Source of the DNA: a virus
Length of the DNA: 64,000 nucleotides
Virus record (IMG/VR): IMGVR_UViG_3300023181_000025
Location: 62,001 to 126,000 of that record
Reading direction: 5' to 3' (one strand)
The position numbers and the translations under genes were made by a program. Shown here one piece after another: positions 1 through 64,000 of the stretch; within the stretch, counting starts at the first letter, position 1; every line of letters starts with the position of its first letter. Below the pieces are notes generated by a model. That model saw only the letters and a list, made by a program, of their open reading frames with translations. It was not told where the DNA came from and made no database searches.

Positions 1-33
1 CTGCTCTCATCTCACTGGGTAATTGATTTTTAT

Positions 34-441
34 TCATATGACGCCTTGTTCCTGTAAAAATTCTTTGGTTAGTGGAAGGTCTTCAGGATAGATCTCCACC
101 ATTGTCCAGCCATTGGCTTCGCAATATTTTTTCTTTTCCATATCTCTCTCAATCTGAGCATAGAAATTCATTTTATTTCCTTTGTGGAAATGTTTGTTTG
201 GTGTTCTGTGTTGTTCACCCTGAATTTCTATTGCAACCTTATATGTAAGGTTTAAAAGATCAATGGTCATTCGAGTTCCGGCGACAGGAAACTCTTCATA
301 TACAATATGGTTTTTCCAAAATGGGTATAGGAAAAATTTAACTGAATCTTGAAACTTACTGCGGGTTTTCTTATTCCATTTAATTAAATATTTTGAAACG
401 GCCTTTTCTATTTTGTTTCCTTGGGGGGTGTAAAGGATCAC
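34..441 (-). CDS. PD-(D/E)XK-like nuclease (Vsr/DUF559-like)
   Basis: A 135-residue protein. A D (residue ~60, in TIDLL) is followed by E-I-Q-G-E-Q-H (residues ~72-78), the D...ExQ spacing of Vsr/DUF559-type single-domain PD-(D/E)XK nucleases; the second acidic/Gln pair replaces the usual ExK. It is the last gene of the leftward recombination/nucleotide operon and overlaps the recA-like gene by 4 nt, so translational coupling is likely. Family assignment is by motif reading only; it could be a homing-type or repair nuclease. Confidence 0.55.
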   Translation of the reverse strand: MILYTPQGNKIEKAVSKYLIKWNKKTRSKFQDSVKFFLYPFWKNHIVYEEFPVAGTRMTIDLLNLTYKVAIEIQGEQHRTPNKHFHKGNKMNFYAQIERDMEKKKYCEANGWTMVEIYPEDLPLTKEFLQEQGVI

Positions 442-1631
442 AGATTTTCCTCTTCTTGAATTTCTATTTCTTCGTCAGAAGAAAGATCTATTTCATCGTT
501 TGAAGCAAACTCGTTTAGATATTTTTTAATAGTAGGAAAAATGTCTGGTCTTGCCAAGAATACATTGCACTTGTTTTCTCCATTAACTTTATCTGGAAAA
601 TCAAGTCCTCTTGCTCTCATTTCTTCTACGAAATAAGGCGAAAACTCATTGGCTGCTTTCTTAACCGTTAGAAGCCCATAACTAATAAGCATTCCTCTAA
701 CCTCTAGTTCCGACCAAATGGCAGACCCATTTTTAACTTTATACTTAACTGGATATCTAACAGTCAAGCCAGTAGATTCATTTTCGCTCTTTCTGATCGT
801 TACTTTGCACCAATGGCCAATTGTATTATTGGTTTCAAAATCCAACTTAACTTCTTTTTCTCCATTTTTGGTAATATAGTCAGATTTATTACGAGGCCTA
901 TATTCCATAGAGATATTAGAGAAGTGGATTTGTGCATTCCCCCCTGAACCCCCAACACTAAGCTGGTCTTTAACATCATACTTAGGGGCAATGTGAGCAC
1001 TAACTTGAGCGATTAGAACGAGAACATGGCCGAAAGTGGCAATTGGAAGGCCTACTTGTTTTAAAAGTCTCTTTGTTAAGACTTGTGGTCCGGCAACCTT
1101 AACGCTTTCGTCTCCGTCAAAAGATTTCTTTACGTCCGCCTTTAGAATAAGGCCGTCCATACTATCAATTACAATAAGAAATTTAAAATCTTCCGGATTG
1201 TCTGTAACTAAATCGAAAATTAGTTGAGCAAGACTATCAAAAATATTTGACTTTAGAACTAGGCAGGTGCCTACATCCCATTTCGAGAAGTCTTCGGTAA
1301 ACTTAATTCCACAACGAGCCTTCATCTTTTCTGACAGCCTTCCCTCGGCTTTAATATAAAGAACTTTAGAGCGAGGAACAACTTCTAAAAAGTTCGCAGC
1401 CTCCTCTAGGGTGCTGGCGGATTTGCCGCCTTCAGAACTCCCTGATTTTCTTATGATTCCCGGACCATACCCGCCATCTAACGCGGCGTCTAGCTTAATG
1501 CTTCCACTAGAATACTTATAGGTAAAATCTTGAATTCCATTGTAATGGTCCTCCTTATGCTTTTCTCCATACCTTTCGATAACAGACTTAATCTTTGGTT
1601 TGGATTCTTTTTCTTCTTTAGTTTTTGCCAT
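438..1631 (-). CDS. RecA/UvsX-type recombinase
   Basis: A 397-residue RecA-superfamily ATPase expected to form filaments on ssDNA and drive strand exchange in phage recombination-dependent replication. Walker A reads GSSEGGKSA (residues ~63-71). Walker B is the hydrophobic strand LIVIDSMDG (~150-158). The acidic C-terminus (EIEIQEEENL) resembles RecA/UvsX tails. Between them lies a glycine-rich stretch (SVGGSGGN) where RecA proteins have loop L2. Its length matches T4 UvsX (about 390) more than bacterial RecA. It sits with a nuclease and, further upstream in the same direction, an SSB gene. Confidence 0.85.
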   Translation of the reverse strand: MAKTKEEKESKPKIKSVIERYGEKHKEDHYNGIQDFTYKYSSGSIKLDAALDGGYGPGIIRKSGSSEGGKSASTLEEAANFLEVVPRSKVLYIKAEGRLSEKMKARCGIKFTEDFSKWDVGTCLVLKSNIFDSLAQLIFDLVTDNPEDFKFLIVIDSMDGLILKADVKKSFDGDESVKVAGPQVLTKRLLKQVGLPIATFGHVLVLIAQVSAHIAPKYDVKDQLSVGGSGGNAQIHFSNISMEYRPRNKSDYITKNGEKEVKLDFETNNTIGHWCKVTIRKSENESTGLTVRYPVKYKVKNGSAIWSELEVRGMLISYGLLTVKKAANEFSPYFVEEMRARGLDFPDKVNGENKCNVFLARPDIFPTIKKYLNEFASNDEIDLSSDEEIEIQEEENL

Positions 1632-1632
1632 G

Positions 1633-1851
1633 TTATAAATTTTCTTTTCTTATTTTGTAAAACGGGCATTCCTCACAATGCTCTTCATTCAAATCCTCTA
1701 TATTCCTATAGAAGCACAAGTATGCCATATGGAGGGTATCTTTGCAACAAGAAAATTCTCCAACCTCAACTTCTTCAAAGCTCCTATATTTACAGGAATG
1801 AAACTTTTCTTTTCCAGATAATTCTTCATTAGCCATTTTGGGATAATGCAC
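1633..1851 (-). CDS. small Cys-rich hypothetical protein
   Basis: About 67-72 residues with seven cysteines, including a C-terminal HCEECPFY group, suggesting zinc binding. Start is ambiguous: GTG at 1851 or ATG at 1836. Both overlap or abut the end of the upstream dehydratase gene. No family recognised. Confidence 0.5.
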   Translation of the reverse strand: MHYPKMANEELSGKEKFHSCKYRSFEEVEVGEFSCCKDTLHMAYLCFYRNIEDLNEEHCEECPFYKIRKENL

Positions 1852-2929
1852 TTTCTACCATTTCTTTTACAAGTTTATCAAAATCATATTCGGGCTTCCA
1901 TCCCATATCTTTTCGAATAAGGTCGCTACTCCCTACGTTCTTAATCGTAGACTCGGAGGGTCGAAAAAACTTAGGATTTATTTTTACAAATATTATTTCT
2001 TCGTTTTCCTCTGATATATATTTTTCATTAATACCTTCCCCAATCCATTTTCCTTTTATACCGGCTATTTCAAAAGCTTTATCTACAAAGTCTTTTATGG
2101 TGTGTGGGACCCCAGACGATAAGACATACTCTTTGATAAAAAGGGAATACGGTTGAGTGAATCCTGCGGATTTTGGAAACTTGCCATACTTTTCTTGATT
2201 TAACATCATCCAGATCCCTACAATAAAATCATTAACATGACTCCAATCTTTTTCTGTGTAGATATATCCTAATTCTATTGGGACTATTGCCACCTTATTC
2301 GTCAAAGATTTCTTTATCTCGGCTGTGCCTCTTGCTATTTTTTGAGTCACAAACTCAATTGAGCGTTTGGGGCTTTCATGGGAGAATAGTATTCCTTGGA
2401 GTGCGTAAAGATCGTATGCTTCTCGATAAATCTTTATGATGTGATGGGAGGCAATTTTGCTTGCACCGTAAGGGGAACGCGCGCTCTTTGGGTGCTCTTC
2501 GTCCTGTGGAACATATTCTACGTCAGATATTTCCTCACTGCTTCCGGCATTGAAAAATCTGCAATGCCTGCAATGTTTTCTTATTGCTTCTAAGCATCTA
2601 ATTACGCCCGTTGCGTTTATATCAAAGGTTAATTCAGGAATATCCCAAGAAGATGAAACAAAGCTTTGGGCAGCAAAATTAATAAAATAGTCTGGCTTTA
2701 TATCCATAACTATTTTTTCCAATGAATGGCTATCCGATAAGTCGGCTGTAATTAATTTAAAATTAGGATTGTCTAAAGCATCTTTTAAGTCGTTTAGGTT
2801 TTGATGCGAAGTGCGTCTTACCACGCCATAAACGTCTAGATTTTCTTTACTTAAAAGAAAATCAATCATTGACGAACCATCAAGACCATTGGCTCCCGTG
2901 CAAATTACTTTTTTCTTAATTGGTTTCAT
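1829..2929 (-). CDS. gmd: GDP-mannose 4,6-dehydratase-like SDR enzyme
   Basis: A 366-residue extended short-chain dehydrogenase. The N-terminal NAD(P)-binding loop is TGANGLDGS (residues ~11-19), close to the TGITGQDGS of Gmd. YGVVRRTS follows at the cofactor 2'-phosphate position. The catalytic pair is YGASK (Tyr-xxx-Lys, ~153-157), and FFNAGSSEE supplies the conserved Ser/Glu. The reaction would convert GDP-mannose to GDP-4-keto-6-deoxymannose, the precursor of fucose- or rhamnose-type sugars. With several glycosyltransferases in the window this suggests phage-directed glycosylation; the acceptor (DNA, virion or cell surface) is unknown. Confidence 0.85.
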   Translation of the reverse strand: MKPIKKKVICTGANGLDGSSMIDFLLSKENLDVYGVVRRTSHQNLNDLKDALDNPNFKLITADLSDSHSLEKIVMDIKPDYFINFAAQSFVSSSWDIPELTFDINATGVIRCLEAIRKHCRHCRFFNAGSSEEISDVEYVPQDEEHPKSARSPYGASKIASHHIIKIYREAYDLYALQGILFSHESPKRSIEFVTQKIARGTAEIKKSLTNKVAIVPIELGYIYTEKDWSHVNDFIVGIWMMLNQEKYGKFPKSAGFTQPYSLFIKEYVLSSGVPHTIKDFVDKAFEIAGIKGKWIGEGINEKYISEENEEIIFVKINPKFFRPSESTIKNVGSSDLIRKDMGWKPEYDFDKLVKEMVESALSQNG

Positions 2930-3117
2930 TTGAAAATTTCTAATTCCACTATTGAATCTTTGATGCTTTTTATTTTAAGCTTTGACCAAAATGATTTATA
3001 AAAATGAATTTTTAAATCATCCATCTCCTCTTGAGAGAAAAACCTTTCTTCGGTAAAATTTTGAAAAGATTCTTCAAAGACCCCCTCAAGGACTGACACT
3101 AAAAGCGATTGATTCAT
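2926..3117 (-). CDS. hypothetical protein
   Basis: 63 residues from ATG 3117; a TTG at 3126 would add three. It overlaps the dehydratase start by 4 nt and the end of the upstream MazG-like gene by about 30 nt, typical of compact phage operons. No recognisable domain. Confidence 0.45.
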   Translation of the reverse strand: MNQSLLVSVLEGVFEESFQNFTEERFFSQEEMDDLKIHFYKSFWSKLKIKSIKDSIVELEIFK

Positions 3118-3583
3118 TAAAATCAAATTTAAATTGTGAATTTTCTTTGATAGCTATTTCATCTAATAGTTCTTGGAAATCTGCCGGTCTGTAGCTTGGC
3201 CCCTTTACCCATTTCCCATCATCACGGCGATGCCCGTCAATAAACTTAGATAAATTAGATGATTGACATTCATCATGACCCAGTTGCATGCAAAGTCCCC
3301 AGCCATTAGCTGCGCCATTAACCACATAACTCGTATCAACTAAGCCATCCCAAACTTTATCTAGCTCTACCCTTGCTTCACCTACATCAACAACATCAGT
3401 TATGCTTAAATCATCGTTATATACCATTTTAAGGCCCATCGCCTCTAATGTTTCCAGGGTTTCCTCTAAAATTAGACGGCCATGAAGAACTCTTGCCTCG
3501 GGCGTGGGTATAGTTGGTCTATTATATGTTGTTTGGCCAGCGGCCACCATAAATTGCTTTACATCTTCTTGAATAGAGTTCAT
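3086..3583 (-). CDS. MazG/HisE-like nucleotide pyrophosphohydrolase
   Basis: 165 residues of the all-alpha NTP-pyrophosphatase type. The helix with RLILEETLETLEAMG carries the ExxE-like metal ligands and DKVWDGLVDTSYV supplies the second D-x-x-D-type motif. Phage members hydrolyse (d)NTPs or ppGpp-like nucleotides and commonly sit near ribonucleotide reductase, as here. The start is supported by a perfect TTGACA/TATATT promoter reading leftward, whose -10 box ends 9 nt before the ATG. Confidence 0.75.
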   Translation of the reverse strand: MNSIQEDVKQFMVAAGQTTYNRPTIPTPEARVLHGRLILEETLETLEAMGLKMVYNDDLSITDVVDVGEARVELDKVWDGLVDTSYVVNGAANGWGLCMQLGHDECQSSNLSKFIDGHRRDDGKWVKGPSYRPADFQELLDEIAIKENSQFKFDFNESIAFSVSP

Positions 3584-3621
3584 AATAAAAATAATATAAC
3601 ATAAATTTTACAGCATGTCAA
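3584..3621 (-). promoter_or_regulatory. sigma70-like promoter, leaderless configuration
   Basis: On the minus strand TTGACA (3621-3616), a 17-nt spacer, TATATT (3598-3593), then 9 nt to the ATG at 3583. Transcription would begin at or within a few bases of the start codon. Confidence 0.7.
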
Positions 3622-3625
3622 TAAC

Positions 3626-4690
3626 TTATCCTAAATCACCAAAACTATCGAAATCTCCAGCTTCAATTGTGGTATCCATGGCACCTACTTCATACCTGTA
3701 ATTTTCAGTTTCTTGATTTGCTACTTGAATCTTAGAAGTATCGGAAAAAGTTCCAAGCCAGCCCCCAATAGGATTATTTTTTTGGTCAAATATTTTTTTG
3801 AATCCGAGCGATACCAAACGATTATTAGCAAGCCATTCAATATATCCTTTGAGTAAACTAGCATTAAACCCAATTAATTCGCCTTGGGAAAATAAATAAT
3901 CCGCCCAAGCTTTTTCATTTTCAACAGTCAATGCAAACAAATCATATACTTTCTGTTCGTTATCCTTCATTATTTGCTGGAAGCCTTCAAGAGGATCTTG
4001 TTTCCAAAACTTCATAATATTTTGAGTTATAGCAACATGAAGAGCTTCGTCGCGTTCAATTAATTGAATTATTGACCCGTTACCCACTAGTTTGCCGCGA
4101 TATTTAAAATACAGTGTGCAAGCGAACGATATGTAAAACGATAGACTTTCGGTGATGTAGGTCGCCAAAACAGCATCAAAAATTTCTTGCTTAATATTTT
4201 TTGGCTCCCCTAAAAGTTTGTCGTAAGAATTCTTTGCAAATTCCATTCGAGAGACAATTTCTTTATCTTCTAGAATAGAATCAAAAAACTGCTTTGGATT
4301 TTTTGTAATATTTTGCAATACCCATGTATAGGACCGAGAGTGAATAGTCTCGTAAAATGCCCATGTTGCACAACAAATTTCAAGTTCTGGGCTAGTTATA
4401 TAACTAGAAACTTCGTGAATACTTCTTGAAAGCATCGAATCTGTTGATGTTTGCCAACGAAGATTATTCTCGAAAATAAACTTTTCCGTAGAATTAAGAG
4501 ACTCATAATCCATGCGGTCCTTTGTAAGATTTATTTCGTCATGCTTCCAAAAGTTTTTGATTTGCTTATCTGTTAACTCAATAAAAATAGGCCTTTTGAC
4601 TAAATCATACCTTTGTAACCCAAGCGACTCCCCCAAAAACATTGGGTTCGCCATGATATCATAATTTTTTGTGTTTAAAACTGTTTTCAT
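3626..4690 (-). CDS. nrdB: ribonucleotide reductase class Ia, beta subunit
   Basis: 354 residues from ATG 4690, which leaves 2 nt to the nrdA stop; an in-frame start at 4720 would overlap nrdA and lacks support. Diiron ligands of E. coli-type NrdB are visible: D in STDSML, E and H in FYETIHSRSYT, and E/E/H in ERDEALH. The Tyr in HSRSYT matches the radical-bearing tyrosine. NrdB makes the tyrosyl radical for ribonucleotide reduction. The gene follows nrdA in an operon. Confidence 0.93.
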   Translation of the reverse strand: MKTVLNTKNYDIMANPMFLGESLGLQRYDLVKRPIFIELTDKQIKNFWKHDEINLTKDRMDYESLNSTEKFIFENNLRWQTSTDSMLSRSIHEVSSYITSPELEICCATWAFYETIHSRSYTWVLQNITKNPKQFFDSILEDKEIVSRMEFAKNSYDKLLGEPKNIKQEIFDAVLATYITESLSFYISFACTLYFKYRGKLVGNGSIIQLIERDEALHVAITQNIMKFWKQDPLEGFQQIMKDNEQKVYDLFALTVENEKAWADYLFSQGELIGFNASLLKGYIEWLANNRLVSLGFKKIFDQKNNPIGGWLGTFSDTSKIQVANQETENYRYEVGAMDTTIEAGDFDSFGDLG

Positions 4691-4692
4691 AT

Positions 4693-6939
4693 TTAAATTG
4701 CACATGCTCCTGAAGCGCATCCGTCATCTTCCTTATTGGACATCCCCTCAGAGTTATGTCCGTCATCTTTTTTGGCGTAATACAGTGTTTTTGCGCCTAG
4801 CTTAAACGATAAAAGAATATCGGAGAGAACTCTTTTTACGGTAAGTTTTTCTTTTGAGTAGAAATGGTCAGCAGAAATAGACATATCACAATATTTTTGA
4901 ATTACTGCATAAATCTTAATAAGATTAGTATTATCAGGCATTTCAAAACAACCTTCATAATTCCAGTTTTTGTTTCCGGGCACAAATTGCTTAATAAGAC
5001 CTTGTTTGGATTCTTTTATTTGGAATCTTGATTGAATTGGTCCGACGCCATTTGTTGAGTTGAGGCAAACAGAAGATGCTTCGCATGGCATCATAGCGGT
5101 TAAGGTCATATTGCGCAAGCCCCAAGTTAGGATTTCTTTCCTGAGCCATTCCCAATCCATAGAAAGCGTCCTGTTGCAAACTTCATCCACAGTTTTTTTA
5201 TAACTGTCGATAGGTAGAATTCCATCGGAATAGCTGCTTTCACTAAATAAGGGTGCTGGACCTCTTTCTTTCGCCAAATTCATAGACGCTTTTAGACAAT
5301 AAAATTGAATCTTCTCCATTAATGCATCTACAAATGCAACAGATTCTGGATCTGAGTATTTTAAGTTATTTTTTGCTAATAAAGCCGCTAAGTTGGTTAT
5401 ACCAATCCCAAGGGATCTTTTATTAACTGCGAAGTTTCTGGCTTGTGGGGCAAAGTAATCTTGAATATCTAAAATATTGTCAAGCTGTCTCACGCTGGTT
5501 TCGCAAATTTCTTCTAATTCCTCATCACTTTTCGCTTCTAAAACATTGATAGCGCAAAGCGTGCAAATTCCAATTTCCCCATCCAAATCATAAAGATTTT
5601 TTGTTGGTGTGATATTCTGCAAAATTTCCTGACACAGATTTGAAAATCCAACCTTTTTCTTCCATGGGCTATGGTTGTTTGCATTATCAATATTTAATAT
5701 ATATATTCTTCCGGTTTCAATTCTTTCCTCGGCTAGGCGAGTAAACAGTTCGTTAGCACTTACTGTTTTTTTCATTTTAATCATTGGGTCGTTTTCGTAA
5801 CGAATATAAAGATCATCGAATTCTGGCAAACCGAAAGCTTCGAATAAGCCTTTTACTTCATTGGGGTTGAAAAGAGTAATGTTTCCGTTCTTAATTAATC
5901 TTTCATAAAAAAGCTTCGAAATCCCTATGCTATAATCCAAGCGCCTTACTCGGTTGGCATCTGTTCCTCTATTATTTTTAAGTTGAAGGATGTCCTCAAT
6001 CTCGTAATGCCAAATTGGGAAGGTTGTGGTGGCACTTCCTCCGCGCGCCCCTTGGAGGGTAGCAATAACGATAGATTCAAATGTTTTCAAATAAGGAATT
6101 ACACCTGTATGTAAAACTTGTCCGCCCCGTATAGGGGAGCCAATTGGGCGCAAACTGCCCGTATCTAGGCCAATTCCATATCCTTTTGAAGTCGCTTGAG
6201 ACGTGAAAACTCGTGATGCGTCAATAGACTCTAAAGTATCCAAAACAGGTAGAAGGCAACAAGACGCATATGATCTTGTATTTGTTCTAAGTTTTGACAT
6301 TAATGGAGAGGGCAAACTTATTTTTCTCTTTGTATAGGAATCATAGGCTCTTTTCACATAAAAAACTCTTTTTTCCGGACTTTCATTAATATGACCGGCC
6401 ATTGCCATTAACATGTATGCAAATGAAGGCGTTTCAAATGATTCTCCTGTTGATTTATTATTATAAAGGTATTTTTCCTTTAATTGTTTAACTGCCGCAG
6501 AATCTAATTGAAGATCTCTATCGTGGTGGATCTTTTCATTCAGTTTGTTAATTTCCTTTTGAGAAAAAACTTTTAAAATTTCTGGATCATAAATACCAAG
6601 ATCAATATTCTTTTTTATAAAATCATATAAATGTGGCGGATTTTTTCCTCCCCAAACCTCTTTTCTTAAAGAAAAGATCATTAATCTACCCGCGACTAGG
6701 CTATAATTGGGAGATGTTTCTGAAAATAAATCGCTGGCAGCGTCTATTATCGAACTATGGATGTCCTGGGAATTAATTTTCTTCGATAGACTCATATTGG
6801 CGTTAATAGCTATTAAATTAGCATCAACTCCACTAACCCCCTCTGTTGCCCAATTTATAACTTTATTTATTTTTTCAACGTCGAACAATTCTTGCGAGCC
6901 GTCTCGTTTTATTACTTTCACCTCTTCATTAATACTCAT
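4693..6939 (-). CDS. nrdA: ribonucleotide reductase class Ia, alpha subunit
   Basis: 748 residues, normal for NrdA. An N-terminal ATP-cone begins with VIKRDGSQELFDVEKI (residues ~9-24). The catalytic barrel follows, with CTLCAIN and the loop NSTNGVGP. The C-terminus CASGACAI provides the redox-relay cysteine pair that reduces the active site. It reduces NDPs to dNDPs together with NrdB. No glutaredoxin/thioredoxin gene was seen in the window, so reductant may come from the host or from elsewhere in the phage genome. Confidence 0.93.
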   Translation of the reverse strand: MSINEEVKVIKRDGSQELFDVEKINKVINWATEGVSGVDANLIAINANMSLSKKINSQDIHSSIIDAASDLFSETSPNYSLVAGRLMIFSLRKEVWGGKNPPHLYDFIKKNIDLGIYDPEILKVFSQKEINKLNEKIHHDRDLQLDSAAVKQLKEKYLYNNKSTGESFETPSFAYMLMAMAGHINESPEKRVFYVKRAYDSYTKRKISLPSPLMSKLRTNTRSYASCCLLPVLDTLESIDASRVFTSQATSKGYGIGLDTGSLRPIGSPIRGGQVLHTGVIPYLKTFESIVIATLQGARGGSATTTFPIWHYEIEDILQLKNNRGTDANRVRRLDYSIGISKLFYERLIKNGNITLFNPNEVKGLFEAFGLPEFDDLYIRYENDPMIKMKKTVSANELFTRLAEERIETGRIYILNIDNANNHSPWKKKVGFSNLCQEILQNITPTKNLYDLDGEIGICTLCAINVLEAKSDEELEEICETSVRQLDNILDIQDYFAPQARNFAVNKRSLGIGITNLAALLAKNNLKYSDPESVAFVDALMEKIQFYCLKASMNLAKERGPAPLFSESSYSDGILPIDSYKKTVDEVCNRTLSMDWEWLRKEILTWGLRNMTLTAMMPCEASSVCLNSTNGVGPIQSRFQIKESKQGLIKQFVPGNKNWNYEGCFEMPDNTNLIKIYAVIQKYCDMSISADHFYSKEKLTVKRVLSDILLSFKLGAKTLYYAKKDDGHNSEGMSNKEDDGCASGACAI

Positions 6940-7262
6940 TATTTCTTTCCCTTTTTATCAAAAAATTGTTTTTCTGCCCTTTGTGTAATTACGTCCTTAG
7001 CTCCTTCTTTTTCCGTTCTAGCCTCGCTAAATTCCTTGCTTATTTTCCAAGCCTCTCCATAAGTTTTGACATTTTTTGTCTTATTTAAAAAGGATTTTTG
7101 AGAGAATGCATCAACTTTCCCATCCACGGAAGCGGTGGGGACCGTAAAAACTCTATTCCATTTAATTCCATCTTGATAGTATTCATGGACATCGTTCATG
7201 CCCTGAAAAACCTCAACCACCTCTTCACCGTCTTTCGGATTCGCGTATATATATAATCCCAT
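6939..7262 (-). CDS. FmdB-like phage hypothetical protein
   Basis: 107 residues starting MGLYIYANPKDGEEVVEVFQ. The opening and the later YGEAWKISKEFSEARTEKEG resemble the FmdB-type family, but the zinc-ribbon cysteines of that family are absent. It overlaps the nrdA start by 1 nt. It is driven by an AGTGTAAATA-type motif at 7291-7307, with AAAAGGAA before the ATG as a plausible ribosome-binding site. Confidence 0.55.
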   Translation of the reverse strand: MGLYIYANPKDGEEVVEVFQGMNDVHEYYQDGIKWNRVFTVPTASVDGKVDAFSQKSFLNKTKNVKTYGEAWKISKEFSEARTEKEGAKDVITQRAEKQFFDKKGKK

Positions 7263-7290
7263 TTTTAAATTCCTTTTACCGTTGGAAACC

Positions 7291-7307
7291 TATTTACACT
7301 AAAAAAA
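7291..7307 (-). promoter_or_regulatory. AGTGTAAATA-type phage promoter motif
   Basis: Minus strand reads a T-run then AGTGTAAATA, 28 nt upstream of the gene starting at 7262. One of about a dozen occurrences of the same motif in promoter positions. Confidence 0.6.
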
Positions 7308-7369
7308 TCTCCCCATCAAAAGTTATAAATCTTTTACTTTCAAGAGTAATTTTTATAAGTAATTGATTA

Positions 7370-8440
7370 TTAAGCTAGATTTTCCAATATAATTTTTGCG
7401 GTATTTTCATAAGTCCAGCTTTTTAATTTCACGCCCTCATGATTATACTTACGTCCTGTTTTAGCGGCAACCAACATTGCATCAATCAAGTCAGAATCTT
7501 TGAAATCGTGCCATTCCCCTTGATTTATATCCTCTCCCTCAATGAAGAACCTATCATCAACAGCATCAACCATTCCATTTGGTTCTATTAAAATTGAATT
7601 GCTTGAATTGCAATAATCCTTGTGAGCGTGAGCGTTTAAAACAATTGCTTGTTTCCCGAGGCAGAGACTTTGGAAAAGTGGAAGATTAAACCCTTCGCCA
7701 CCGCTCATACCTGTTAACTCGATATCTGTATTATTCAATACTAAATTATATTCTGAATTAGTGCTAGAATATGGTAAAATATTGACATTCCAAGGGAGCC
7801 TTTTATCAGGGAGGGAATTAATAATCATGCTTGATTGCTCCTCATTAGACATGAATGCATTATGAATGGAGCAGTCAAGTCTGTATCTTGGATCGCCGCC
7901 GAAAACTTTTACCCAAGCCTTAATAACGCGGATCGTATTTTTTCTTTGTTCTAATTTTCCCTTTAGGCCGAAGGTGAGAACCTCTTTTTCGTCTTCACGC
8001 TTTTCTATCTCAAAAAAAGATTCACTATCAAATCCAAGCGGCGCGTATATTGATTGTATATTATGGTCAAGAAAAACTGATTGAGTGTATCTATTAGATA
8101 CGAAAACCTTATCTTGCTGAGATAAAATATTTTTTTCATAATTGGTAAGCCTATTAGTTTCATGATAAGTAAATAAGCTTGGATTTCTGCCAACTGAATC
8201 CTCCGAACCTCTTATATGAAAGTATTTTAATGTCGGATTATTTCTGTTATAATATTCCTTTGAATATCTTAAGCTATTTTTTATAATTTCTATATCAGAA
8301 TCCTTAAGTTCAAAACATTCCAAACCAATTCCATTTATTGGAAAAAGGCACACATCTGTCATTTTGGTTATTTCTTTAAAAATATTATAACCTGACTGCC
8401 CTATGCTTGTTAAATTAAAAGGTGCTTGAAAATTTATCAT
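7370..8440 (-). CDS. glycosyltransferase, GT4/GT-B type
   Basis: 356 residues. N-terminal SIGQSGYNIF is a Gly-rich acceptor-site loop. The mid-region LTFGLKGKLEQRKNT and the C-terminal GMSGGEGFNLPLFQSLCLGKQ match the GT-B nucleotide-sugar site, where the E in GGEGF is the ribose/phosphate-binding Glu of GT4 enzymes. It would transfer a sugar from a nucleotide donor; donor and acceptor are unknown. It lies in the same orientation as the gmd and nrd genes. Confidence 0.7.
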   Translation of the reverse strand: MINFQAPFNLTSIGQSGYNIFKEITKMTDVCLFPINGIGLECFELKDSDIEIIKNSLRYSKEYYNRNNPTLKYFHIRGSEDSVGRNPSLFTYHETNRLTNYEKNILSQQDKVFVSNRYTQSVFLDHNIQSIYAPLGFDSESFFEIEKREDEKEVLTFGLKGKLEQRKNTIRVIKAWVKVFGGDPRYRLDCSIHNAFMSNEEQSSMIINSLPDKRLPWNVNILPYSSTNSEYNLVLNNTDIELTGMSGGEGFNLPLFQSLCLGKQAIVLNAHAHKDYCNSSNSILIEPNGMVDAVDDRFFIEGEDINQGEWHDFKDSDLIDAMLVAAKTGRKYNHEGVKLKSWTYENTAKIILENLA

Positions 8441-8486
8441 ACTTATGGTCCGCCAAATTCAATTAAGAATTAGGACGGATTAATTT

Positions 8487-8873
8487 TTAGAAAAGAGGAT
8501 CTTCTTCGTCCTCTTCAACGGGGGATGGCTTGCTAGATTTAGCTTTTGGCTCAGAAGTTGCCTGTGATGACTTATCGCCCTTTGGCGGCAAGTCAATTCG
8601 GGAAACCTTGATATAAACCTTAGATTGCTTTTGTCCATCCTTTTCCCAAGTGTCTTGGACGAGTTCCCCCGTTACAATTGCAAAATCCCCTTTGGATGCA
8701 TATTTCTCAAGGACTTCCGCAGTTTTCTCCCAAGCCTCAACTTGAAAGAAGCTCGCTCCCGCATCTTTTCCGAACTTATCAACTGCGATAGAGCCTGTCG
8801 CCTTTTTCTTACCGCCCACATCAGAAACTTTAAAATCTTGAGACCATCTTCCTGTTAAATTTACTATGTTCAT
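8487..8873 (-). CDS. ssb: single-stranded DNA-binding protein
   Basis: 128 residues. The OB-fold opens MNIVNLTGRWSQDFKV and continues with FFQVEAWEKTAEVLEKYASKG and FAIVTGELV, the strand order of bacterial SSB. A low-complexity Ser/Pro/Lys linker follows (residues ~100-117). The acidic end EEDEEDPLF corresponds to the SSB tip that recruits replication proteins. It overlaps the upstream membrane-protein gene by 4 nt. Confidence 0.9.
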   Translation of the reverse strand: MNIVNLTGRWSQDFKVSDVGGKKKATGSIAVDKFGKDAGASFFQVEAWEKTAEVLEKYASKGDFAIVTGELVQDTWEKDGQKQSKVYIKVSRIDLPPKGDKSSQATSEPKAKSSKPSPVEEDEEDPLF

Positions 8874-9184
8874 TTTATTTTTTTATTAATACTATTCAAT
8901 AGAGAGTATACCGACTCAAAGAAATAAATCAAGCATAAAGTTGCGCAAATCCCAAAAAAGATTTCGATTGACCGACAAAACAATATATTAACCCAAAACA
9001 CGAAGCAGAATGCGCATTTCGTAGCAACATATATAAACGCCTTGGCAATTGGGTGACCCATTCTACTGCGAAGTATTAATTTAATTCCTTCTGTTTTGAT
9101 TATCGCTTCCCTGATCGGCCTGCCAATACTTGTGCGATTTAGTAGTATCCAGAGGAAATAGGGAAATAATAGTTCTGCGTTCAT
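8870..9184 (-). CDS. small membrane protein
   Basis: 104 residues with two to three hydrophobic helices (ELLFPYFLWILL near the N-terminus, CAFCFVFWVNILF and FFGICATLCLIYFFESVY centrally) and a basic tail SINKKIK. First gene of the leftward operon, coupled to ssb. Function unknown. Confidence 0.55.
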   Translation of the reverse strand: MNAELLFPYFLWILLNRTSIGRPIREAIIKTEGIKLILRSRMGHPIAKAFIYVATKCAFCFVFWVNILFCRSIEIFFGICATLCLIYFFESVYSLLNSINKKIK

Positions 9185-9191
9185 TTTTTTC

Positions 9192-9219
9192 TTGACAACT
9201 AAAAATCGTTCGTTATAAT
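9192..9219 (+). promoter_or_regulatory. perfect sigma70-type promoter
   Basis: TTGACA at 9192-9197, 16-nt spacer, TATAAT at 9214-9219, reading rightward into a gene-free stretch with three hairpins. No ORF follows until the promoter of the sigma-like gene, so it probably makes a small RNA. Confidence 0.75.
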
Positions 9220-9225
9220 ATACTC

Positions 9226-9385
9226 TTACTCGCTTCGCTCGTAATTTATAGGATTTAAATTTATAAATAAATATTAAATTAAAAGCGAAGCTTTTCAGAA
9301 CTAATCGAGCTTGCGAGGTTAGTTCTGTAATCTTAAAACGATATATTAGACCTTACCTCTCTTCGTTCGTTAAGGTCTTTTTCTA
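9226..9385 (+). ncRNA. candidate small RNA of three hairpins
   Basis: Downstream of a consensus promoter lie a perfect AAAAGC/GCTTTT hairpin (9281-9295), a 9-bp CAGAACTAA/TTAGTTCTG hairpin (9296-9327) and an AGACCTTA/TAAGGTCT hairpin followed by T5 (9348-9384), which looks like an intrinsic terminator. No ORF fits. This region separates the leftward and rightward gene blocks. Boundaries are inferred from promoter and terminator positions. Confidence 0.5.
9348..9384 (+). terminator. intrinsic terminator
   Basis: 8-bp stem AGACCTTA/TAAGGTCT with a pyrimidine-rich loop followed by a T-run, ending the predicted small transcript and insulating the next promoter. Confidence 0.6.
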
Positions 9386-9428
9386 TTATAAGCATGCCCT
9401 TTCGTTTTGTCAAGAAAATAATTTCAGA

Positions 9429-9457
9429 TTGACAATTCTCATTATTTTTGGTATCTT
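9429..9457 (+). promoter_or_regulatory. sigma70-like promoter, leaderless configuration
   Basis: TTGACA 9429-9434, 17-nt spacer, TATCTT 9452-9457, then 8 nt to ATG 9466. Confidence 0.7.
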
Positions 9458-9465
9458 AATACTTT

Positions 9466-9972
9466 ATGAACGAAACCGAAAAAACCTTACTGAAGCGTTA
9501 TCTAGAAACGGGGGTAATGGACGAGAGACTATTACTTATAAACAAAGGAATTCTTGACTTCATATACCAGAAGTATTTTCTTTCATTTTCTTTTATAAAA
9601 GACGATCTTATGCAAGAGGGCCTTCTTGGGCTTCTCGAAGCCTTTAATAGATTTGATGAAAGTCGCGAGGGAGGATTTTTTAATTATAAAAAGCTTTGGG
9701 TTAGAAAAAAGATGCAAGTTCTAGCTTATAAGCAAAGCAGGATTAATTCTTTCAGCGATCTAAAAATTTCAGAACCAATCTCATTTTGGGGAAGTTCTTG
9801 CTATAGATTAGAAAGAATTCAAAATGTTATTGACTTAGTTGAATCTTGCGATAAAATATCAATTCACGATAAAATTGAAATCGCCGAAGCCATAAAAGGT
9901 AATAGGCCCGGCTTCAAGAACAGCAAAACCTTTGCGAAGTTAAGAAAATTAGTAAGTTATGACAAAATTTAA
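9466..9972 (+). CDS. phage sigma70-region-2-like factor
   Basis: 168 residues. The segment DDLMQEGLLGLLEAFNRFD (~46-64) is the sigma-region 2.1-2.2 signature that contacts the RNA polymerase clamp. It continues with NYKKLWVRKKM at region 2.3-2.4, the -10 recognition helix. A canonical region 4 helix-turn-helix is not obvious, as in small phage sigma factors such as T4 gp55. I infer that it redirects host RNA polymerase to phage promoters, possibly the AGTGTAAATA motif. It is the first gene of the rightward block, with its own leaderless-type promoter. Confidence 0.7.
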   Translation: MNETEKTLLKRYLETGVMDERLLLINKGILDFIYQKYFLSFSFIKDDLMQEGLLGLLEAFNRFDESREGGFFNYKKLWVRKKMQVLAYKQSRINSFSDLKISEPISFWGSSCYRLERIQNVIDLVESCDKISIHDKIEIAEAIKGNRPGFKNSKTFAKLRKLVSYDKI

Positions 9973-9984
9973 ATCATATTGGAA

Positions 9985-10548
9985 ATGGGAACAAGAATAA
10001 TTGGAATTTCAGGAAATGCACGGAGCGGCAAAGATTCTTTGGCAATCTGTATACAAAAAGACCTTCAAAAAGATGGATTAACTTCACGGATTATTAGTTT
10101 AGCCGCGCCACTTAAAGAAGTGGTAAAACCCTTTGTTTACGAAAACTTTGGCATAGATCTTGACAACTGCACAGACAATGAGAAATTACTACTAAGGCCC
10201 TTAATGGTCGCATTTGGACAAGCAAAGAGAAATTTCACACAAGGCCGATATTTTATTGATATTTTAGACGAAAAGATTCGTAATTCGAATTATGATTTTA
10301 TTATAGTTCCAGATATAAGATTCGCGGACTTCGGGTTTGACGAGTTAGATTGGTTAATGCAGAAAAGTGGAGTTCTTTGGTATGTTGAAAAAACTTTGGA
10401 AAATGGAGAAATCTTAGGTCCGCCCAATGAGGACGAGGCAAGAAATAACCCAATTTTGAAATCTAACGCTCATTTTAAATTAGTATGGCCCGACAAATTA
10501 TCTGAGGAAGAAAGATTTAATTTTTATATATATGGGAAAGCTAAATAA
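9985..10548 (+). CDS. deoxynucleoside monophosphate kinase-like
   Basis: 187 residues from ATG 9985; TTG 9979 is an alternative. P-loop GNARSGKDS begins near residue 7, as in T4 gp1-type dNMP kinases. LRPLMVAFGQAKR and VPDIRFADFGFDE supply the lid and base-binding regions usual in that family. It phosphorylates dNMPs to dNDPs for phage DNA synthesis. Its 3' end overlaps the next gene by 17 nt. Confidence 0.75.
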   Translation: MGTRIIGISGNARSGKDSLAICIQKDLQKDGLTSRIISLAAPLKEVVKPFVYENFGIDLDNCTDNEKLLLRPLMVAFGQAKRNFTQGRYFIDILDEKIRNSNYDFIIVPDIRFADFGFDELDWLMQKSGVLWYVEKTLENGEILGPPNEDEARNNPILKSNAHFKLVWPDKLSEEERFNFYIYGKAK

Positions 10549-11068
10549 CACAAAATCATATTTGGTTGGGGCCATCCAGTATGAAAATGGACAGGCTTGG
10601 AGATCTGATTTTACAGACAAGCTTAATTCCATAGGGGTGAGGGTTTTGAACCCATATAATAATATATTTGTAAATAGCCCGGCTGAAGATATCACAGCCC
10701 ATGAGGATTTATATAAGTTGATGGATAGCGGTCAATTTGATAAGGTTCGTCAACATATGAAATTAATACGGAATTTGGATTTATCAGCCGTTGATAGAAG
10801 TGATTTCATTGTGGCTTATATTAATCCAAAAGTTCCCACAATAGGCTCCATAGAAGAGTTAACAGTAGCTTCAGCAATTAAGCGCGCCACCTTTATCATT
10901 ATTGAAGGTGGAATAAAAAAATGCCCCTTTTGGCTTCTTGCGATGTTTCCAACAAAGTATTTTTATAATTCATTTGGGGAAGCTTGGGAAACTATTTCAA
11001 AAATTGATTCGGGGGAAATAGAAATTGATTCCGATAGATGGAGATTATTGGTCGAGCACTTGAGATGA
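10532..11068 (+). CDS. nucleoside 2-deoxyribosyltransferase-like protein
   Basis: 178 residues with a Rossmann-like start YLVGAIQYENGQAW and the later SDFIVAYINPKVPTIGSIEEL. The latter is the D...N/G..EE pattern of nucleoside 2-deoxyribosyltransferase-like (NDT/PF15891-type) proteins, where the Glu acts as nucleophile. Might recycle or modify nucleosides, in line with the neighbouring dNMP kinase. Exact substrate unknown. Confidence 0.6.
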   Translation: MGKLNNTKSYLVGAIQYENGQAWRSDFTDKLNSIGVRVLNPYNNIFVNSPAEDITAHEDLYKLMDSGQFDKVRQHMKLIRNLDLSAVDRSDFIVAYINPKVPTIGSIEELTVASAIKRATFIIIEGGIKKCPFWLLAMFPTKYFYNSFGEAWETISKIDSGEIEIDSDRWRLLVEHLR

Positions 11069-11070
11069 CC

Positions 11071-11087
11071 AAAAAATAGTGTAAATA
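11071..11087 (+). promoter_or_regulatory. AGTGTAAATA-type phage promoter motif
   Basis: A-run then TAGTGTAAATA at 11071-11087, about 30 nt upstream of ATG 11117 in an intergenic gap. Confidence 0.6.
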
Positions 11088-11116
11088 ATAAAGCAAAACA
11101 TAACAAAATAAAATAT

Positions 11117-11575
11117 ATGAAAATTGAATTCACGCAGGACTTCGAAGTAAAAGTCCAAAAAGATGGGGAAGAAACTAAAGTAAAAACTTTTGAAGGGGAT
11201 AAAAAATATTCCATCGAAAGCTTCAGAAATGCCGGTAATATTGTCGAGATTTCTTTTAAAGATGGATCTAGGATAAATAGATTGGCCGCTGGTTTAGTTA
11301 AAAGCGTCGAGCAATCGAAAGCTGAAATCAAGGAAGATCAAGAGTCCCAAGAAGAGCTAGATAAAATTAACAAAGAAATCGCGGACAGGGAGTTTGCAGA
11401 AATTAAGCAAAGAGAAGAAGATGAGGCCCGTGCTGTTAAAGAGCAAGAAGATGCTCTTCTGGCAGAACAAGAGAGAGAGGAACTGGCAGCAAAAATTGCC
11501 GAAGAAAATGCCAAAGAAGAGGAAAAAGAAGCCAAAAAGACAAAGAAAAAGTCAGACAAAGTCGATAAAGACTAA
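11117..11575 (+). CDS. hypothetical protein with charged coiled coil
   Basis: 152 residues. Residues 1-70 form a beta-rich head (KIEFTQDFEVKVQKDGEET, ISFKDGSRINRL). The rest is an extremely charged Glu/Lys/Ala helix ending in a Lys-rich tail, probably coiled coil. Driven by its own AGTGTAAATA motif. No family recognised; a structural or scaffolding role is possible. Confidence 0.6.
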   Translation: MKIEFTQDFEVKVQKDGEETKVKTFEGDKKYSIESFRNAGNIVEISFKDGSRINRLAAGLVKSVEQSKAEIKEDQESQEELDKINKEIADREFAEIKQREEDEARAVKEQEDALLAEQEREELAAKIAEENAKEEEKEAKKTKKKSDKVDKD

Positions 11576-11866
11576 TTTCTCTCCCCTTCCATAAGAAATC
11601 GCGAAAGATTGAAATAATTTTAATATAATTAAATCCTTGGTTATAGCCGGACGATAAAGTTGGGTGTAATTAGAAGTTTCGCAATTTTTCAAAAAATCTA
11701 ATTGTTTTTTAAGGATTTCCCTTGCGGGAAATCTTTTTTTTGCGTATGCGAGCCATTCATCGAATTTATCTTCTTGACTTTTTATGGAAAATTGATAAAG
11801 TGCAATCCACGCAAGTAATTCTTCTGAGTTACAATTTGCTTCAAATATTTTCTCAACACTTTCCAT
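11552..11866 (-). CDS. possible antisense-oriented hypothetical gene
   Basis: 104-codon ORF filling the gap between two rightward genes. It overlaps the 3' end of one by 24 nt, and its start codon overlaps the ATG of the MoxR gene (11865) on the other strand. Composition is protein-like (LLAWIALYQFSIKSQEDKFD), but the arrangement is odd and no promoter was found. It may be spurious. Confidence 0.3.
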   Translation of the reverse strand: MESVEKIFEANCNSEELLAWIALYQFSIKSQEDKFDEWLAYAKKRFPAREILKKQLDFLKNCETSNYTQLYRPAITKDLIILKLFQSFAISYGRGEKLVFIDFV

Positions 11867-13370
11867 GACTAAAGATTTTTACGAACACAAGACAGTTACA
11901 CAAAAACAATTAGATTTTTGGTTCCTGAAGAGAAAAAACGTTCTTTTTATATCCGAGTTCGGGGTCGGGAAAACGACCATTGTAAAAAATTATTTTGAGA
12001 GCATGGGTCTAAACTATGCTATATTCAGCGGTGCCACACTGGACCCTTGGGTAGATCTAATTGGGATTCCAAAACTAGTTGAGAAAGAATTTTCGAGGAA
12101 AGACGAAAAAGGCAAAGAAATTAAATATATTGATAAAGTATTAGAATTTGCGCGTCCGCAGAATCTAAGTGAAGATATCGAAGCGATTTTCATTGATGAA
12201 TTTAATAGATCACACCCGAAAGTAAGAAATGCGGTAATGGAATTAATGCAGTTTAAAACAATTAATGGCAGAAAATTTCCCAACCTCAAGGTCATATGGG
12301 GCGCGATAAATCCAGACAACTCTGATAATTCTTATGATATTGATGTTGTGGACCCTGCACAATTAGATAGATTCCACGTTATTATTAATTTGGCTAATCA
12401 AATTAACGTAGAGGTTTTCACAAAAAAATATAATAAGGCAATTGCAGAGTCTTGTCACAATTGGTATAATAAATTAGACCAATCGTTTAAAAGCTTTGTT
12501 AGCCCGCGTCGTTTAGATTATGCTGTGGAGCACTATTTACAAGGTGGAGATATAAGAGAGATTTTACCGCATAAGGGTTTAAATATTGTGGATTTGGTAA
12601 AACAATGGCGCACAAGCAATGATTTTGACAAATTTAAAACTCTAATATCTGCGGGTGACGAGGATCAAATTAAAATATTTCTAGGTAATCAAGAGTCTTA
12701 TCAATCTGTGCTAAAGGATTGCTTAGGGAGTAACGAATATTGTAATATACTAATAAAATATGCCCTACCCGAACAAATATTGGCGCTTGCAGAAAGTGAA
12801 CCGAAAACGGCTAATTTAATTTACAAAGCCGCCCAAACAAGAAAGGATTTATACGAAAGCTTGAACGAACATAAGAAGGCATCGGGATCTTACCCCGATT
12901 GGTTTTCTAGTTCTTCTGGAGCGGTTTTAAATGCCAAGGTTTGTTTGGATTGTTTTGAAGAGCAGATCAATATTTATCCCCTTAATCTTGGATGGCAAAC
13001 GGAAGTAAATGATATAGCTGGGTTAGTTAATTCAAGGGCACTTTCGGAAATACTTGATGATATTAAATCTCCTTCCGAGGTTTCAATTGTTTCAATTAAT
13101 GAAGATTCGGCCATTAATTTTCTTCGTTTTTGTAAGAAATTTTCAGATGCTTTTGGAATTTCTAAAATATATGAAGATGATACCAACTCAAAGAAAATAG
13201 TATCTAATAAGTTTAAATCCCTTTATTATAGTTCTCTTTACACCTTTTATTTAAAGGATGCAAATTTCTTAGGAGTTGAGTATGAGGTTCCGGGAGTAAT
13301 AAAGCTTATCAATTCGTTTAGTGGCCCGAAAAAATTAGTTAAAGGCAAATTTCTTCAAGAAGATCTATGA
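11865..13370 (+). CDS. MoxR-type AAA+ ATPase
   Basis: 501 residues. Walker A is EFGVGKTT (residues ~31-38), Walker B IEAIFIDEFNRS (~105-116), and sensor-1-like VIWGAINPDNSDN follows. This AAA+ organisation is typical of MoxR/CbbQ chaperone ATPases, which remodel partners through a VWA protein. The next gene, overlapping by 4 nt, encodes exactly such a VWA-type metallopeptidase, so the two probably work as a pair. The long C-terminal half is unassigned. Confidence 0.75.
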   Translation: MTKDFYEHKTVTQKQLDFWFLKRKNVLFISEFGVGKTTIVKNYFESMGLNYAIFSGATLDPWVDLIGIPKLVEKEFSRKDEKGKEIKYIDKVLEFARPQNLSEDIEAIFIDEFNRSHPKVRNAVMELMQFKTINGRKFPNLKVIWGAINPDNSDNSYDIDVVDPAQLDRFHVIINLANQINVEVFTKKYNKAIAESCHNWYNKLDQSFKSFVSPRRLDYAVEHYLQGGDIREILPHKGLNIVDLVKQWRTSNDFDKFKTLISAGDEDQIKIFLGNQESYQSVLKDCLGSNEYCNILIKYALPEQILALAESEPKTANLIYKAAQTRKDLYESLNEHKKASGSYPDWFSSSSGAVLNAKVCLDCFEEQINIYPLNLGWQTEVNDIAGLVNSRALSEILDDIKSPSEVSIVSINEDSAINFLRFCKKFSDAFGISKIYEDDTNSKKIVSNKFKSLYYSSLYTFYLKDANFLGVEYEVPGVIKLINSFSGPKKLVKGKFLQEDL

Positions 13371-14539
13371 CTGATTCTGAAAGAAATAAAAGATTCGATA
13401 TAATTAAGTATCAATTGATGGAGTTTTCTGAGTGTTTTTATGAACTTGGGAAAATAGGAGACCCTATTTGGGACGACTCAATTCCAACTGCCCAGATAGA
13501 GTTTACTCGCGATGGAAGGAGACTTGCATTTAGATGGAGCACAATTGATTTTGACAAGCATGATGACTATACAATTATGGCTACTTTATGCCATGAAATG
13601 TGTCATATTATTTTGCAACATGGCAAAAGAGGCTTGAAGCTCACAGACCATCGGAAGGCGAATATAATGATGGATGTATATGTAAATCATTTAATGGTTG
13701 ACGGGTTTGGAATGAACAGGTCATTGATTAATAACTGGAAAGACTGGTGTTGGCGCGATACCGTTTTTAATATAAATATAGAACATAAGCCATCTTTTGA
13801 ATATTATTATAATATTGAAGATGAGTTTATTGTTCCCGGCTTTAGCACCAGAGATGGCCATTCGTTTCTTATCGCGCCCGATTCTGAGATTAAAGATGCT
13901 ATAGAGGATGCCGCAACTGTGTTTTTTGATGCTCTCCCAAGCGGATACGGGGATGAGGCCAAAGAGATATGTTCCGATTTTGAAACAAAAAAATCAATTA
14001 AGAGAAAATTTGAACATCTAGTGAAGGGATTGGTTTCCTCAATAAAAGAAAAAGATGAATCGTTATTTGAATCTTGGGGGCAGTTAGACAGAAGGCTTTG
14101 CGATTTTACAACCGATATACCCGGATCAATAATTATAGATAGTCATATTGCTCCAAGAAAATATCGTTGTTATTTTTATGTAGATAATAGCGGATCGTGT
14201 GCTAATTGGGCAAAGAAATTTTGTAATGTTTCCGCATCCCTTGATGAAAAGTTATTTGAGGTGAAGCTTTTTAGTTTCGATACCAAAGTGTATGAAGTTG
14301 AAAAACAAAATAATTTATACCGTCTATATGGTGGAGGAGGAACGAGCTTTGAGGTGGTTGTAAATCATTTGCAATCGCAAGAAGAAAAAGCGGACATTGT
14401 AATTGTTTTGACCGATGGTTTTGGCGAACAGGTTTTTCCAAAGAATAAGAAAATTTGGAATTGGTTATTAACAGAATGCGGGACAGCCAGCTCTCTAGAT
14501 AGGGCTGGCAATATTTATAGATTATCTCAGTATGAATAA
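13367..14539 (+). CDS. DUF2201-type metallopeptidase with VWA domain
   Basis: 390 residues. HEMCH (residues 76-80) is an HExxH zinc site inside TLCHEMCHIILQHGKRG. Near residue 265 YVDNSGSC begins a VWA-like domain with the D-x-S-x-S MIDAS motif, followed by GGGGTSFE and VLTDGFGE for the remaining metal ligands. Proteins with this layout are usually encoded beside a MoxR ATPase, as here. Together they may remodel or process a host or phage protein; the target is unknown. Confidence 0.75.
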   Translation: MTDSERNKRFDIIKYQLMEFSECFYELGKIGDPIWDDSIPTAQIEFTRDGRRLAFRWSTIDFDKHDDYTIMATLCHEMCHIILQHGKRGLKLTDHRKANIMMDVYVNHLMVDGFGMNRSLINNWKDWCWRDTVFNINIEHKPSFEYYYNIEDEFIVPGFSTRDGHSFLIAPDSEIKDAIEDAATVFFDALPSGYGDEAKEICSDFETKKSIKRKFEHLVKGLVSSIKEKDESLFESWGQLDRRLCDFTTDIPGSIIIDSHIAPRKYRCYFYVDNSGSCANWAKKFCNVSASLDEKLFEVKLFSFDTKVYEVEKQNNLYRLYGGGGTSFEVVVNHLQSQEEKADIVIVLTDGFGEQVFPKNKKIWNWLLTECGTASSLDRAGNIYRLSQYE

Positions 14540-15230
14540 AATAAATGCTATATATTTTTCCTGTGAGAGGGATGCGGATATGCTAGAGAACTCAATCGAC
14601 TCGTTGCGATTAAATTATCCAATTAATAGGATCATTGTTGCAAACGATTTAAACGATCCAATCTTAAGAAAAATTCCCGGAGTGGAAATTATAAATAAAA
14701 AGAAATCTAGCGAAAAACTCTATGGACTTGAAAATATTGGTGAGATGCTTTCTTTTTTTAAATTCGCATCGAATGATTGCGATTATATACAAAAGATTGA
14801 CAGCGATACATTGGTTTGCTCAGATTTAGCTTATAGAAATCTGGAAGAGGGAAAGTGGGACGCATACGGGTCTTTTCCTATGGCAATTCCCGAAATGATC
14901 CCCCCAAGGCATTTCGCGGGACCGTCCTATTTTCTTAGGTCTTCTTTAGCGGCGAAATTATTTGACTTTGGATTCCCAAAAACGGTTCATGATTGGGCTT
15001 GGATGAAATACCCCGAGGACATGGTAATAAGTGATATTTGCAATCATCTCACTCAAAACATTCAAGTTGATGGAACCGCCATGCATAAGGCCGGAAAGTA
15101 TTTATTCGATACATACTTGACAAAAATAGCGGGTTGTGATAAAAGTGAAATTACAAAATACGGATTTGCTCATTGTCGGACTAACCCCTATGTTTTGCGG
15201 TATATTAAGGAAAAGATTTATGTAAAATAA
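14532..15230 (+). CDS. GT-A-type glycosyltransferase-like protein
   Basis: 232 residues. YIQKIDSDTLVCSD carries a DxD metal/UDP-sugar motif (DSD, ~94-96). The N-terminal AIYFSCERDADMLENSID resembles GT-A nucleotide-binding starts. C-terminal HDWAWMKYPEDMVISD is typical of this group. It overlaps the metallopeptidase gene by 8 nt. Donor and acceptor unknown. Confidence 0.55.
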   Translation: MNKINAIYFSCERDADMLENSIDSLRLNYPINRIIVANDLNDPILRKIPGVEIINKKKSSEKLYGLENIGEMLSFFKFASNDCDYIQKIDSDTLVCSDLAYRNLEEGKWDAYGSFPMAIPEMIPPRHFAGPSYFLRSSLAAKLFDFGFPKTVHDWAWMKYPEDMVISDICNHLTQNIQVDGTAMHKAGKYLFDTYLTKIAGCDKSEITKYGFAHCRTNPYVLRYIKEKIYVK

Positions 15231-15290
15231 TAACTTTTGCTATTGAATATGGAGGATTAGTTTGTATTTAGCTTAGAGAAAAATTAAAAT

Positions 15291-15668
15291 ATGAAAACAA
15301 AAAAACTGGAATTATCAAATGAAGAAGCAAAGCTACTAAATAATATTTTAGTAGAACATTGTATGAGTGTGGTAGAATTGCTAAATACGTGTAAAACAAA
15401 ACAAGATCACGACAACACGTTGAAGATTATTCAGTCGTCTGTCTTTTCTCAGCAAACTCTTTTCGCCCAAGTGGTTTCTAGAGAATATGAATTTGGAGAG
15501 GGATTTTTAGATTTTCTAAATGCCATTATAGAAGCGGCTATTGAATATCTTAAGGAAATCAAGGAAAAAACAAATGATATTCTTCAAAACGTCACATTGA
15601 GCACAAACATTGATTTGCTTGAGGGCATCATAAAAAAAATTCCAGAAAAGAGCTTGATTATTACCTGA
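15291..15668 (+). CDS. helical hypothetical protein
   Basis: 125 residues, largely alpha-helical by composition (KLELSNEEAKLLNNILVEHC at the N-terminus). No motif recognised. The 60-nt gap upstream holds no obvious consensus promoter. Confidence 0.55.
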   Translation: MKTKKLELSNEEAKLLNNILVEHCMSVVELLNTCKTKQDHDNTLKIIQSSVFSQQTLFAQVVSREYEFGEGFLDFLNAIIEAAIEYLKEIKEKTNDILQNVTLSTNIDLLEGIIKKIPEKSLIIT

Positions 15669-15687
15669 TCACAGATATCATATTTTT

Positions 15688-16188
15688 ATGAGCACTTTTA
15701 AAAATAGACAAAATAAATGTTTCGATACGGTTTGTGGCCAAAAAATTTGGAAGTCTCGAAATGTAGCGGTTGCGACTTGTATCTTGCGCCCAAAGCCCCA
15801 AGAAGACTCAAAATTACAAATTCTTGCCATCGAAAGAGGCCCCGCCGTAACCGACACAGGTAAATTTTGTTTTCCCTGTGGGTATCTAGATTGGGATGAA
15901 ACCGTTGAACAAGGGGCGCTTAGAGAAGTTTTTGAAGAATCCAACATTTCACTTTCCGAAGAAGATTTAGAGTTTCAATATGTAAACAGTGACCCAAATT
16001 CCGAACTTCAGAATGTTACCATGCATTTTATTGCATACGCTCTTGACGGGGAAGAAATCTCTGGCAAGAATGCAGAAGAAGGTGAGATTACCAGTGTTAG
16101 GTGGGTTGATATCGAAAATATCAAAGATTATATTTGGGCTTTTAATCATGATAAAATTGCACTAAATTACTTACGCCATGTCCTTTGA
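15688..16188 (+). CDS. Nudix hydrolase
   Basis: 166 residues. The Nudix box is complete: G(x5)E(x7)REVxEESNI from GYLDWDETVEQ to LREVFEESNI (~70-92). Nudix enzymes hydrolyse nucleoside diphosphates linked to another moiety; phage members have been linked to nucleotide sanitation, NAD-related compounds or RNA cap removal. The substrate cannot be told from sequence. Confidence 0.85.
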   Translation: MSTFKNRQNKCFDTVCGQKIWKSRNVAVATCILRPKPQEDSKLQILAIERGPAVTDTGKFCFPCGYLDWDETVEQGALREVFEESNISLSEEDLEFQYVNSDPNSELQNVTMHFIAYALDGEEISGKNAEEGEITSVRWVDIENIKDYIWAFNHDKIALNYLRHVL

Positions 16189-16366
16189 TATAAAAATTAT
16201 TAATTACTTAGAAAGGCTCGCGGGTTTGAAGGCTAAAATAAATACGCGTTATTATGGTTCAGTAGAAGCTATTACTGAAAAAGGCGAAAAAGTTATTGTC
16301 CCAGATAATAATTTTGAATATTTGTCAGAAAGTAATTCCCATAGTAATAATACTGGTGTAAAATAA
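16178..16366 (+). CDS. hypothetical protein
   Basis: 62 residues, overlapping the Nudix gene by 11 nt, with a beta-rich middle (RYYGSVEAITEKGEKVIVPD). No family recognised. Confidence 0.5.
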   Translation: MSFDIKIINYLERLAGLKAKINTRYYGSVEAITEKGEKVIVPDNNFEYLSESNSHSNNTGVK

Positions 16367-16372
16367 AAAGTA

Positions 16373-16435
16373 TGAGCGTATGTAATTCCAAATTTACCCA
16401 TAAGACAGGAGCGAGTAATCGTTATCTGGGGTAAG
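16373..16435 (+). CDS. micro-ORF before terminator
   Basis: 20 codons starting MSVCNSKFTHKTGASN, immediately upstream of a strong intrinsic terminator. A GGTGTAAAATA sequence resembling the phage promoter motif precedes it. Could be a leader peptide or chance. Confidence 0.25.
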
Positions 16436-16462
16436 ATTTGTATTTATATACTTCTCTTTTAA

Positions 16463-16487
16463 ACCCCACTTTAAAGTGGGTTTTTTT
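16463..16487 (+). terminator. intrinsic terminator
   Basis: CCCACTTT/AAAGTGGG perfect stem followed by seven T residues. Closes the Nudix operon ahead of the tRNA genes. Confidence 0.85.
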
Positions 16488-16516
16488 GTTCTTTGACATT
16501 AAATATTTTATTTATC

Positions 16517-16545
16517 TTGACAGATAGAGTGTATTATCATACACT
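16517..16545 (+). promoter_or_regulatory. sigma70-like promoter for tRNA genes
   Basis: TTGACA 16517-16522, 17-nt spacer, TACACT 16540-16545, 14 nt before tRNA-Phe. Confidence 0.55.
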
Positions 16546-16559
16546 CATGCCAAGATTAA

Positions 16560-16631
16560 CTTGACTTAGCTGAGATGGATTAGCATGAATTTGAAACATT
16601 CACTAGGGAGGATCGTTACCTCCAGTCAAGG
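16560..16631 (+). tRNA. tRNA-Phe(GAA)
   Basis: Acceptor CTTGACT/AGTCAAG. Anticodon stem TGAAT/ATTCA with loop TTGAAAC. T-stem GGAGG/CCTCC with atypical loop ATCGTTA. No encoded CCA. Confidence 0.75.
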
Positions 16632-16638
16632 CTTAAAT

Positions 16639-16711
16639 TGCGTATTGGTAGATTGGTTTCATACAGGAATCTGCAAAATTTCAGAAATGGGTTCGATTCC
16701 CATATACGCAT
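16639..16711 (+). tRNA. tRNA-Cys(GCA)
   Basis: Acceptor TGCGTAT/ATACGCA. Anticodon stem GGAAT/ATTTC with loop CTGCAAA. T-stem TGGG/CCCA with loop TTCGATT. CCA not encoded. Confidence 0.85.
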
Positions 16712-16714
16712 CTT

Positions 16715-16939
16715 ATGATTGAGGAATGGAAAAGAGTCTTAACCAAGGTAACTGTTTTTCCATTGGCAACAATTGATTCAGTATTTTTTATCTTAAAAGA
16801 TTCTCAAAAAACTATTGACTTTATTACTACTTGTAGTAAAACAGGGGTGCAACCAATAAAAACATTGGTAAGCCTTAAAAACTTATTAAAATATGAATAT
16901 CGAAGACGCATTGAAAGTTTTATTGACTCCGGACGGTAA
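16715..16939 (+). CDS. hypothetical protein between tRNA genes
   Basis: 74 residues beginning MIEEWKRVLTKVTVFPLATI, only 3 nt after tRNA-Cys. It overlaps the next small gene by 47 nt. No family recognised. Confidence 0.45.
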   Translation: MIEEWKRVLTKVTVFPLATIDSVFFILKDSQKTIDFITTCSKTGVQPIKTLVSLKNLLKYEYRRRIESFIDSGR

Positions 16940-17048
16940 AGGGGCCAAAAGAAAAGCAGTGATCTTATCAGAACTTTGTGTTACAGCAAATGCTAATTTA
17001 GTTCGTGATATCATTGAAAAAATGTTGAAGAATAAGAAATTAGTGTAA
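16893..17048 (+). CDS. small winged-helix-like protein
   Basis: 51 residues starting MNIEDALKVLLTPDGKG. The KRKAVILSELCVTANANLVRD stretch has the helix-turn-helix rhythm of small DNA-binding proteins. It overlaps the preceding ORF in another frame, so only one of the two may be expressed. Its stop region overlaps the AGTGTAAATA motif of tRNA-His. Confidence 0.4.
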   Translation: MNIEDALKVLLTPDGKGAKRKAVILSELCVTANANLVRDIIEKMLKNKKLV

Positions 17049-17054
17049 ATATAT
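17040..17054 (+). promoter_or_regulatory. AGTGTAAATA-type promoter of tRNA-His
   Basis: TTAGTGTAAATATA ends 2 nt before the mature 5' end of tRNA-His, so here the motif cannot be a ribosome-binding element. Confidence 0.55.
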
Positions 17055-17056
17055 CT

Positions 17057-17128
17057 GGGTTGATAGCTTAATCGGTAAAGCCTTCGATTGTGAATCGAAC
17101 CTCGGGAGATCGTAGCTCCCTCAACCCT
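17057..17128 (+). tRNA. tRNA-His(GTG)
   Basis: Acceptor GGGTTGA/TCAACCC, D-stem GCTT/AAGC, anticodon stem TTCGA/TCGAA with loop TTGTGAA, T-stem GGGAG/CTCCC with loop ATCGTAG. No encoded CCA. Confidence 0.85.
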
Positions 17129-17133
17129 CAGCA

Positions 17134-17736
17134 ATGTTTTACGATTTTATAGAAGCAGGATTATATCAGTTTGAGTCGCTGTCAAAAAGGGGCGACCTGC
17201 AAAAGGGTATTGTTATTGAACCGATAACTGATATTATAAACAAAACAGAAGTAGGAAAATATGTTTTCAAAGAGAACTCTGCAATTGACGGAGAAAGCCG
17301 CATAGATCATAGATTTTATGTTGACGATGAATTGAGAATAAAATATGATCTCCCTTCTTGGATTTGTAGTTTGTCGTCTTTTACTCAAGTTCATCCTCTG
17401 GTTGAAAAAGAATTTAATCAAAGGGGCATTTTTCTTTCGGAGATTAAATTGAGGCAAGTGGATGTTGTTACTTGGGAAATTATATTTCAAAAATACAATG
17501 TTGTTGGAGTAAATGTATTGAAATTAAATAGTTTTAAAAGAGATTGTAAGATTCTTGAATTATTTCTTGACCAAGCAGAAAAGACAGCCATAGTTCTTCC
17601 GGAGAAGATAATTTATCATACTCTTTACGAAAAGGATATTAATTACGTCGAAAGCTCATACAAGAGACTAAAGGAACTAGGTTATAAGATAGAAATAATA
17701 GGGATAGAAACGATCGCAACCAAAAATGAAAATTAA
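17134..17736 (+). CDS. hypothetical protein upstream of CCA enzyme
   Basis: 200 residues beginning MFYDFIEAGLYQFESLSKRG, starting 5 nt after tRNA-His and overlapping the CCA-adding enzyme gene by 11 nt. The coupling to tRNA and CCA enzyme suggests a tRNA-related role. No known domain recognised. Confidence 0.55.
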   Translation: MFYDFIEAGLYQFESLSKRGDLQKGIVIEPITDIINKTEVGKYVFKENSAIDGESRIDHRFYVDDELRIKYDLPSWICSLSSFTQVHPLVEKEFNQRGIFLSEIKLRQVDVVTWEIIFQKYNVVGVNVLKLNSFKRDCKILELFLDQAEKTAIVLPEKIIYHTLYEKDINYVESSYKRLKELGYKIEIIGIETIATKNEN

Positions 17737-18412
17737 ATACTATACAGTAGGTGGGGCGATAAGGGACGAACTACTTGGAGTTAAAAGTAAAGATATTGAT
17801 TTTGCAGTAGAGGCTTCAAGCTATGAAGCGATGAGAGAGGATCTAATTTCCAAAGGTATTGAGATTTTTCAGGAGCGTCCCGATTTTTTTGCAATTAGAG
17901 GAAAGCATCCGAAATTGGGCGCGGTTGATTATACATTGTGTAGAAAAGAAGGATTTTATTCTGATGGACGTAGACCAGACAGTGTTACGATCTGTTCAAT
18001 TGAAGAAGAGCTTTCCAGAAGGGACTTTTCGATCAACTCGATGGCCAAAAATGAAGAAGGAATTTTAATTGACCCATTTGATGGGGCGCGGGATTTAGAA
18101 AATAATCTTTTGAGATGTGTTGGTAGTTCTTACGAAAGATTTTCCGAAGATTCCCTTCGATTAATTAGAGCTATTCGATTTTTCATAACCAGAGGGTTTC
18201 GCCTTCATGAGGACATATGTTATTGTTTGAGAGATGAATTTCTTTTGGAAAAAATTAAAAATATTTCAATTGAAAGAATCTATGAAGAGTTGACAAAGTG
18301 TTTCGCTTATGATAGCTTTGCGACACTTCAGTTTTTCAGAGAATATCGTAAGTTGGAAAAGGTTGTTTTTGAAGACATCGGATTAAAATTGACACCAAAA
18401 ATAATCAAGTAG
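17726..18412 (+). CDS. CCA tRNA nucleotidyltransferase (poly(A) polymerase family)
   Basis: 228 residues. The class II nucleotidyltransferase head is clear: VGGAIRDELLG (residues ~7-17), then DIDFAV with the two catalytic aspartates, and RRDFSINSMA, a conserved CCA-enzyme motif. It adds or repairs the 3' CCA of tRNAs. At 228 residues it is shorter than bacterial enzymes (about 400), lacking much of the C-terminal body. It is flanked by phage tRNA genes that do not encode CCA, giving an obvious purpose. It ends in TAG, which is rare here. Confidence 0.85.
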   Translation: MKIKYYTVGGAIRDELLGVKSKDIDFAVEASSYEAMREDLISKGIEIFQERPDFFAIRGKHPKLGAVDYTLCRKEGFYSDGRRPDSVTICSIEEELSRRDFSINSMAKNEEGILIDPFDGARDLENNLLRCVGSSYERFSEDSLRLIRAIRFFITRGFRLHEDICYCLRDEFLLEKIKNISIERIYEELTKCFAYDSFATLQFFREYRKLEKVVFEDIGLKLTPKIIK

Positions 18413-18417
18413 AATAT

Positions 18418-18489
18418 GCCTTCCTAGCTCAAGTTAGAGCAAGCCCCCGAGGGGGCATAAGGTTTGTGGTTCATGTCCACGGGGAGGCG
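18418..18489 (+). tRNA. tRNA-like gene, identity unresolved
   Basis: Acceptor GCCTTCC/GGGAGGC, D-stem GCTC/GAGC and T-arm TGTGG-TTCATGT-CCACG are good. The anticodon arm is a GC-rich GCCCCC/GGGGGC hairpin without U33, so the anticodon cannot be assigned. Possibly a degenerate tRNA. Confidence 0.5.
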
Positions 18490-18521
18490 CAGAAAATATA
18501 TAAAAATATTATTTTATATAT

Positions 18522-18592
18522 GCCTCAATAATTCAATGGTAGAATTCTAGCTTTGTAATCTAGGAACGAGGGTTCGATTCCCTCTTGAGGCT
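18522..18592 (+). tRNA. tRNA-Thr(TGT)
   Basis: Acceptor GCCTCAA/TTGAGGC. Anticodon loop TTTGTAA on a CTAG/CTAG stem. T-arm AGGG-TTCGATT-CCCT. No CCA. Confidence 0.8.
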
Positions 18593-18623
18593 CTTAACTC
18601 TTTAAATATCAACATATTACAAC

Positions 18624-18854
18624 ATGATTACATTTTTCCAATTAACATTTGCAGGAATTATTATAATGATGCTGTTTGATATTTTTTGGTTATCAGAATA
18701 TATTTTCAATAAGTCATTTCATAGAGTGGTTTACAATCGTATTTTAAAATTTAATGATAAAGGTTTCTTTGGCCGTTCCCATTCTATTGCATTGTGGACA
18801 TATATTTTGTGCCCGCCGATTTGGATCGCGGCATATTTATTAAATACATATTAA
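18624..18854 (+). CDS. small two-helix membrane protein
   Basis: 76 residues with two hydrophobic segments (FFQLTFAGIIIMMLFDIFWL and IALWTYILCPPIWIAAYLL) separated by a basic loop. Function unknown. Confidence 0.55.
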   Translation: MITFFQLTFAGIIIMMLFDIFWLSEYIFNKSFHRVVYNRILKFNDKGFFGRSHSIALWTYILCPPIWIAAYLLNTY

Positions 18855-18858
18855 GTTA

Positions 18859-19461
18859 ATGAAAAACATTGCCGTCATAATGACCATGGAAGGCTATAGC
18901 CTTGTCAATTCAGAAGTATTTACTGAAAATAATCCTAATACCCCTGTTTACTATTTGTATGGGGACGCATCCAAAGAAAAAGGCAAAAGAAATATTGATA
19001 GGCTCGTAAAGAAGTGGTGGGAATCCGAAGGTAAAGAATTAGATTTTGAATACGCCTTATTTATGGAATGGGATGTATTGTTTGATGAGAAAATTGAAAA
19101 TATATTTTCAGAAGATTCCGATTTTGAAGTAAAAACTTTAATACAGGATGGGAGTGGCTGGATTGGATTCCGAGACAGAAGAAAAATTTTATCAGAATTT
19201 AAAACTTTAGTAGGAGTTGGCCCGCTTTGTTTGTTTAGAATTAGCCGAAAATGCTTAGAAGTTATTTTTAATCGAAAAAATATTGATGCTTTGTATGCTA
19301 AAGATATGGCGGCGGGCCTTAGATTTGGTTCACTCATTAATAGTTTTAGTTTTCAAATAAAAGAATTGGATAATATTAAAGGTGTTGATTGGGGTGGCGA
19401 AAATAAAGTCGTAAAAGGCAAGGGTGTTTGGCACCCAGTAAAAAATGTAGATTTTAGTTGA
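18859..19461 (+). CDS. GT-A glycosyltransferase-like protein
   Basis: 200 residues. YALFMEWDVLFDE (~64-76) sits where GT-A enzymes carry the donor/metal acidic motif, and NIAVIMTMEGYSLVN is a Rossmann-like start. Similar in size and layout to the other GT-A-like genes at 14532 and 41300. Substrates unknown. Confidence 0.45.
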   Translation: MKNIAVIMTMEGYSLVNSEVFTENNPNTPVYYLYGDASKEKGKRNIDRLVKKWWESEGKELDFEYALFMEWDVLFDEKIENIFSEDSDFEVKTLIQDGSGWIGFRDRRKILSEFKTLVGVGPLCLFRISRKCLEVIFNRKNIDALYAKDMAAGLRFGSLINSFSFQIKELDNIKGVDWGGENKVVKGKGVWHPVKNVDFS

Positions 19462-19470
19462 CAATAATCT

Positions 19471-19485
19471 AAAAATAGTGTAAAT
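19471..19485 (+). promoter_or_regulatory. AGTGTAAAT-type promoter of tRNA-Met
   Basis: AAAAATAGTGTAAAT ends 5 nt before tRNA-Met. Confidence 0.55.
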
Positions 19486-19490
19486 TTCAT

Positions 19491-19564
19491 TGCGGGTTAG
19501 ACTGGAGGTGGTTCCAGCCAAGTTTCATAAGCTTAGGAGATCAGTTCGATTCTGATACCCGCAA
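19491..19564 (+). tRNA. tRNA-Met(CAT)
   Basis: Acceptor TGCGGGT/ACCCGCA, anticodon loop TTCATAA, T-arm TCAG-TTCGATT-CTGA. CAT may be elongator Met, initiator Met or lysidine-modified Ile2; the sequence does not decide. Confidence 0.75.
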
Positions 19565-19638
19565 CTCAAAAACAATTAAAAAGCTAATTGACTGTTAGTA
19601 AATGTATTGTTCTCTTTCGCTAGTCACTAAAGAGTTTC

Positions 19639-19707
19639 GCGCATTCGTCTAATGGTAAGATGCCTCAAAAACATGGGGTGAAAGGTGATTCGATTTCATC
19701 GTGCGCA
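19639..19707 (+). tRNA. tRNA-like gene with 8-nt anticodon loop
   Basis: Acceptor GCGCATT with CGTGCGC (one mismatch), D-stem TCT/AGA, T-arm GGTGA-TTCGATT-TCATC. The best anticodon stem GCCTC/GGGGT leaves an 8-nt loop AAAAACAT with no U33. Anticodon unresolved. Confidence 0.45.
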
Positions 19708-19713
19708 ACATAA

Positions 19714-19805
19714 TTCCCATCGGGCTGGCTAGAGAAGGCTCTCGACTGTTAATCGAGTGGCACCGAATTAAGTAGGTGGCTAGGGGCGGAACCTAGGATG
19801 GGAGC
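19714..19805 (+). tRNA. tRNA-Asn(GTT)-like with long variable region
   Basis: Acceptor TTCCCAT/ATGGGAG (one G-U). Perfect anticodon stem CTCGA/TCGAG with loop CTGTTAA. Unlike normal tRNA-Asn it has a variable region of about 20 nt containing CACC/GGTG and a T-loop GGCGGAA. Confidence 0.55.
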
Positions 19806-19814
19806 AAATATTTC

Positions 19815-19842
19815 TTGACTTATCCAATAAATCAGGTAATAT
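19815..19842 (+). promoter_or_regulatory. sigma70-like promoter for tRNA cluster
   Basis: TTGACT 19815-19820, 16-nt spacer, TAATAT 19837-19842, upstream of the tRNA starting at 19855. Confidence 0.55.
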
Positions 19843-19854
19843 ACAAAAAGATTA

Positions 19855-19932
19855 GCGGGAATAGCTCAATGTAGAGCGCGACTTGGTTTTAAAAATCCCG
19901 TCGAGGCAGCGGTTCAAACCCGTTTTCCCGCA
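19855..19932 (+). tRNA. tRNA, possibly Leu(TAA)
   Basis: Acceptor GCGGGAA/TTCCCGC and T-arm AGCGG-TTCAAAC-CCGTT are clear. The anticodon region contains TTTTAAA, but the stem pairs poorly and a CGAC/GTCG pairing with a 17-nt loop competes. Leu(TAA) is the best guess, not certain. Confidence 0.5.
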
Positions 19933-19936
19933 CAAA

Positions 19937-20014
19937 AACTCGGTCGTCTAATAAAAATTAGGGCACCACTCATCGGTAGTGGAAATAAAGGTGAAAGGCC
20001 TTTCCGGGTTGCCA
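19937..20014 (+). tRNA. tRNA-like gene with encoded CCA
   Basis: Acceptor AACTCGG/CCGGGTT followed by GCCA, the only case here with an apparent 3' CCA.  Anticodon stem CCACT/AGTGG with loop CATCGGT (TCG if read normally, but A at position 33). T-stem AAAGG/CCTTT with loop TGAAAGG. Confidence 0.45.
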
Positions 20015-20040
20015 TTTATAATGAATTTATTCATTGTGAC

Positions 20041-20150
20041 GCTGAATGACGGTTCTATTAGATATATTAAAAATAAATTGGCGCTCTGGCCTCTTCGTTT
20101 GCTTACTCATAAAGTATATCTTATACCAGATTCAATATCTGGGTTCAGCA
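20041..20150 (+). tRNA. oversized tRNA-like gene (110 nt)
   Basis: Acceptor GCTGAAT/GTTCAGC and a perfect T-arm CCAGA-TTCAATA-TCTGG enclose about 80 nt instead of 41-52. A TGCTT/AAGTA stem with loop ACTCATA may be the anticodon arm. The D region seems to carry an insertion of about 30 nt. Confidence 0.4.
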
Positions 20151-20164
20151 CATTGTAATATAAT

Positions 20165-20236
20165 GGGGGTAGAGCTTGTTAGGAGAAGCACTCGGCTTTT
20201 AACCGATAGAACTGGGTTCGAATCCCAGTGCCCCTA
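20165..20236 (+). tRNA. tRNA-Lys(TTT)
   Basis: Acceptor GGGGGTA/TGCCCCT, D-stem GCTT/AAGC, anticodon loop CTTTTAA, T-arm CTGGG-TTCGAAT-CCCAG. No CCA. Confidence 0.9.
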
Positions 20237-20251
20237 CATTTAATATTAATA

Positions 20252-20330
20252 GCGAGTATCACATAGAGGTCGATTGTGCCTAACTTCCAATTAGGAATAC
20301 CACGCGTGAGTTCGAATCTCACTACTCGCA
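20252..20330 (+). tRNA. tRNA-Gly(TCC)
   Basis: Acceptor GCGAGTA/TACTCGC, anticodon stem CCTAA/TTAGG with loop CTTCCAA, T-arm GTGAG-TTCGAAT-CTCAC. Variable loop somewhat long. Confidence 0.85.
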
Positions 20331-20340
20331 CATATTTATA

Positions 20341-20550
20341 ATGAAAGAGCCAAATATTATAGTAAGATTGATTCTTTGTTTAATTTCTCCTATAAAATGG
20401 AGAGAAAGGCTGGTTTTAGGCAAGTGTTTTGTTATATTATATAGAGAAAGTAGAAACGATAGTTTGGCCTTCGAGCTAAAAGACAGAATAAATGAGTTGT
20501 GGGAAAAAGAATACGAAAAATGGTGGAAGTTTAAAGCGAAATATTTTTAG
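20341..20550 (+). CDS. small protein between tRNA genes
   Basis: 69 residues: a hydrophobic start (IIVRLILCLISPIKW) then a charged helix rich in Glu, Lys and Trp. The TAG stop overlaps the first base of the next tRNA-like structure. Function unknown. Confidence 0.4.
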   Translation: MKEPNIIVRLILCLISPIKWRERLVLGKCFVILYRESRNDSLAFELKDRINELWEKEYEKWWKFKAKYF

Positions 20551-20661
20551 CCTTCGAAGCAGACGGTTCGATTCCGTCGCCTAGAGATAGGTCCATGGAT
20601 GGTATAAAGCTTACGGTGACATGGTTTGACTCCATATCGGGTTCAATTCCCGACGAAGGCT
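20550..20661 (+). tRNA. aberrant tRNA-like structure with two T-arm hairpins
   Basis: GCCTTCG (20550-20556) pairs with CGAAGGC (20654-20660) across about 97 nt. Inside are GACGG-TTCGATT-CCGTC near the 5' end and TCGGG-TTCAATT-CCCGA in the normal T-arm position, plus CCTA-GAGA-TAGG and ATGG-TTTGACT-CCAT hairpins. Could be a fused or rearranged tRNA, possibly Ser(TGA)-related. Confidence 0.4.
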
Positions 20662-20669
20662 CAGTAATA

Positions 20670-20761
20670 GGGTAACTAACTCAAGCGGTCTTGAGACTCG
20701 CCTTGAAAGCGATGAGTTCCAGTAAACATTCTGGAATGGGGATCGACACCTCAGTTGCCCG
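20670..20761 (+). tRNA. tRNA-Ser(TGA)
   Basis: Acceptor GGGTAAC/GTTGCCC, anticodon stem CTCGC/GCGAT with loop CTTGAAA, long class II variable arm (TTCCAG/CTGGAA), T-stem TGGGG/CCTCA. No CCA. Confidence 0.9.
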
Positions 20762-20834
20762 CTTTTGTGGTTAGGCATTTGTTTCATATTGGTTTGAGGG
20801 TAGTCCCTCCGCAGTCGAAAGCGTTATCATGCCA

Positions 20835-20856
20835 CCTCGCCAATTTATTGGCGAGG
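20835..20856 (+). repeat. 10-bp perfect inverted repeat
   Basis: CCTCGCCAAT and its complement separated by TT. It lies in a 100-nt gap (20762-20861) between two tRNA-Ser genes where no complete tRNA could be folded; GAGGG/CCCTC at about 20797-20811 is a second hairpin there. Possibly a processing site or a decayed tRNA. Confidence 0.6.
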
Positions 20857-20861
20857 GTGAA

Positions 20862-20948
20862 TGGGTTGTAAATCGGACAGGCGTGCCGAGCTTTGTTGCT
20901 AACAAAAGGGACCGGAAACGGTTGGATTTCGAATATTCTGCAACCCGC
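20862..20948 (+). tRNA. tRNA-Ser(GCT)
   Basis: Acceptor TGGGTTG/CAACCCG, D-stem TCGG/CCGA, anticodon loop TTGCTAA, variable arm ACCG-GAAA-CGGT, T-loop TTCGAAT. Confidence 0.85.
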
Positions 20949-21006
20949 ACGGAAATTTATAAATAAGATTTCCAAAAATTGTCACAGATAAATAAAATAT
21001 TAATTA

Positions 21007-21080
21007 GGGGTCTTAGCTCAATTGGTAGAGCAGTGCGTTTGCAACGCGAAGGTTGTAGGGTTCGAGTCCCTCAGATTCCA
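21007..21080 (+). tRNA. tRNA-Ala(TGC)
   Basis: Acceptor GGGGTCT/AGATTCC, D-stem GCTC/GAGC, anticodon loop TTTGCAA, T-arm TAGGG-TTCGAGT-CCCTC. No CCA. Confidence 0.92.
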
Positions 21081-21083
21081 CAT

Positions 21084-21168
21084 GGAGTATTATGTAAACT
21101 GGTGTTTACGGTTGCTTGGAAAGCAACAGGCCGTTAGTTCGGCAAGGGTTCAATTCCTTAATGCTCCG
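21084..21168 (+). tRNA. tRNA-Ser(GGA)
   Basis: Acceptor GGAGTAT/ATGCTCC, anticodon stem GTTGC/GCAAC with loop TTGGAAA, variable arm GGCCG..CGGC-like, T-arm AAGGG-TTCAATT-CCTT. Three Ser tRNAs lie together here. Confidence 0.9.
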
Positions 21169-21181
21169 CAGAACTAATATT

Positions 21182-21238
21182 ATGAAAACAACTCATCAAT
21201 TCGCCCTCAAGTTAAACGGAAAAAAGCCGGGCCGATAA
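21182..21238 (+). CDS. micro-ORF
   Basis: 18 codons with a basic C-terminus (LNGKKPGR). Directly precedes another short ORF. Too short to assess; may be chance. Confidence 0.2.
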   Translation: MKTTHQFALKLNGKKPGR

Positions 21239-21239
21239 A

Positions 21240-21371
21240 ATGATTGAATATTTAGATTACTTAATTAAGAGTCAGACAAAAATACCCGTTTCCAATCAAT
21301 GTTTCGCGGTAATAGTTTTTGATAGCATTAAAAATAAATATTTATTTGATTTCCGCTTTTCTAGTGTCTAA
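21240..21371 (+). CDS. small hypothetical protein, convergent with endolysin
   Basis: 43 residues starting MIEYLDYLIKSQTKIPV. Its 3' end overlaps the end of the leftward endolysin gene by 30 nt. Protein-like composition but no family. Confidence 0.3.
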   Translation: MIEYLDYLIKSQTKIPVSNQCFAVIVFDSIKNKYLFDFRFSSV

Positions 21372-22118
21372 ACCCTGTTGAAATAGCCTTGATTCAGCCT
21401 CTCGTCTTAACCATAGGCCTTTTAGCTTTTCTCTTGACCACAGCCTTCTCATGCTCAATATGTCACTAGGAACATTTTCCACTTTATCATTAGCGATATT
21501 ATACTTAATCCATCTCATTTCTTTTCGCGAATCCGTATTAGCTAGCGATGGGCCTCGATTAAAAACTAGCGAGGTTAAAGCTCCGTTAGAATGCGGATGC
21601 AATGTTGTGGGGGCAAGAGAGAACGCATCTTTTGTTTGCTTGGTGAAAACCGGCATGGTATAATTAGTAAATACTTTTTCGGCTTGATTGTAATCAAACC
21701 TTAATAAATTTCTAACCTTTGGAAGGCCATTATAATATGCGTTTTTCCCGGTCATTCCAGACACAGACTGCATCAATTGTATTTCTTTTTCTGTTGCTAC
21801 GCCTGTAAAAGCTTTACGTATTTGATCTTTAGTCATCATCCCTAAGTCATTCCCAATGCATACAGTTACTCCCGATGAGGTTGTTTGCCAAGCAGGAACC
21901 GTTGGTCTGGTTAGATACTTGTCATAGTATTCTCTAGTTCCAGATTCATAATAAATTATCAAATCAACGCTTTTTTGAGAAACTGGGAGCGATAAACCTT
22001 CGCTAATAACGTCATTAGGGCCAGCAAATGCCAGCCCCATAAACGCTACTAATAATAGTAATGTTTTTTTAATTAATTTCAAAGTATCCCACATTTTCCA
22101 TTTTGAATTTAGAAGCAC
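21342..22118 (-). CDS. secreted/SAR-type GH24 lysozyme (endolysin)
   Basis: 258 residues, or 250 from ATG 22094. An N-terminal signal/SAR segment (KLIKKTLLLLVAFMGLAFAG) should export it. GH24 features: catalytic Glu in IIYYESGT, the GVTVCIGND strand corresponding to TIGIGH of T4 lysozyme, and later LTSLVFNRG and LWLRREAESRLF. It degrades peptidoglycan at lysis. The start region overlaps the GIY-YIG gene end by 50 nt, suggesting that the nuclease was inserted just upstream within the lysis operon. Confidence 0.8.
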   Translation of the reverse strand: MLLNSKWKMWDTLKLIKKTLLLLVAFMGLAFAGPNDVISEGLSLPVSQKSVDLIIYYESGTREYYDKYLTRPTVPAWQTTSSGVTVCIGNDLGMMTKDQIRKAFTGVATEKEIQLMQSVSGMTGKNAYYNGLPKVRNLLRFDYNQAEKVFTNYTMPVFTKQTKDAFSLAPTTLHPHSNGALTSLVFNRGPSLANTDSRKEMRWIKYNIANDKVENVPSDILSMRRLWSREKLKGLWLRREAESRLFQQGLDTRKAEIK

Positions 22119-23007
22119 TATAGTTATTTTTTGTTTTTAGAAGTATTTTCAAACCCTTTCTTTCCCAATACCTTAAATAATTAGAAAGCGTGGAATTTTC
22201 AGGATAATTGCCAAATTTTGCCTTTATAAAAGATTTAACGTTTATTATATAATATAATTTGTTTTCATAGTTTACAACATACCTAGGTCCATATTTGCAT
22301 TTTAACTTTTTTATAGAATTTATTCTTTTTTGCTTTGATTCTTCAGTATGATTTCTGCCATAAAATGGATTATTTTTACCTTCATAAATCCCAAGCTTTT
22401 TTTCGCGCATTATTATTTTGTCTTTTTTTGTATGTTTATAGCCCTTTGCCGGAGGAGTCACTTCCCCGGATTTAATTTTTTCTACATATTTAATTAGACT
22501 TTGTCGGCTTTTTTCTTTTGATTCTGGAGTTATTTTAGATAAATTATTTATGCTGGTCGCTATAGCCTTTTTACTGTTTTCACCGGTGTAAAAAGCTTTG
22601 AGTTTAAGTGATATTTTTTCTTTTGTAGAGACGCTTCTATGCTTTTCGAATAACTTAAAATCAGTTGGATCATTAAGAATATTGAAACCAAAATCTGGGA
22701 AAGAAGATTGGTAGAAATCTATCCAAAATTTTTCCATTTTAAGTAGATTCTCATATGTATAATTTTTTGCCCATTCTAATATTTCGATTATAAATTCTTC
22801 ATGTCCGAATTTATTCCAATAGTTTTGAAGATGTGCGTTGCCATGTAACTTTTTATTTAGTTGCTGAATATGCTCTTTTAACCTCCTAGATACATTAACT
22901 GAACTTCCTATATAAATTTTACCCGTAGGTATATGAGTTATTGAATAAATAGCCTTTTCATTTTTGTTGTATAACCCATAGCTTTTTATTAATTCTGTAG
23001 CTGTCAT
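22069..23007 (-). CDS. GIY-YIG homing endonuclease
   Basis: 312 residues. IYSITHIPTGKIYIGSS (~20-36) is the GIY-YIG core, followed by SRRLKEH with the catalytic Arg and by EEFIIEILEW and MEKFWIDFYQ. The C-terminal part, with NPFYGRNHTEESK and related NUMOD3-type stretches, would bind DNA. The layout is that of T4 seg-type freestanding homing endonucleases. It sits between holin-like and endolysin genes, coupled to the former by ATGA. Confidence 0.9.
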   Translation of the reverse strand: MTATELIKSYGLYNKNEKAIYSITHIPTGKIYIGSSVNVSRRLKEHIQQLNKKLHGNAHLQNYWNKFGHEEFIIEILEWAKNYTYENLLKMEKFWIDFYQSSFPDFGFNILNDPTDFKLFEKHRSVSTKEKISLKLKAFYTGENSKKAIATSINNLSKITPESKEKSRQSLIKYVEKIKSGEVTPPAKGYKHTKKDKIIMREKKLGIYEGKNNPFYGRNHTEESKQKRINSIKKLKCKYGPRYVVNYENKLYYIINVKSFIKAKFGNYPENSTLSNYLRYWERKGLKILLKTKNNYSASKFKMENVGYFEIN

Positions 23008-23411
23008 TTAGAAGCAAGAATTATAATAGAAAAAAGAACTAAGAAAAAAGAAAGAGTCCACCTAGTCTTTTCTTTTACGGAAAATTCATCCCAGCCTATG
23101 TTCATCATTGAACCGAAAAATATTCCAATAGTTTTTGGAAACACCACCCTTTTAACAACCCAAACAAGCGCCGACGCCACGGCAACATGAAGAGAAAGAG
23201 AGGCAATATCCACAAGTGTATAAGCTTCAGCAAGCCCAAACGCACCGTCTACCCATTTCGCCAAGAGTAAAACAAGGTAGAAAAATACCACACTCCCACC
23301 GGCGACAGCTAAGTCTTTAACAACCCCGTTTTGTTTCCCCTTTGTTTCAACAGCTACTTCGATCTTTTTTTCGACCTTTGCTTCTTCTTTTTTTTCTTCT
23401 AGAGTTTCCAT
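23004..23411 (-). CDS. holin-like membrane protein
   Basis: 135 residues. A charged Glu/Lys N-terminus (1-30) is followed by three hydrophobic helices (SVVFFYLVLLLAKWV, LSLHVAVASALVWVV, TLSFFLVLFSIIILA). Being in one operon with the endolysin makes a holin the likely role. An AGTGTAAAT promoter lies 9 nt before the ATG. Confidence 0.6.
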   Translation of the reverse strand: METLEEKKEEAKVEKKIEVAVETKGKQNGVVKDLAVAGGSVVFFYLVLLLAKWVDGAFGLAEAYTLVDIASLSLHVAVASALVWVVKRVVFPKTIGIFFGSMMNIGWDEFSVKEKTRWTLSFFLVLFSIIILASK

Positions 23412-23420
23412 AGTAAATTT

Positions 23421-23433
23421 ATTTACACTAAAA
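23421..23433 (-). promoter_or_regulatory. AGTGTAAAT-type promoter of lysis operon
   Basis: Minus strand TTTTAGTGTAAAT, 9 nt before the holin-like ATG; back to back with the rightward sigma70-like promoter at 23437. Confidence 0.65.
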
Positions 23434-23436
23434 ATC

Positions 23437-23464
23437 TTGACATACTAGAAAAAGTTGATATATT
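23437..23464 (+). promoter_or_regulatory. sigma70-like promoter, leaderless configuration
   Basis: TTGACA 23437-23442, 16-nt spacer, TATATT 23459-23464, 7 nt to ATG 23472. Confidence 0.7.
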
Positions 23465-23471
23465 CTTGCCC

Positions 23472-23831
23472 ATGATCTCTCCACTTAAACTTTATTTTTT
23501 AGTAATGTATAATCTTTCCGGCATTCAAAAGGGTATTCAGGCCGGTCATAGCGGATTAGAATATGCCAAAAAATATGGCGATACTCCTTTATATAAAGAA
23601 TTTATAGATAACCATAAAACATTCATTCTTTTAGACGGCGGCGGCTCAGAAGATATGGAGCAATATTTAAAATACATCGAAAGTTTGGGTGTTAATTATG
23701 CGGAGTTTCGAGAGCCCGACCTGAATAATTCAGTTTCCGCCATTGCATTTATCGTATCTGATGAGGAGAGGGAGAGTCCAGACAGTAAAATAGGTTTGTT
23801 CTTAAGTCATTTTAATTTTGCCCGCAATTAA
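23472..23831 (+). CDS. Pth2-like peptidyl-tRNA hydrolase domain protein
   Basis: 119 residues from ATG 23472. IQKGIQAGHSGLEYAKKYG, FILLDGGGSEDMEQYLKYI and FREPDLNNSVSAIAFIV match, in order, the Pth2-type protein at 33678 (QQVVQACHAAIE, then SEKDLNKFTKYLD, then FREPDRDNELTAVA). The key H in the AGHS/ACHA position is kept. Pth2 enzymes release peptides from stalled peptidyl-tRNA. Beside tRNA genes this fits a translation-support role. Confidence 0.6.
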   Translation: MISPLKLYFLVMYNLSGIQKGIQAGHSGLEYAKKYGDTPLYKEFIDNHKTFILLDGGGSEDMEQYLKYIESLGVNYAEFREPDLNNSVSAIAFIVSDEERESPDSKIGLFLSHFNFARN

Positions 23832-23849
23832 TTACTGGAAACTTTAAAA

Positions 23850-23865
23850 TTTTAGTGTAATATTA
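23850..23865 (+). promoter_or_regulatory. AGTGTAA-type promoter of tRNA-Val
   Basis: TTTTAGTGTAATATTA, about 10 nt before tRNA-Val. Confidence 0.55.
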
Positions 23866-23874
23866 GCATACTAT

Positions 23875-23946
23875 GCGGGATTAACTCAGTGGTAGAGTGA
23901 CTCTTTTACAAGGAGTAGGTCGCAGGTTCGAACCCTGCATCTCGCA
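23875..23946 (+). tRNA. tRNA-Val(TAC)
   Basis: Acceptor GCGGGAT/ATCTCGC, D-stem ACTC/GAGT, anticodon stem ACTCT/GGAGT with loop TTTACAA, T-arm GCAGG-TTCGAAC-CCTGC. No CCA. Confidence 0.92.
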
Positions 23947-23951
23947 CATTA

Positions 23952-24022
23952 GGAACGTTTATATATGGGTATTGTAATAGCCTGTCGAGTTAGAGAAAGA
24001 GGTTCGGGTCTCCTACGTTCCG
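23952..24022 (+). tRNA. tRNA-Asp(GTC)
   Basis: Perfect acceptor GGAACGT/ACGTTCC. Anticodon stem TAGC/GTTA with loop CTGTCGA. T-arm with one mismatch and loop TTCGGGT. Confidence 0.75.
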
Positions 24023-24026
24023 CAAC

Positions 24027-24055
24027 AAAAAGCCACTAATTACTTGGTGGCTTTT
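24027..24055. terminator. bidirectional intrinsic terminator
   Basis: AAAAGCCAC and GTGGCTTTT form a 9-bp stem with A and T tracts on both sides, between the tRNA-Asp and the convergent tail gene. Confidence 0.8.
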
Positions 24056-24061
24056 AATGTT

Positions 24062-26209
24062 TTACAAGCTTTCTAGAAAGCTCCCCACCATTGGTGAGTA
24101 AGATGCATAGCCAGCTACATTAGGGTGTAGCCCATCTGAAGCATAATAACTGGCAATATTATAAGGATTCCATCCACTTTTTCGGTTTAAGTCCAAAACA
24201 GGAATTGAATAAGTCGCACAAGTTTGAATTATGGCATCCACAAATTGGCGTAGTGTGGCTCCATTACCGTTTACTGCCGATACACCTGCTCCGCTTCCGC
24301 CTGTAGCTGCCGCAGAGCGAGGGAGAGGCGTAGTAAATGCGACCCTTACTGTTGGTTTTTCTGTTAAAATAGCCTCTATCAGTCCCCTAACATCTCCATA
24401 GAAGGTTCCGGGACCGTTGTAAACACCATAACTAGCTGCTGGGCTAGCGGCATCGCCAAATGCCCCCAATGGCCTATTAAATCCCCAATCGTTTGTGCCT
24501 AACGCAACTACAGCCAAGTCTACTCCGGCTGCACCGGCTGTTGTAGCTACAGATGTAGGTGCAGATGTGATTCCAACGGCTGTTCCGGTAGATATAGAAA
24601 TATTTAAAGAGGAATCATTTACTAGTGCCGTTGTTGATGTAAGGGTAACCGTATCGCCAGACCCACCCACCGTAAATCTTGAAGTTATAGATGAATTAGC
24701 GGCCAATGCTGCTCGAACTTGCGCCATCCAAACTGATGGAGATCCAGTAGAAACTGCCACTGATACTGTCACTGGGGAAACAGGGATTTGAGAGCTAGTC
24801 ACCACAACAGAAGCATTTCCTGCGCTTGATACCGTCCCAATTCCAGTTGCGGTTGTAACTTGTAAAGTTCCCGATAGCGAGCCGGGTGTAATTGCTCCAA
24901 TTTTATGTCCCATTGATGATCCAGAAGTTCCGCTATCTAAGATCATAGAGCCTTCAAGATATCTTGTGGCCGCTTCTTTCCAACCTTCGGCATCGGTTAT
25001 ACTATCACCAATAAAGCCAAGACCTTTACCTTTCCAACGCTTGTTTATTGCGCCGGTAACTCCGAAATTACTAAAGAATAAAGGAAGAGTAGATCCATTA
25101 TAGACCCCCAATCTTTCGGCAACACTATTTAATACAGTCATTCTTGCATAAGCGGCCAAAGATGGAACAGTATATGGGGTATTACCCAATATAGATCCAG
25201 CTTGAGAAGTAGCCAGCCTATTAAAATTTAAATCATAGTAGACAATGCCAAACCCTGCTCCCGCAGCAGTTCCTTCACTCAATATAATTTGCTCTCCCGG
25301 AATAACGGGCATATAATTTGAAATAGAAAAAGAAGAACCGGCTGCTATCGTTCCCCCAGTGCTTAAGGTGAACCCAGAGATTATTCCAAATTTATTAAAT
25401 ATATTAGAAAAACCTCCTATTTCTCTAATTGCCTTTATATTTTGATCTCGATCTGACTGACTATCTATTAATTTAAATGAGGGTATAATTGAGGGTAATG
25501 TAGAACCATCTCCCACATACCAGCCTCTTATATTAACTCCTGCCGTTCCAATAGTAGAGCGCATAAAAAACGCTCCCGCTGGAACTGAAATAGGAGTATT
25601 GGCTGCAAAAGCAGCTATAGAAGATATAAATACTTTATTTGAATCATAAAATGCAGTTCCGCGAGTGGCATCGCTGAAAAATGCTTTGTTTGATATTACA
25701 GTCCCTCCCGGAGTAACGGGGATATAATCCGTTGATTGATATCCTGCGATTGTTTCCGTTGTTCCATTAGATTGTCTTATAAGAGTATTTTGCAATACTC
25801 TTGTTTCATCAAATCGGTTTTTTCCGACTGGAAAGGAGCGATTATCTATATCGGCTGAGGCCGCGACGATCAATGACGAAGATACGCCAGACTGGAACAG
25901 CCAAGCGGTTCCATTATCAATTAAATATCCATTTGATGTGACCGTAACTGCTGCGTCTGGATCAGTAAGTGTTCCGGTAACAGTTATATAATACCATCTT
26001 CCAGAGGTTCCCGGAGCAGGAATAGCTTGCCCAAGCGCCGTTATTTGGCCTTGGTATTTATTTGGGTCTAACCCTGAAAGTGCAGCACTTTGAATTGAGG
26101 AGATCGACGCAACCAACTCATTAAAATTGCTATTTGCTTTAGAAAAAGAATTTCTAATTGTGTCTCCGGTTCCATCATTCGCGGAAGCTCCTATATTAAT
26201 TGTTTGCAT
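24062..26209 (-). CDS. tail/receptor-binding protein with SGNH hydrolase domain
   Basis: 715 residues. The N-terminus MQTINIGASANDGTGDT is typical of phage tail-fibre attachment regions. Two related beta modules follow (~128-235 and ~270-380: each has a Y-P-V-x-P-G-x segment, then YD, then NTP-x-x-VP). From GFIGDSITD (GDS, Ser403) there is an SGNH/GDSL hydrolase: GTNDWG supplies the Asn and DGLHPN (692-697) the Asp-His. It probably de-esterifies or deacetylates a host surface glycan during adsorption. Confidence 0.8.
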   Translation of the reverse strand: MQTINIGASANDGTGDTIRNSFSKANSNFNELVASISSIQSAALSGLDPNKYQGQITALGQAIPAPGTSGRWYYITVTGTLTDPDAAVTVTSNGYLIDNGTAWLFQSGVSSSLIVAASADIDNRSFPVGKNRFDETRVLQNTLIRQSNGTTETIAGYQSTDYIPVTPGGTVISNKAFFSDATRGTAFYDSNKVFISSIAAFAANTPISVPAGAFFMRSTIGTAGVNIRGWYVGDGSTLPSIIPSFKLIDSQSDRDQNIKAIREIGGFSNIFNKFGIISGFTLSTGGTIAAGSSFSISNYMPVIPGEQIILSEGTAAGAGFGIVYYDLNFNRLATSQAGSILGNTPYTVPSLAAYARMTVLNSVAERLGVYNGSTLPLFFSNFGVTGAINKRWKGKGLGFIGDSITDAEGWKEAATRYLEGSMILDSGTSGSSMGHKIGAITPGSLSGTLQVTTATGIGTVSSAGNASVVVTSSQIPVSPVTVSVAVSTGSPSVWMAQVRAALAANSSITSRFTVGGSGDTVTLTSTTALVNDSSLNISISTGTAVGITSAPTSVATTAGAAGVDLAVVALGTNDWGFNRPLGAFGDAASPAASYGVYNGPGTFYGDVRGLIEAILTEKPTVRVAFTTPLPRSAAATGGSGAGVSAVNGNGATLRQFVDAIIQTCATYSIPVLDLNRKSGWNPYNIASYYASDGLHPNVAGYASYSPMVGSFLESL

Positions 26210-26224
26210 ATTAAATTATTTTTA

Positions 26225-26569
26225 TTAAGCCGCACTGGCTAAGATTGAGTTATTGTCGGCTGTGTATCGAGTTGTATCGGCTGTCCAGAAAGTAGTTATA
26301 ATAATAGGGTTACTTATTATTCCGTTTCCATCAACAACCGTTATTAAATCCCCCGACTTAATGGTATAAGGAATAACAAAGGTAGAATTAGTTGCGCCAA
26401 CAACATTAATTCCATTTATTTGCCATTGGTATGTGGAATTTCCACCAGAAACGGTTAATAATTCTCCCGGATTTGGATTTCCCGATATTGACAAAGGAAT
26501 TCCCGCTCCACCGCCCAAGTTAATTTTTACGGGGAAAATTGAAATTCTTAATTTACTTGTGCCAATCAT
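26225..26569 (-). CDS. Ig-like structural protein
   Basis: 114 residues, beta-rich, with YQWQINGINVVGATNS typical of bacterial Ig-like/SPRY-adjacent domains. Located with tail genes in one leftward operon; probably a virion decoration or tail accessory protein. Confidence 0.55.
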   Translation of the reverse strand: MIGTSKLRISIFPVKINLGGGAGIPLSISGNPNPGELLTVSGGNSTYQWQINGINVVGATNSTFVIPYTIKSGDLITVVDGNGIISNPIIITTFWTADTTRYTADNNSILASAA

Positions 26570-26571
26570 CG

Positions 26572-26832
26572 TTATGCTTTATATGCAATAGCAACCCCAG
26601 AAGATAGAGTTATAGACAAAATTCTATATAAAGTAATTAAATCCCCGGCTTGGACTGTTTGTCCATTTAGATTTCCCTCAATTCTGTCTTCGCAAACCAT
26701 TGTTTGAATGTCGATATCAGAAACCGCCTTTAAAGCGAAATATGGACCGTTATGCTGGGCGGTATCCGTAATTATAACGGCCCCCTCAGCACCCAAAAGG
26801 ATCCCGGAATTGTTACTTGATGCGCTAATCAT
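26572..26832 (-). CDS. small virion-associated beta protein
   Basis: 86 residues, beta-rich (GAEGAVIITDTAQHNGPYFAL, VQAGDLITLYRI). Resembles short tail- or head-decoration proteins next to fibres. An AGTGTAAATA motif ends 6 nt before the ATG. Confidence 0.5.
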   Translation of the reverse strand: MISASSNNSGILLGAEGAVIITDTAQHNGPYFALKAVSDIDIQTMVCEDRIEGNLNGQTVQAGDLITLYRILSITLSSGVAIAYKA

Positions 26833-26838
26833 ATCACT

Positions 26839-26850
26839 ATTTACACTTTT
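26839..26850 (-). promoter_or_regulatory. AGTGTAAATA-type promoter of tail operon
   Basis: Minus strand AAAGTGTAAATA with only GTGAT-type spacing (about 6 nt) before the start codon at 26832. Confidence 0.65.
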
Positions 26851-26902
26851 TTGGTTGACTTTTTCTGAAAATGGTGTAGTTTTTCGACAAATGATAAATT
26901 TC

Positions 26903-26930
26903 TTGCTATTTTTTGAACCTGTGCTAAAAT
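26903..26930 (+). promoter_or_regulatory. sigma70-like promoter, leaderless configuration
   Basis: TTGCTA 26903-26908, 16-nt spacer, TAAAAT 26925-26930, 6 nt to ATG 26937. Confidence 0.6.
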
Positions 26931-26936
26931 ATTAAT

Positions 26937-27551
26937 ATGAAAGGTAAAATCCTAAAGCTCAATAAATACTATTTCCCCGTTTCAGTTTCTGATTATAAAG
27001 AAATTATAAAAAATATATTTAGCGAGGCAGTATACCCTATTGATATTGTATACGAATTAAACGAAGACGGATCTCCAAATATGGAGGAAATCGCCTATTT
27101 TCAACCAATTAAGACTTGGGATGAATGGTCTAAGTTAGAAATCCGCGATTTCGATGAGTCCATTAAAGGCGTCAAAGGTTCTTATAGAATGCCGTCTGTT
27201 GTAATTTGCGCTGACTACAGCAAGATTAAATGGAACAAAGTGGTCTTTCCGACGAAACAAAATATTTGGCAAAGAGACAACTATATTTGCCAATATACTG
27301 GAAAAAAATTAAATAAAGAAACCGTTACTGTTGACCATATTGTCCCAAAATCAAGGGGCGGAAAAGATTGTTGGTTTAATCTTGTTGCGGCGGACAGAGA
27401 AGTCAATAGGGTTAAAGCCGACAGAACTCCAGAGGAATGCGGACTTAAATTAATTAGACAGCCTTTTATTCCAAAAACAAACGCACTTTCTCTCACTTTT
27501 TTAGAAGCTCGTCCAGAATGGACCAAATTTATTCCAGAAAAAACAATGTAA
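26937..27551 (+). CDS. HNH endonuclease
   Basis: 204 residues. The McrA-like HNH module is RDNYICQYTG followed by VTVDHIVPKSRGGKD (DH plus zinc/metal site) and WFNLVAADREVNRVKADR (N and final H-position region). The N-terminal 100 residues are unassigned. Phage HNH proteins are homing, packaging or restriction nucleases; the lone placement with its own promoter favours a mobile or accessory nuclease. Confidence 0.8.
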   Translation: MKGKILKLNKYYFPVSVSDYKEIIKNIFSEAVYPIDIVYELNEDGSPNMEEIAYFQPIKTWDEWSKLEIRDFDESIKGVKGSYRMPSVVICADYSKIKWNKVVFPTKQNIWQRDNYICQYTGKKLNKETVTVDHIVPKSRGGKDCWFNLVAADREVNRVKADRTPEECGLKLIRQPFIPKTNALSLTFLEARPEWTKFIPEKTM

Positions 27552-27558
27552 AGAAATT

Positions 27559-28194
27559 ATGAAAAAAGATTATACACATATAGCAATGGTAATTGATAGA
27601 AGCGGGTCTATGACCAGAGCGTGGAGCGATGTTTTAGGAGGTTACACACAATATATTGAAGACCAAAAGAAACAGGCGGGTAAATGTTCGCTAACAACTA
27701 CCGTTTTTGATACATCTATTGATGTAATTGAAGACTTTACAGATATTCAAGATGTTAATGTCGAATTAAACGCATTCCCTAGGGGCGGAACGGCTTTGTT
27801 GGACGCAATAGGAGTGACTATTTCTTCAGTTGGTAAAAAATTATCAAATCTGCCTGAAGAGGAAAGACCAGAAAAGGTTCTAATAATTGTTCAAACAGAT
27901 GGTCTGGAAAATGCAAGCAAAGAATACAGGGCTTATAGAATTAAAGAAATGATTAAAGAACAGGAAACAAAGTATAACTGGGAATTTTCTTTCATCGGAG
28001 CTTCATTAGAATCAGTTAATGCCGCAGAATCTTGGGGATTCAATAAAGATAATTCAGCCGTTTACTCCACCTCTAATTCGTTTGAAACGATGAGCCTCTT
28101 AAGTGAAAAAACATCAAATTATCGCTCAATGGAATGTTTGGAAAAATCATTCGCATATTCTACTGAAGAAAGATCTAAATTAGTTGAAAAATGA
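27559..28194 (+). CDS. VWA-domain protein
   Basis: 211 residues, essentially a single VWA domain. MIDAS is complete: VIDRSGSM (DxSxS, residues 12-19), FPRGGTALLDAIG (Thr) and VQTDGLEN (Asp). FVWA-like proteins bind metal-dependent partners. A related protein is encoded at 39238 and a third VWA sits in the metallopeptidase at 13367. Partner unknown. Confidence 0.75.
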   Translation: MKKDYTHIAMVIDRSGSMTRAWSDVLGGYTQYIEDQKKQAGKCSLTTTVFDTSIDVIEDFTDIQDVNVELNAFPRGGTALLDAIGVTISSVGKKLSNLPEEERPEKVLIIVQTDGLENASKEYRAYRIKEMIKEQETKYNWEFSFIGASLESVNAAESWGFNKDNSAVYSTSNSFETMSLLSEKTSNYRSMECLEKSFAYSTEERSKLVEK

Positions 28195-28436
28195 TTACAG
28201 TAAAAGAATTAATAAAAAAACTAGAAAATGAAGACCAGGAACGCGTCATTATTATGTCTCGCGATCCAGAAGGAAACAGCTACTCGCCTTTTGAAAATTT
28301 TTGGACAGGGGCTTATTCTGAAGAAGGTAGGGAAGCTGGCCTTGATCAATTAACTCAAGAGGATGAAGATTATGGATTCACGGAAGATGATATACTAGAA
28401 GGAACCCCGGCTTTAATTCTTCAACCGTCCTATTAA
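28191..28436 (+). CDS. conserved-looking phage hypothetical protein
   Basis: 81 residues, coupled to the VWA gene by ATGA. Opens MITVKELIKKLENEDQERVI and is very acidic in the second half (EDEDYGFTEDDILEG), ending LILQPSY. I recognise this style of small phage protein but not a function. Confidence 0.6.
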   Translation: MITVKELIKKLENEDQERVIIMSRDPEGNSYSPFENFWTGAYSEEGREAGLDQLTQEDEDYGFTEDDILEGTPALILQPSY

Positions 28437-28437
28437 T

Positions 28438-28875
28438 ATGATTAAGAAAATTTTAAATTATGTAAGTTTTGTGTTATTTTTCTGGAAATTTAATGATGGT
28501 TTATCGCCTTCATTTAAACAGATGGGGATGTTTTCAGATTGTCAGGCTTCTCGCGAGAAGGTAGATCGTGTTTATTCGCGAAATTCGGGAGCAACGACTT
28601 TTTTATCAACTTATTCTGCGTGGTTGGCTGGAAGAGGCTTCAAGGTTGGGTTCTTTACCTCTCCCTATGGGAAGATGAAGTATTTCTCTGGTGTCGCTAA
28701 TATTAAAAATATTAAATCAGCGGGAGCATATGTTTTCCATACGCGGAAAATGGACGAAAAGGCGAAAGGATTGTCATTAGACTATATTATTGTTGACAAT
28801 ACTGAGGTAGACATCCCACTTATTTTAACTCTTAATGGCGCGGGCAAGAAATTGATTCGTATTGATACAATTTAA
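28438..28875 (+). CDS. P-loop-NTPase-like protein with altered Walker A
   Basis: 145 residues. SRNSGATTFLSTYSAWLA has the helicase/terminase-type P-loop position but with A instead of Lys (GATT). LDYIIVDN (~115) fits Walker B. Likely an inactive or nucleotide-only-binding relative of such ATPases. Compare the intact MARGGGKS loop in the protein at 35683. Confidence 0.5.
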   Translation: MIKKILNYVSFVLFFWKFNDGLSPSFKQMGMFSDCQASREKVDRVYSRNSGATTFLSTYSAWLAGRGFKVGFFTSPYGKMKYFSGVANIKNIKSAGAYVFHTRKMDEKAKGLSLDYIIVDNTEVDIPLILTLNGAGKKLIRIDTI

Positions 28876-28884
28876 GTGTAATTA
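28871..28884 (+). promoter_or_regulatory. AGTGTAA-type promoter motif
   Basis: TTTAAGTGTAATTA, 8 nt before ATG 28893. Confidence 0.5.
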
Positions 28885-28892
28885 TAATTACT

Positions 28893-29060
28893 ATGATCAC
28901 TTCGATTCTTACCCTATTAGTTGTTTTCCTTTTACTTTATTTAGTATATTGGTGTGTTGGAAAGTTTATAAGTGGCACGCCATATCAAGTTGTGGGAATT
29001 ATATTGGCGATTGTTTTTATAATTTATGCCCTTAATTCTTTTGGAATAGCACTGCCGTAA
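28893..29060 (+). CDS. small two-helix membrane protein
   Basis: 55 residues. Two hydrophobic helices (ILTLLVVFLLLYLVYWCV and VVGIILAIVFIIYAL) with a short GTP turn. Resembles small two-TM proteins of the Thivi_2564 type; could also be an accessory holin. Own AGTGTAA motif directly upstream. Confidence 0.55.
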   Translation: MITSILTLLVVFLLLYLVYWCVGKFISGTPYQVVGIILAIVFIIYALNSFGIALP

Positions 29061-29114
29061 AAATGCGGAGATTTATTTCTTCCCAAATACAAAAAATTGT
29101 GTAATAATACAAAC

Positions 29115-29183
29115 ATGAACTTAAGACAGTTACAACCGATTATTCTTCGCGAGTGGTATCCACTCGTTAAGGCGGTAATGTAA
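29115..29183 (+). CDS. 22-codon micro-ORF in its own transcription unit
   Basis: Begins MNLRQLQPIILREWYPLV. A variant phage motif (TTGTGTAATAATA, ~29097-29109) precedes it and an intrinsic terminator follows, so a transcript of about 130 nt is predicted. Either a small peptide or a small RNA. Confidence 0.35.
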   Translation: MNLRQLQPIILREWYPLVKAVM

Positions 29184-29212
29184 ATATTTTTAGTTTAATT
29201 AAAATTTATATT

Positions 29213-29244
29213 AACCGCTTTTCTGTAAAGATTAGCGGTTTTTT
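29213..29244 (+). terminator. intrinsic terminator
   Basis: AACCGC/GCGGTT stem with a T-run. Confidence 0.75.
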
Positions 29245-29370
29245 GTTGGGTTTTTACAAGTTGCACCCGAAGCAATAAGCAGTCGCGGGAATGCGAGTTT
29301 GGTTCTAAAAGGGAACGGAAGGTTAAAGAAAATTATTGATAGGTTTAATACCCTGTCAATAAACATAATA

Positions 29371-29439
29371 CGGTTATAGTTCAATGGTAGAACGACTGTC
29401 TCCAAAATAGTATATCAGGGTTCGATTCCTTGTAGCCGT
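29371..29439 (+). tRNA. tRNA-Trp(CCA)
   Basis: Acceptor CGGTTAT/GTAGCCG with wobbles, anticodon stem ACTGT/ATAGT with loop CTCCAAA, T-arm AGGG-TTCGATT-CCTT. No 3' CCA. The ~125 nt before it (29245-29370) hold no clear gene. Confidence 0.8.
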
Positions 29440-29468
29440 GCATATATAAAATATTTTCAAGAAAAAAA

Positions 29469-29497
29469 TTGACAAATTGTAATGTTTCAAGTATAGT
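29469..29497 (+). promoter_or_regulatory. sigma70-like promoter, leaderless configuration
   Basis: TTGACA 29469-29474, 17-nt spacer, TATAGT 29492-29497, 6 nt to ATG 29504. Confidence 0.7.
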
Positions 29498-29503
29498 ATT
29501 TTT

Positions 29504-29623
29504 ATGAATGAAGAACAAGCATACGAAAAGATACAGGATTTGATTGAACTAGCTAAGGAACTTATTGATTCCGGGCATTATACCTTCGAGGAAGTTGTTA
29601 ATGAGCTTTCTTGTTTGGAGTAA
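29504..29623 (+). CDS. 39-residue helical protein
   Basis: Begins MNEEQAYEKIQDLIELAKEL and ends NELSCLE. Supported by a near-consensus promoter immediately upstream. Acidic helical peptide; function unknown. Its 3' end overlaps a tRNA-like fold. Confidence 0.5.
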   Translation: MNEEQAYEKIQDLIELAKELIDSGHYTFEEVVNELSCLE

Positions 29624-29672
29624 CGCTAGACTATAGGCTTAGAAATTGCGGGTTTGAGTCCCGTCAACTTAA
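29591..29672 (+). tRNA. tRNA-like or decayed tRNA
   Basis: AAGTTG (29592-) pairs with CAACTT before AACAT, and GCGGG-TTTGAGT-CCCGT is a good T-arm. The 5' half lies inside a small ORF and the anticodon arm is poor (GCTA/TAGGC around GACTA). Confidence 0.35.
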
Positions 29673-29677
29673 CATAA

Positions 29678-29749
29678 CGGAAATGGGCAGGCTGGGTATG
29701 CGACTTGTTTGGGGCAAGAACGAGATGATTTCGATTATCATATTTCCGA
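29678..29749 (+). tRNA. tRNA-Pro(TGG)
   Basis: Perfect acceptor CGGAAAT/ATTTCCG, D-stem GCA/TGC, anticodon stem CTTG/CAAG with loop TTTGGGG, T-arm ATGAT-TTCGATT-ATCAT. Confidence 0.85.
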
Positions 29750-29758
29750 CAGTAGCTA

Positions 29759-29827
29759 GTAGCATAAAAGGGTAATGCGACTTACTTCGAAGATCTCGGG
29801 TAAGTGGATGAAGGAATTAATGCTACC
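29759..29827 (+). tRNA. tRNA-like structure
   Basis: Perfect acceptor GTAGCAT/ATGCTAC and an ACTTAC/GTAAGT stem with a 14-nt loop, but no T-arm with a TTC loop. Anticodon not assignable. Confidence 0.35.
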
Positions 29828-29868
29828 TTCCTAGCTTGTGTTTTTGATAGAAAACAACTTGACGAATC

Positions 29869-29886
29869 CAATAAATTCGCTAAGAT
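29869..29886 (+). promoter_or_regulatory. sigma70-like promoter of suppressor tRNA
   Basis: TTGACG at 29869-29874 and TAAGAT at 29881-29886 in the run leading to the tRNA at 29899; the boxes as read are close together, so an exact spacing should be rechecked. Confidence 0.35.
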
Positions 29887-29898
29887 GGTTTCAACAAA

Positions 29899-29972
29899 GC
29901 GCCGTTAGCTCAGCGGTTAGAGCGGTCCGACTCTAAATTGGATTGTCGGGGTTTCGAATACCTCACGGCGCA
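29899..29972 (+). tRNA. amber suppressor tRNA(CTA)
   Basis: Canonical cloverleaf: perfect acceptor GCGCCGT/ACGGCGC, D-stem GCTC/GAGC with GCGGTTA-type loop, anticodon stem TCCGA/TTGGA, loop CTCTAAA with U33 and purine 37, T-arm GGGGT-TTCGAAT-ACCTC. The anticodon CTA reads UAG. The charged amino acid is not evident. TAG is rare as a stop codon among genes in this window. Confidence 0.85.
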
Positions 29973-29984
29973 CTTTTGACTTAA

Positions 29985-30125
29985 AAGAAAACATGGTGAC
30001 TAAATGATTATTGTCATGGTTAAGCTAGAAAATACTGCTAGCAGATTATTTAGAGTGATGCGATAGCTTAGCAAGCTGAGATTATTCAAGGGTTGACAAC
30101 AGTTGCCTGATAATCTCAAATATCT
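29985..30125. other. structured gene-free stretch
   Basis: No ORF. Contains GCTAG/CTAGC with a 9-nt loop (~30026-30053) and a longer GAGATTAT/ATAATCTC stem (~30080-30119). Lies between the suppressor tRNA and the IS607-type element; may include the element's left end. Confidence 0.35.
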
Positions 30126-30170
30126 AAAGAAAGTTAAAATATTTTCACTTTTTTCTTCCAAAATCTAAAC

Positions 30171-30185
30171 TTTTAGTGTAAATAT
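30171..30185 (+). promoter_or_regulatory. AGTGTAAATA-type promoter, leaderless
   Basis: TTTTAGTGTAAATAT runs directly into ATG 30186. Confidence 0.6.
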
Positions 30186-30362
30186 ATGAAGCCAAAAATG
30201 ATTACAAGAGTTACAGCAACAGAATTTGAAACCGATGATGGAGTTATCCATGATATTCCGTTTGAATTAGATGAAGTTCCAACAGTTGAGGATTTTCAAC
30301 GAATCTATGACGAATGGTTCAGATTATTTCAACAGAAAGGATTGATAGACAAAAATGGATAA
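30186..30362 (+). CDS. small protein preceding tnpA
   Basis: 58 residues, starting MKPKMITRVTATEFETDDG, acidic, ending DKNG. It overlaps the serine recombinase gene by 8 nt and carries a phage-type promoter motif at its start. It could be a phage gene that now leads transcription into the element. Function unknown. Confidence 0.55.
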   Translation: MKPKMITRVTATEFETDDGVIHDIPFELDEVPTVEDFQRIYDEWFRLFQQKGLIDKNG

Positions 30363-30987
30363 AAAGATTCTATCAATTAGTGATGCTGCATCTATCTTAG
30401 GCGTTTCTGATGAAACTCTTAGAAATTGGGAAAGAGAAGGCAAAGTGATCCCATTTCATACGGAAGGTGGCCATAGACGCTATTATAGAACCGATATTGA
30501 GAAGTTGGCAGGAATCTATGTAGAAACTGTTAAAGAGTCTAGTGGTAAGCGTGTGGGTATCTATTGCCGTGTTAGCTCACATGAGCAGAAGACCAAAGGT
30601 GATTTAGAAAGACAGGTTGGCAGAATGACTACAGAGGCACTAAAACGTGGTTATTCTATTGTTGCGGTTTTTGATGAGGTAGGTTCAGGAATGAACGACA
30701 ATAGGAAGAAATTACAGAAACTTTTTGAATTGGTTGAGAAGAAAGAAATTGATGTAGTCTTAATCGAACATAAAGATAGATTGTCAAGGTTTTGTTTTAA
30801 TTATCTATTATCTTATTTTAATTCCTATGGGGTTAGAATTGAAAAAGTTGAAGAGGTAATGAGTAAGAGTTTCGAGAATGAACTCGTAGAAGATATTTTG
30901 TCTTTGATGGCTAGTTTTTCTGCTAAAATCTATGGACGTAGAAGTTCGCAGAATCGAAAGAAGAAAGAAAAGGAGGAACCAGAATGA
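30355..30987 (+). CDS. tnpA: IS607-type serine recombinase TnpA
   Basis: 210 residues. N-terminal MerR-like helix-turn-helix (SDAASILGVSDETLRNWERE, residues ~6-25). Then a resolvase/invertase catalytic domain: VGIYCRVSSHEQ with the nucleophile Ser, DEVGSGMND, and EHKDRLSRF. This HTH-first order is diagnostic of IS607 transposases, which move a circular intermediate without terminal inverted repeats. Stop and next start overlap as ATGA. Confidence 0.92.
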   Translation: MDKKILSISDAASILGVSDETLRNWEREGKVIPFHTEGGHRRYYRTDIEKLAGIYVETVKESSGKRVGIYCRVSSHEQKTKGDLERQVGRMTTEALKRGYSIVAVFDEVGSGMNDNRKKLQKLFELVEKKEIDVVLIEHKDRLSRFCFNYLLSYFNSYGVRIEKVEEVMSKSFENELVEDILSLMASFSAKIYGRRSSQNRKKKEKEEPE

Positions 30988-31691
30988 GACAGGAAATTTT
31001 ATATGGCGACTGTTTAGAGCTATTAAAAAACATTCCTGATAAATCAATTGATTTCATTTGTATTGACCCGCCATACGGTTTAACCGCTCCGAAATGGGAT
31101 TCTATTGTTTCTTTTGATTTTTTATGGGCTGAATTTAATAGAATTGGCAAAAATGGATATGTCGCGGCTATATTTGGCTGTCAACCATTCACTACGAAAG
31201 TTATTTGCTCTAATATAGAACAATTTAAATATTGTTGGTATTGGAATAAAAACCAAGGAACAAATTTCTTTCATGCCAAGAGAATGCCAATTAGAAAAGT
31301 TGAAGAAATATCTATTTTTGGCGGCAAAACATATAATCCACAAATTACGGATGGGCATATTCCTACCAATTCTGCTAAAGGCTGCTCCAACGGAAAAGCA
31401 TATCATGGAACCAATACGCGAAATTACGAAGGTGGGAAAACAACGCGATTTCCTGACAATATTTTAAATTTTAAATGCGTGGATAATTATTCGAGAGTTC
31501 ATTCCAGTCAAAAACCAGTTGAGCTTTTGGAGTATCTTATCAATACATATACTAATGAGAATGATGTTGTTTTGGATAGCTTTGCTGGTTCAGGCTCAAC
31601 TTTAGTAGCGGCAAAAAATCTCAATCGTCAATTCATAGGTATCGAAAAAGAAAAAGAATATTATTATATTTGTTTAGAAAGATTGAAATGA
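30984..31691 (+). CDS. beta-class DNA methyltransferase (N4-C or N6-A)
   Basis: 235 residues. Motif IV CIDPPYGL (~25-32) precedes motif I SFAGSGSTLVAAK (~199-211), the permuted order of beta-class amino-methyltransferases. SSQKPVELLEYLI is the usual motif before the SAM-binding loop. It would methylate an exocyclic amino group in a specific DNA site. No restriction endonuclease is adjacent. Its position between tnpA and tnpB with overlaps on both sides marks it as element cargo. Confidence 0.85.
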   Translation: MRQEILYGDCLELLKNIPDKSIDFICIDPPYGLTAPKWDSIVSFDFLWAEFNRIGKNGYVAAIFGCQPFTTKVICSNIEQFKYCWYWNKNQGTNFFHAKRMPIRKVEEISIFGGKTYNPQITDGHIPTNSAKGCSNGKAYHGTNTRNYEGGKTTRFPDNILNFKCVDNYSRVHSSQKPVELLEYLINTYTNENDVVLDSFAGSGSTLVAAKNLNRQFIGIEKEKEYYYICLERLK

Positions 31692-32908
31692 TTTTACGCG
31701 CATACAAAACCGAGATTAGTGTTAATAACAAGCAACAAACCTTGTTATTGCAACATATCGGTTGTGCAAGATGGGCATATAATTGGGCATTAGCTAAAAA
31801 GAAAGAACAATTCGATAAAAAAGAAAAGATTCCTAATGCTATTGAACTTCATAGGGAATTAAACAAGTTAAAACAGTCGGAAGTTCCTTGGATGTATAAT
31901 TCAAGTAAGACTTCTCCACAAAATGCACTTAGAGATTGCGATAAGGCATTTCAAAATTTTTTCGCTCGTTGTAAGAGAAAAGTCAAAGGCAAGAAAGGAT
32001 TTCCTAAATTTAAATCCAAAAAGAACGAAAAACAGTCGTTTAGATTAGACGGAGCAATTTCAGTAGAGTCTGATTGTATTAAATTGCCACGAATCGGTAA
32101 ACTTAGATTAGCCGAGAAAGATTATATTCCCACTGATTGTAAAATACTATCTGCTACCGTCTCTAAACGAGCGGACAAATGGTTTATATCTATTCAAGTA
32201 GAAACGCCTGACAGAGAGCATCTTGACGCTAAGAACGAGGTAGTAGGAATTGATTTGGGAATTAAAACTTTGGCTACTTGTTCTGATGGAGCCATTTATG
32301 AAAATCCAAAAGCCTTAAAGAAAAATCTTAAAAGACTAAAACGTAAACAAAAACAATTAAGCAGAAAGAACAAGGGAATCAAAAACTATGGAAAAGTAAA
32401 ACAAAAATTAGCAAAATTACATTATCACATATCAAACATTCGTAAAGATTGCTTACATAAAATCACTTCTAAAATTATAGACGAAAACCAAGTCGTAGTT
32501 TTGGAAGATTTGAAAGTAAGCAATATGATGAAAAATCACTGTTTGGCGCAAGCTATCAGTGATGTTGGATTATTTGAATTTCGTCGTCAGATAGAATATA
32601 AAGCAAAATGGAATGGAAGAAAAGTTATCTTCGCGGATACCTTCTTTGCTTCCAGTAAGACTTGTAGCTGTTGCGGATGGAAAAATTCAGATTTGAAGTT
32701 GACAGATAGAATATTTGACTGTAAGATGTGTGATAATAAAATGGATAGAGATTTAAATGCAAGTTTGAATCTAAAACAAATTTATAGGGAAAGTTCTTCC
32801 CGAATTGACGCTTCTGGAGATGGGAGTTCATCAAACGCAAGTTTGGTTAGCCCGTCGTTGAACGAAGAATTTAACAAAAAATCGAGAGTTTATGTCCTAA
32901 AAAGATGA
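31688..32908 (+). CDS. tnpB: TnpB RNA-guided nuclease
   Basis: 406 residues from ATG 31688, overlapping the methyltransferase stop. RuvC-like triad: D in GIDLGIKTLAT, E in VVLEDLKVS, D in KMDRDLNAS. A four-cysteine zinc finger lies between the last two (CSCCGW, then CKMC). N-terminal ARWAYNWALAKK and PQNALRD are the OrfB signatures. TnpB cleaves DNA guided by an RNA from the element's right end. All key residues are present, so it appears active. Confidence 0.92.
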   Translation: MILRAYKTEISVNNKQQTLLLQHIGCARWAYNWALAKKKEQFDKKEKIPNAIELHRELNKLKQSEVPWMYNSSKTSPQNALRDCDKAFQNFFARCKRKVKGKKGFPKFKSKKNEKQSFRLDGAISVESDCIKLPRIGKLRLAEKDYIPTDCKILSATVSKRADKWFISIQVETPDREHLDAKNEVVGIDLGIKTLATCSDGAIYENPKALKKNLKRLKRKQKQLSRKNKGIKNYGKVKQKLAKLHYHISNIRKDCLHKITSKIIDENQVVVLEDLKVSNMMKNHCLAQAISDVGLFEFRRQIEYKAKWNGRKVIFADTFFASSKTCSCCGWKNSDLKLTDRIFDCKMCDNKMDRDLNASLNLKQIYRESSSRIDASGDGSSSNASLVSPSLNEEFNKKSRVYVLKR

Positions 32909-32988
32909 CTTTAGATTTTTGTAAGTTTAAAAGAACGGTGTTAAGTAAATTTTCTTGAGAATCGTTTAAGTTAAAATTTTATAAAAAC
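32909..32988 (+). other. candidate right end / guide-RNA region of element
   Basis: 80 nt without ORF directly after tnpB. In characterised IS605/IS607 elements the guide (omega/reRNA) scaffold overlaps the tnpB 3' end and stops at the element boundary. No boundary is visible by eye. Confidence 0.35.
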
Positions 32989-33129
32989 ATGAAGAAGAAA
33001 ACGGTAATTATAACTGATCCAAAAGAAATTACCCGCATTTGTTTAAATCAGCCAGCGGTTTCTGGTGAACGAATGAAGCAATCAATAATTTCACAAAACA
33101 AAAAAAATAAAATGAATACACATACGTAG
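32989..33129 (+). CDS. small ORF ending in TAG, in frame with HD gene
   Basis: 46 codons beginning MKKKTVIITDPKEITRICLN. It ends at TAG 33127-33129, and the same frame continues V-E-L-K-E-A into ATG 33148 of the HD-domain gene with no other stop. With an amber suppressor tRNA encoded 3 kb upstream, readthrough would fuse the two. It may equally be an independent small gene. Confidence 0.4.
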   Translation: MKKKTVIITDPKEITRICLNQPAVSGERMKQSIISQNKKNKMNTHT

Positions 33130-33147
33130 GTTGAATTAAAAGAAGCA

Positions 33148-33681
33148 ATGGCCAATACGAAACAGACTGCAACACAATCTGTTTTAGAGCATGGAGAAAG
33201 TGTTTGGAAATACACCCAAAGAATCTTAAAACAAGATTTCGAAGGGATGAAAATTCCAAATTGGCTAAAAGATAATTTTGGAGAGATTATTAGCAATCTT
33301 CATTATCCAAAAACTATACAGGAGTATAACGAACTTCACGATTGCGGGAAACCGTATTGTCTTGAAGTTGATTCTGATGGCAAGAGGCATTTTCCAAATC
33401 ACGCCGAGGTTTCAAAGCGAGTTTATTTAAACTTGCCGGGAGCTAACAGTATAGTCGGCAACCTAATTGGTTTGGATATGATTTTTCATACATTTACTGC
33501 CGAAGAAATTACGGCGCTCAACCTATCAAAGCGAGACTCTTATACCTTGTTGGTAACAGCCTTGTCAGAAATACACAGTAACGCGGAAATGTTTGGAGGA
33601 ATTGAAAGTGTTTCTTTCAAACAAAAATGGAAAAAGCTTGATCGGCGCGGCAATATGATTATGAAGGGAGGCGCAGAATGA
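33148..33681 (+). CDS. HD-domain phosphohydrolase-like protein
   Basis: 177 residues. HGESVWKYT gives the first His, ELHDCGKPYC the HD pair, and FPNHAEVSK the next His, in the order expected for HD hydrolases, which act on nucleotides or phosphodiesters. Its 3' end overlaps the Pth2-like gene (ATGA). An upstream in-frame ATG at 33112 followed by TAG could extend it. Confidence 0.65.
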   Translation: MANTKQTATQSVLEHGESVWKYTQRILKQDFEGMKIPNWLKDNFGEIISNLHYPKTIQEYNELHDCGKPYCLEVDSDGKRHFPNHAEVSKRVYLNLPGANSIVGNLIGLDMIFHTFTAEEITALNLSKRDSYTLLVTALSEIHSNAEMFGGIESVSFKQKWKKLDRRGNMIMKGGAE

Positions 33682-33992
33682 AAAGATATATGTATGTTGC
33701 CGTAAGGCAAGATATAAGCGGACCCCAGCAAGTAGTTCAGGCATGTCACGCGGCGATTGAAGCTAGTTGGACATATCATTTTGATGGATTTGAACACCCG
33801 TCTGTGATAGTTTTAGGAATGAAAAGCGAAAAAGATCTTAATAAGTTCACGAAATATCTTGACACTTTGGAGTTTGTCCATTATGACGAATTTCGTGAAC
33901 CGGATAGAGATAATGAACTGACAGCAGTTGCAACTGTTGCTATCGGAGAAGAATATAAACACTTATTTAAAAAATATCAATTGTTAAAGTAA
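33678..33992 (+). CDS. Pth2-like peptidyl-tRNA hydrolase
   Basis: 104 residues. AVRQDISGPQQVVQACHAAI matches the Pth2 start (Q-x-x-H-A), with VIVLGMKSEKDL and FREPDRDNELTAVATVAIG as later Pth2 elements. About the size of a minimal Pth2 domain. It would recycle peptidyl-tRNA and lies just upstream of the second large tRNA cluster. A paralogue is at 23472. Confidence 0.75.
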   Translation: MKRYMYVAVRQDISGPQQVVQACHAAIEASWTYHFDGFEHPSVIVLGMKSEKDLNKFTKYLDTLEFVHYDEFREPDRDNELTAVATVAIGEEYKHLFKKYQLLK

Positions 33993-34053
33993 ATATTTTT
34001 GGTTATTTTGACTTATAAAATGACCGGCCCTAATGAAAAGTTAAGGCGTCAAT

Positions 34054-34125
34054 GCTGCCGTCTTCTACTGGCTAGGAAAGCAGGCTTTCAACCTGAAAAA
34101 GGCGGATCGTAACCGCTCGGCAGCA
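34054..34125 (+). tRNA. tRNA-Glu(TTC)
   Basis: Perfect acceptor GCTGCCG/CGGCAGC, anticodon stem CAGG/CCTG with loop CTTTCAA, T-stem GCGG/CCGC with loop ATCGTAA. Confidence 0.85.
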
Positions 34126-34127
34126 CT

Positions 34128-34199
34128 TTTAATGTAATATAAGATAGCATCCCCTGCAATTGTGGCGGGGTTGTTCTGGTTCAAATCCAGACATTAAAT
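34128..34199 (+). tRNA. tRNA-like, possibly Gln(TTG)
   Basis: Perfect acceptor TTTAATG/CATTAAA and T-arm TCTGG-TTCAAAT-CCAGA. Anticodon stem CCTGC/GCGGG with loop AATTGTG reads TTG but lacks U33. The D-arm is short. A regular tRNA-Gln(TTG) exists at 36271. Confidence 0.55.
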
Positions 34200-34204
34200 C
34201 ATTA

Positions 34205-34291
34205 GCGTTGGTTGGGGATATTGGTAGTCCTCGCGGAGCTGTAACCTCCGAAACTAATAATTCATTGGACGTTCGATTCGTCTCCAGCGCA
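34205..34291 (+). tRNA. tRNA-Tyr(GTA)
   Basis: Acceptor GCGTTGG/CCAGCGC, perfect anticodon stem CGGAG/CTCCG with loop CTGTAAC, class II variable region, T-stem GACG/CGTC with loop TTCGATT. Confidence 0.88.
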
Positions 34292-34302
34292 CTGGTAATT
34301 TT

Positions 34303-34480
34303 AAGGAGGTTGGCTTAGAAGTAGCAATCCTTTAAAAAGTAGAATCTATTCTCCGAATGACCGTAGTAACAACTTGAAGAGAAAATAGAGTTGCGAACGC
34401 TAAACGTAAGCTAGGACTAGGGAGGTAAATCAATATGAGGTTGTAAGAACCTATGAATTGACATAGGCATATCGTGCGGC
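34303..34480 (+). ncRNA. RNA resembling the 23S rRNA GTPase-associated centre
   Basis: From 34303 the sequence AGGAGGTTGGCTTAGAAG, then AGC, ATCC and TTTAAA, follows the bacterial 23S rRNA L11-binding domain (helix 43, E. coli about 1055-1090) almost base for base. The expected H44 part is replaced by an AGAAT/ATTCT hairpin, and GGAG/CTCC (34305-34354) closes the fold. Further downstream a GCTAAAC segment (~34399-34406) and two hairpins (AGGTT/AACCT, CCTATG/CATAGG) follow. No long ORF. It sits among tRNA genes, probably co-transcribed. A mimic of the ribosomal factor-binding site is the simplest reading. Confidence 0.65.
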
Positions 34481-34543
34481 ACTCCGTAATTGGTAAGGCT
34501 GCAAACCGTTCTTTTGGTGTAAAAACATACTTTTAATTACAAA

Positions 34544-34570
34544 TTGAAACAATAAAATTTATTGTTTCAA
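34544..34570. repeat. 27-nt perfect palindrome
   Basis: Two 13-nt arms (first arm TTGAAACAATAAA) around a single A. Located 3 nt before tRNA-Arg(ACG). No T-run follows, so not a normal terminator; a processing hairpin or protein-binding site is possible. Confidence 0.8.
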
Positions 34571-34572
34571 AA

Positions 34573-34645
34573 GGCTCGTTGGTGAAATTGGATATCACTC
34601 CAGATTACGACTCTGAGGTTCCTGATTCGAGTTCAGGGCGGGCTA
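34573..34645 (+). tRNA. tRNA-Arg(ACG)
   Basis: Acceptor GGCTCGT/GCGGGCT with G-U pairs, anticodon stem CAGA/TCTG with loop TTACGAC, T-arm CCTGA-TTCGAGT-TCAGG. A34 would be edited to inosine by host TadA. Confidence 0.8.
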
Positions 34646-34646
34646 C

Positions 34647-34832
34647 ATGAATAACATTCCAAGAAGAAATGATATGAGCCAATGGGTTGAGGCTGAGGGA
34701 TTGATTTTTGATGCCCTTGTAGGGGTTGAATCTATGGGCGCAGACCCATTGCTGACAGATGCGGTTGTTTTGCTTGAGAAAGCGAGAAGTAAAGTGGCGG
34801 ATTATGTTGACAAGATGAATGAAATATTGTAA
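34647..34832 (+). CDS. small phage hypothetical protein
   Basis: 61 residues beginning MNNIPRRNDMSQWVEAEGLI; the middle (ALVGVESMGADPLLTDAVV) looks like a short phage family I have seen without function. Starts 2 nt after tRNA-Arg(ACG). Confidence 0.6.
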   Translation: MNNIPRRNDMSQWVEAEGLIFDALVGVESMGADPLLTDAVVLLEKARSKVADYVDKMNEIL

Positions 34833-34848
34833 CTTATAAAGAACATTA

Positions 34849-34922
34849 GCCGTGTTAGCTCAATTGGATAGAGCAGGAGGTTTCTACCCTCAAGGTTATG
34901 GGTTCGAGTCCCTTATGCGGCA
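34849..34922 (+). tRNA. tRNA-Arg(TCT)
   Basis: Acceptor GCCGTGT/ATGCGGC, D-stem GCTC/GAGC, anticodon stem GGAGG/CCTCA with loop TTTCTAC, T-arm ATGGG-TTCGAGT-CCCTT. Confidence 0.9.
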
Positions 34923-34933
34923 CTTTAAAACAT

Positions 34934-34951
34934 TTTTCTGAGTTCGAATCT
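34934..34951 (+). pseudogene. orphan T-arm remnant
   Basis: CTGAG-TTCGAAT-CTCAG hairpin followed by GTTGTCT, with no 5' tRNA half upstream. Looks like the 3' end of a lost tRNA. Confidence 0.45.
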
Positions 34952-34974
34952 CAGGTTGTCTATAGGAATAAAAA

Positions 34975-35256
34975 ATGAAATTACCAGTTCTATATGATGA
35001 GATTCCACCAAAAGAACGGTGGAAAGTTAGAGAAGAATATATCAAAGTTCAAGACGGTCTATGTCAACATTGCAAAAACCCCTTAGTGGGACTAGCTTCG
35101 ACAGAAGTAATGAGTAAAAAAATAAATTTAAACTTATTTCCTGAAGCATTTCTAGATCATCCAATCCATCTTCATCATTGCCATAAAACAGGCTTGACTA
35201 TTGGGGCTGTTCATGCTAGATGTAATGCAGTTTTGTTTCAGTATTATGGAGAATAA
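34975..35256 (+). CDS. HNH/endonuclease VII-like protein
   Basis: 93 residues. CQHCKNPL gives a zinc CxxC, and HLHHCHKTGLTIGAVHARCN gives the H-H-C-H and final C of endonuclease VII/HNH recombination nucleases (family member T4 gp49). Phage members resolve branched DNA or act as HNH nickases. It overlaps the next gene by 11 nt. Confidence 0.7.
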   Translation: MKLPVLYDEIPPKERWKVREEYIKVQDGLCQHCKNPLVGLASTEVMSKKINLNLFPEAFLDHPIHLHHCHKTGLTIGAVHARCNAVLFQYYGE

Positions 35257-35473
35257 AAAAATAGATAACTTTCCTTTTGTTCCTGTTTTCTTTACGGAGG
35301 AAGAGGCAGAATTAGTTGATTGGGATGCAGTTTTTTCTGACGGTTTATTTGATGCACTTCAAACCAACAAAAATTTCAATAAAGATTTTGGAGGCAACTT
35401 TGTTGATAAAAATATGAAAATTTGTGGAAAAATAAGCGCACAAAAGACTAAAAAAAGATTTGAAAAAGGTTAA
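35246..35473 (+). CDS. hypothetical protein
   Basis: 75 residues starting MENKKIDNFPFVPVFFTEEE. Overlaps the HNH gene upstream and the next gene downstream. No domain recognised. Confidence 0.5.
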   Translation: MENKKIDNFPFVPVFFTEEEAELVDWDAVFSDGLFDALQTNKNFNKDFGGNFVDKNMKICGKISAQKTKKRFEKG

Positions 35474-35681
35474 TTACATACAGTGTCATCTCCAGAAGGG
35501 CGATAAACATCACATGGCGTGGATTCCTGAAAAGTTTGCCGTTATTGGAAAATTTATTAAAATTCATGAGGATGATGGTTGGGAAGTAAAAGGTGATGGC
35601 GGCGGAGGCAAAATAACCGCTAAAGAAGCCGATGAACTTTCCCAACTTTATAAGAAAACAAGAAAAGCTTCCGATATTTAA
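35460..35681 (+). CDS. conserved-looking phage hypothetical protein (TTG start)
   Basis: 73 residues from TTG 35460; homologous-looking phage proteins include the NYIQCHLQKGDKHHMAWIPE region, so a start at the internal ATG 35514 seems too late. Core AWIPEKFAVIGKFIKI and a Gly-rich stretch. Function unknown. Confidence 0.6.
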   Translation: MKKVNYIQCHLQKGDKHHMAWIPEKFAVIGKFIKIHEDDGWEVKGDGGGGKITAKEADELSQLYKKTRKASDI

Positions 35682-35682
35682 T

Positions 35683-36087
35683 ATGAACGAAAAAACTAAA
35701 CTATATTGCTTTCAAAAGGAAATAGTAGAACTAATAAATTCAAATAAAGACTCCCGAATTTTGGTTCTTATGGCTAGAGGCGGCGGGAAATCATTTTTAT
35801 TTGATTGGCTGACGCCAATAAAGGCAAGGAAGGAAAACGGCATTAGTCGATTTGCAAAATTCAACGGGACAACATTTATTGATGAAGTTGTTGATGAATA
35901 TTTACCTGAGAACCCGGTAGTTGTTTTTTCTTCTTATAGCGAATTATTGGATTATGGAGAATTTGATTTGATAATTAAGTTTGATATTAATAGGATATCA
36001 AGGGAATTATTTAACTTTTACGACAAAGATTTGGTAAAGTTTGTTCCCGAAGATGTTTATAGAAGAGATTTTTTGTGTAGAAAATAA
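35683..36087 (+). CDS. P-loop NTPase-like protein
   Basis: 134 residues. FQKEIVELIN resembles a helicase Q-motif region, LVLMARGGGKSFLFDWL (~27-43) is an intact Walker A, and DLIIKFDINR may be Walker B. Short for a helicase or terminase, so probably a truncated or single-core ATPase. Compare the degenerate relative at 28438. Confidence 0.55.
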   Translation: MNEKTKLYCFQKEIVELINSNKDSRILVLMARGGGKSFLFDWLTPIKARKENGISRFAKFNGTTFIDEVVDEYLPENPVVVFSSYSELLDYGEFDLIIKFDINRISRELFNFYDKDLVKFVPEDVYRRDFLCRK

Positions 36088-36194
36088 AATTTGATATCCA
36101 TTAGTAATAATGCCGAGCGGTGCGGAGGACGCTCTATTGCGTCGGAACCTGAAGAACAATAAACCGGCAAAATCTCAGGGGATATTTTTTAAAT
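36088..36194 (+). other. structured gene-free stretch, possible decayed tRNA
   Basis: GATATCC (36092-) and GGATATT (36179-) can pair, and GACGC/GCGTC plus CCTGA/TCAGG stems lie between, but no complete cloverleaf emerges. T6 after GGATA could terminate a transcript. Confidence 0.35.
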
Positions 36195-36268
36195 GTGGAA
36201 TAGCTTAGCCCGGTTAAAGCCCGCGACTGATAATTGCGAGATCGTTCGGTTCAAATCCGACTTCCACA
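36195..36268 (+). tRNA. tRNA-Ile(GAT)
   Basis: Acceptor GTGGAA/TTCCAC, D-stem GCTT/AAGC, anticodon stem CGCGA/TTGCG with loop CTGATAA, T-arm TCGG-TTCAAAT-CCGA. Confidence 0.85.
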
Positions 36269-36270
36269 AC

Positions 36271-36341
36271 TGCCCTTTAGTTTAATGGTAAAACTACACG
36301 TTTTGAGCGTGTCTTTCTCGGTTCGAGTCCGGGCGGGGCTT
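36271..36341 (+). tRNA. tRNA-Gln(TTG)
   Basis: Acceptor GCCCT/GGGGC core, perfect anticodon stem ACACG/CGTGT with loop TTTTGAG, T-arm CTCGG-TTCGAGT-CCGGG. Confidence 0.85.
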
Positions 36342-36718
36342 CATAAATAAATAACCCGAGCGAGGGCTGATATCCAAGATGCCGAATCTCTACCTGTGCC
36401 AACGGGTAAGTTCTAAATTCAGAATTTATTTATAGTTCTTCTCGTCTAAAGCTTAGGACGGCTCCCGCGTCAGGGGGTTATTGTGGCTCGCGCCCACAGA
36501 GGAACGCTTAATGGTGCGGCGCTGAAGGAAGCGCGACGAAGTTTGTAAGTCAGTCATGGAAAGGCGCGCTGGTCATTCAATAATAGAGTTGGGAAACCTT
36601 AATCGGTCTGAAGCCCGAACGCTCCACGTAGCCCATGCGGGGTCGTGTCTAAACCTCATCCGTCAGGATAAGTTACTGACCCCATAGCCGGTATCAAGCC
36701 CGGCCACCATTTATTTTT
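36342..36718 (+). ncRNA. GC-rich structured RNA block
   Basis: No ORF. Markedly richer in G and C than the rest of the window. Many complementary pairs: ACCCG/CGGGT (36357-36412), GCGC/GCGC around TGAAGGAA (~36520-36535), GGGGTC/GACCCC (~36640-36685) and a final GCCGG/CCGGC hairpin followed by CACCA and T-rich sequence. Includes the Asp-like tRNA above. It does not match tmRNA or RNase P RNA signatures by eye. Confidence 0.45.
36435..36505 (+). tRNA. tRNA-Asp(GTC)-like
   Basis: Acceptor GTTCTTC/GAGGAAC, D-stem GTC/GAC, T-stem TGTGG/CCACA with loop CTCGCGC. Anticodon stem TCCC/GGGG with loop GCGTCAG reads GTC but has C33. Confidence 0.5.
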
Positions 36719-36719
36719 C

Positions 36720-36748
36720 TTGACATTTAATGAGATTTTCTTTAACCT
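36720..36748 (+). promoter_or_regulatory. sigma70-like promoter, leaderless configuration
   Basis: TTGACA 36720-36725, 17-nt spacer, TAACCT 36743-36748, 7 nt to ATG 36756. Confidence 0.65.
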
Positions 36749-36755
36749 ACGTCTC

Positions 36756-37277
36756 ATGAAGAAGCCAAAAACATTAACTCCACCCCCGGTTGATACGCGG
36801 AAAGAATTGTTTGTTGAAACACAGTCTCGTTGTGAAAAAGATTATCATTCTGGAGAACAGTTTGGAAGCTGGGAGACAATATATGACTCTTTAGTAAAAA
36901 GAGTCTCCCGGAATTCTTCATTTTTAAACAAATGGTCTTTCGAGGCATTTAAGGTTCCGGACGAAGTCTATAATGCGCAAAGTGTATATGTGATTTATGT
37001 CATTTATAGTTCTGGAGATTCGTTTGGAAATTCTTCTGGGAATTTAGCGGTTGCATTTATTACAGAAATGCCCGACGAGGCTTTAGAATGTAAGAAAGCC
37101 CTTGAAGAACAAGGCTCTGACTGCAATTATGATTGCGAAACGAATCCTCGCCCTCTCCCGTGGGATAAAAACTTCCGTCATCATCCAAAAAGCGTGCGAT
37201 CAGGATTCGCCCCATGGTTTGGTTATTTCGAACACATTGAAAGTGTAGAAATTGGATTTTTCCCAATCATAGGATGA
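36756..37277 (+). CDS. hypothetical protein
   Basis: 173 residues from ATG 36756, which the promoter position supports. Pro-rich start (TLTPPPVDTRKE) and a central VYVIYVIYSSGDSFGNSSGN beta segment. Four cysteines. Overlaps the ATP-grasp-like gene by 4 nt. Unknown function. Confidence 0.55.
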   Translation: MKKPKTLTPPPVDTRKELFVETQSRCEKDYHSGEQFGSWETIYDSLVKRVSRNSSFLNKWSFEAFKVPDEVYNAQSVYVIYVIYSSGDSFGNSSGNLAVAFITEMPDEALECKKALEEQGSDCNYDCETNPRPLPWDKNFRHHPKSVRSGFAPWFGYFEHIESVEIGFFPIIG

Positions 37278-38173
37278 AAATAAACTATATTTTTCATAAA
37301 TTCCTAGGAGACCCCGTGGGATTTAATAGTTTAAATTCTAATGTTTTAGTCTACGAAGAATCGGAATTTTGCGATGAGAAAGATTTAGTTTTTGGCCCTA
37401 TTTTTCCTCGGGGATCAATCGCATTTATAAATAGTTTAAAATTTAGTTTGCGCGCCAAAGGTTGGCCGGACCTTATTTGGCCCTTCAATCAAAATGCGGC
37501 ATTATTTAATTACAGCAGTTGGAAGTGGTGGCATGAAGATTTACACAAGACTGTTTGGTTTGATGATATGCTGAATTTTGATGCCAAGTTTGAGATGCGT
37601 GTGGCCCAAGAATCAGATGGTGCAAAAGCAAAACCGATATGGGAGCCCGATACTTTTTCTTTTTTCAAGTTAGATTGGACTGACAAGATAAGGCCGAAGC
37701 ATTTGATTTCTAATTCTGGAGAAAATCTTAATTGGCCACTTTGGATAAGGTCAAATTCTGGAAATAAGTTATTTTCTGGTGGTGTATTTACCCGCGAAAG
37801 GTTTTTAAAGGAATATGAATATTTACTTCAAAATAATCTAACAGATATTGAATTAGTAATGGCTAAACCAAAATCAATTGGCCGGGAATGGAGATTAGTT
37901 TTCGTTGGTAATCAATATGTCACTGGATCTCAATATATGAATAAAGGAGTCATTGACTTGTCTACTGTCCCGCATGAAGTTTCAGAATGGGGTCATAATT
38001 GGGCCACAAAATGGGGTCATAATTGGGGAGGAAATTTTGTTCTTGACGTTTGCGAATCGCTGGGGTATAAAGTAGTTGAAATAAACTGTCTTTCTAGTTC
38101 TGGACTATATATGTGTGATATGCGGAAATTTATGACGGCCGTTAAAGAACAAATAGAAAAAGATATTTATTGA
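37274..38173 (+). CDS. ATP-grasp-like protein (DUF4343/R2K type)
   Basis: 299 residues. LWIRSNSGNKLFSGGVF, PKSIGREWRLVFVGNQYVTG and FVLDVCESLGYKVVEINCLS correspond to the phosphate-loop, adenine and metal-binding parts of ATP-grasp ligases of the R2K/DUF4343 group; the Asp in LDVCE and Glu/Asn in VEINC would bind Mg. Contains a short tandem WGHNW repeat (~235-246). Such ligases form amide bonds; substrate unknown. Confidence 0.6.
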   Translation: MKINYIFHKFLGDPVGFNSLNSNVLVYEESEFCDEKDLVFGPIFPRGSIAFINSLKFSLRAKGWPDLIWPFNQNAALFNYSSWKWWHEDLHKTVWFDDMLNFDAKFEMRVAQESDGAKAKPIWEPDTFSFFKLDWTDKIRPKHLISNSGENLNWPLWIRSNSGNKLFSGGVFTRERFLKEYEYLLQNNLTDIELVMAKPKSIGREWRLVFVGNQYVTGSQYMNKGVIDLSTVPHEVSEWGHNWATKWGHNWGGNFVLDVCESLGYKVVEINCLSSSGLYMCDMRKFMTAVKEQIEKDIY

Positions 38174-39162
38174 TCTTTAAAAATCTCTGTTTTTGGGAAT
38201 ATTCTTTTATTAAGCTTTGCTTTTATTGCTATAAATTTTTGATATTTCCTAAGAAGACCTAAACTGTCTTTTTCATAATTTGAATAAATGTAGTCACCAA
38301 ATTTAGACACCCTTGATTTTCCTGAAATTATAATTTTACTATAGCTCCCTCTTTCGGAAAAAACTCTTTTTATTTTCCAGTTTATTTTTAAATTTCTTAA
38401 CAGATTTTCAAAGCATCCCCAGTCTTGATTGTAAGACGAGCAAATTGAAAATGTATAGTTAGATGTTTTTTCGTTTATATAAAAACAACCATCTCCATCT
38501 ATAACGCCCAAAATAAAAGCTCGTTTAAAATTATCTGGAACAGCATTGTATATTTTATCTGCACCCAACTCTTTATTGCAATAATTCATTTCTTCTAAAA
38601 AAGATTTGAAATATAAATTATTCGTATATAAGGAAGTTCGGGCTTTCCCCTTTTCAGGAAATGAAACAGAAGAACCCCAATTTCCAGTTTTCTGAAAAAC
38701 AGGAACAAAATATTTGTCATCTGGAGAAGTAGTAATAAAATAAATTGAATTTTTAGTTTTCGATACGTGCCCATCGCTCCATAACAAACCTAATATATAT
38801 GCATGTATTTCTGAATTTATATTTTTAAATTGTTCATGACAAACCTTATAATTTATTTCGTTCTTAATATGGCATGATGATGAAATTGCAGATTTGGTTT
38901 CGGCAGTAATTTTAAGTTTTAATTTCGAGGCGATAAAATTTACTTGATTTTTTGTAATATTATATTTATCTACGCACCAATTGACACCGTATAAAGGGTA
39001 ATTAATCTTTATCTGATCTTGAATAATACCCGGTATTTCCTTCCTTTTTGGTTTACAATTTAAACAAAACTTTCGGCTTGATAAGCAAATATTTTTTCCG
39101 CTTTCAACAAAATTTACATCGAAACCTAAATTGCATTTTTTACAAATAATTTGTTTTTTCAT
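38167..39162 (-). CDS. LAGLIDADG-type homing endonuclease
   Basis: 331 residues. Two LAGLIDADG helices: YILGLLWSDGH (~122-132) and FILGVIDGDGCF (~222-233), each ending in the catalytic acidic residue. An N-terminal CxxC...CxxC zinc ribbon (IICKKCN, FCLNCK) precedes. It lies opposite to its neighbours, with its own phage-type promoter, and overlaps the ATP-grasp gene end by 7 nt, as expected for an inserted freestanding homing gene. Confidence 0.85.
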   Translation of the reverse strand: MKKQIICKKCNLGFDVNFVESGKNICLSSRKFCLNCKPKRKEIPGIIQDQIKINYPLYGVNWCVDKYNITKNQVNFIASKLKLKITAETKSAISSSCHIKNEINYKVCHEQFKNINSEIHAYILGLLWSDGHVSKTKNSIYFITTSPDDKYFVPVFQKTGNWGSSVSFPEKGKARTSLYTNNLYFKSFLEEMNYCNKELGADKIYNAVPDNFKRAFILGVIDGDGCFYINEKTSNYTFSICSSYNQDWGCFENLLRNLKINWKIKRVFSERGSYSKIIISGKSRVSKFGDYIYSNYEKDSLGLLRKYQKFIAIKAKLNKRIFPKTEIFKDQ

Positions 39163-39170
39163 ATGGAATT

Positions 39171-39184
39171 GTTACACTAAAAAA
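39171..39184 (-). promoter_or_regulatory. AGTGTAA-type promoter of homing gene
   Basis: Minus strand TTTTTTAGTGTAAC, 8 nt before ATG 39162. Confidence 0.6.
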
Positions 39185-39203
39185 CAAGAAAGCGTGAAAA
39201 CTA

Positions 39204-39231
39204 TTGACAAAAATGAAAAAAATGATAGACT
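39204..39231 (+). promoter_or_regulatory. sigma70-like promoter, leaderless configuration
   Basis: TTGACA 39204-39209, 16-nt spacer, TAGACT 39226-39231, 6 nt to ATG 39238. Confidence 0.7.
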
Positions 39232-39237
39232 TTTAAT

Positions 39238-40239
39238 ATGAAGTTACAGAAATATATCAACCACATAGCTCTTGTAGTGGATTCAAGCGCCTCTATGGGA
39301 AGACTTAAAAATCAAGTCACCAAGGTCTTGGACACTCTTATTGCAAGATTGGTAAATCGCTCAAAAACTTTAGACCAAGAAACTAGAATTTCAATTTACC
39401 TATTTAATAGCGAGGTCGAATGTATCGTTTTTGATAGAGATGTGTTAAGAATGCCGTCAATTAGTGAATATTATAATCCTGCGGGAATGACTGCATTAAT
39501 TGACGGGACATTATTGGCAATTAATGATTTAAGAAAAATGCCAGAACTTTATGGAGACCATTCAAATTTGATATATTGTATCAGTGATGGGGAAAATAAT
39601 ATTTCAAACAACAAATCGAGCTTACTCGCAAAAACTATCGCGAGCTTACCGGATAATTATACCTTGGCAGCGTTCGCTCCTGATGCAATCGCCGTTTCAG
39701 AATATAAGAAGTTTGGATTTCCTGCCCAAAACATAAGTATTTGGGATATAAATAATGATAAAGGTATCTTTGAGGTTGGCGAACAACTAGCCAATTCTAC
39801 GGATGTTTACATGGATAATCGCTCCAATGGGGTTCGCGGCACAAAGAACTTGTTTGAAATCAAAACTAATATTTCTCAAACAAAAATTAAATCATCCCTT
39901 GAAGAAATAAACCCCAACAAATATCAAGTTTTAACGGTTCGAAAGGACGGCCCAATCAAAGAATTTGCGGAAAGCTGGACCAAAGAAAGGTATCGCTTGG
40001 GAAGCGGATATTATCAACTTGGTAAAAGGGAAACGGTTCAGGCTAATAAGAATATACTGGTTAAAGATAAAAAGAATGGCCGTGTTTATGGTGGAGATTC
40101 CGCTAGACAGCTTTTGGGCCTTCCCAATCACGAAGTAAAGGTTGCCCCGGCTCAATTAGATGGATATGATATTTTTATTCAATCCAATGCAGTAAATAGG
40201 CGCTTGGTAGCAGGAACCCAATTAATTATCTTAAGCTAA
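39238..40239 (+). CDS. VWA-domain protein, larger paralogue
   Basis: 333 residues. VWA at the N-terminus with VVDSSASM (DxSxS), YNPAGMTALIDG (Thr) and CISDGENN (Asp). A C-terminal part of about 130 residues (LGSGYYQLGKRETVQ, YGGDSARQLLGLP) is absent from the shorter paralogue at 27559 and may be a partner-binding domain. Own leaderless-type promoter. Confidence 0.75.
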   Translation: MKLQKYINHIALVVDSSASMGRLKNQVTKVLDTLIARLVNRSKTLDQETRISIYLFNSEVECIVFDRDVLRMPSISEYYNPAGMTALIDGTLLAINDLRKMPELYGDHSNLIYCISDGENNISNNKSSLLAKTIASLPDNYTLAAFAPDAIAVSEYKKFGFPAQNISIWDINNDKGIFEVGEQLANSTDVYMDNRSNGVRGTKNLFEIKTNISQTKIKSSLEEINPNKYQVLTVRKDGPIKEFAESWTKERYRLGSGYYQLGKRETVQANKNILVKDKKNGRVYGGDSARQLLGLPNHEVKVAPAQLDGYDIFIQSNAVNRRLVAGTQLIILS

Positions 40240-40251
40240 TAATAATAAATT

Positions 40252-40839
40252 ATGTTTCAAATTAAAAGTCCAGAAGAATATGGGTATGTTTTAAAAAACA
40301 ATATATGCTTATTTCAAAAAGGGCCATTGTCACAATGGTGGGGAGGCTTTAAGGGGCAAGATTCTACGTTTAAATGTTCTTCTGCCCTAATTGCCGCCCA
40401 TAGAGACTCTGAAGCCGGACATTATCTTGATGTAAGTTTTGAACCATTAACTTTTAACTGTTGCGAACAATGGATGATGGCAAATAAAGCCACTTTCTTT
40501 GATGATCTTGAAAGTTTTCATAAAATTATGGCGACGACAAATCCTAGTGAACAAAAAACCTTAGGAAGGGCAATAAGAAACTATAACGAAAAAAAGTGGG
40601 AAAATGTCAGATATGATATTGTTCTGAGAGGGAATAAAATAAAGTTTGAGCAAAATCCGGACCTTAAGGAATTCCTTCAACAATTTTCGAAACATACTAT
40701 TTTTGCGGAAGCGGCCCCGTGGGACAAAATCTGGGGAATTGGATTAGGTCCAGAAGATTCAAAGTCTCTTGATATATATAAATGGCAAGGTCTAAATCTT
40801 TTGGGAGAAGTTATTAGAGAGGTAAGACAAAAGAGATGA
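40252..40839 (+). CDS. NADAR-family protein (YbiA-like)
   Basis: 195 residues. LSQWWGGF, CCEQWMMANKATFF, RAIRNYNEKKW, FEQNPDLKEFL, FAEAAPWDKIWGIG and WQGLNLLGEVIREVR follow the whole NADAR/YbiA motif series. NADAR enzymes act on riboflavin intermediates or remove ADP-ribose from guanine in DNA/RNA. In a phage the latter could counter DarT-type or other ADP-ribosylating defences. A second NADAR-like domain is at 51565. Confidence 0.85.
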   Translation: MFQIKSPEEYGYVLKNNICLFQKGPLSQWWGGFKGQDSTFKCSSALIAAHRDSEAGHYLDVSFEPLTFNCCEQWMMANKATFFDDLESFHKIMATTNPSEQKTLGRAIRNYNEKKWENVRYDIVLRGNKIKFEQNPDLKEFLQQFSKHTIFAEAAPWDKIWGIGLGPEDSKSLDIYKWQGLNLLGEVIREVRQKR

Positions 40840-41300
40840 GCAATATAATTAATAATTGTCTTGTAGAGACATATAAACATACACAAGCAGTCCGGCGATT
40901 TATGAATTTATTTATTCATGATCTTATTAATAGAAGTGAACACCATGATGATACTAAATTTGTTGAACCGGAATTAACCCCTTTTGCGGAACTTACCGCT
41001 GAATTATCAGGAGTTGAATATGGAAGCCCAGAATATGCCGCTCAACTTGAAAAGTTGAAGCCATGTCTTGAACACCATTATAGTAAAAACCGCCATCATA
41101 CAGAGTTTTTCGAAGACGGTATAAATGGAATGACATTGGTTGATCTTATTGAAATGATAAGTGACTGGCGCGCTGCCACCGAAAGAAACAAAGCAGGAAA
41201 TATCCGAAAATCATTAGATATTAATGCCAATAAATATGGTATGACACTACAGTTAAAGAAGATTTTTGAAAACACAATCAGGGAATATTTTAAAGACTAA
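40836..41300 (+). CDS. DUF5662-like protein
   Basis: 154 residues, His-rich and helical: EHHDDTKF, CLEHHYSKNRHHTEFF and LVDLIEMISDWRAA are spaced like the metal-binding His/Asp of small HD-like or DUF5662 proteins found in phages. Overlaps both neighbours by 1-4 nt. Activity unknown. Confidence 0.65.
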   Translation: MSNIINNCLVETYKHTQAVRRFMNLFIHDLINRSEHHDDTKFVEPELTPFAELTAELSGVEYGSPEYAAQLEKLKPCLEHHYSKNRHHTEFFEDGINGMTLVDLIEMISDWRAATERNKAGNIRKSLDINANKYGMTLQLKKIFENTIREYFKD

Positions 41301-41941
41301 TGACTGGATTAGTAATAGCAGTTAATAAGGGAGGGATTCCATACGCAGAAGACTCCCTTGCCGTTCTTCAGGACTTTTTTGATTATAATAACACTGAATT
41401 AGTTATTGTAACCGAAGACTTGCCACAAAATAAATATGGCGCGCATCCGAGTTGGCTTAAGATGTTTTGCCATGATATTATTGAGGATGATATGGTTTTA
41501 TGCTGGGATCTTGATCTTTTGCCCATAAAACGCTATAAGATTGAAGAGTTTATACAAGACCGTGGAAAGCTAAATATAGGAATTGAGACCGGCCTTCTTT
41601 ACGGCTTTGGTATGGAAAATTTTGGACCTAAATTTAAGTATAACTGTGGATTTATGGGTGTTCCTGTTTATCTTAAACAGGCATTTTTGGATATTTATGA
41701 AAAGCGTGGAATGGAAACTCATAGGTCTGCATGGGAGCAGCTTTATGTGAACGACTTTATTGTAGATGAAAATATTGACATAAATATTATCCGCCCCGAA
41801 TACAATTGTTCTTTAAATAATAAAAAGGAATTTCTACCCCACACTAGAAATTCCCACTACACATTTGGGGAGATGAATGTTGACGTTAGGGCGCAAATGA
41901 TAAAACAACACAAAATTAATTATTTCTCACAATATGAATAA
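41300..41941 (+). CDS. GT-A glycosyltransferase-like protein
   Basis: 213 residues. MVLCWDLDLLPIKRY (DLD, ~70-72) is a DxD-type motif, TGLVIAVNKGG the start strand, and YNCGFMGVP a typical following segment. Third GT-A-like protein of similar size in the window. Confidence 0.55.
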   Translation: MTGLVIAVNKGGIPYAEDSLAVLQDFFDYNNTELVIVTEDLPQNKYGAHPSWLKMFCHDIIEDDMVLCWDLDLLPIKRYKIEEFIQDRGKLNIGIETGLLYGFGMENFGPKFKYNCGFMGVPVYLKQAFLDIYEKRGMETHRSAWEQLYVNDFIVDENIDINIIRPEYNCSLNNKKEFLPHTRNSHYTFGEMNVDVRAQMIKQHKINYFSQYE

Positions 41942-42863
41942 AAAAGATTTTAAATATAATACTGCGGAATATTTTATTGCAGAGGCTTCCGAAAAAATGG
42001 AGCAAGCTCTTCACTGCGTAAAGTCAGTCCGTAAGGAAATTGGTCAAATACAACCAGTTAGTAAAATTGTTCTAGGGGGAGGATCTTTTCTAGGGCCGGA
42101 ACCAAGAATTAAATATAATTTTAATACTGTTAGTTTAGAATCCTTTTTTAATCCCAAACCAACTTATAGTTCATGGGAACCAAAATTTGACCCCCTACTC
42201 TCATCTCACATTGCAACGGTGGTTAATAATTCTTTAGCGTTTGCTGCCGAAGCAGAAAAAGAAATAGAAGTTTGGCACAAAGAAAATATTGAGGCTATTG
42301 AAAATAATAAGAAGGTCGCCGAACAAATTAAGGACTTTATTAGTAGTGTTGGTATCCCTTCTACATATACCGCCAATGAAGTAGTAAGAGGGAAAAGCAA
42401 ATCCATAGCTAAAATGTCCGGGTATGTTGATGATATTTCTAGGAATTGTATAATTGAGGATAATTATGAATACGCCAAGCGTATTATGGTAGAATTTAGA
42501 AAAAGAGTAGCGGATTGGGAGAAAAATATACTTGGAGTAGCTAAAGCTCAGAAAGACTTAAAAGAAAAAGAAGACAAAAAGATAAGACTTATCGCCCGCG
42601 CCATGGAGATTTATAGAGAAAATAGGCTTACTGAAAAATATTCTACCAACGATGAACTGGTTCGTATCGCTACCGAAGCGGAGAAAGAAAAATGGGTAAA
42701 GGAAAATTATCCAGATGGAGAAATTGTTGACCAAAAAGCTTGCCAAGATTGTAGCACTTGGGTAGTTGGGGAAAGGCGTTGTGAGTGTGGAAATAGAAGG
42801 CTAGAAATCCAGATAGAAGGAAATATTCTTGATGGGTTTGCTGGATATGTAGAGGCATATTAA
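41934..42863 (+). CDS. hypothetical protein with C-terminal zinc ribbon
   Basis: 309 residues. Long charged helical middle (EKEIEVWHKENIEAIENNKK, AQKDLKEKEDKKIRL). The C-terminus CQDCSTWVVGERRCECGNRR is a four-Cys zinc ribbon (~275-294). Function unknown. Confidence 0.6.
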   Translation: MNKKDFKYNTAEYFIAEASEKMEQALHCVKSVRKEIGQIQPVSKIVLGGGSFLGPEPRIKYNFNTVSLESFFNPKPTYSSWEPKFDPLLSSHIATVVNNSLAFAAEAEKEIEVWHKENIEAIENNKKVAEQIKDFISSVGIPSTYTANEVVRGKSKSIAKMSGYVDDISRNCIIEDNYEYAKRIMVEFRKRVADWEKNILGVAKAQKDLKEKEDKKIRLIARAMEIYRENRLTEKYSTNDELVRIATEAEKEKWVKENYPDGEIVDQKACQDCSTWVVGERRCECGNRRLEIQIEGNILDGFAGYVEAY

Positions 42864-42864
42864 T

Positions 42865-43404
42865 ATGGATAACATACAATACAGAAAAGATTTACCCGCG
42901 CTTTTGCCTTTTGAGAGCGTTGGGGTGGAATTGGGAGTTTTTGAGGGAACTTATTCGCAAGAACTTTGGTCTTCTGAAAAATTTAAGGAATTGCATTTAG
43001 TAGATCCTTTTGAGGGTAAAATTGGTTCTGGAGATAAGGACGGCCTTAATTATAAAAATTTAAAAGGGGATTATTTATATAAAATTAATAAAGCCAATTT
43101 TTCTGAATTCAATAACGTTCACATTCATAGGCAAAAATCCATTCCGTTCCTTAAGGAAACGGCGGACGATGTATTTAATTTTGTTTATATAGACACTACC
43201 CATGTATATAAAGATACGCTAGATGAACTAAAAGAATCGTTTAGGACCATTAAAAATGGGGGAATACTTGCGGGACACGATCTTAATTTAGATGGTTCTG
43301 GGGTTAAAATGGCCCTTGCTGATTTTTGCGCCGAGTATAAACAAAAATTTTCCGTAGTGTATGGGGATAAGCTTCATTCATTTTATATTAAGGTCAATAA
43401 ATGA
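42865..43404 (+). CDS. class I SAM methyltransferase
   Basis: 179 residues. Motif I VGVELGVFEGTYS (~18-30), acidic end of strand 2 HLVDPFEGK, then DVFNFVYIDTTHVYKDT and KNGGILAGHDLN, as in Methyltransf_24-type enzymes. Substrate unknown; neighbours are glycosyltransferases, so a sugar O-methyltransferase is plausible. Confidence 0.75.
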   Translation: MDNIQYRKDLPALLPFESVGVELGVFEGTYSQELWSSEKFKELHLVDPFEGKIGSGDKDGLNYKNLKGDYLYKINKANFSEFNNVHIHRQKSIPFLKETADDVFNFVYIDTTHVYKDTLDELKESFRTIKNGGILAGHDLNLDGSGVKMALADFCAEYKQKFSVVYGDKLHSFYIKVNK

Positions 43405-43412
43405 TATTTTGA

Positions 43413-43440
43413 TTGACGGAAGAGATTGTTATGGTATGAT
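43413..43440 (+). promoter_or_regulatory. sigma70-like promoter, leaderless configuration
   Basis: TTGACG 43413-43418, 16-nt spacer, TATGAT 43435-43440, 9 nt to ATG 43450. Confidence 0.65.
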
Positions 43441-43449
43441 AAAGCTGTC

Positions 43450-43992
43450 ATGAGTTGGTTTCCAATTAATACTCAATATAATAGAGGCATTCCTATTAAT
43501 TCCCATCCCGGAGCTTTCGGATGCGCGCGTAAATATAATTTCCATGAAGGGATCGACCTTTACGGAAAAGAAGGGAATCTAGTATATTGTATTAATGATG
43601 GCATAGTAGTCGCAAATAGAGGGTTTACAGGGCCTTCCGTTGGTTATGATTGGTGGCTTGATACTGATGCTATATTGGTGAAATCTGAAACGGAATATTT
43701 TGTTTATGGCGAGCTTAAAAGCAATTTAAAAGTTGGAGACAAAATAAGGTCGGGAGGTGTTATTGGTCATTTGGTTCCAGTTCTTTCCGAAGAGAAGATA
43801 CGCGCCGATATCCCACGACACTCGAATGTAATGTTACACCTTGAGAAATATTCGCTTGACTATCGGCCAGAAATGGGTTGGAGTAGTTGGAATGAGAGAG
43901 AAAATCGGCCATCATATTTACTTGATCCGACTAATGACCTTATTGAAATTTTAAAGAAGGCATACAGAAAAGTAGAATTATTGACTTTATGA
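43450..43992 (+). CDS. M23/LytM-like peptidase-fold protein
   Basis: 180 residues from ATG 43450 as set by the promoter. FHEGIDLYGKEGN supplies the H-x-x-x-D zinc motif of M23 peptidases, followed by CINDGIVVANRG. The usual HxH is HLE (VMLHLEKY), so one zinc ligand or catalytic His is altered. May be a divergent peptidoglycan endopeptidase or a binding relative. No signal peptide. Confidence 0.6.
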   Translation: MSWFPINTQYNRGIPINSHPGAFGCARKYNFHEGIDLYGKEGNLVYCINDGIVVANRGFTGPSVGYDWWLDTDAILVKSETEYFVYGELKSNLKVGDKIRSGGVIGHLVPVLSEEKIRADIPRHSNVMLHLEKYSLDYRPEMGWSSWNERENRPSYLLDPTNDLIEILKKAYRKVELLTL

Positions 43993-44315
43993 ATAAATAT
44001 ATATGTGAATGCTTGGTTGACCCGGTAACGGGAAAATCTTTTGAAATAGAAATTCCCCAAAACACTTCGATAGAAGAAATTAAACAATCGGGTCGCGAAT
44101 CCGGAGAAAGATTTCGATTGGGCTTGTTTCCTACAGAGCAAGAAAAAATTGTGATGGAAGAACTTTATGAATCTGCGGAATCATTGAGAAGTTCTCTGAC
44201 AGAAGAACAAAAACAGGCTGTAAGAGTTCTTCTGGAAAAACAAGAACCCATGCAATTTCGTGGCTCCATGAATTATGTTGCTTTTGTGAAAAGCATAGGA
44301 GAAGAAGATGATTGA
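43989..44315 (+). CDS. hypothetical protein
   Basis: 108 residues coupled by ATGA to the M23-like gene, with a helical Glu-rich C-terminal half. No domain recognised. Confidence 0.55.
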   Translation: MNKYICECLVDPVTGKSFEIEIPQNTSIEEIKQSGRESGERFRLGLFPTEQEKIVMEELYESAESLRSSLTEEQKQAVRVLLEKQEPMQFRGSMNYVAFVKSIGEEDD

Positions 44316-44937
44316 AACTATTAAAAATATGTTAGTAAATAAAAAATCAAAATTCAGCGTTTCAAAACCCTTGTTATGGGGCAATATTGAATCGACTGCG
44401 TTAGTCAGTTCAGGAGATCAAAATCTTATTGATCGCGTAAAAAAGAAAACCGGCTGGAGCCAAATCAAAACAGAAAAAAATGTAGCCGAATATCGAAAAT
44501 TTCTTTATCTTGCGACGATTAACGACAATGTAGTTCCCGCAAAAGATGTGGATGAAGTTTGGCATGAACATTTGTTGTTTACTCGGGATTATAACGCTTT
44601 TTGCAATAACGTGCTTGGAAAGCAAATTCATCACGAGCCTGAAGTTCCCAATAAGCCAAATAAATTTAAAGACGATTATAAAAAGACCGGCCTTTCCTAC
44701 CAAAAAGAGTTTGGAGAAACTCCTGAATTTGCAGGCGTTTGGGATTTTATTGCGGGGTTTGCAGTAAGCGAATCTTTTCATAGCTGTCCCTCAAGCCATT
44801 CTCATCACGATACCTCCCCAAGTTACGATAGCTCTCCATCACACTCTTGTTCGTCTGCGCACTCTTGTAGCTCAGTTTCATCTTGTTCAAGCGGTAGCTC
44901 ATGTGGCGGAAGTAGTTGCGGAGGCGGCGGAGATTAA
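44308..44937 (+). CDS. glycine-rich-domain-like protein with Ser/Cys/His tail
   Basis: 209 residues. Residues ~60-105 (YRKFLYLATINDNVVPAKD, DEVWHEHLLFTRDYNAFC) match GRDP-type (PF07173-like) proteins, whose W-H-x-H motif may bind metal. The C-terminus (~155-209) is a low-complexity Ser/Cys/His/Gly tract with 11 Cys, unusual for a phage cytoplasmic protein. Role unknown. Confidence 0.65.
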   Translation: MIETIKNMLVNKKSKFSVSKPLLWGNIESTALVSSGDQNLIDRVKKKTGWSQIKTEKNVAEYRKFLYLATINDNVVPAKDVDEVWHEHLLFTRDYNAFCNNVLGKQIHHEPEVPNKPNKFKDDYKKTGLSYQKEFGETPEFAGVWDFIAGFAVSESFHSCPSSHSHHDTSPSYDSSPSHSCSSAHSCSSVSSCSSGSSCGGSSCGGGGD

Positions 44938-44938
44938 T

Positions 44939-45235
44939 ATGGAAAGTCCTTATAAAGTTCCGCCTTTCAATCCTCCACCAAATGGTTGCGTAACTTATAT
45001 ATGGTGGAGTTGGCATCCAAGGTATCCTTATTGGTCGCAATCTTGTTGGGAAGCGGCTTCCATTGAGGAAGCTCAAGAATGGCTGGTAGACCCTAGAACC
45101 AAACTGAAATATTATCATAATAAACTTATTGAACATAACAGTATTACTTTAGTTGAGGTGCAAGATGAACCTTGTAAAGAAATGGAAATTTGGTGGGATA
45201 TATTTAATCAGGATAAAAGCAATGGAATTATTTGA
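44939..45235 (+). CDS. aromatic-rich hypothetical protein
   Basis: 98 residues from ATG 44939, rich in Trp, Tyr and Pro at the N-terminus (PPPNGCVTYIWWSWHPRYP). Overlaps the next gene by 14 nt. Unknown. Confidence 0.5.
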   Translation: MESPYKVPPFNPPPNGCVTYIWWSWHPRYPYWSQSCWEAASIEEAQEWLVDPRTKLKYYHNKLIEHNSITLVEVQDEPCKEMEIWWDIFNQDKSNGII

Positions 45236-45380
45236 ATGCGAAAAGTGCAATACCAAATATTTTCGATTTAAAACTGCGCCAGCTTACTGGGTCGAATTAA
45301 AATCTGGTAAATATGCCTGTAAGAATTGCAAAGACAGTATCAACATAATTCATTGGAATTTTAAAAATAAAAAAGTATGA
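45222..45380 (+). CDS. zinc-ribbon small protein
   Basis: 52 residues. CEKCNTKYF and YACKNCKDS form a two-CxxC zinc ribbon. Start ATG 45222 preferred over upstream starts in frame because it begins directly before the ribbon. Coupled to the next gene by ATGA. Confidence 0.6.
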   Translation: MELFECEKCNTKYFRFKTAPAYWVELKSGKYACKNCKDSINIIHWNFKNKKV

Positions 45381-45760
45381 AAATAACCACCAAAAAAGTA
45401 GTTGAGGTTTCTGACTGGGATAGTCTTGTTGAAGAAACTTACGGGCGTCGATATAGTTTTCAGCAACAGAACGGCTGTCAGGACCGAGGGATATATAAAT
45501 TAGTTGTTCCAACGGAAAAAGCCCATGATTGTGAGCGTGAAACGATTAAAGAAAAAGTAAATGGTCCAGAAGAGGGCGTAAGTTTTGCGGCATGGCTTGC
45601 TCGTGACCCCAAGCAAAAATTAGATGGCCAAACCTATGACTATCAATTGAGTTTGTGGTGGGAGCGGAATTTCTATCCATCTATCGAAATGGTAGCAAAC
45701 GATCTACATGCCAAGGGGCTAATTGAAGCAGGCGAATATATAATCAATATAGATTGGTGA
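45377..45760 (+). CDS. hypothetical protein
   Basis: 127 residues. Begins MKITTKKVVEVSDWDSLVEE; contains NGCQDRGIYKLVVPT and YDYQLSLWWERNFYP. Looks like a conserved phage accessory protein; function unknown. Confidence 0.6.
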   Translation: MKITTKKVVEVSDWDSLVEETYGRRYSFQQQNGCQDRGIYKLVVPTEKAHDCERETIKEKVNGPEEGVSFAAWLARDPKQKLDGQTYDYQLSLWWERNFYPSIEMVANDLHAKGLIEAGEYIINIDW

Positions 45761-45763
45761 ATT

Positions 45764-46423
45764 ATGAAAGTATTAATAACTAGCGGAGGCTGCAAAGCTC
45801 CAATTGATGAAATTCGTCACATAGGTAATTTTTCCAGTGGCAGGTATGGCTCGGAAATTATGGAGGAATTCACTAGTCAACCAAATGTTGAAATTGTATT
45901 TTTTCATGAACGAGGAACGAATCAATCCCAATATGGCCCCGGTGATATTGAATTATTTGGAAATTCTAAATTAAAATTTATCGAATATAAGTATTACGGA
46001 GATTATCTTAAAGTTAAAGATATTATTAAAGAATGGCAACCAGATATTATCATTTCCGTTGCCGCGATTTCTGATTATATTCCAGTCAAAACTGAAGGGA
46101 AGATTAGTTCAGATTCGGATGAAATTACAATTGTATGTAAGAAGTCTGAAAAAGTTATTAAAAGTTTTCGTGAACTCGCTCCCGGCGCTTATATAGTTGG
46201 CTTTAAATGTTTAGTTGGCCCGACAAAGGAAGAGAAAGATAGAGCAATTGAAAAGGTTTTTGATTCTAAAGTTAATATGGTGGTTTATAATGATCTTTTG
46301 GAATTGAGGAAGGGATATTCTGCCAGACAAATAATCAGAAATATAAAAAATGAAAAAAATTCTTTCCCCTTGTATGCTGAGAGAGCAAAAGATTTAGTGG
46401 ATTTAATTTTAGCAGACAGATAA
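45764..46423 (+). CDS. CoaB-like phosphopantothenoylcysteine synthetase domain
   Basis: 219 residues. ITSGGCKAPIDEIRHIGNFS matches the CoaB N-terminal nucleotide-binding loop and its P-x-D-x-x-R-x-I-x-N-x-S-S-G pattern (with FSSGRYG). IISVAAISDYIPVK is the conserved VAAVSDF/Y segment, and AYIVGFK and MVVYND follow. CoaB couples cysteine to phosphopantothenate in CoA synthesis. It stands alone here, not fused to CoaC; a CoaC-like remnant is 0.8 kb downstream. Confidence 0.8.
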   Translation: MKVLITSGGCKAPIDEIRHIGNFSSGRYGSEIMEEFTSQPNVEIVFFHERGTNQSQYGPGDIELFGNSKLKFIEYKYYGDYLKVKDIIKEWQPDIIISVAAISDYIPVKTEGKISSDSDEITIVCKKSEKVIKSFRELAPGAYIVGFKCLVGPTKEEKDRAIEKVFDSKVNMVVYNDLLELRKGYSARQIIRNIKNEKNSFPLYAERAKDLVDLILADR

Positions 46424-46424
46424 T

Positions 46425-46925
46425 ATGGAACACGAAATAAAGTTTAGGGTTTGGCATAAAGAAATGCAAAGATTTCTTTCTACCGATGAATGGGCGTTAG
46501 GTATGGAAGGCGTTCTTCGATACTTAGATGTCGGCGAAGGAAAATTAATTCCTGTTAACCAAAATTTGTATGAAATTTCAAGGTATACTGGCTATATAGA
46601 TAAAAACAATATTGATATTTATGAGGGTGATATTGTAAAGACTTACGATAGTTATATCTTCAAAGGATTTAATGAAGATTGGGCGGAACATGAATGCGCT
46701 ACTATTAAATTTTTTAATGCGGGGTTTCAAGTTTGTGAATGGTATAAAGGGTCTAGAAACTTTAAAAATTATAAATTTATATGTGATTGCTGTCCCTGCG
46801 GGCTTGAAATAATCGGTAATAAATTTGAAAACCCCGAAATGGTGCTTAAACCTGATAAACCGGAAAGGGACAAAGAGATTGAAGAAATTGCGAAAAGAAT
46901 CGTTTATGGAGATAAGTCCCCTTAA
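46425..46925 (+). CDS. YopX-family protein
   Basis: 166 residues. EIKFRVWHKEMQRF at the start, then YTGYIDKNNIDIYEGDIVK, the hallmark of YopX proteins of phages, and FEVIGN-like LEIIGNKFENPE at the end. Widely found in phages; biochemical role unknown. Overlaps the next gene by 20 nt. Confidence 0.85.
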   Translation: MEHEIKFRVWHKEMQRFLSTDEWALGMEGVLRYLDVGEGKLIPVNQNLYEISRYTGYIDKNNIDIYEGDIVKTYDSYIFKGFNEDWAEHECATIKFFNAGFQVCEWYKGSRNFKNYKFICDCCPCGLEIIGNKFENPEMVLKPDKPERDKEIEEIAKRIVYGDKSP

Positions 46926-47208
46926 ATTCATAGAAATACTCCGTAATGCTCGCCCGGATAATGAACATTATTATTTAAATGGTGGGTGCTGGGAGTTATT
47001 TTGTATTTTGAAAAGAGTATGGCCCCAATCAAAGCCTTACCATACATGGATAGAGATTTGCGGGCATGTGGCGACAGAGATAGATGGAAGACTCTATGAT
47101 ATTCGTGGTAGGATAAAAAAACCAAGCCTATACGAAAAGATGACAAATCAAACATGGCCCGCCATTAAAGGAAATCATCGGTGGCATAAAAGTTATAAAA
47201 ATTTATGA
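46906..47208 (+). CDS. hypothetical protein
   Basis: 100 residues from ATG 46906. GGCWELFCILKRVWP, ICGHVATEIDGRLYDIRGRI: the C, H and D spacing recalls a cysteine-protease-like or transglutaminase-like fold, but I cannot confirm this. Its TGA overlaps the ATG of the CoaC-like remnant. Confidence 0.55.
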   Translation: MEISPLKFIEILRNARPDNEHYYLNGGCWELFCILKRVWPQSKPYHTWIEICGHVATEIDGRLYDIRGRIKKPSLYEKMTNQTWPAIKGNHRWHKSYKNL

Positions 47209-47326
47209 ATATTTTATTATAGGGGTAAGCGGGTCAGTCGCCACGCCTCTTCAAGAAGAGATTACGGCGGAATTGTATAGGCAAGGTCATGAGGTTAGAA
47301 TAGAAGACATAATTTCATTAATTTGA
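47205..47326 (+). pseudogene. truncated, frameshifted CoaC-like flavoprotein
   Basis: ATG 47205 reads M-N-I-L-L then meets TAG. Two bases later in another frame comes GVSGSVATPLQEEITAELYR then QGHEVRI, the FMN-binding start of HFCD flavoproteins such as CoaC/Dfp (typical ILLGVTGSIAAYK..L...L...GHEV). It stops at TGA 47324-47326. Only about 40 of the usual ~180 residues remain, so it is a decayed partner of the CoaB-like gene or an unusual short product. Confidence 0.6.
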
Positions 47327-47460
47327 GAATTTTATAAATTTTTCTGTATTCATTGAATTACTTACACTGGAAATGTTAAATCACCCTACAAAAAAATAAC
47401 ATTGACAAAACAAGAAAATAAGCCATTCTGACTGTAGAAACAAAATTTAAACGATATTAT

Positions 47461-47994
47461 ATGTTCGATAAAATAATTAATCACACCAAAAGTATTTCTG
47501 AAGATTGGCTAATGACCAGCGCGGAAAGGTTTTTCACCATTGGGCTGCTTGAAACGTTGCGTCCCAAAAGAGCCTTGGAAATAGGTTGCCGCTTTGGTGG
47601 ATTTACCCGCCATCTTAGCAGATTTTGCGAACAGGTTGATACGGTTGATATGGACCCCATGATTTATGAATCATGCAATGATCTACAAAACGTAAGTCCA
47701 TTCAATATCATGAGCGACAGCTTCTTTTGCGTTAATGAACAAAATTATTATGATTTTTGTTTAATTGATGGAGATCATAGTCGTGACGGAGCGCGGAAAG
47801 ATTTAATTAATGCTTCTAAGATTTGTGAAATTATAATTTTTCACGATACGATGAATCCAGAATGTCGAAGTGGCTACGAGGATGCTCTTAATTTGATTGG
47901 GAGAGAAAATTTGGAATATATTAATCTTGATATTGTCTTAAATAGCGGAATATGGGGCGGCCTAGGAATGGTCGTAACTAAATCAAACAAATAA
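47461..47994 (+). CDS. class I SAM methyltransferase
   Basis: 177 residues. Motif I ALEIGCRFGGFTRHL (~40-54), VDTVDMDPM for strand 2, FCLIDGDHSRDGARKDL for the CmcI/macrocin-type Asp motif. Preceded by a TTGACA (about 47402) with a weak -10. Possibly modifies a sugar or antibiotic-like substrate; unknown. Confidence 0.7.
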   Translation: MFDKIINHTKSISEDWLMTSAERFFTIGLLETLRPKRALEIGCRFGGFTRHLSRFCEQVDTVDMDPMIYESCNDLQNVSPFNIMSDSFFCVNEQNYYDFCLIDGDHSRDGARKDLINASKICEIIIFHDTMNPECRSGYEDALNLIGRENLEYINLDIVLNSGIWGGLGMVVTKSNK

Positions 47995-47995
47995 A

Positions 47996-48373
47996 ATGAA
48001 TAAATTAATATTAATTATTGTTCTGGTGCTTTCGTCTTGCGCGGCAGCAGTAGAGAAAAAAGTTGAGTCAATTTCAAAAACTCAAACTGGCAAGGCTTCT
48101 TGGTATTCTACAAGCTGCAATGGAGGAAGTAGAACGGCAAGTGGAATTAAACTGAAAAACCATGAAATGACTGCCGCACATAAAACCTTACCTTTTGGTA
48201 GTAAGGTGAGGGTAACGAATTTAAATAATGGAAAATCAGAAATTGTTAAAATTATTGATCGCGGACCTTATGTGAAGGGTCGAGTAATTGATGTCAGTGT
48301 GGGCGCGGCAGAATCTCTTGGCTTTAAAGGAAAAGGCGTAACGAATGTTAAACTAGAAGTTTTAAATGATTAA
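47996..48373 (+). CDS. RlpA-like lipoprotein
   Basis: 125 residues. Lipobox LVLSSC (Cys15) after a short hydrophobic signal. Double-psi beta-barrel: GKASWYSTSCNGGSRTASG, then LPFGSKVRVTNL, IIDRGPYVKGRVIDVS. RlpA proteins bind or cleave denuded glycan strands at the septum. In a phage it might assist lysis or remodel the host envelope. Confidence 0.85.
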   Translation: MNKLILIIVLVLSSCAAAVEKKVESISKTQTGKASWYSTSCNGGSRTASGIKLKNHEMTAAHKTLPFGSKVRVTNLNNGKSEIVKIIDRGPYVKGRVIDVSVGAAESLGFKGKGVTNVKLEVLND

Positions 48374-48375
48374 AT

Positions 48376-49263
48376 ATGAATAAATTAGATGAACAATACC
48401 AAAGACTTATTTCCCAAATTTTGCTTGAGGGAAGTGAATCTAATGACCGAACGGGGGTTGGAACATTATCTATTGCTGGCGCGCAAATCCGCCATAATAT
48501 GGCGGAAGGCTTTCCGCTTTTGACCGTTAGAAAGGTTCCGTATAGATCTGTTCGAGTAGAATTGGAAGGATTTATTAATGGTATTAATTCTAAAAAATGG
48601 TATCAAGACCGCAATTGTAGCTATTGGAAATCTTGGTGTAACCCACAAAAAGTGCCCTATGGAACCGATGAAGAAACAAAAACTAAAATGTTGGCGGAAG
48701 ATGATTTAGGAATCATTTATGGTAATAATTGGAGAGGTTTCCATGATCCAACGGGGGTGTCTGATGACCCATTTTGCGGCGTCGAAAGCCTTCATGTAGA
48801 TCAGCTTTCTGATTTAGTTAAGACTCTTAAAGCCGACCCAAATAGTCGCCGCATGATGGTTTATGCGTGGAACCCTCTCGCCTTGGATCATGCAGCACTT
48901 CCAGCCTGCCACGACAGTTTTCAAGTAACCGTTACAGAGAACAAACTAAACTTAATTTTTAGAATGCGTTCCTCAGATGCAGTCTTAGGTCTTCCAAGCA
49001 ATTTAGCCTCTTACGGAACACTTCTTCATTTACTCGCAAAAGAAAGCGGATTCCAAGAAGGTTACTTGGTAGCACACCTTGGGGACATTCATATTTATAA
49101 AAACGCCCTTGACGCCGCCCAAGAGTATTTAAAAAGAGAGCCGTTTGAATTGCCGAGAATTTTTACTGAAGGATTCACCAGTATTTTTGACTGGACGCAC
49201 GATCAAACGAAAGCGGTTGACTATAAGGCTCACGATAGAATTAAAGTGGAGGTAGCAGTATGA
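48376..49263 (+). CDS. thyA: thymidylate synthase
   Basis: 295 residues. DRTGVGTLS near the N-terminus (folate/dUMP), NSRRMMVYAWNP, catalytic Cys in LPACHDSFQ, then RSSDAVLGLPSNLASYG and HLGDIHIYKN: the complete ThyA signature. Converts dUMP to dTMP using methylene-THF; the DHFR gene at 52611 would regenerate THF. Confidence 0.95.
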   Translation: MNKLDEQYQRLISQILLEGSESNDRTGVGTLSIAGAQIRHNMAEGFPLLTVRKVPYRSVRVELEGFINGINSKKWYQDRNCSYWKSWCNPQKVPYGTDEETKTKMLAEDDLGIIYGNNWRGFHDPTGVSDDPFCGVESLHVDQLSDLVKTLKADPNSRRMMVYAWNPLALDHAALPACHDSFQVTVTENKLNLIFRMRSSDAVLGLPSNLASYGTLLHLLAKESGFQEGYLVAHLGDIHIYKNALDAAQEYLKREPFELPRIFTEGFTSIFDWTHDQTKAVDYKAHDRIKVEVAV

Positions 49264-49412
49264 TAGCCACAATAAGAATTAATATGGACGGATATAATTC
49301 CTCGGAAGAGGAAAGGGAAGCCATTAAAATATTTATTGAAGAGCAATTGGATTTTTCTGCTTGCAGTGTCGAGGTAATAGATGTTAAAGTTTCTGAGGAC
49401 GAAATCTATTAA
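49260..49412 (+). CDS. small hypothetical protein
   Basis: 50 residues starting MIATIRINMDGYNSSEEERE, overlapping the thyA stop as ATGA and ending 1 nt before the ligase start. Acidic; no family. Confidence 0.55.
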   Translation: MIATIRINMDGYNSSEEEREAIKIFIEEQLDFSACSVEVIDVKVSEDEIY

Positions 49413-49413
49413 A

Positions 49414-50532
49414 ATGAACTTCATATATAAAAGAGCAAAATCGGGAAAAATCCAAATTTGGGATTGTGTGGTCGCGGGTAATGAATTAAGAACAATCGAG
49501 GGGCTTTTAGGGGGAGCCCTTACGACCTCCGAACCGACAATATGTAAACCCAAAAATATTGGAAAGAAAAACGAAACAAGCGCGGAACAGCAAGCCACCA
49601 TTGAAGCTACCGCCCGTCGCGAGAAAAAGCTTAAGAGTGGGGGATACCATGAAAGCATTGATGAAGTTGATAATCATAAGTATTTTGAGCCAATGCTGGC
49701 AAAAAAGCTTAATGATGAAAAGCATAAGCTAGCGTTTCCGTGTTGGGTTAGTATAAAATTAAATGGAAACCGATGCGTATTAAAGAAAGATGGCGCGTTC
49801 ACACGAAAAGGCGAACGCTATATGACAATTCCACATATTGAAGAGTCATTTAAAGAATTTTTTAATATTTTTCCTGATGCGGTTTTAGACGGAGAGCTTT
49901 TCAACGAAGATCTTAAAGAAAGGCTCAATAATCTTAATAGCATCATTCGCCGGACTACAAATATAACTCCGGAACACCTTAAAAAAAGCGAGGAAATGGT
50001 TAAGTTTTATATTTATGACGGTCTTGGCTTTGGAGCAGATTTATTTCATTATGGAGCAAAACTAGATCAAATACGAAATTTAGCAGGAGAGAACCCTTAC
50101 TTTAGAGAGGTCGAAACCTATCGGGTAAGTGACCTTGATCATATTTATCATTATTACAATAAGTTTATTGAGAGGAATCACGAAGGCGCTATTGTAAGGT
50201 CTTACCATTGTCCTTATAAACATGGCCGCTCATCTGACCTTCTTAAAGTTAAGCCGGAAAATTCTTCCGAGGGCCGGATAACTGCTATTTACGAAGGGAA
50301 AGGAAATTGGGCTGGAGTAGCAAAAACAGCAACATTAGAATGGATTGATGCGGAAGAGGTAACGAGGGTTTTTGATGCAACTTTTAAAGGCTCCCTTGCA
50401 GAGTGTAAGGAAATTCTGGAAAATCCAACTAAGTGGCTTGACAAAGAAGTCACATTCCTTTACAACTCTTTAACCGGACTAGGAGTTCCTAACTTTGCCC
50501 GTATTGACGTGAACAACTGTTTTAAATCTTAA
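49414..50532 (+). CDS. ATP-dependent DNA ligase
   Basis: 372 residues from ATG 49414. N-terminal WGR-like segment (KSGKIQIWDCVV, residues ~9-60). Then the nucleotidyltransferase: motif I KLNGNR with adenylated Lys115, DGELFN (motif III), HEGAIVRS (motif IV), LLKVKP (motif V). C-terminal OB domain GRITAIYEGKGNW. Seals nicks in dsDNA during phage replication. Confidence 0.9.
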   Translation: MNFIYKRAKSGKIQIWDCVVAGNELRTIEGLLGGALTTSEPTICKPKNIGKKNETSAEQQATIEATARREKKLKSGGYHESIDEVDNHKYFEPMLAKKLNDEKHKLAFPCWVSIKLNGNRCVLKKDGAFTRKGERYMTIPHIEESFKEFFNIFPDAVLDGELFNEDLKERLNNLNSIIRRTTNITPEHLKKSEEMVKFYIYDGLGFGADLFHYGAKLDQIRNLAGENPYFREVETYRVSDLDHIYHYYNKFIERNHEGAIVRSYHCPYKHGRSSDLLKVKPENSSEGRITAIYEGKGNWAGVAKTATLEWIDAEEVTRVFDATFKGSLAECKEILENPTKWLDKEVTFLYNSLTGLGVPNFARIDVNNCFKS

Positions 50533-50543
50533 CCAATAAAAAC

Positions 50544-51008
50544 ATTAATATTTTTGCTATAGACAATTGCCCCGTGCAAGCAGCGAAACATCATGTTGAC
50601 AAACATTGTGTGAAGCAAATTCTAGAAACGGCGCAGATTTTATGCGCTGCTTTTCATTTGCAGGGAATCGGTGCTCCATATAAACTAACTCATCGGAATC
50701 ATCCAGTTAGCCTTTGGGCGCGAAAATCAAAAGGAAATTTTCTCTGGTCACTGAAGCTGGGCAAGGCTTTATGTGCAGAATACTCTGAACGATACGGGAA
50801 AACTCATAAAACAGAAGATATTCTTAATTGGATTGCGATTAATATGAACAGGCTCGCTTTTGATGAACTTGAACAAACAGCGTTTGCTCAAGCAATGCCC
50901 GAAGAGTTTCGTAACTCCGACCCTATTAAGGCATACAGAAACTATTATAAGGAAGGAAAGAAACACCTTCATCAGTGGAAACAAAATAAACCTTCGTGGA
51001 TTGGATGA
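50544..51008 (+). CDS. conserved phage protein, probable ATT start
   Basis: Core HHVDKHCVKQILETAQILC then HRNHPVSLWARKSKGNF matches a common phage family whose members begin MNIFxLD (recalled; no function known to me). The frame upstream of the first usable codon GTG 50574 reads N-I-F-A-I-D-N-C-P, preceded by ATT at 50544 and no ATG before a stop. I therefore place the start at the rare codon ATT 50544; GTG 50574 would cut a conserved N-terminus. C-terminus YYKEGKKHLHQWKQ is basic. Confidence 0.6.
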   Translation: MNIFAIDNCPVQAAKHHVDKHCVKQILETAQILCAAFHLQGIGAPYKLTHRNHPVSLWARKSKGNFLWSLKLGKALCAEYSERYGKTHKTEDILNWIAINMNRLAFDELEQTAFAQAMPEEFRNSDPIKAYRNYYKEGKKHLHQWKQNKPSWIG

Positions 51009-51244
51009 AAAATATCATATCTAAAATATCAGAATTTCTTAATCGCCCGGACCCTGTTTGGGAGCCAATAGAATATAAATATATTCGCAGCGGTTGGGAA
51101 TGGGACGGAGCGCCGGATATTGAATTTTTTTATATTTGGGCGGTTAAAGAAAGAGAATTAAATTCAGGTAAGGAACGTTGGGTTAGGGAAAAGCTACTTA
51201 GCTTTGAGCATGATTTAAGAAGAAAAAGATTGAAAATACAATAA
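51005..51244 (+). CDS. hypothetical protein
   Basis: 79 residues from ATG 51005, overlapping the previous gene by 4 nt; GTG 50996 is an alternative. Contains SGWEWDGAPDIEFFYIW. Unknown function. Confidence 0.5.
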   Translation: MKNIISKISEFLNRPDPVWEPIEYKYIRSGWEWDGAPDIEFFYIWAVKERELNSGKERWVREKLLSFEHDLRRKRLKIQ

Positions 51245-51248
51245 ATTT

Positions 51249-51563
51249 ATGAACCTGCAAGAATATATAATTACCAATTGGGCAACCCTTTCAAAATCAA
51301 ATTTTAATGATGATGAGGTTGTTATTTTTAAATGTGATGAAGATTATGATGGTGGATGGGGTCATCATACCTATGCTGGATGGGGAGTAGATCAACACGG
51401 CAATACTGTTTACTGTTACAGTTCTGGTTGTTCTTGTAATGGTTCCGCTTATGTGGAATCCATAAAAGATGTTAAAGTTCTAATTGCTGATAAAGATATT
51501 TCTGAGGTAGAGAGCGCGGATATTAATTTTGAAAGTTTGGTGGTGAATTTTTACGATTATTGA
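51249..51563 (+). CDS. hypothetical protein
   Basis: 104 residues. Contains DEDYDGGWGHHTYAGWGVDQ and the cysteine cluster YCYSSGCSCNG, followed by VESIKDVKVL. Possibly metal-binding. Family not recognised. Confidence 0.55.
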   Translation: MNLQEYIITNWATLSKSNFNDDEVVIFKCDEDYDGGWGHHTYAGWGVDQHGNTVYCYSSGCSCNGSAYVESIKDVKVLIADKDISEVESADINFESLVVNFYDY

Positions 51564-51564
51564 T

Positions 51565-52308
51565 ATGACTAAAGTGGTTAATAGACACCACAACATTCCC
51601 TTTGATTTCTATATTGGGAGAGGAAGCTTTGTAGGAAACAGTTGGAGTCACGATCCACGATACGCCAAAGATCATTTTTTATGTAAAAGTAGAGAAGACT
51701 CAATTAAAGAGTATGGCACGTGGCTAAGACAGGCGTGCGCCTATGAGGAAGAGTTTTGCATTAACGTATTAAAATTAAAAGGGAAAACGCTAGGGTGCTC
51801 GTGTAAGCCTCTAGCTTGCCATGGAGACGTGTTGGCAGAATTTATTGATAGTTATGATTTTTTTCCAGTTAATGAGGGTCGTGACCATATTAATATTTAT
51901 TCTAAATCAAATCAGGAATTAGGTAGATTATTGAGCAATTTTGCGCACACTCCATTTGAGTGTGAAGGATTGAAATTCGCTTCTGTGGAGGGTTATTGGT
52001 ATTGGCTTAAAACCGGACGAAAACATGATGAACTTAGAAATTTCTGGGGAATTGATGCCAAAACTCGCGGAAAGGAATTAGAGGTAATTGAAGTCGAAAA
52101 TTTTAACGAATTGATTCTTGAGGCTATTAGATGTAAATTACGCCAAAATAAAAAGATTCAAAAGCTACTTAAGGATTCCACTTTAGCCTTGACTCATTAT
52201 TACTATTTCGGCAATATTAATGAGCCAAAGATTGTTCGGTTAAATAAATATAATTGGATAGTCGATGAGATTGAAAGAATTAGAAATATCTTACATAAAC
52301 ACACATGA
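51565..52308 (+). CDS. DUF4326-NADAR-like fusion protein
   Basis: 247 residues. N-terminal half has FYIGRGSFVGNSW and LGCSCKPLACHGDVL, the DUF4326 signature with its Cys/His cluster (~74-88). C-terminal half begins YSKSNQELGRLLSNFAHTPF and EGYWYWLKTGRKHDEL, resembling NADAR/YbiA-type domains seen next to DUF4326 in phages. Possible role in NAD/ADP-ribose metabolism or counter-defence, as for the protein at 40252. Confidence 0.65.
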   Translation: MTKVVNRHHNIPFDFYIGRGSFVGNSWSHDPRYAKDHFLCKSREDSIKEYGTWLRQACAYEEEFCINVLKLKGKTLGCSCKPLACHGDVLAEFIDSYDFFPVNEGRDHINIYSKSNQELGRLLSNFAHTPFECEGLKFASVEGYWYWLKTGRKHDELRNFWGIDAKTRGKELEVIEVENFNELILEAIRCKLRQNKKIQKLLKDSTLALTHYYYFGNINEPKIVRLNKYNWIVDEIERIRNILHKHT

Positions 52309-52538
52309 AAACTCCAGAAGAATTTACCGAATCAGAAGAACATCTACCGGATTTTCTTAGGGATTTTCATAGTCAAAAGGACATCTTTAAAACTATTCAT
52401 TGGTTGTATAGCGGCAAAGACCACGCGAAAGAGATCAGTTGGATTGACGGGCATTGTTATACCATTGATTGGTTTCTTTGGTTTATGGCAAAACATGGTT
52501 ATACCCTTCAAAAATCTCGCAAAAGTAAAGTTTCGTGA
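52305..52538 (+). CDS. hypothetical protein
   Basis: 77 residues, Trp- and His-rich (TIHWLYSGKDHAKEISWIDG). Overlaps the previous gene by 4 nt. A second short gene overlaps its 3' end in another frame. Confidence 0.55.
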   Translation: MKTPEEFTESEEHLPDFLRDFHSQKDIFKTIHWLYSGKDHAKEISWIDGHCYTIDWFLWFMAKHGYTLQKSRKSKVS

Positions 52539-52614
52539 CCTATATGAGACAATTGAGAAAAGAAAAGACGAAGAAACTAAAGCGTTTAAGAGTATATTAA
52601 ACAAAACAAAATGA
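52495..52614 (+). CDS. 39-residue protein coupled to DHFR
   Basis: Starts MVIPFKNLAKVKFRDLYETI in the +1 frame relative to the upstream gene and ends KSILNKTK with TGA overlapping the DHFR ATG (ATGA). Charged and helical. The coupling supports it, but it is short and overlaps 44 nt of another gene. Confidence 0.4.
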   Translation: MVIPFKNLAKVKFRDLYETIEKRKDEETKAFKSILNKTK

Positions 52615-53093
52615 AAAGTATAACAGGAGTAGCATGCGTTGACATGAACCATTTTTATGCTGAAAAGGAAGGCGGGCCGCTACCTTGGCCTTCTATTCAA
52701 GCAGATCTTCAGTGGTTCAAATTTTTAACCAATGGAGGGATCGTTGTAGTGGGAGACAATACATACCAAGAGTTGCAAAAACTACCTCCATTGAAAAATC
52801 GGGAAATTTGGCCAGTTGGGAAAAACCATGAACTCAAATGTGTTTCAGACGTTCTTATTAAGTATTCGCAAGAAGAGTCTCGGCCACTCTTTGTGGGCGG
52901 TGGCGGAAGACTTTGGAAGGAATTTTCTGAATGGTATGATTGTTTTTATGTAACTGTTTTAAAAAAGAATTACGTCCATGACGGACGAAGGTTAAATGTT
53001 TATGGAGATTGTCATGAAGTTTTAGAAAAAGAAAATTATACTATATTTAGAGTATCTAATAAAAGCCCAATCCCAATTCAAGTAATCGCTTGA
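52611..53093 (+). CDS. folA: dihydrofolate reductase
   Basis: 160 residues. GVACVDMN and the GGPLPWPSIQADLQWFK segment (substrate-binding helix with acidic Asp), then GGIVVVGDNTYQEL for NADPH, and LFVGGGGRLWKEF, the conserved GG near the C-terminus. Provides tetrahydrofolate for the phage ThyA. Confidence 0.85.
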   Translation: MKSITGVACVDMNHFYAEKEGGPLPWPSIQADLQWFKFLTNGGIVVVGDNTYQELQKLPPLKNREIWPVGKNHELKCVSDVLIKYSQEESRPLFVGGGGRLWKEFSEWYDCFYVTVLKKNYVHDGRRLNVYGDCHEVLEKENYTIFRVSNKSPIPIQVIA

Positions 53094-53118
53094 CAAAAAT
53101 AGTCTTAAATGATAAAAC
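53090..53118 (+). promoter_or_regulatory. sigma70-like promoter, leaderless configuration
   Basis: TTGACA 53090-53095, 17-nt spacer, TAAAAC 53113-53118, 8 nt to ATG 53127. It overlaps the DHFR stop. Confidence 0.6.
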
Positions 53119-53126
53119 AAATAATC

Positions 53127-53375
53127 ATGAATGCAAAGTATTTTCCTCTTTTACTAATTGGTTTTATGGCGGGATGTCTAAACGAACCATCTCCCCAAAA
53201 GAAACCCGTGGGCTATAGTTCAAAAAGCTCTAAAGACGCCCTTGTTGAAATTCTTATCCCTCCGGGAGATCCACTTGATCGTCCCGAAGGATCAATATTT
53301 TTTACCCCAATGACGGTTCCAGATGTTATTTCTTTACCTCCAATTACAGATTCTGATTTTTGTCCAAAAAAATAA
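53127..53375 (+). CDS. small lipoprotein, Pro-rich
   Basis: 82 residues from ATG 53127, chosen because the promoter -10 box overlaps the ATG at 53109. Signal and lipobox: YFPLLLIGFMAGC (Cys16). The mature part is Pro-rich and disordered (EPSPQKKPVGYSSKSS, LIPPGDPLDRPEG). An outer-membrane spanin (Rz1-like) is possible, but no inner-membrane partner is adjacent. Confidence 0.6.
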   Translation: MNAKYFPLLLIGFMAGCLNEPSPQKKPVGYSSKSSKDALVEILIPPGDPLDRPEGSIFFTPMTVPDVISLPPITDSDFCPKK

Positions 53376-53376
53376 A

Positions 53377-53405
53377 TTGACATTCAAATACAAATATACT
53401 ACAAA
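53377..53405 (+). promoter_or_regulatory. sigma70-like promoter, leaderless configuration
   Basis: TTGACA 53377-53382, 17-nt spacer, TACAAA 53400-53405, 6 nt to ATG 53412; the -10 is weak. Confidence 0.5.
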
Positions 53406-53411
53406 AGAACA

Positions 53412-54200
53412 ATGAAAACACTACTACTCGCCGCTTCCCTCCTAACATCTAATGCCTTTTCCCAAAATGCAGTTATTCTTAATGATGCTGTAACATATGG
53501 CGGCCATAGCGATGGAGGGGTATACGTTAAAGGGAATTGGTATGGGACCAATTATGAAGCCAACCAACACTCTATTGGACTTATTTCGATTTTTCTTGGG
53601 GGAAACAATCTAACCTCTAATTTTCTAAGAGCAAATAATGGGGCCTCTGAAATTGTAGGGACTAAAGGAACTTTTTATGGTCCGCAAATGGATTTTGAAG
53701 AACCTGATTTTGATTACTTTGCCGGGCTTTCTAACTCATATACTTTGCTAGGGGGAGGATCGGCTAACCTTAGCGCAATGAACAATGTCACACTTGCTCT
53801 AAATGGACCCCTTACAATTTATAAGATTCAATCGTCCCAATTGTCTGGGATGAAAACACTTGACTTTACTGGTCAAGGAGGGGTGGTTGTATTTAATGTT
53901 ACCGGAAATCTTTCCAGTTGGGGCTGGTCAGTAAATTATGATCCTTCCAAGATTGTGTGGAACTTTATTGATGCAACTACAATTAATATTGATCAAAGGC
54001 AATTTACCGGATCTTTAATCGCTCCAAATGCAAACGTCACCCAAAGCCAAAATATTAATGGAACCCTTATTGCTTCTGATTGGCAGGTAAATAATTCTGT
54101 AGAACTTCATAGTTACCCCCTTCCTTCGGTCCCCGAACCTTCGGTTTTTGGATTGGCTATTGTTGGCGGCTTGGTTACTTGTGGAAAGCGTAGGCGGTAA
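53412..54200 (+). CDS. choice-of-anchor A protein with PEP-CTERM signal
   Basis: 262 residues. Signal peptide 1-18 (TLLLAASLLTSNAFS). The body matches choice-of-anchor A domains: DFDYFAGLSNSY, GQGGVVVFNVTGNLS, IVWNFIDATTINI, FTGSLIAPNANVTQSQ, NGTLIASDW. The C-terminus is a textbook PEP-CTERM: VPEP at ~240, a hydrophobic helix FGLAIVGGLV, then KRRR. In hosts with an exosortase this tail is cut and the protein sorted to the envelope or exopolysaccharide. Own promoter. Likely host-derived; modifies the host surface rather than the virion, by inference. Confidence 0.85.
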   Translation: MKTLLLAASLLTSNAFSQNAVILNDAVTYGGHSDGGVYVKGNWYGTNYEANQHSIGLISIFLGGNNLTSNFLRANNGASEIVGTKGTFYGPQMDFEEPDFDYFAGLSNSYTLLGGGSANLSAMNNVTLALNGPLTIYKIQSSQLSGMKTLDFTGQGGVVVFNVTGNLSSWGWSVNYDPSKIVWNFIDATTINIDQRQFTGSLIAPNANVTQSQNINGTLIASDWQVNNSVELHSYPLPSVPEPSVFGLAIVGGLVTCGKRRR

Positions 54201-54201
54201 T

Positions 54202-54414
54202 ATGATAGAATATTATACAGACGGGACGGCGTGGGTTGCCTGCACAAAAGAACGCCCTCAATTAGCAAGAACCGTAAGGATCGACCAAATTGTTTGCCGG
54301 GTTTATCATCCCGAAGCCGTTGATTTAGATGATGGAAGCGAAGTATACGAAGGTGACAGTCATTATAGATGTCCAAATTGTAAAAAAGATTGGTGGGTAG
54401 AAAGGGATGGCTAA
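54202..54414 (+). CDS. small protein with C-terminal Cys pair
   Basis: 70 residues from ATG 54202, starting right after the PEP-CTERM gene. The C-terminus YRCPNCKKDWW is a half zinc ribbon; two further Cys lie at ~13 and ~31. Function unknown. Confidence 0.55.
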   Translation: MIEYYTDGTAWVACTKERPQLARTVRIDQIVCRVYHPEAVDLDDGSEVYEGDSHYRCPNCKKDWWVERDG

Positions 54415-54918
54415 ATGAGATTTAATAATGAAGTGTCGCATAAAAGACTTTTAGAGGTTTTAGATTATAATAAGAATACCGGATATTTTTATTGGAAAGT
54501 GTTTAGAAATCAAAAGTCTCGAATTGGGGATAAAGCTGGGTTATTAAGTAGCGAAGGATATATAAGAATAAAAATTGATGGTGTTTCTTATTCTGCGCAT
54601 AGATTGGCTTGGTTGTATATTTATGAAAAGTGGCCAGAACATATTCTAGACCATAAAAATAACATAAGAACAGACAATAGAATTAAAAATCTTAGAGAAG
54701 CCGATTTTTCAAAAAATACTTGTAATTCTAATATTCGATCAGATTCTTCTTCCGGTTTTAAAGGAATAAATTGGGACAAAGACTCAGGAAAATGGAGGGC
54801 GAGGATTTGGTTACAGGGGAAGGCGATATGGTCAAAAAGATTTGATATTTTAGAGGAGGCCAAAATAGAGATAGAAAAACAAAGGAAAATTTTACACAAG
54901 GAATTCGCAAAATCATGA
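54415..54918 (+). CDS. HNH homing endonuclease with AP2 domain
   Basis: 167 residues. GYIRIKIDGVSYSAHRLAWLY and ILDHKNNIRTDNRIKNLREA form the HNH module (H in SAHR, DHK, N). SSGFKGINWDKDSGKWRARIW is an AP2-like DNA-binding domain. This pair is the classic phage HNH-AP2 homing endonuclease. Starts directly after the preceding stop. Confidence 0.92.
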   Translation: MRFNNEVSHKRLLEVLDYNKNTGYFYWKVFRNQKSRIGDKAGLLSSEGYIRIKIDGVSYSAHRLAWLYIYEKWPEHILDHKNNIRTDNRIKNLREADFSKNTCNSNIRSDSSSGFKGINWDKDSGKWRARIWLQGKAIWSKRFDILEEAKIEIEKQRKILHKEFAKS

Positions 54919-55403
54919 TAGTGGCATTTACCGGCCATCGGCCAAACAAACTCTACAAGGCTTACGAAAAAGAAGGGATAATTTTAATTCGAGATGTTTT
55001 TATCGAAGATCTAAAAACACTTAAGCCAGATAAAATAATATCTGGAATGGCCCTTGGCGCAGATACCGCAGGAGCGGCAGCGGCAATTAAAATGGGAATC
55101 CCTCTAGCGGCGTATGTCCCTTTTATTGGACAGGAAAAATTGTGGCCTCAAAAATCTCAAGATACTTTCAATAAAATATTGGACAAAGCTTCAGAGGTTG
55201 TTATTGTTTCCGAGGGTGGATATTCTCCAGCAAAAATGCAAATCAGAAACATTAAAATGACGGACGATTGTGATGTCTTATTGGCGCTTTGGAACGGAAG
55301 CTCGGGAGGAACGGCAAATTGTGTAAAATATGCAGAAAAAGTCGGCAAAACTATTGTTAATTGTTGGGAACAATATCAAATTCACTTAATAAGTCACCAA
55401 TAA
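54915..55403 (+). CDS. SLOG/DUF1273 (YpsA-like) protein
   Basis: 162 residues. Starts VAFTGHRPNKL (GHRP motif), then IISGMALGADTAGA and the ADDCDVLLALWNGSSGGT-type loop, as in YpsA/DUF1273 members of the SLOG superfamily, which bind nucleotide-derived ligands. Several SLOG proteins function in NAD- or nucleotide-signalling defence; here possibly a sensor or sponge (inference). Confidence 0.8.
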   Translation: MIVAFTGHRPNKLYKAYEKEGIILIRDVFIEDLKTLKPDKIISGMALGADTAGAAAAIKMGIPLAAYVPFIGQEKLWPQKSQDTFNKILDKASEVVIVSEGGYSPAKMQIRNIKMTDDCDVLLALWNGSSGGTANCVKYAEKVGKTIVNCWEQYQIHLISHQ

Positions 55404-55461
55404 AAAAATAAACATTTTGAAGTTGCGGAAATTATAAGAGTCTTTGTTGATAAAAATATTT

Positions 55462-56475
55462 ATGAAATTATTAACACGCGACCAGTTTAGAGAAGGGTGT
55501 CTTGAAAGAGACAGTCATAAGTGCGTTATTTGTGGAGAAACGAAAAATCTTTCTGTCCATCATATTATAGAGCGGCGGTTATTCTCTGATGGCGGATACT
55601 ATCTTTCTAATGGATCTACACTTTGTGAGCCTCATCATATTCAGGCGGAAAAAACAGAGTTAAGTTGCGAAATAATTAGAGAGGCTTGTAATATTACGAA
55701 AATATGCTTGCCTGAAGATTATTACCCCGACCATCAATACACGAAATGGGGAGACGTTATATTGCCAAATAAACAGCGCATGAAAGGACCGCTTTTTTAC
55801 GATGAAAGCGTTCAAAAGATTCTTAAAGATCATTTTTCGCTTTATACGGATTACGTTAAGTATCCTAGATCATGGCATCTTTTATGGAGTCAAGGGAAAA
55901 CAAAGGATGACCGGGTTCTTCCCGATTGCTCTCAATTTGAAGGTAAGGAAATTGTTGTAACCGAGAAACTTGACGGGGAAAATACAAGTATCTACCACGA
56001 TTATATTCATGCCCGTTCTATTGACGGTCGAAACCATTGGAGCCGTGATTGGGTAAAAAATCTACAGGCTAGGGTTGGGTATCAGCTTGATCCCGGCTGG
56101 AGGATTTGCGGCGAAAATCTTTTTGCCAAACATTCCATTGGTTATGATAATCTGAAATCGTTTTTTTATGTGTTTAGCATCTGGAACGACAGGAATGAAT
56201 GCCTTAGTTGGGATGAAACGGTCGAGTATTGCTCTATATTAGAGCTTCAACACGTCCCGGTGCTATACCGGGGACTATGGGACGAAAGAAAGGTCAAAGC
56301 CCTTTATGATGAATCTAAACGCGAAACGATGGAGGGATATGTTGTAAGAATCGCGGACGGATTCAAATATGGAGAATTTAATAAATCATTGGCTAAGTTT
56401 GTGCGCAAGGACCACATAAACCCAGATAGCCATCATTGGTTCTTCACGGCTAGTGAAAAAAACAAATTACAATAA
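55462..56475 (+). CDS. HNH nuclease-RNA ligase fusion
   Basis: 337 residues from ATG 55462. Residues 20-62 are an HNH-type zinc module (CVIC, VHHIIERR, STLCEPHH). Residues ~160-325 are an RNA_ligase/Rnl2-like nucleotidyltransferase: motif I EKLDGEN (Lys169), RICGENLFAKHS (III), EGYVVRI (IV), KFVRKDH (V). The fusion of a putative RNA/DNA-cutting and an RNA-sealing domain is unusual. It may repair or edit tRNAs cleaved by host anticodon nucleases. Confidence 0.8.
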   Translation: MKLLTRDQFREGCLERDSHKCVICGETKNLSVHHIIERRLFSDGGYYLSNGSTLCEPHHIQAEKTELSCEIIREACNITKICLPEDYYPDHQYTKWGDVILPNKQRMKGPLFYDESVQKILKDHFSLYTDYVKYPRSWHLLWSQGKTKDDRVLPDCSQFEGKEIVVTEKLDGENTSIYHDYIHARSIDGRNHWSRDWVKNLQARVGYQLDPGWRICGENLFAKHSIGYDNLKSFFYVFSIWNDRNECLSWDETVEYCSILELQHVPVLYRGLWDERKVKALYDESKRETMEGYVVRIADGFKYGEFNKSLAKFVRKDHINPDSHHWFFTASEKNKLQ

Positions 56476-56484
56476 TGTATTAAT

Positions 56485-56673
56485 ATGAAATTAGAAGAAT
56501 TAATTAAATTTGCGCCGCAAGAAAAACAAAAGGCCCTTCAAAAGGAATTGGATGAGCTTTACGATCGCGATTTTAAACTAAACTGTTTGGAAAATGGAGG
56601 GGTAGATAATTGGCAGTGGTATTCGGAGAGTCTTGAAGAATACTGGGAAAGCAAAAAGGGGGAAGAAAATTGA
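56485..56673 (+). CDS. small acidic protein
   Basis: 62 residues, helical, starting MKLEELIKFAPQEKQKALQK. Overlaps the next gene by 4 nt. Unknown. Confidence 0.5.
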   Translation: MKLEELIKFAPQEKQKALQKELDELYDRDFKLNCLENGGVDNWQWYSESLEEYWESKKGEEN

Positions 56674-56882
56674 AACTTAAAAATATAAATAAACTTAGCA
56701 AAATTGGGGTAAGTAATTTTTTATTTGAATTATTTGATGGATTAATTAATGCCCGTCAATCAATGGACGAGGATTCAATGAAAGATCTGGCGAAAATAAT
56801 GATTGCTAATTTGGATGACTTGGATGAAGATGACTTCTTTGGAACCGAGGGTTGGAGACATACTATTTTAGGTGAAGACTGA
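56670..56882 (+). CDS. small acidic protein (TTG start)
   Basis: 70 residues from TTG 56670 overlapping the previous stop. Very acidic (LDDLDEDDFFGTEG). Overlaps the GT61 gene by 11 nt. Unknown function. Confidence 0.5.
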   Translation: MKLKNINKLSKIGVSNFLFELFDGLINARQSMDEDSMKDLAKIMIANLDDLDEDDFFGTEGWRHTILGED

Positions 56883-57906
56883 TTTGTCATATAGGTGGAT
56901 AGAGACATGCCCACGCCGTGAAATTACTTATGGAGAGCCCGAATGGGTTGGTAACCATAAGGTTGAATTTCATGACCGCATGTCTCACTATTTTCCGGCC
57001 AAGGGCGTTCTTTTTTTAAAGGATGCTTTTTTGTATGGGTCTCAGGGCGTGGTTAGATCGAAAGAGGGGAAATCAAAGTCTTTTTTGCCTATTTTATGGC
57101 CATCTCAATATGAAACCAAATTTAAATATTTTGAAAAGCCCCACAATACTGAGAGCCTCTCAGGAAATGTAGCGGCTATTTTTTCGCCTTGGGCGCAAAC
57201 AAACTATTGTCATTTTGTGTTGGATTGTTTAAGTCGCCTTAAAACATTAAGAGATGCGGGATTCGATGACAAAGATATAAGTAAATATATACTTCCAATC
57301 CCGCCATCAGGTTTCTGCAATGAACTGGTGAGAAGGACAGATATTGATCAATCAAAAATTATATGGGCCAAGGACCACGATTTATTTGTATGTGAGAATT
57401 TAATAGTCCCGTCTTATCCCGGATCGGCAAGAACATATGATGACACTATTAAATATATTCACTCGTTACGAGAAAATAATTTTGACTTAAACAAAAAAAG
57501 GAGAATTTATATTGAGAGAGGCAAGAGCAAAAGAAAAATACTTAACAATTCTCAAATCTATGACGTGTTGGACAAATACAATTTCGAGATTTTTGACGAA
57601 CGAAGTTTTGAAAAGGCGGACAAAATTTTTGCTGAAGCTAATTTAATTGTTGGGGCGCATGGAGCAGGTATGGCCAATCTGATTTTTTGTCAGCCACATA
57701 CTAAAGTTTTTGAGATTATGCCTTCATCTTGGCCAACTCCATTTTTCTTTTCTCTTTCAAAAGTTTTGAATTTAGATTATAGTTGCATGTTGGGAATAAG
57801 CGAAGGAAATATTTTCAACGATGTCAATAGCTGTAATGCCAATATGACTATTGAGATTCCCGTTTTCGAGAAGCAAATAGAGCGATTAGTCTTGACAAGT
57901 GAATAA
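56872..57906 (+). CDS. GT61-like glycosyltransferase
   Basis: 344 residues from GTG 56872. VGAHGAGMANLIFC (~262-275) is the GT61/DUF563 signature, with ARTYDDT and RIYIERGKSKRKILN preceding. N-terminal FSPWAQTNYCHFVLDCLSRL fits the family's conserved YxHFxxD region. GT61 enzymes add xylose, GlcNAc or similar sugars; acceptor unknown. Confidence 0.8.
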   Translation: MKTDLSYRWIETCPRREITYGEPEWVGNHKVEFHDRMSHYFPAKGVLFLKDAFLYGSQGVVRSKEGKSKSFLPILWPSQYETKFKYFEKPHNTESLSGNVAAIFSPWAQTNYCHFVLDCLSRLKTLRDAGFDDKDISKYILPIPPSGFCNELVRRTDIDQSKIIWAKDHDLFVCENLIVPSYPGSARTYDDTIKYIHSLRENNFDLNKKRRIYIERGKSKRKILNNSQIYDVLDKYNFEIFDERSFEKADKIFAEANLIVGAHGAGMANLIFCQPHTKVFEIMPSSWPTPFFFSLSKVLNLDYSCMLGISEGNIFNDVNSCNANMTIEIPVFEKQIERLVLTSE

Positions 57907-57919
57907 AGTTTGGTAAAGT
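57892..57919 (+). promoter_or_regulatory. sigma70-like promoter, leaderless configuration
   Basis: TTGACA 57892-57897, 16-nt spacer, TAAAGT 57914-57919, 7 nt to ATG 57927. Confidence 0.7.
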
Positions 57920-57926
57920 CTTCGTT

Positions 57927-59279
57927 ATGAAGCTATCAAAATCAAAAGATCATGACGTTAATTACCTAGCTGCGGTAATTGAAATTGAATCAATTCAAGA
58001 ACACCCAAACGCTGAAAAGCTCCAAATTATTGAGGTTTTTGGAGGAAATGTAATTATTGGAAAAGGTAGTTATTCAGTGGGGCAAAAGGTAGTTTATTTC
58101 CCGATTGAAACAAGCATTGAGCCTGAGTTCCTTAGTTGGGCGAATCTCTTTAGCGACCCAAACCTAAACAAGGACGAAAAGAGCAAGGGTTTCTTTGAAG
58201 CGAAGGGAACTAGAGTAAAACCAATTCGTTTGCGCGGAATCCCCAGCGAAGGGTTCGTTTATCCCGTCGATAAACTTGCTGAATTTTATGGAGCTAAAGA
58301 AAGTGATTTTAAAGTTGGCGAAACCTTTGACGAGGTTGGCGGCAAATCTTTGGTAAAGAAATGGGTCAGAAACACAACTGTTTCCCAAGTTCAAAGTGTA
58401 AAAGTAAAACTTCCTAAGTGGCTGGAAAAATTTCCCCGTCCCATTAGAAAATTTATTGGACAGAAGCTTTATAATCGCAAGGATGAGGGTGTAAAAGCTT
58501 CTATTGTTCCGGGACAATTTCAATTCCATTATTCTACGCCTCAGCTCTCTAGAACTTTCTTTGTATTGTCGCCGGAGGATGAAATTACAGCGTCTTGGAA
58601 ACTACACGGAACTTCTGCCGTTTTCTGCAATATTCTTGCCTATGAAAAACAGGGAATTATCGAAAAAGTGTTTAAGCGCAGTAAAAAGAAGGGGTATAAG
58701 TTCTTTTATGCTTCAAGGTCTGTCTTAAAGACTCGCAAGGACGAAACTTGGACAGATGATGTTTGGGGAAAGCATGCAAAAGAAGTTTACGAACGCGGCA
58801 TTCCTGAAGGAATTACAATCTTTGGAGAGCTGGTTGGCTACTCTTCGGCTCAAAAGCAAATTCAAAAAAAATATGATTACGGTTGCTCGGTTGGCCAAAG
58901 TGAATTGTATGTTTATCGTATCACTCATACGGATAAATTCAGTCAAGTCAGAGAACTTTCTTTTCCTGAAATTCAGGAATTTTGCGAAACCTTTGACTTA
59001 AAAACGGTCCCAGTTATTTACCAAGGAAAAGCAAAAGATTTGTTCCCGGAAATTCCAATTGACGAGAACTGGAGCAAAGCATTCGTTGAAAAACTTTCAG
59101 AAAATTACCTTGAAAAGGATTGCGAATTCTGCAAGAATAAAGTTCCAGCAGAAGGGGTTGTTGTAAAAATTGACAGTAAAGAAAATAAGCCCGTCTTTAA
59201 ACACAAAAGTGTCGCCTTTAAATTTCTTGAGAGCAAAGAAAGAGATAGCGGAGAAAGTAACATCGAAGAAGAATCATGA
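57927..59279 (+). CDS. RNA ligase, DraRnl/Rnl5-like
   Basis: 450 residues. N-terminal OB-type segment (LAAVIEIESIQEHPNAEKLQ, residues 14-33, tRNA-binding-domain-like). Ligase domain with motif I SWKLHGTSAVF (Lys225), FGELVGYSSAQ (III), PAEGVVVKI (IV) and HKSVAFKFLE (V). This N-terminal OB plus ligase order is that of Deinococcus Rnl-type enzymes, which seal nicks with 3'-OH RNA. It is the second RNA ligase within 2.5 kb. Own leaderless-type promoter. Confidence 0.85.
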   Translation: MKLSKSKDHDVNYLAAVIEIESIQEHPNAEKLQIIEVFGGNVIIGKGSYSVGQKVVYFPIETSIEPEFLSWANLFSDPNLNKDEKSKGFFEAKGTRVKPIRLRGIPSEGFVYPVDKLAEFYGAKESDFKVGETFDEVGGKSLVKKWVRNTTVSQVQSVKVKLPKWLEKFPRPIRKFIGQKLYNRKDEGVKASIVPGQFQFHYSTPQLSRTFFVLSPEDEITASWKLHGTSAVFCNILAYEKQGIIEKVFKRSKKKGYKFFYASRSVLKTRKDETWTDDVWGKHAKEVYERGIPEGITIFGELVGYSSAQKQIQKKYDYGCSVGQSELYVYRITHTDKFSQVRELSFPEIQEFCETFDLKTVPVIYQGKAKDLFPEIPIDENWSKAFVEKLSENYLEKDCEFCKNKVPAEGVVVKIDSKENKPVFKHKSVAFKFLESKERDSGESNIEEES

Positions 59280-59563
59280 ATACAAATTCACAATTAAAAG
59301 AATATCCCCTAGAGAGCGCAAGAAGCAAAGAGGCAGTATTCTTGACATACGAAAAATTCGGAGAAGCTTGGGATAAGGCAGCTAAAGAAAACAATGATCG
59401 CGGCGAATTAAGCATTGATGATTATTACGATATGTGCGAAAAATACACGGAAATATATGGGGAGCCAAACTCCGATGATAGCGAAGAGTTCGAAAAATTC
59501 GCCAAGGGATACCAATTAGGCTTTAAGTTAGGCCATGAAGTAGCAAAATATAAATACGAATAA
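59276..59563 (+). CDS. hypothetical acidic protein
   Basis: 95 residues, coupled by ATGA to the ligase, helical and acidic (DYYDMCEKYTEIYGEPNSDD). Unknown. Confidence 0.55.
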   Translation: MNTNSQLKEYPLESARSKEAVFLTYEKFGEAWDKAAKENNDRGELSIDDYYDMCEKYTEIYGEPNSDDSEEFEKFAKGYQLGFKLGHEVAKYKYE

Positions 59564-59567
59564 ACCC

Positions 59568-59843
59568 TTGGAAAAAGAAATACTTAAATTAACATCAGAA
59601 GAGGCGCGAAATATAATTTATAATCAAAATAAAGATTATAAGGAAATTAAGGTGGAAATTTACGAAAAGAATAGGTGGTTGATTTATTTTGAAAAAATTA
59701 TGCAGCGCATTTCTGACAATAAGTTTTTTAGTTTTTGTTATTCCGAAGGATCGGGCTGGCAAGGAGAGAAAAATGCTTATGAAGGAGAAGATTTTATCGA
59801 AGCTAAAGAGGTTTTTGAAAAGCGAATTACCACTTACGAATAA
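59568..59843 (+). CDS. hypothetical protein (TTG start)
   Basis: 91 residues from TTG 59568, 4 nt after the previous stop. Contains WLIYFEKIMQRISDNKFFSF. No family. Confidence 0.5.
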   Translation: MEKEILKLTSEEARNIIYNQNKDYKEIKVEIYEKNRWLIYFEKIMQRISDNKFFSFCYSEGSGWQGEKNAYEGEDFIEAKEVFEKRITTYE

Positions 59844-59854
59844 TATTAATAATA

Positions 59855-60241
59855 ATGAATGCACCAACAAAATTAAAACAAGCTATTCTTCTTGATGCAA
59901 AAGAAGGCTACGATCATTTAGATTTTTCTCAGTATAATCTTGAAGACCCCGGAGGCATCGAAGAATGCTGGGAAAAGTTTAATTGGGATATTCAAGACTG
60001 TAAAGAAGAGTTTCGTGGGGGCTCAGACAAAACCAACATACCTACGCCATACAGTCGTTATTATGAATCAAAATCTGTTGCAACTAAGATGAGCGATGGA
60101 TCATGGGTTGGATGGACTTATTGGTATGGCGGCGGAAAACACGGACAACCTGAAGCGGTTGAATGGGTTGATGACGCCTATTATTTAGACTGTAAAGAAG
60201 AAGAAAAAGTAGTAACGGTTAGAACATTTACAAAGCAATGA
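59855..60241 (+). CDS. hypothetical protein
   Basis: 128 residues starting MNAPTKLKQAILLDAKEGYD, with YSRYYESKSVATKMSDGSWV and VGWTYWYGGGKHGQPE. Overlaps the NDT-like gene by 4 nt. Looks like a conserved phage protein without known function. Confidence 0.6.
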   Translation: MNAPTKLKQAILLDAKEGYDHLDFSQYNLEDPGGIEECWEKFNWDIQDCKEEFRGGSDKTNIPTPYSRYYESKSVATKMSDGSWVGWTYWYGGGKHGQPEAVEWVDDAYYLDCKEEEKVVTVRTFTKQ

Positions 60242-60729
60242 TACAGCACGGAGCTTCTTTTATCCACCCTCCTTTAGGGATTCACCCAACCGATTCAGAC
60301 AAATTTAAGATTTTCTTAGCTGGAAGTATCGAAATGGGGGCGGCAGAAGATTGGCAATCGAAGGTTACTTGGGACGTTCGTGACTTTAGAGATAAAGTCA
60401 TTTTTATGAATCCTCGTCGCCCAGACTGGGACAATACATGGCAGCAAAGCATAACCGACCCAAACTTTAAAGAGCAAGTGAATTGGGAACTTGACATGCT
60501 TGCATCAAGTGATATGGTCGTTTTCTACTTTGATCCCAATACGCTTTCTCCGATTTCCCTTTTGGAATTAGGTCTTTACGCCGCAACGAAGAAAAAGGTT
60601 TTAGTTTGTTGCCCAAAAGGGTATTGGAGGCGAGGGAATATTGAGGTTATTTGTGATAAATATGGAATTCCATTATTTGAAAGCTATGAAGAATGGATCG
60701 AAGAAATTAAAAAGAATATTATATGGTAA
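60238..60729 (+). CDS. nucleoside 2-deoxyribosyltransferase-like protein
   Basis: 163 residues. FKIFLAGSIEMGAAEDWQ, NPRRPDWD, EQVNWELDMLASSDMVVFYF and SLLELGLYA follow the NDT/PF15891 pattern, with the conserved D..PR.P.W and the Glu in LLELG. Could exchange or hydrolyse nucleobases. Second such protein beside 10532. Confidence 0.8.
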   Translation: MIQHGASFIHPPLGIHPTDSDKFKIFLAGSIEMGAAEDWQSKVTWDVRDFRDKVIFMNPRRPDWDNTWQQSITDPNFKEQVNWELDMLASSDMVVFYFDPNTLSPISLLELGLYAATKKKVLVCCPKGYWRRGNIEVICDKYGIPLFESYEEWIEEIKKNIIW

Positions 60730-61000
60730 TACCAAAAGAAGTTTGGATTAATTATATGTAGGTAAAACTTTTTTCGAGACTGGAGAGTATCCAATAAATT
60801 TAACCACCCATAATCCAGCATTAAGAGAAGAATTAATTGATATAAAAATTAATCCGCAAAGTTATAATAGAAAAGATTTAGAAGCACGAATTTATGAAGA
60901 ACTTGATAGTCTTCATAAGACTATAGACAAATCAACTATTAATTTTAAATATAATTGGGACTTAGCCGCAGATATAATTACACAAGCAAGAAAACTATAA
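60723..61000 (+). pseudogene. frameshifted small gene
   Basis: ATG 60723 opens M-V-I-P-K-E-V-W-I-N-Y, then TAG at 60759-60761. Shifted by one base, the reading continues Y-V-G-K-T-F-F-E-T-G-E-Y for about 80 codons to TAA 61000 without any start codon of its own. Joined, this gives a plausible ~92-residue helical protein. Either a decayed gene, a sequencing indel, or a -1 frameshift. Confidence 0.5.
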
Positions 61001-61001
61001 C

Positions 61002-61385
61002 ATGTCAATTAACAATACTTACTATACCGTGGCCGGAATTCGTTTTAATTCGGTCGAAGAGTTCAAGGGATATCTAAAGCCAAGACTTTTTACTGACACC
61101 TCGGAAGAATATTATAATCTTTATGTCGAACCATTTGACGACAATGGATATAATGAAAAAATTACAAAAACGGAAAGTGGGCTCCATGTAATTATGGATG
61201 GCTTTAACGGAAGTTATGTAATTGTGGGAAAAATACTTAAGAAAAGCTTATACAGCCTTGAAATGACATCCTTTGCGGATATTCAGGCTGAAGTAGACTG
61301 GGGCGATTTGGAGGACAAGATCTATATGTATTTTGGAAACCACGGGAAAATGTTGGATATTCACATTGGAGGGCACCTGCATTAA
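61002..61385 (+). CDS. hypothetical protein
   Basis: 127 residues starting MSINNTYYTVAGIRFNSVEE. Acidic with a His-rich end (NHGKMLDIHIGGHLH). No family recognised. Confidence 0.55.
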   Translation: MSINNTYYTVAGIRFNSVEEFKGYLKPRLFTDTSEEYYNLYVEPFDDNGYNEKITKTESGLHVIMDGFNGSYVIVGKILKKSLYSLEMTSFADIQAEVDWGDLEDKIYMYFGNHGKMLDIHIGGHLH

Positions 61386-61387
61386 AT

Positions 61388-61645
61388 ATGATTAGTCGAA
61401 TTATTTCATTCCATAGTCTTGATTGGGAAGGGGGACTTGTTGAGGACACGTCTGCCTTCAATAGTATTTCAGAAGTTGGTGGACAGGATGAACCGGACAA
61501 CTATTTAATTTTTGACGAAAATGGGAGCTGTGAACAAATCGAAAATTGTCTAGAGAAAATTGAAGAATTGGTAAAATATGGCCAATTTGATATTGACATT
61601 GTTCGCGAAATCATATTAAATGAGGTCTTCAAACAATATGAATAA
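61388..61645 (+). CDS. hypothetical protein
   Basis: 85 residues, acidic (DENGSCEQIENCLEKIEELV). Overlaps the kinase-like gene by 8 nt. Unknown. Confidence 0.5.
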   Translation: MISRIISFHSLDWEGGLVEDTSAFNSISEVGGQDEPDNYLIFDENGSCEQIENCLEKIEELVKYGQFDIDIVREIILNEVFKQYE

Positions 61646-62057
61646 ACCACCTGATATTATCATAACTACCGCCGCTTCGGGCGCGGGAAAATCGACTTTT
61701 TCTAAATTGCTATGCGACAATCAGTTGGGCTGGGTGTCAGTGGAGGCCGATTCATTTTTTTACGATTCCCAAGGAAATTACAATTTCGATGCGTCGAAAC
61801 TTGGGCTAGCCCACAAAAGTTGCCAAGATCAATTCTTAAGATATCTTAAGGAACCATCCGTAAAGACTATTATTGTGGCCAATACAAATACCAAACCCGC
61901 AGACTATAAGTTCTATGAGGACGCGGCAAATAAGTTGGGGTGCCGGATTTTCCACATTATCATTCAAAATCGCCACGGAAATGAAAATGTCCACAATGTC
62001 CCATTTCAGACTCTTGATAGACAAAAAGACAATATTTTAAATAACATTAAGCTATGA
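61638..62057 (+). CDS. P-loop kinase, polynucleotide-kinase-like
   Basis: 139 residues from ATG 61638. Walker A TAASGAGKST near residue 10. ADSFFYDSQGNYNFDASKLG followed by AHKSCQDQF is the N4BP2/AAA_33-type kinase region that accepts RNA 5' ends or similar, and VANTNTKPADY follows. Proximity to two RNA ligases suggests the end-healing kinase of an RNA repair pathway (inference). Confidence 0.65.
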   Translation: MNKPPDIIITTAASGAGKSTFSKLLCDNQLGWVSVEADSFFYDSQGNYNFDASKLGLAHKSCQDQFLRYLKEPSVKTIIVANTNTKPADYKFYEDAANKLGCRIFHIIIQNRHGNENVHNVPFQTLDRQKDNILNNIKL

Positions 62058-62263
62058 AAGTTTACAAATTAGAGGTTTACGTGATGGATGTTTACGACGA
62101 AGGGGAAAAGACGATCGTTCAGTGCATTGAAGACAGCGATTATTTTTCTTGCTATGTAAAAGATGTAAAATCTGTAGACGCGGGAGAGTGGAGCGATGAC
62201 CATCCATTAAATAGAATAGAAACCTCAGCGAAAGAACTAGAAAAGCTATTTATTCTTGATTAA
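62054..62263 (+). CDS. hypothetical protein
   Basis: 69 residues coupled by ATGA to the kinase gene; acidic beta-rich (YKLEVYVMDVYDEGEKTIVQ). Convergent overlap of 14 nt with the following leftward gene. Unknown. Confidence 0.5.
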   Translation: MKVYKLEVYVMDVYDEGEKTIVQCIEDSDYFSCYVKDVKSVDAGEWSDDHPLNRIETSAKELEKLFILD

Positions 62264-62489
62264 TTTTATTTTCTTCTTGAATATCTTGCTTACACTCCAC
62301 CTTTGCGGCCTGATAAGTTCCCCAATGTCCGGTTACGATTGAATAAACAGAGATAAAAACCAACACAGGGACAGAATCCTTTAGCCAAACACAAATTGGA
62401 ATAGATAAAATTAGCCATATAATAGTTAACCAGCCATTTATTCGGCGCATTAATATTGGGCTATCAATCAATTCTAACAATTTTCTCAC
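62250..62489 (-). CDS. small membrane protein (GTG start)
   Basis: 79 residues. Two hydrophobic helices (WLTIIWLILSIPICVWL, VPVLVFISVYSIVTGHW) and a charged C-terminus. The only leftward gene in the right third. A variant phage promoter (GTGTGTAATA on the minus strand, about 62496-62505) lies just upstream of GTG 62489. Confidence 0.55.
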   Translation of the reverse strand: MRKLLELIDSPILMRRINGWLTIIWLILSIPICVWLKDSVPVLVFISVYSIVTGHWGTYQAAKVECKQDIQEENKINQE

Positions 62490-62517
62490 AACTTATATTA
62501 CACACAAAAATAAACAT

Positions 62518-63036
62518 ATGGAAGACATTCACGGATTAATTGCAGGAAATATCAAAACAACCAATTATGAAGAATTTTTGGAAATTATTAAATTAATAAA
62601 CAAGGATTATGGACAACTTCAAAAAGAAGGGAAGTTCACCCATACATATTTTAAAGATACTCTTACTGATTGGGAAACAGTCAGGGGTTGGAAACATAAG
62701 GAAGAGGATGCAAAGGAACTCCGACATGTGCTTAGAACTGAGTGGTATATAGGGGGAGTAAGCGGGGGGAGCTGTTGGGATGATGGGTCAGAAAACAATC
62801 ATTACAGTGTTGTTTCGGATTCTTCTCCAGAAGAATTAACTATTCTAGATGCGATTTTACTGAAATTTTGCCCCTCTATTAATTTTCTTGAATACAAGAT
62901 TTTAACTAACAAACTAGTTGAATACAAAACAAGGTCAGAAAATGAATATTATGGAAATTCTTCAAATTACGCAAGTTACACTGTAGTTGTGGAGGATTTA
63001 TTTAACTACATTAAAGAAAAAGGATGGCTCGCGTAA
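62518..63036 (+). CDS. hypothetical protein
   Basis: 172 residues starting MEDIHGLIAGNIKTTNYEEF. Gly-rich turn (GGVSGGSCWDDGSENN) and acidic character. Unknown; overlaps the next kinase-like gene by 13 nt. Confidence 0.6.
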   Translation: MEDIHGLIAGNIKTTNYEEFLEIIKLINKDYGQLQKEGKFTHTYFKDTLTDWETVRGWKHKEEDAKELRHVLRTEWYIGGVSGGSCWDDGSENNHYSVVSDSSPEELTILDAILLKFCPSINFLEYKILTNKLVEYKTRSENEYYGNSSNYASYTVVVEDLFNYIKEKGWLA

Positions 63037-63419
63037 TAGTAATAATAGGACTGCCGGGTAGTGGAAAAAGCTTTTTAAGTCGTCAAATACTAAAAGAGAA
63101 TCCGGGATTTGAGATATTAGATGACCCGACACAAAAAGAGTCGCATATTTTAATTAATCTTTTAGAGAACGGTAAAAATCTAATAGTTTGTGATCCTCAT
63201 TTATGCAATCCCGCCAATAGAAAGCTGGCGGAATCAATTTTTGCGGATTGGGGATATGAAGTTAGCCGGATTTTCTTTGAAAACAATGTTGAAAAATGTA
63301 AAAACAACATTAAGTTTCGCAATGACGAAAGAATTATTGACAGGTTTGAAACTTTCCAATACGTTGTTCCTGAATGGGCGGAACCTTTGAAAATTTGGCA
63401 AAACGAAGAAAAATTATGA
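63024..63419 (+). CDS. P-loop kinase-like protein
   Basis: 131 residues. Walker A GLPGSGKSFLS (~9-19), LIVCDPHLCNPANRK and EVSRIFFENNVEKCKNN resemble AAA_33/polynucleotide-kinase-type lid and strand regions. A second small kinase near the RNA ligases; substrate unknown. Confidence 0.65.
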   Translation: MARVIVIIGLPGSGKSFLSRQILKENPGFEILDDPTQKESHILINLLENGKNLIVCDPHLCNPANRKLAESIFADWGYEVSRIFFENNVEKCKNNIKFRNDERIIDRFETFQYVVPEWAEPLKIWQNEEKL

Positions 63420-63865
63420 ATAACTCGGAATACAAAAAATATTGCACAGGTTTTCCATATCTTTTGGTTTTAAATAGTAAGAGAGGCTATATTTATTATT
63501 TAATTAATTCGGAAGCAGATTTTAAAACTTCTTGCGAAAGGGTATTTAATTTTAATTTTGATTTTTACCCATCTGAAAAGAATAGGCTTTATTATGAGGC
63601 ACTCGTAGAAAAATATAAAAAAGAAAGCGAAGCTCTGCAATCAGTTGCCAATTCAATTTATGATGAAGAGGTTAAAAGGGCTCTTGGGGTTGAAATAAAA
63701 CTTATTAATTCAAATAATTATCTTTACGATGCAGAAAATTATTTAGATGAGATAAACGAAATAAAAGAATTATCTACCAAAAGAGATATAGAGAAAATAG
63801 TGGATTATGTTTTGTTTAGGCAGGATTATCAATACGAAAATATTCAAAGAGAAGAATTCTCATGA
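63416..63865 (+). CDS. hypothetical protein
   Basis: 149 residues from ATG 63416, coupled to the kinase by ATGA. Helical, charged (YYEALVEKYKKESEALQSVA). Unknown. Confidence 0.55.
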   Translation: MNNSEYKKYCTGFPYLLVLNSKRGYIYYLINSEADFKTSCERVFNFNFDFYPSEKNRLYYEALVEKYKKESEALQSVANSIYDEEVKRALGVEIKLINSNNYLYDAENYLDEINEIKELSTKRDIEKIVDYVLFRQDYQYENIQREEFS

Positions 63866-64000
63866 ATGTAACGTCAAGACCTAAAGTAATTCAGTTGATT
63901 TCAACAAAAAATAAATCTAAGACAAGCCATAAAAATTCCAAAAAAATTCATTTTCAAAGACGTTTTCGCGACCGAGTCGGGTGGATTCTAAACGATAATT
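63862..64000 (+). CDS. partial gene, basic N-terminus
   Basis: Starts ATG 63862 overlapping the previous stop and runs off the window. The 46 visible residues are very basic (NKSKTSHKNSKKIHFQRRFR). Identity cannot be judged. Confidence 0.5.
   Translation, partial: MNVTSRPKVIQLISTKNKSKTSHKNSKKIHFQRRFRDRVGWILNDN

Follow-up and report, generated by a model that had tools for sequence, protein, structure and literature searches.

A GTGTA promoter class predicted in a family of uncultured phages, with a candidate sigma-like factor

A short motif that recurs in the DNA of an uncultivated tailed phage is, in all likelihood, the core of a phage-specific, -10-type promoter class, most likely read by the host RNA polymerase together with a 229-aa phage protein and predicted to start transcription commonly at the ATG. 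Overall, we are probably dealing with a sigma factor of the phage and a promoter class dedicated to it; the comparison with T4 late promoters in the original prediction was right, and the factor that it named was probably wrong.

The window, i.e., the whole 64,000-nt stretch analyzed, runs from base 62001 to base 126000 of a virus record 211,168 bases long (hereafter, the contig). Its gene content (tape measure, terminase, tail fiber, ribonucleotide reductase, and DnaE-type DNA polymerase) is that of a tailed phage, for which no close relative was found among isolates; the nearest relatives of the DNA polymerase are uncultivated contigs with at most 59% identity. In the closest relative (L087:10001-13464), the DNA polymerase match is ~900 bases longer than the query, which suggests an insert such as an intein.

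The motif sites of the window all lie within 7 bases of the positions originally predicted and, as was claimed, are directed at the start of an ORF or at a tRNA (window coordinates; distances are counted from GTGTA):

7291-7300, minus strand: motif AGTGTAAATA, 37 nt before the ATG of ORF 6939-7262(-); the ribonucleotide reductase gene lies downstream
11078-11087, plus strand: motif AGTGTAAATA, 38 nt before the ATG of ORF 11117-11575
17042-17051, plus strand: motif AGTGTAAATA, with the G of GTGTA exactly 14 nt before the 5′ end of tRNA-His (17057)
19477-19486, plus strand: motif AGTGTAAATT, 13 nt before tRNA-Met (19491)
23420-23429, minus strand: motif AGTGTAAATA, 17 nt before the ATG of ORF 23004-23411(-)
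23854-23863, plus strand: motif AGTGTAATAT, 20 nt before tRNA-Val (23875)
26838-26847, minus strand: motif AGTGTAAATA, exactly 14 nt ahead of ATG 26832, where a leaderless start is predicted; the tail-fiber-like gene 24062-26209(-) lies downstream
28875-28884, plus strand: motif AGTGTAATTA, 17 nt before ATG 28893 (55-aa ORF)
29098-29107, plus strand: variant TGTGTAATAA, 16 nt before an ATG whose frame has only 22 codons
30175-30184, plus strand: motif AGTGTAAATA, 22 nt before ATG 30198 (54-aa ORF); a nearer ATG is upstream of the predicted +1
39169-39178, minus strand: motif AGTGTAACAA, 15 nt before the ATG of ORF 38167-39162(-)
62495-62504, minus strand: variant TGTGTAATAT, exactly 14 nt before the GTG start 62489 of ORF 62250-62489(-)

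Exact AGTGTAAWTA occurs seven times in the window (7291-, 11078+, 17042+, 23420-, 26838-, 28875+, and 30175+), versus 0.39 ± 0.58 expected from 100 dinucleotide shuffles, which reached a maximum of 2 and in no case 7, and 12 times in the whole 211-kb contig, where the same pattern reversed is absent. When k-mers from the contig's non-coding DNA were searched without supervision, TAGTGTAAATA likewise came first once tRNA sequences were set aside. Recurrence beyond shuffled sequence, as originally claimed, is thereby borne out; the essential unit, however, is not the whole of AGTGTAAATA but its core, GTGTA. The sites at 19477+, 23854+, and 39169-39178(-) differ from AGTGTAAWTA only in the 3′ half, which varies among relatives, where GTGTA alone is fixed, and the variants predicted at 29097+ and 62496- both fit the family consensus (GTGTA 16 and 14 nt before the start). 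In the literature, AGTGTAAATA appears only in unrelated texts, as does the combination of GTGTA, phage, and promoter. An intergenic AGTGTAAGTA at 47359-47368(-), whose GTGTA stands exactly 14 nt ahead of an ATG with only a very short frame behind it, may belong to a small RNA or be due to chance.

In the window's own contig, GTGTA occupies positions -20 to -14 in just 8 of 276 starts, which speaks against the promoter reading, and counting single 5-mers in this contig does not decide the matter. A 490-aa gene that directly follows a motif site (contig 18159-19631) has 65 IMG/VR relatives at 32-43% amino acid identity, and in most of them TAGTGTA or a similar sequence occupies the corresponding position ahead of the ATG. 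Among 1,297 distinct gene starts of related phages with ~35% protein identity, drawn from loci carrying either this gene or the sigma-like gene described below, GTGTA ranks first of all 1,024 5-mers at -20 to -14 (215 starts, versus 10 in a background window and 9 for the reversed ATGTG). Its single-base variants are at background, with the exception of GTATA (31 versus 2.8), such that position 3 alone tolerates change; the whole 10-mer is only weakly conserved because GTGTA alone is fixed. In two unrelated control phages, GTGTA precedes 0 of 151 starts. The original prediction of A/T-rich upstream DNA and no -35 box agrees with the 146 aligned sites of relatives, whose base composition reveals A/T-rich DNA downstream and no conserved -35 element. 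Genes behind the motif include portal-like, tape-measure, and neighboring structural-region genes. In none of the clades examined was the core clearly altered, a change that would have allowed sigma/motif co-variation to be followed and cause to be told from descent. Judged from these sequences, many uncultured phages of one big family share both the motif and one unusual sigma-like protein. A different sequence, TTAGGTATA, is enriched at -20 to -14 upstream in L136-L219 (11-16 versus 0) and occurs at most once per locus; TTAGGTATA/AGGTAT probably represents the leader of a single homologous gene.

Distances between GTGTA and the ATG have a hard edge: 45 of the 1,297 starts have the motif at -15, 73 at -14, 1 at -13, and 1 at -12. 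Such an edge is expected with +1 at a distance of 14 nt from the G, since a closer motif would begin the message past the ATG. At the -14 sites, 84 of 85 genes have C or T directly before the ATG, versus 50% of genes without the motif; a pyrimidine at -1 and A at +1 is the usual start-site pattern. Shine-Dalgarno-like sequences accompany 0.6% of starts with the motif at -14 to -16, 28% of those with a far motif, and 18% of those without one. The edge, the -1 pyrimidine, and the loss of Shine-Dalgarno sequences together place the predicted +1 on the A of the ATG. For near sites, this strongly predicts leaderless mRNAs, and far sites would give leaders with ribosome sites; the motif itself is almost certainly a promoter element.

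A further promoter class, overlooked in the original prediction along with the putative leaderless starts, consists of TTGACA-N17-TAnnnT. In five contigs, we found 87 cases with TTGACA ~35 nt before the ATG, TAnnnT at -12 to -7, and a pyrimidine at -1, with window examples at 57892, 39204, 53377, 36720, 9429, 23437, and elsewhere. By their sequence, these are ordinary sigma-70-type promoters with a predicted +1 on or next to the ATG, and the genes behind them look leaderless too. In the terminase/structural region, GTGTA outnumbers TTGACA by 151 to 12, versus 34 to 65 over whole contigs (Fisher p 4e-24), a comparison showing that the two classes serve different gene regions. Calling the GTGTA class "late" is a label resting on the genes served, and just a label, because non-structural genes and tRNAs have the motif in front of them as well.

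Pfam searching of the contig gave two matches to sigma region 2, one in the window (the 9466 product) and one outside it:

9466-9972, plus strand: small sigma-like protein with sigma region 2 only; the factor originally proposed
9429-9465, plus strand: host-type promoter of the 9466 gene (TTGACA 9429-9434, 17-nt spacer, TATCTT 9452-9457, predicted +1 at or near the ATG)
contig 10854-11543, plus strand: 229-aa sigma-like protein, just upstream of the terminase gene

In the 229-aa protein, the region 2 match (Pfam Sigma70_r2 E 2e-4, 21.5 bits) is below the cut-off of 24, with an E of 1.2e-5 in the genome search. A region-2-like part is followed by a conserved Cys4 segment (C84, C87, C96, and C108) and a C-terminal, region-4-like helical part. 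An AF2 model built on 54 homologs (pLDDT 81.6, pTM 0.44) predicts a sigma-like fold comprising a region 2 and a region 4 domain; in a Foldseek comparison with the PDB, sigma factors dominate the top matches, with probabilities up to 1.0 and only one E below 0.001, individual values being modest, probably owing to a flexible arrangement of the two domains. The presence of a region-4-like domain in the model would sit oddly with promoters that have no -35 element. The neighboring terminase large subunit gene (L009:13560-16298, outside the window) is split by an intein that contains a LAGLIDADG-like domain.

The gene for the 229-aa protein is found in 27 of 38 relatives, mostly fragments, exactly once in each of eight large records searched, and in at least 485 IMG/VR stretches, and its product matches none of the 50,697 phage records in INPHARED. 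When records were collected by the motif alone (TTAGTGTAATATA N4 ATG), 24 of 50 encoded the protein. With a control spacing of 2 instead of 4 bases before the ATG, 10 of 39 did (six sharing a near-identical site), and the motif-to-sigma test therefore backs co-occurrence more than exact spacing. One 134-kb record (G035), possibly incomplete, has the motif and no sigma hit. That the 229-aa protein reads GTGTA is what we infer from co-occurrence and fold, although common descent alone could yield the same co-occurrence. The idea that the motif controls the sigma gene itself was considered and rejected, as just 13 of 84 relatives have a plausible site within 900 nt upstream of the gene. In GTDB, four contigs that carry the sigma gene are assigned to bins labeled Flavobacteriales, Flavobacteriaceae, Halobacteriovorax, and uncultured bacterium, labels that may be binning accidents.

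Several other readings of the motif have to be weighed against a promoter served by this protein. The sharp spacing to the ATG could be taken to mean that the motif acts in translation or RNA processing close to the start codon and is no promoter, but the motif also stands before the tRNA-His (G at -14), tRNA-Met (-13), and tRNA-Val (-20) of the window and, in a relative found via the motif alone, before a full-length tmRNA at a distance of 16 nt (L308:2182-2623; Rfam E 5e-54), which upholds the original argument that it is no translation signal. Together with the start-site pattern and Shine-Dalgarno loss that suit leaderless starts, and the SD-like sequences that accompany more distant sites, this makes such a signal hardly credible. 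(Other tRNA features of the window include a tRNA with anticodon CTA at 29899-29973, called tRNA-Pyl by ARAGORN and a possible amber suppressor, TAG being the rarest stop codon in the contig, in 18 of 324 predicted genes; a selenocysteine tRNA match at 21083-21168, with 52 bits in Rfam versus a cut-off of 47 and no ARAGORN call; and a further tRNA at 19855-19932, likewise absent from the ARAGORN calls.) The originally proposed reader, the 9466 product, has in its favor a gene inside the window and a match to sigma region 2 (phrog_351 E 7e-8; Pfam 1e-4). Against it, a single, weak homolog was detected in 1 of 38 relatives even though the motif is conserved in those examined, a separate IMG/VR search confirmed no relatives, its own promoter is of the host type, and it is the 229-aa protein that is conserved alongside the motif. 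We therefore regard the 9466 product as an improbable, and the 229-aa protein as the better, candidate for the factor; the former could serve another promoter class or modulate the host polymerase.

A host housekeeping or alternative sigma factor might also read the motif as an extended -10 with no phage factor involved, given that the motif's register overlaps the -10 box and that A is tolerated at position 3 (GTATA). Yet host-type promoters look different in the same phages, which have clear TTGACA/TAnnnT promoters elsewhere, and the invariant GTGTA core and its partition by gene region point to another specificity; this reading is unlikely, if slightly less so than the 9466 product. Nor does a phage-encoded RNA polymerase of the kind found in phiKZ/AR9-type giant phages seem plausible: the genome is large, and -35-less late promoters are known from that phage type too (PMC5312081), but eight records contained no RpoB- or RpoC-type domain in searches whose controls were positive in all 14 genomes, and no T7-type polymerase was found in a search run without a positive control. 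Because the eight records have no multisubunit RNA polymerase, the host polymerase is the likely enzyme, and we give a phage polymerase very little weight, only marginally more than a translation signal.

The account that we prefer, a host polymerase redirected by the 229-aa protein, would run as follows. Early genes would first be expressed from ordinary TTGACA/TAnnnT promoters; the sigma-like protein would then be made and join the host RNA polymerase; and GTGTA, as a -10-type element at -14 to -10 from the predicted +1, followed by A/T-rich DNA and lacking a -35 box, would turn on structural and other genes as well as several tRNAs. In both classes, transcription would commonly start on the A of the start codon, yielding leaderless mRNAs. 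Actual transcription, recognition by the 229-aa protein, use of the host polymerase, and timing are all things we infer. In its fullest form, i.e., a large, uncultivated lineage with a dedicated, undescribed Cys4 sigma factor, a -35-less GTGTA promoter, leaderless messages as a main mode, and tRNA and tmRNA starts at +1 or a few bases from it, the picture is one that we favor with some reserve.

If correct, these analyses provide a base-level map of predicted start sites for a widespread phage group without a match in INPHARED and name a candidate protein for the group's transcription. They make the translation of leaderless phage mRNAs, and host support for it, directly testable; the GTGTA motif is also usable as a metagenome marker for these phages. 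A second -10-only promoter system would be added beside that of T4, with a factor that looks unrelated.

The T4 late promoter lacks a -35 element and has A/T-rich downstream DNA (PMC2988020), and the GTGTA class resembles it in its single -10-type element, sites on both strands, and lack of a -35 (PMC2988020). With +1 at the ATG, TGTAAATA of this contig falls at -13 to -6, the same register as the T4 TATA box. Sequence analysis thus supports the originally claimed phage-specific, -35-less, T4-late-like promoter in its lack of a -35, A/T-richness, and register; the likeness does not extend to the T4 late consensus TATAAATA at -13 to -6, from which TGTAAATA departs with G for A at -12, nor to a gp55 homolog, as a profile of 54 sigma-like homologs aligned with T4 gp55 at an hhalign probability of 0.1%; the 9466 product compared with gp55 gave an E of 0.32. 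Also unlike T4, the GTGTA class has an invariant G at -14, with relatives fixing only GT(G/a)TA, and predicted leaderless starts, and its candidate factor differs from gp55 in having a Cys4 segment and a region-4-like domain. With ECF and other small sigma-70-family factors, including phage-encoded ones, the candidate shares region-2-like and region-4-like helical domains; it differs in scoring below curated cut-offs, in the Cys4 between the domains, and in its promoters without a -35. The late promoters of AR9 and phiKZ are similar in that a short, phage-specific motif has the start near the element, but they are read by phage multisubunit RNA polymerases, none of which was found in the eight records here, and AR9 5′ UTRs are long (PMC5312081), whereas near GTGTA sites are predicted to be leaderless.

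Follow-up and report, generated by a model that had tools for sequence, protein, structure and literature searches.

The 64,000-nt stretch of virus DNA analysed here, called the window below, encodes on its plus strand a complete 23S rRNA GTPase-associated centre (GAC; E. coli 1051-1108) at positions 34295-34540. The RNA is about 246 nt long with its insert, and its helix 44 (H44) is opened by a domain inserted between bases 1090 and 1091; both halves and the closing helix are kept in relatives. From comparison of these sequences, the identity of the fold with the 23S GAC is near certain. An earlier note on this DNA had proposed that an RNA in a tRNA cluster imitates the 23S GAC. The imitation was borne out by sequence, secondary structure and tertiary covariation, and the location by ARAGORN, which placed the element between tRNA-Tyr and tRNA-Arg genes. 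The anatomy given there had to be redrawn, since H44 and H42 are both present, a domain is inserted, and the element spans 34295-34540 instead of ending at 34480.

The stretch 34309-34336, GTTGGCTTAGAAGTAGCAATCCTTTAAA, follows E. coli 1059-1086, that is H43 and the junction, in agreement with the similarity to helix 43 already recognised in the earlier note. H43 (1057-1081) occupies 34307-34331, with A1067 at 34317 and U1072 at 34322, as placed by the alignment A1 and the pair counts described below. It is followed by the junction 1082-1086 (UUAAA, 34332-34336), whose tertiary pair 1082-1086 covaries, and by the 5' strand of H44 (1087-1090, 34337-34340), with A1087:U1102 instead of G:C and with a U1090:A1101 pair. 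The insert domain of 172 nt (34341-34512) is based on a helix of AGAA (34341-34344) and UUCU (34509-34512) and carries at 34477-34503 its type A module, GGCACUCCGUAAUUGGUAAGGCUG, a hairpin common to 19 elements. A UUUG linker (34513-34516), kept in relatives, connects the insert to G1091, and the loop and 3' strand of H44 (1091-1104) lie at 34517-34530, with A1095 at 34521 and U1092:A1099 in a triple with U1072. The 3' half of H44, UUUGGUGUAAAAACAUAC (34513-34530), is found beyond the insert, and relatives are split alike, so that helix 44 is not exchanged for another hairpin as had been thought; the half was missed because it lies 172 nt away. The element is closed by H42, in which the 5' strand GUAAUUUUAAG (34295-34305, E. 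coli 1045-1055) pairs with the 3' strand CUUUUAAUUAC (34530-34540); all 10 of the 10 H42 pairs tested covary in relatives, and the pairing of the 3' strand is conserved there. A GGAG/CTCC closing stem found no support in the relatives, G1055 (34305) pairing with C1104 (34530) in H42. The 29-nt 5' half (34312-34340) showed 3/29 mismatches to the phage-family consensus, compared to 9/29 for the runner-up site on either strand of the window. Compensated changes were present in the window copy, G1087:C1102 being replaced by A:U, and C1092:G1099 by U:A together with C1072 by U. No ORF of at least 80 aa overlaps the element in the window.

Relatives were collected by pattern scans. The first, for an H43-like stretch in viral contigs, returned 36 loci, of which 35 were phage contigs departing from the rRNA sequence after GAGT and one (L030) was a genuine 23S. 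After the insert, these relatives resume with TTTGGCGTAATAGCACAC or a near variant, corresponding to the other H44 half with its GUAAUA loop, and the bases 3' of this half are complementary to those preceding the 5' half; in the first set only L018 lacks a 3' half, being truncated by the end of its locus. Two later scans were keyed only to the 3' half, in its C-type or U-type form, and neither fixed base 1072. They recovered unrequested 5' halves with at most 8 mismatches in 192/235 cases among the matches listed; with shuffled upstream sequence as control, the best 5' halves had at least 11 mismatches. Taken together, the scans keyed to either half found both halves at no fewer than 223 loci, almost all of them in phage contigs; some phages are counted twice in this number, which is neither a census nor a species count. 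The earlier note had advised looking for the element beside tRNAs in related phages; many large phages proved to have it, usually amid tRNA genes. Carriers include 14 kinds of isolate phage: GAP32, CBB, BF, several pEa_SNUABM phages, XbC2, XaC1, Kaldavass, pf16, Milchi, Astolliot, UNO-G1W1, Aeromonas 4_4572, XacN1 and ME3. No RNA was annotated at the element in the isolate-phage regions viewed. Salmonella phage 19 was dropped as a carrier, its weak match being spurious, and a scan of genome contigs was swamped by true rRNA. With model R1 (see below), 39 of 40 carrier records yielded exactly one copy, and the remaining record yielded two. One phage contig (L048) carries tandem GAC RNAs with differing inserts, at about 5130-5400 and 5440-5710. 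A GAC RNA was also seen on a 909-kb plasmid of Pseudomonas sp. FeN3W (L206; CP136011.1, 757210-757246), with an insert resembling that of phage contig L054.

The secondary structure was evaluated on alignment A1, made of 67 cores in which the two halves were joined. Standard pairs accounted for 92.2% over H42/H43/H44, and 15 of 21 pairs showed two-sided changes. The covariation score was 0.502; shuffled alignments gave 0.145, none of 500 reaching the observed value, and sliding the structure gave no more than 0.148. The phage RNA has the H42-H43-H44 secondary structure of the 23S GAC/L11-binding fold, and the earlier note's concern that relatives might covary in an unrelated fold was thereby settled in favour of the L11-binding domain. 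Model R1, trained only on virus and plasmid cores, detected true bacterial 23S GACs at full length with E-values of 4e-17 to 4e-13; its score in the window carries no independent weight, since the window core belongs to the training set. In a cmsearch of the unsplit window, the 5' half was aligned and the insert was not bridged. The Rfam LSU check proposed earlier stayed below threshold at the element, as expected for a split 60-nt domain searched with a 2925-position model, and free-energy folding of the window sequence alone was no better than for shuffles, so that comparison of relatives was required.

The tertiary signature was then read from the cores. In rRNA, base 1072 reportedly forms a base triple with the pair 1092:1099 (Conn, Gutell and Draper 1998). 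The first set contained 60 C-(C:G) and 10 U-(U:A) triples with no mixed ones, and its A1 subset 58 C-type and 9 U-type. As a forward test, among the matches listed, the C-type 3'-half scan gave C1072 in 65 of 66 new elements (the remaining one, which has an H43 insert, is mis-registered), and the U-type scan gave U1072 in 60/62. When elements from the scans were pooled into 149 combined cores (among the matches listed), the triple switched as a unit, C-C:G or U-U:A, in 147/149. The 1082:1086 pair covaries as U-A (97), C-G (25) and A-U (19), that is in 141/149 cores; as it spans three bases only, an ordinary hairpin would be strained. U1060-A1088 is kept in 146/149 cores. Several insert lineages with no relation to one another show the C/U switch of the triple, and related inserts show it at least once, one U-type element (L051) lying inside the type A insert cluster; the switch is therefore not a single inherited change. 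The tertiary contacts peculiar to the GAC fold are retained in the phage RNA.

We compared the phage RNA with 74 distinct bacterial GACs, which had been picked by a 5'-half pattern fixing 1067-1070 and leaving 1096 free. The sequence of 1055-1104 is kept in the phage RNA; that of 1046-1053/1106-1113, strongly conserved in rRNA, is lost and its pairing alone is kept. This flank is on the L10 side of H42. One element (L257) retains an rRNA-like H42 sequence, GACAGCCAGGAUG. U1101 is changed to A in the phage RNA, which creates the U1090:A1101 pair at the site of insertion. Base 1067 varies, being A in 111 and G in 32 of the 149 cores (G in 21%); the full invariance of A1067 seen in the first set (70/70) was an artefact of the first search pattern, which fixed TTAGAAG. 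Bases 1068 and 1070 vary in the 149 cores and 1096 in the first set, unlike bacterial rRNA, invariant at 1067, 1068, 1070 and 1096, an invariance imposed at 1067-1070, and not at 1096, by the selecting pattern. Bases 1067, 1068 and 1070 are apical and close to the N-terminal domain of L11. A1095 is retained in 66/70 elements. As judged by these comparisons, the conserved part is the predicted tertiary L11-binding core and not the factor-facing loop.

The inserts, linker included, measured 28-369 nt with a median of 160 among the matches listed, some being very short (28-47 nt). They are attached by a helix flush with U1090, which has at least 4 bp in 44/70 elements compared to about 6 when inserts were re-paired. 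The window element belongs to a cluster of 22 similar inserts, and a type A module like GGCACCCCGGAAACGGUAAGGCUGAA is present in 19 elements; the remaining inserts are mostly without detectable similarity to one another. A resemblance of the type A insert to the sarcin-ricin loop was discarded, as it was a by-eye comparison with no conserved GAGA. A second insert, in H43 near base 1078, is present in about a dozen elements; this subclass, in which it lies between A1077 and about 1078/1079, comprises L231, L249, L257, L273, L274, L276, L289, L295, L296, L310, L312 and L315. Base 1078 is among the more exposed GAC nucleotides (PMC4409310).

The tRNA-Tyr gene (34205-34292, plus strand) ends 2 nt upstream of the element, and the tRNA-Arg gene (34573-34646, plus strand) starts 32 nt downstream, both as called by ARAGORN; the 3' end of tRNA-Tyr probably sets the 5' end of the GAC RNA. 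A tRNA gene lies within 500 nt of 45/70 elements, compared to 38% of positions drawn at random from these loci, and the nearest tRNA is on the strand of the element in 52/52. An upstream tRNA ends at most 40 nt before G1055 in 19/70 elements, and the next tRNA starts at most 100 nt downstream in 26 of the 70. No protein neighbour recurs in more than 5 of the 70 loci, so that no recurrent gene has the element in its 5' UTR. Neither is it embedded in co-linear LSU rRNA; its flanks are tRNA genes, and no LSU rRNA match was found in the whole 211-kb virus record. Several further features of carriers were observed. Tentative tmRNA genes are predicted at L044 (4045-4349), L061 (11050-11373, closely downstream of the GAC RNA on the same strand) and L066 (7396-7768). 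Proteins with a bL12 domain are encoded at L225 and L226, such phage proteins occurring in 4/40 carrier records, a number that may be no more than background. Genes for UvsX, RNA ligases and ribonucleotide reductase give the window phage a T4-like gene content. Its two RNA ligases (55444-56475 and 57927-59279), one with a fused HNH-like N-terminus, together with the many tRNAs suggest repair of cleaved tRNA. A tRNA with a CUA anticodon (29899-29973), called tRNA-Pyl, is likely an amber suppressor; a link to TAG reassignment through RF1 and L11 was abandoned, since hardly any open frame is gained in the window when TAG is read through. With TGA read through, some long open frame is gained. Just 5' of the tRNA cluster, 33678-33992 gave a weak PTH2 (peptidyl-tRNA hydrolase) match, and PTH2 relatives were found near the element in three other loci. 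An IS605 OrfB/TnpB-like gene (31670-32908) adjoins a resolvase-type gene (30355-30987).

The activity that the fold suggests, and that we consider probable, is binding of host uL11 in trans, whether the RNA then serves as sponge or as anchor. No uL11 gene was found among the 40 carrier records, and any uL11 partner would therefore be the host's. The 58-nt GAC RNA folds autonomously and binds L11 (PMC4409310, PMC10161774). By analogy with this bare RNA in vitro, the phage RNA, presumably co-transcribed with the phage tRNAs and released by tRNA processing, would fold like the GAC and could bind host uL11 in trans. The protein would then be withheld or hijacked during infection, the RNA acting either as a sponge or as the part that anchors the insert domain. 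RelA is not activated by ribosomes without L11 or its N-terminus (PMC4974054). Ribosomes short of uL11 might thus fail to activate RelA and use factors differently, favouring continued phage translation; this RelA consequence is a guess, possible but on the doubtful side. On balance we lean slightly towards a stand-alone structured phage RNA whose uL11-binding-domain core captures or withholds host uL11 in trans. The wider formulation, a widespread and hitherto undescribed class of phage noncoding RNAs that would capture host uL11 via an authentic rRNA tertiary domain, reprogramme translation or block the stringent response, and gain functions from exchangeable inserts, seems to us evenly balanced. 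Several points count against capture. uL11 is as plentiful as ribosomes, and a sponge RNA must therefore be abundant; the insert could hinder L11 binding; the apical bases 1067, 1068 and 1070 vary; and the inserts are large and diverse, so that the GAC may be an anchor only.

This last point leads to a reading in which uL11 is a structural cofactor, the GAC a protein-binding anchor and the variable insert the active part of a phage RNP. The size of the inserts (28-369 nt, median 160, among the matches listed), their families with conserved modules of their own and the keeping of the core as a fold and not as a factor-binding surface speak for it, but most inserts share no detectable sequence, which is odd for a common activity, and certain ones have only 28-47 nt; we hold it to be unlikely. 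The GAC is also the contact site for translation GTPases, RelA and similar factors, so that the RNA could instead be a decoy for one of these readers, for a GAC-directed toxin or defence protein of the host, or for a thiopeptide. Retention of A1095 (66/70), the position in tRNA arrays and the RNA ligases of the window phage are consistent with this; against it, base 1067 is G in 21% and 1068, 1070 and 1096 vary, unlike in bacterial rRNA. A tertiary core that is kept, with apical residues free to vary (A1067 among them), fits L11 binding better than it fits a decoy for a thiopeptide or a factor, and a decoy is to our mind less probable still than the anchor.

A cis-acting regulator or attenuator sensing free uL11 would have good precedent in the well-known mRNA leaders that mimic rRNA (PMC10931766), but no adjacent gene family recurs (at most 5/70 loci), tRNAs often stand on both flanks, and terminators just downstream are rare, being found at 3/69 elements (two of them from one closely related pair) compared to 9/1380 random stretches. 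Such a role appears very improbable. That the element is rRNA debris, contamination or an intron-split rRNA gene, as the near-identity of H43 to rRNA might suggest, is hardly credible: no rRNA sequence extends beyond 1055-1104, H42 covaries on its own, U1101A is phage-specific, the same split occurs in at least 223 loci and in finished isolate genomes, the exact C-type 3' half is absent from 399 Bacillota genomes, and no Rfam intron matched in the window or in 18 scanned loci.

Capture of host uL11, if correct, would offer a direct and testable handle on phage action at the ribosomal stalk base and, perhaps, in the stringent response. The element itself is a functional part of rRNA taken over into a phage RNA and preserved, at about 200 loci, as far as its tertiary base triple. 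It joins GOLLD and ROOL as a structured RNA of phage tRNA islands, and its natural variants make up a mutational library of the GAC, which is a classic model of RNA folding. No useful Rfam match was obtained at the element with gathering or E-value thresholds, Rfam 15 has no such family, and no earlier description was found in the open literature, to which the search extended.

Its closest structural counterpart is the 23S GAC or L11-binding domain (E. coli 1051-1108), to which it is near-identical over 1055-1104, with the three-helix junction, the tertiary triple and the tertiary pairs, and whose rRNA copies are found by the phage model R1. Unlike this domain, it is free-standing, interrupted by 28-369 nt between 1090 and 1091 (among the matches listed), unrelated to rRNA in its H42 sequence and marked by U1101A and an unfixed A1067. 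Phages carry tRNAs and some ribosomal proteins. The proteins (as in phage PhiMa05, or bL12-like proteins) are likewise ribosomal parts borrowed by a phage, but the GAC element is RNA. Leaders of ribosomal-protein operons, such as the L1 site in the L11-L1 operon mRNA, are also RNAs that mimic the site of a ribosomal protein (PMC10931766). The GAC RNA differs from them in being phage-borne, in not being attached to a ribosomal-protein gene and in copying the L11 site. To our knowledge, no leader copying the L11 site has been described. GOLLD (RF02032) and ROOL are, like it, large structured phage RNAs near tRNA islands with unknown function, but their description includes no rRNA domain (PMC12286853), and neither GOLLD nor ROOL (RF03087) matched at the element at any threshold tried in Rfam. 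In one phage tRNA array (L007) a separate GOLLD gene (685-1176, minus strand) lies about 3.4 kb from the GAC RNA. GOLLD and ROOL are thus nearest in habitat, and the ribosomal-protein leaders nearest in principle.
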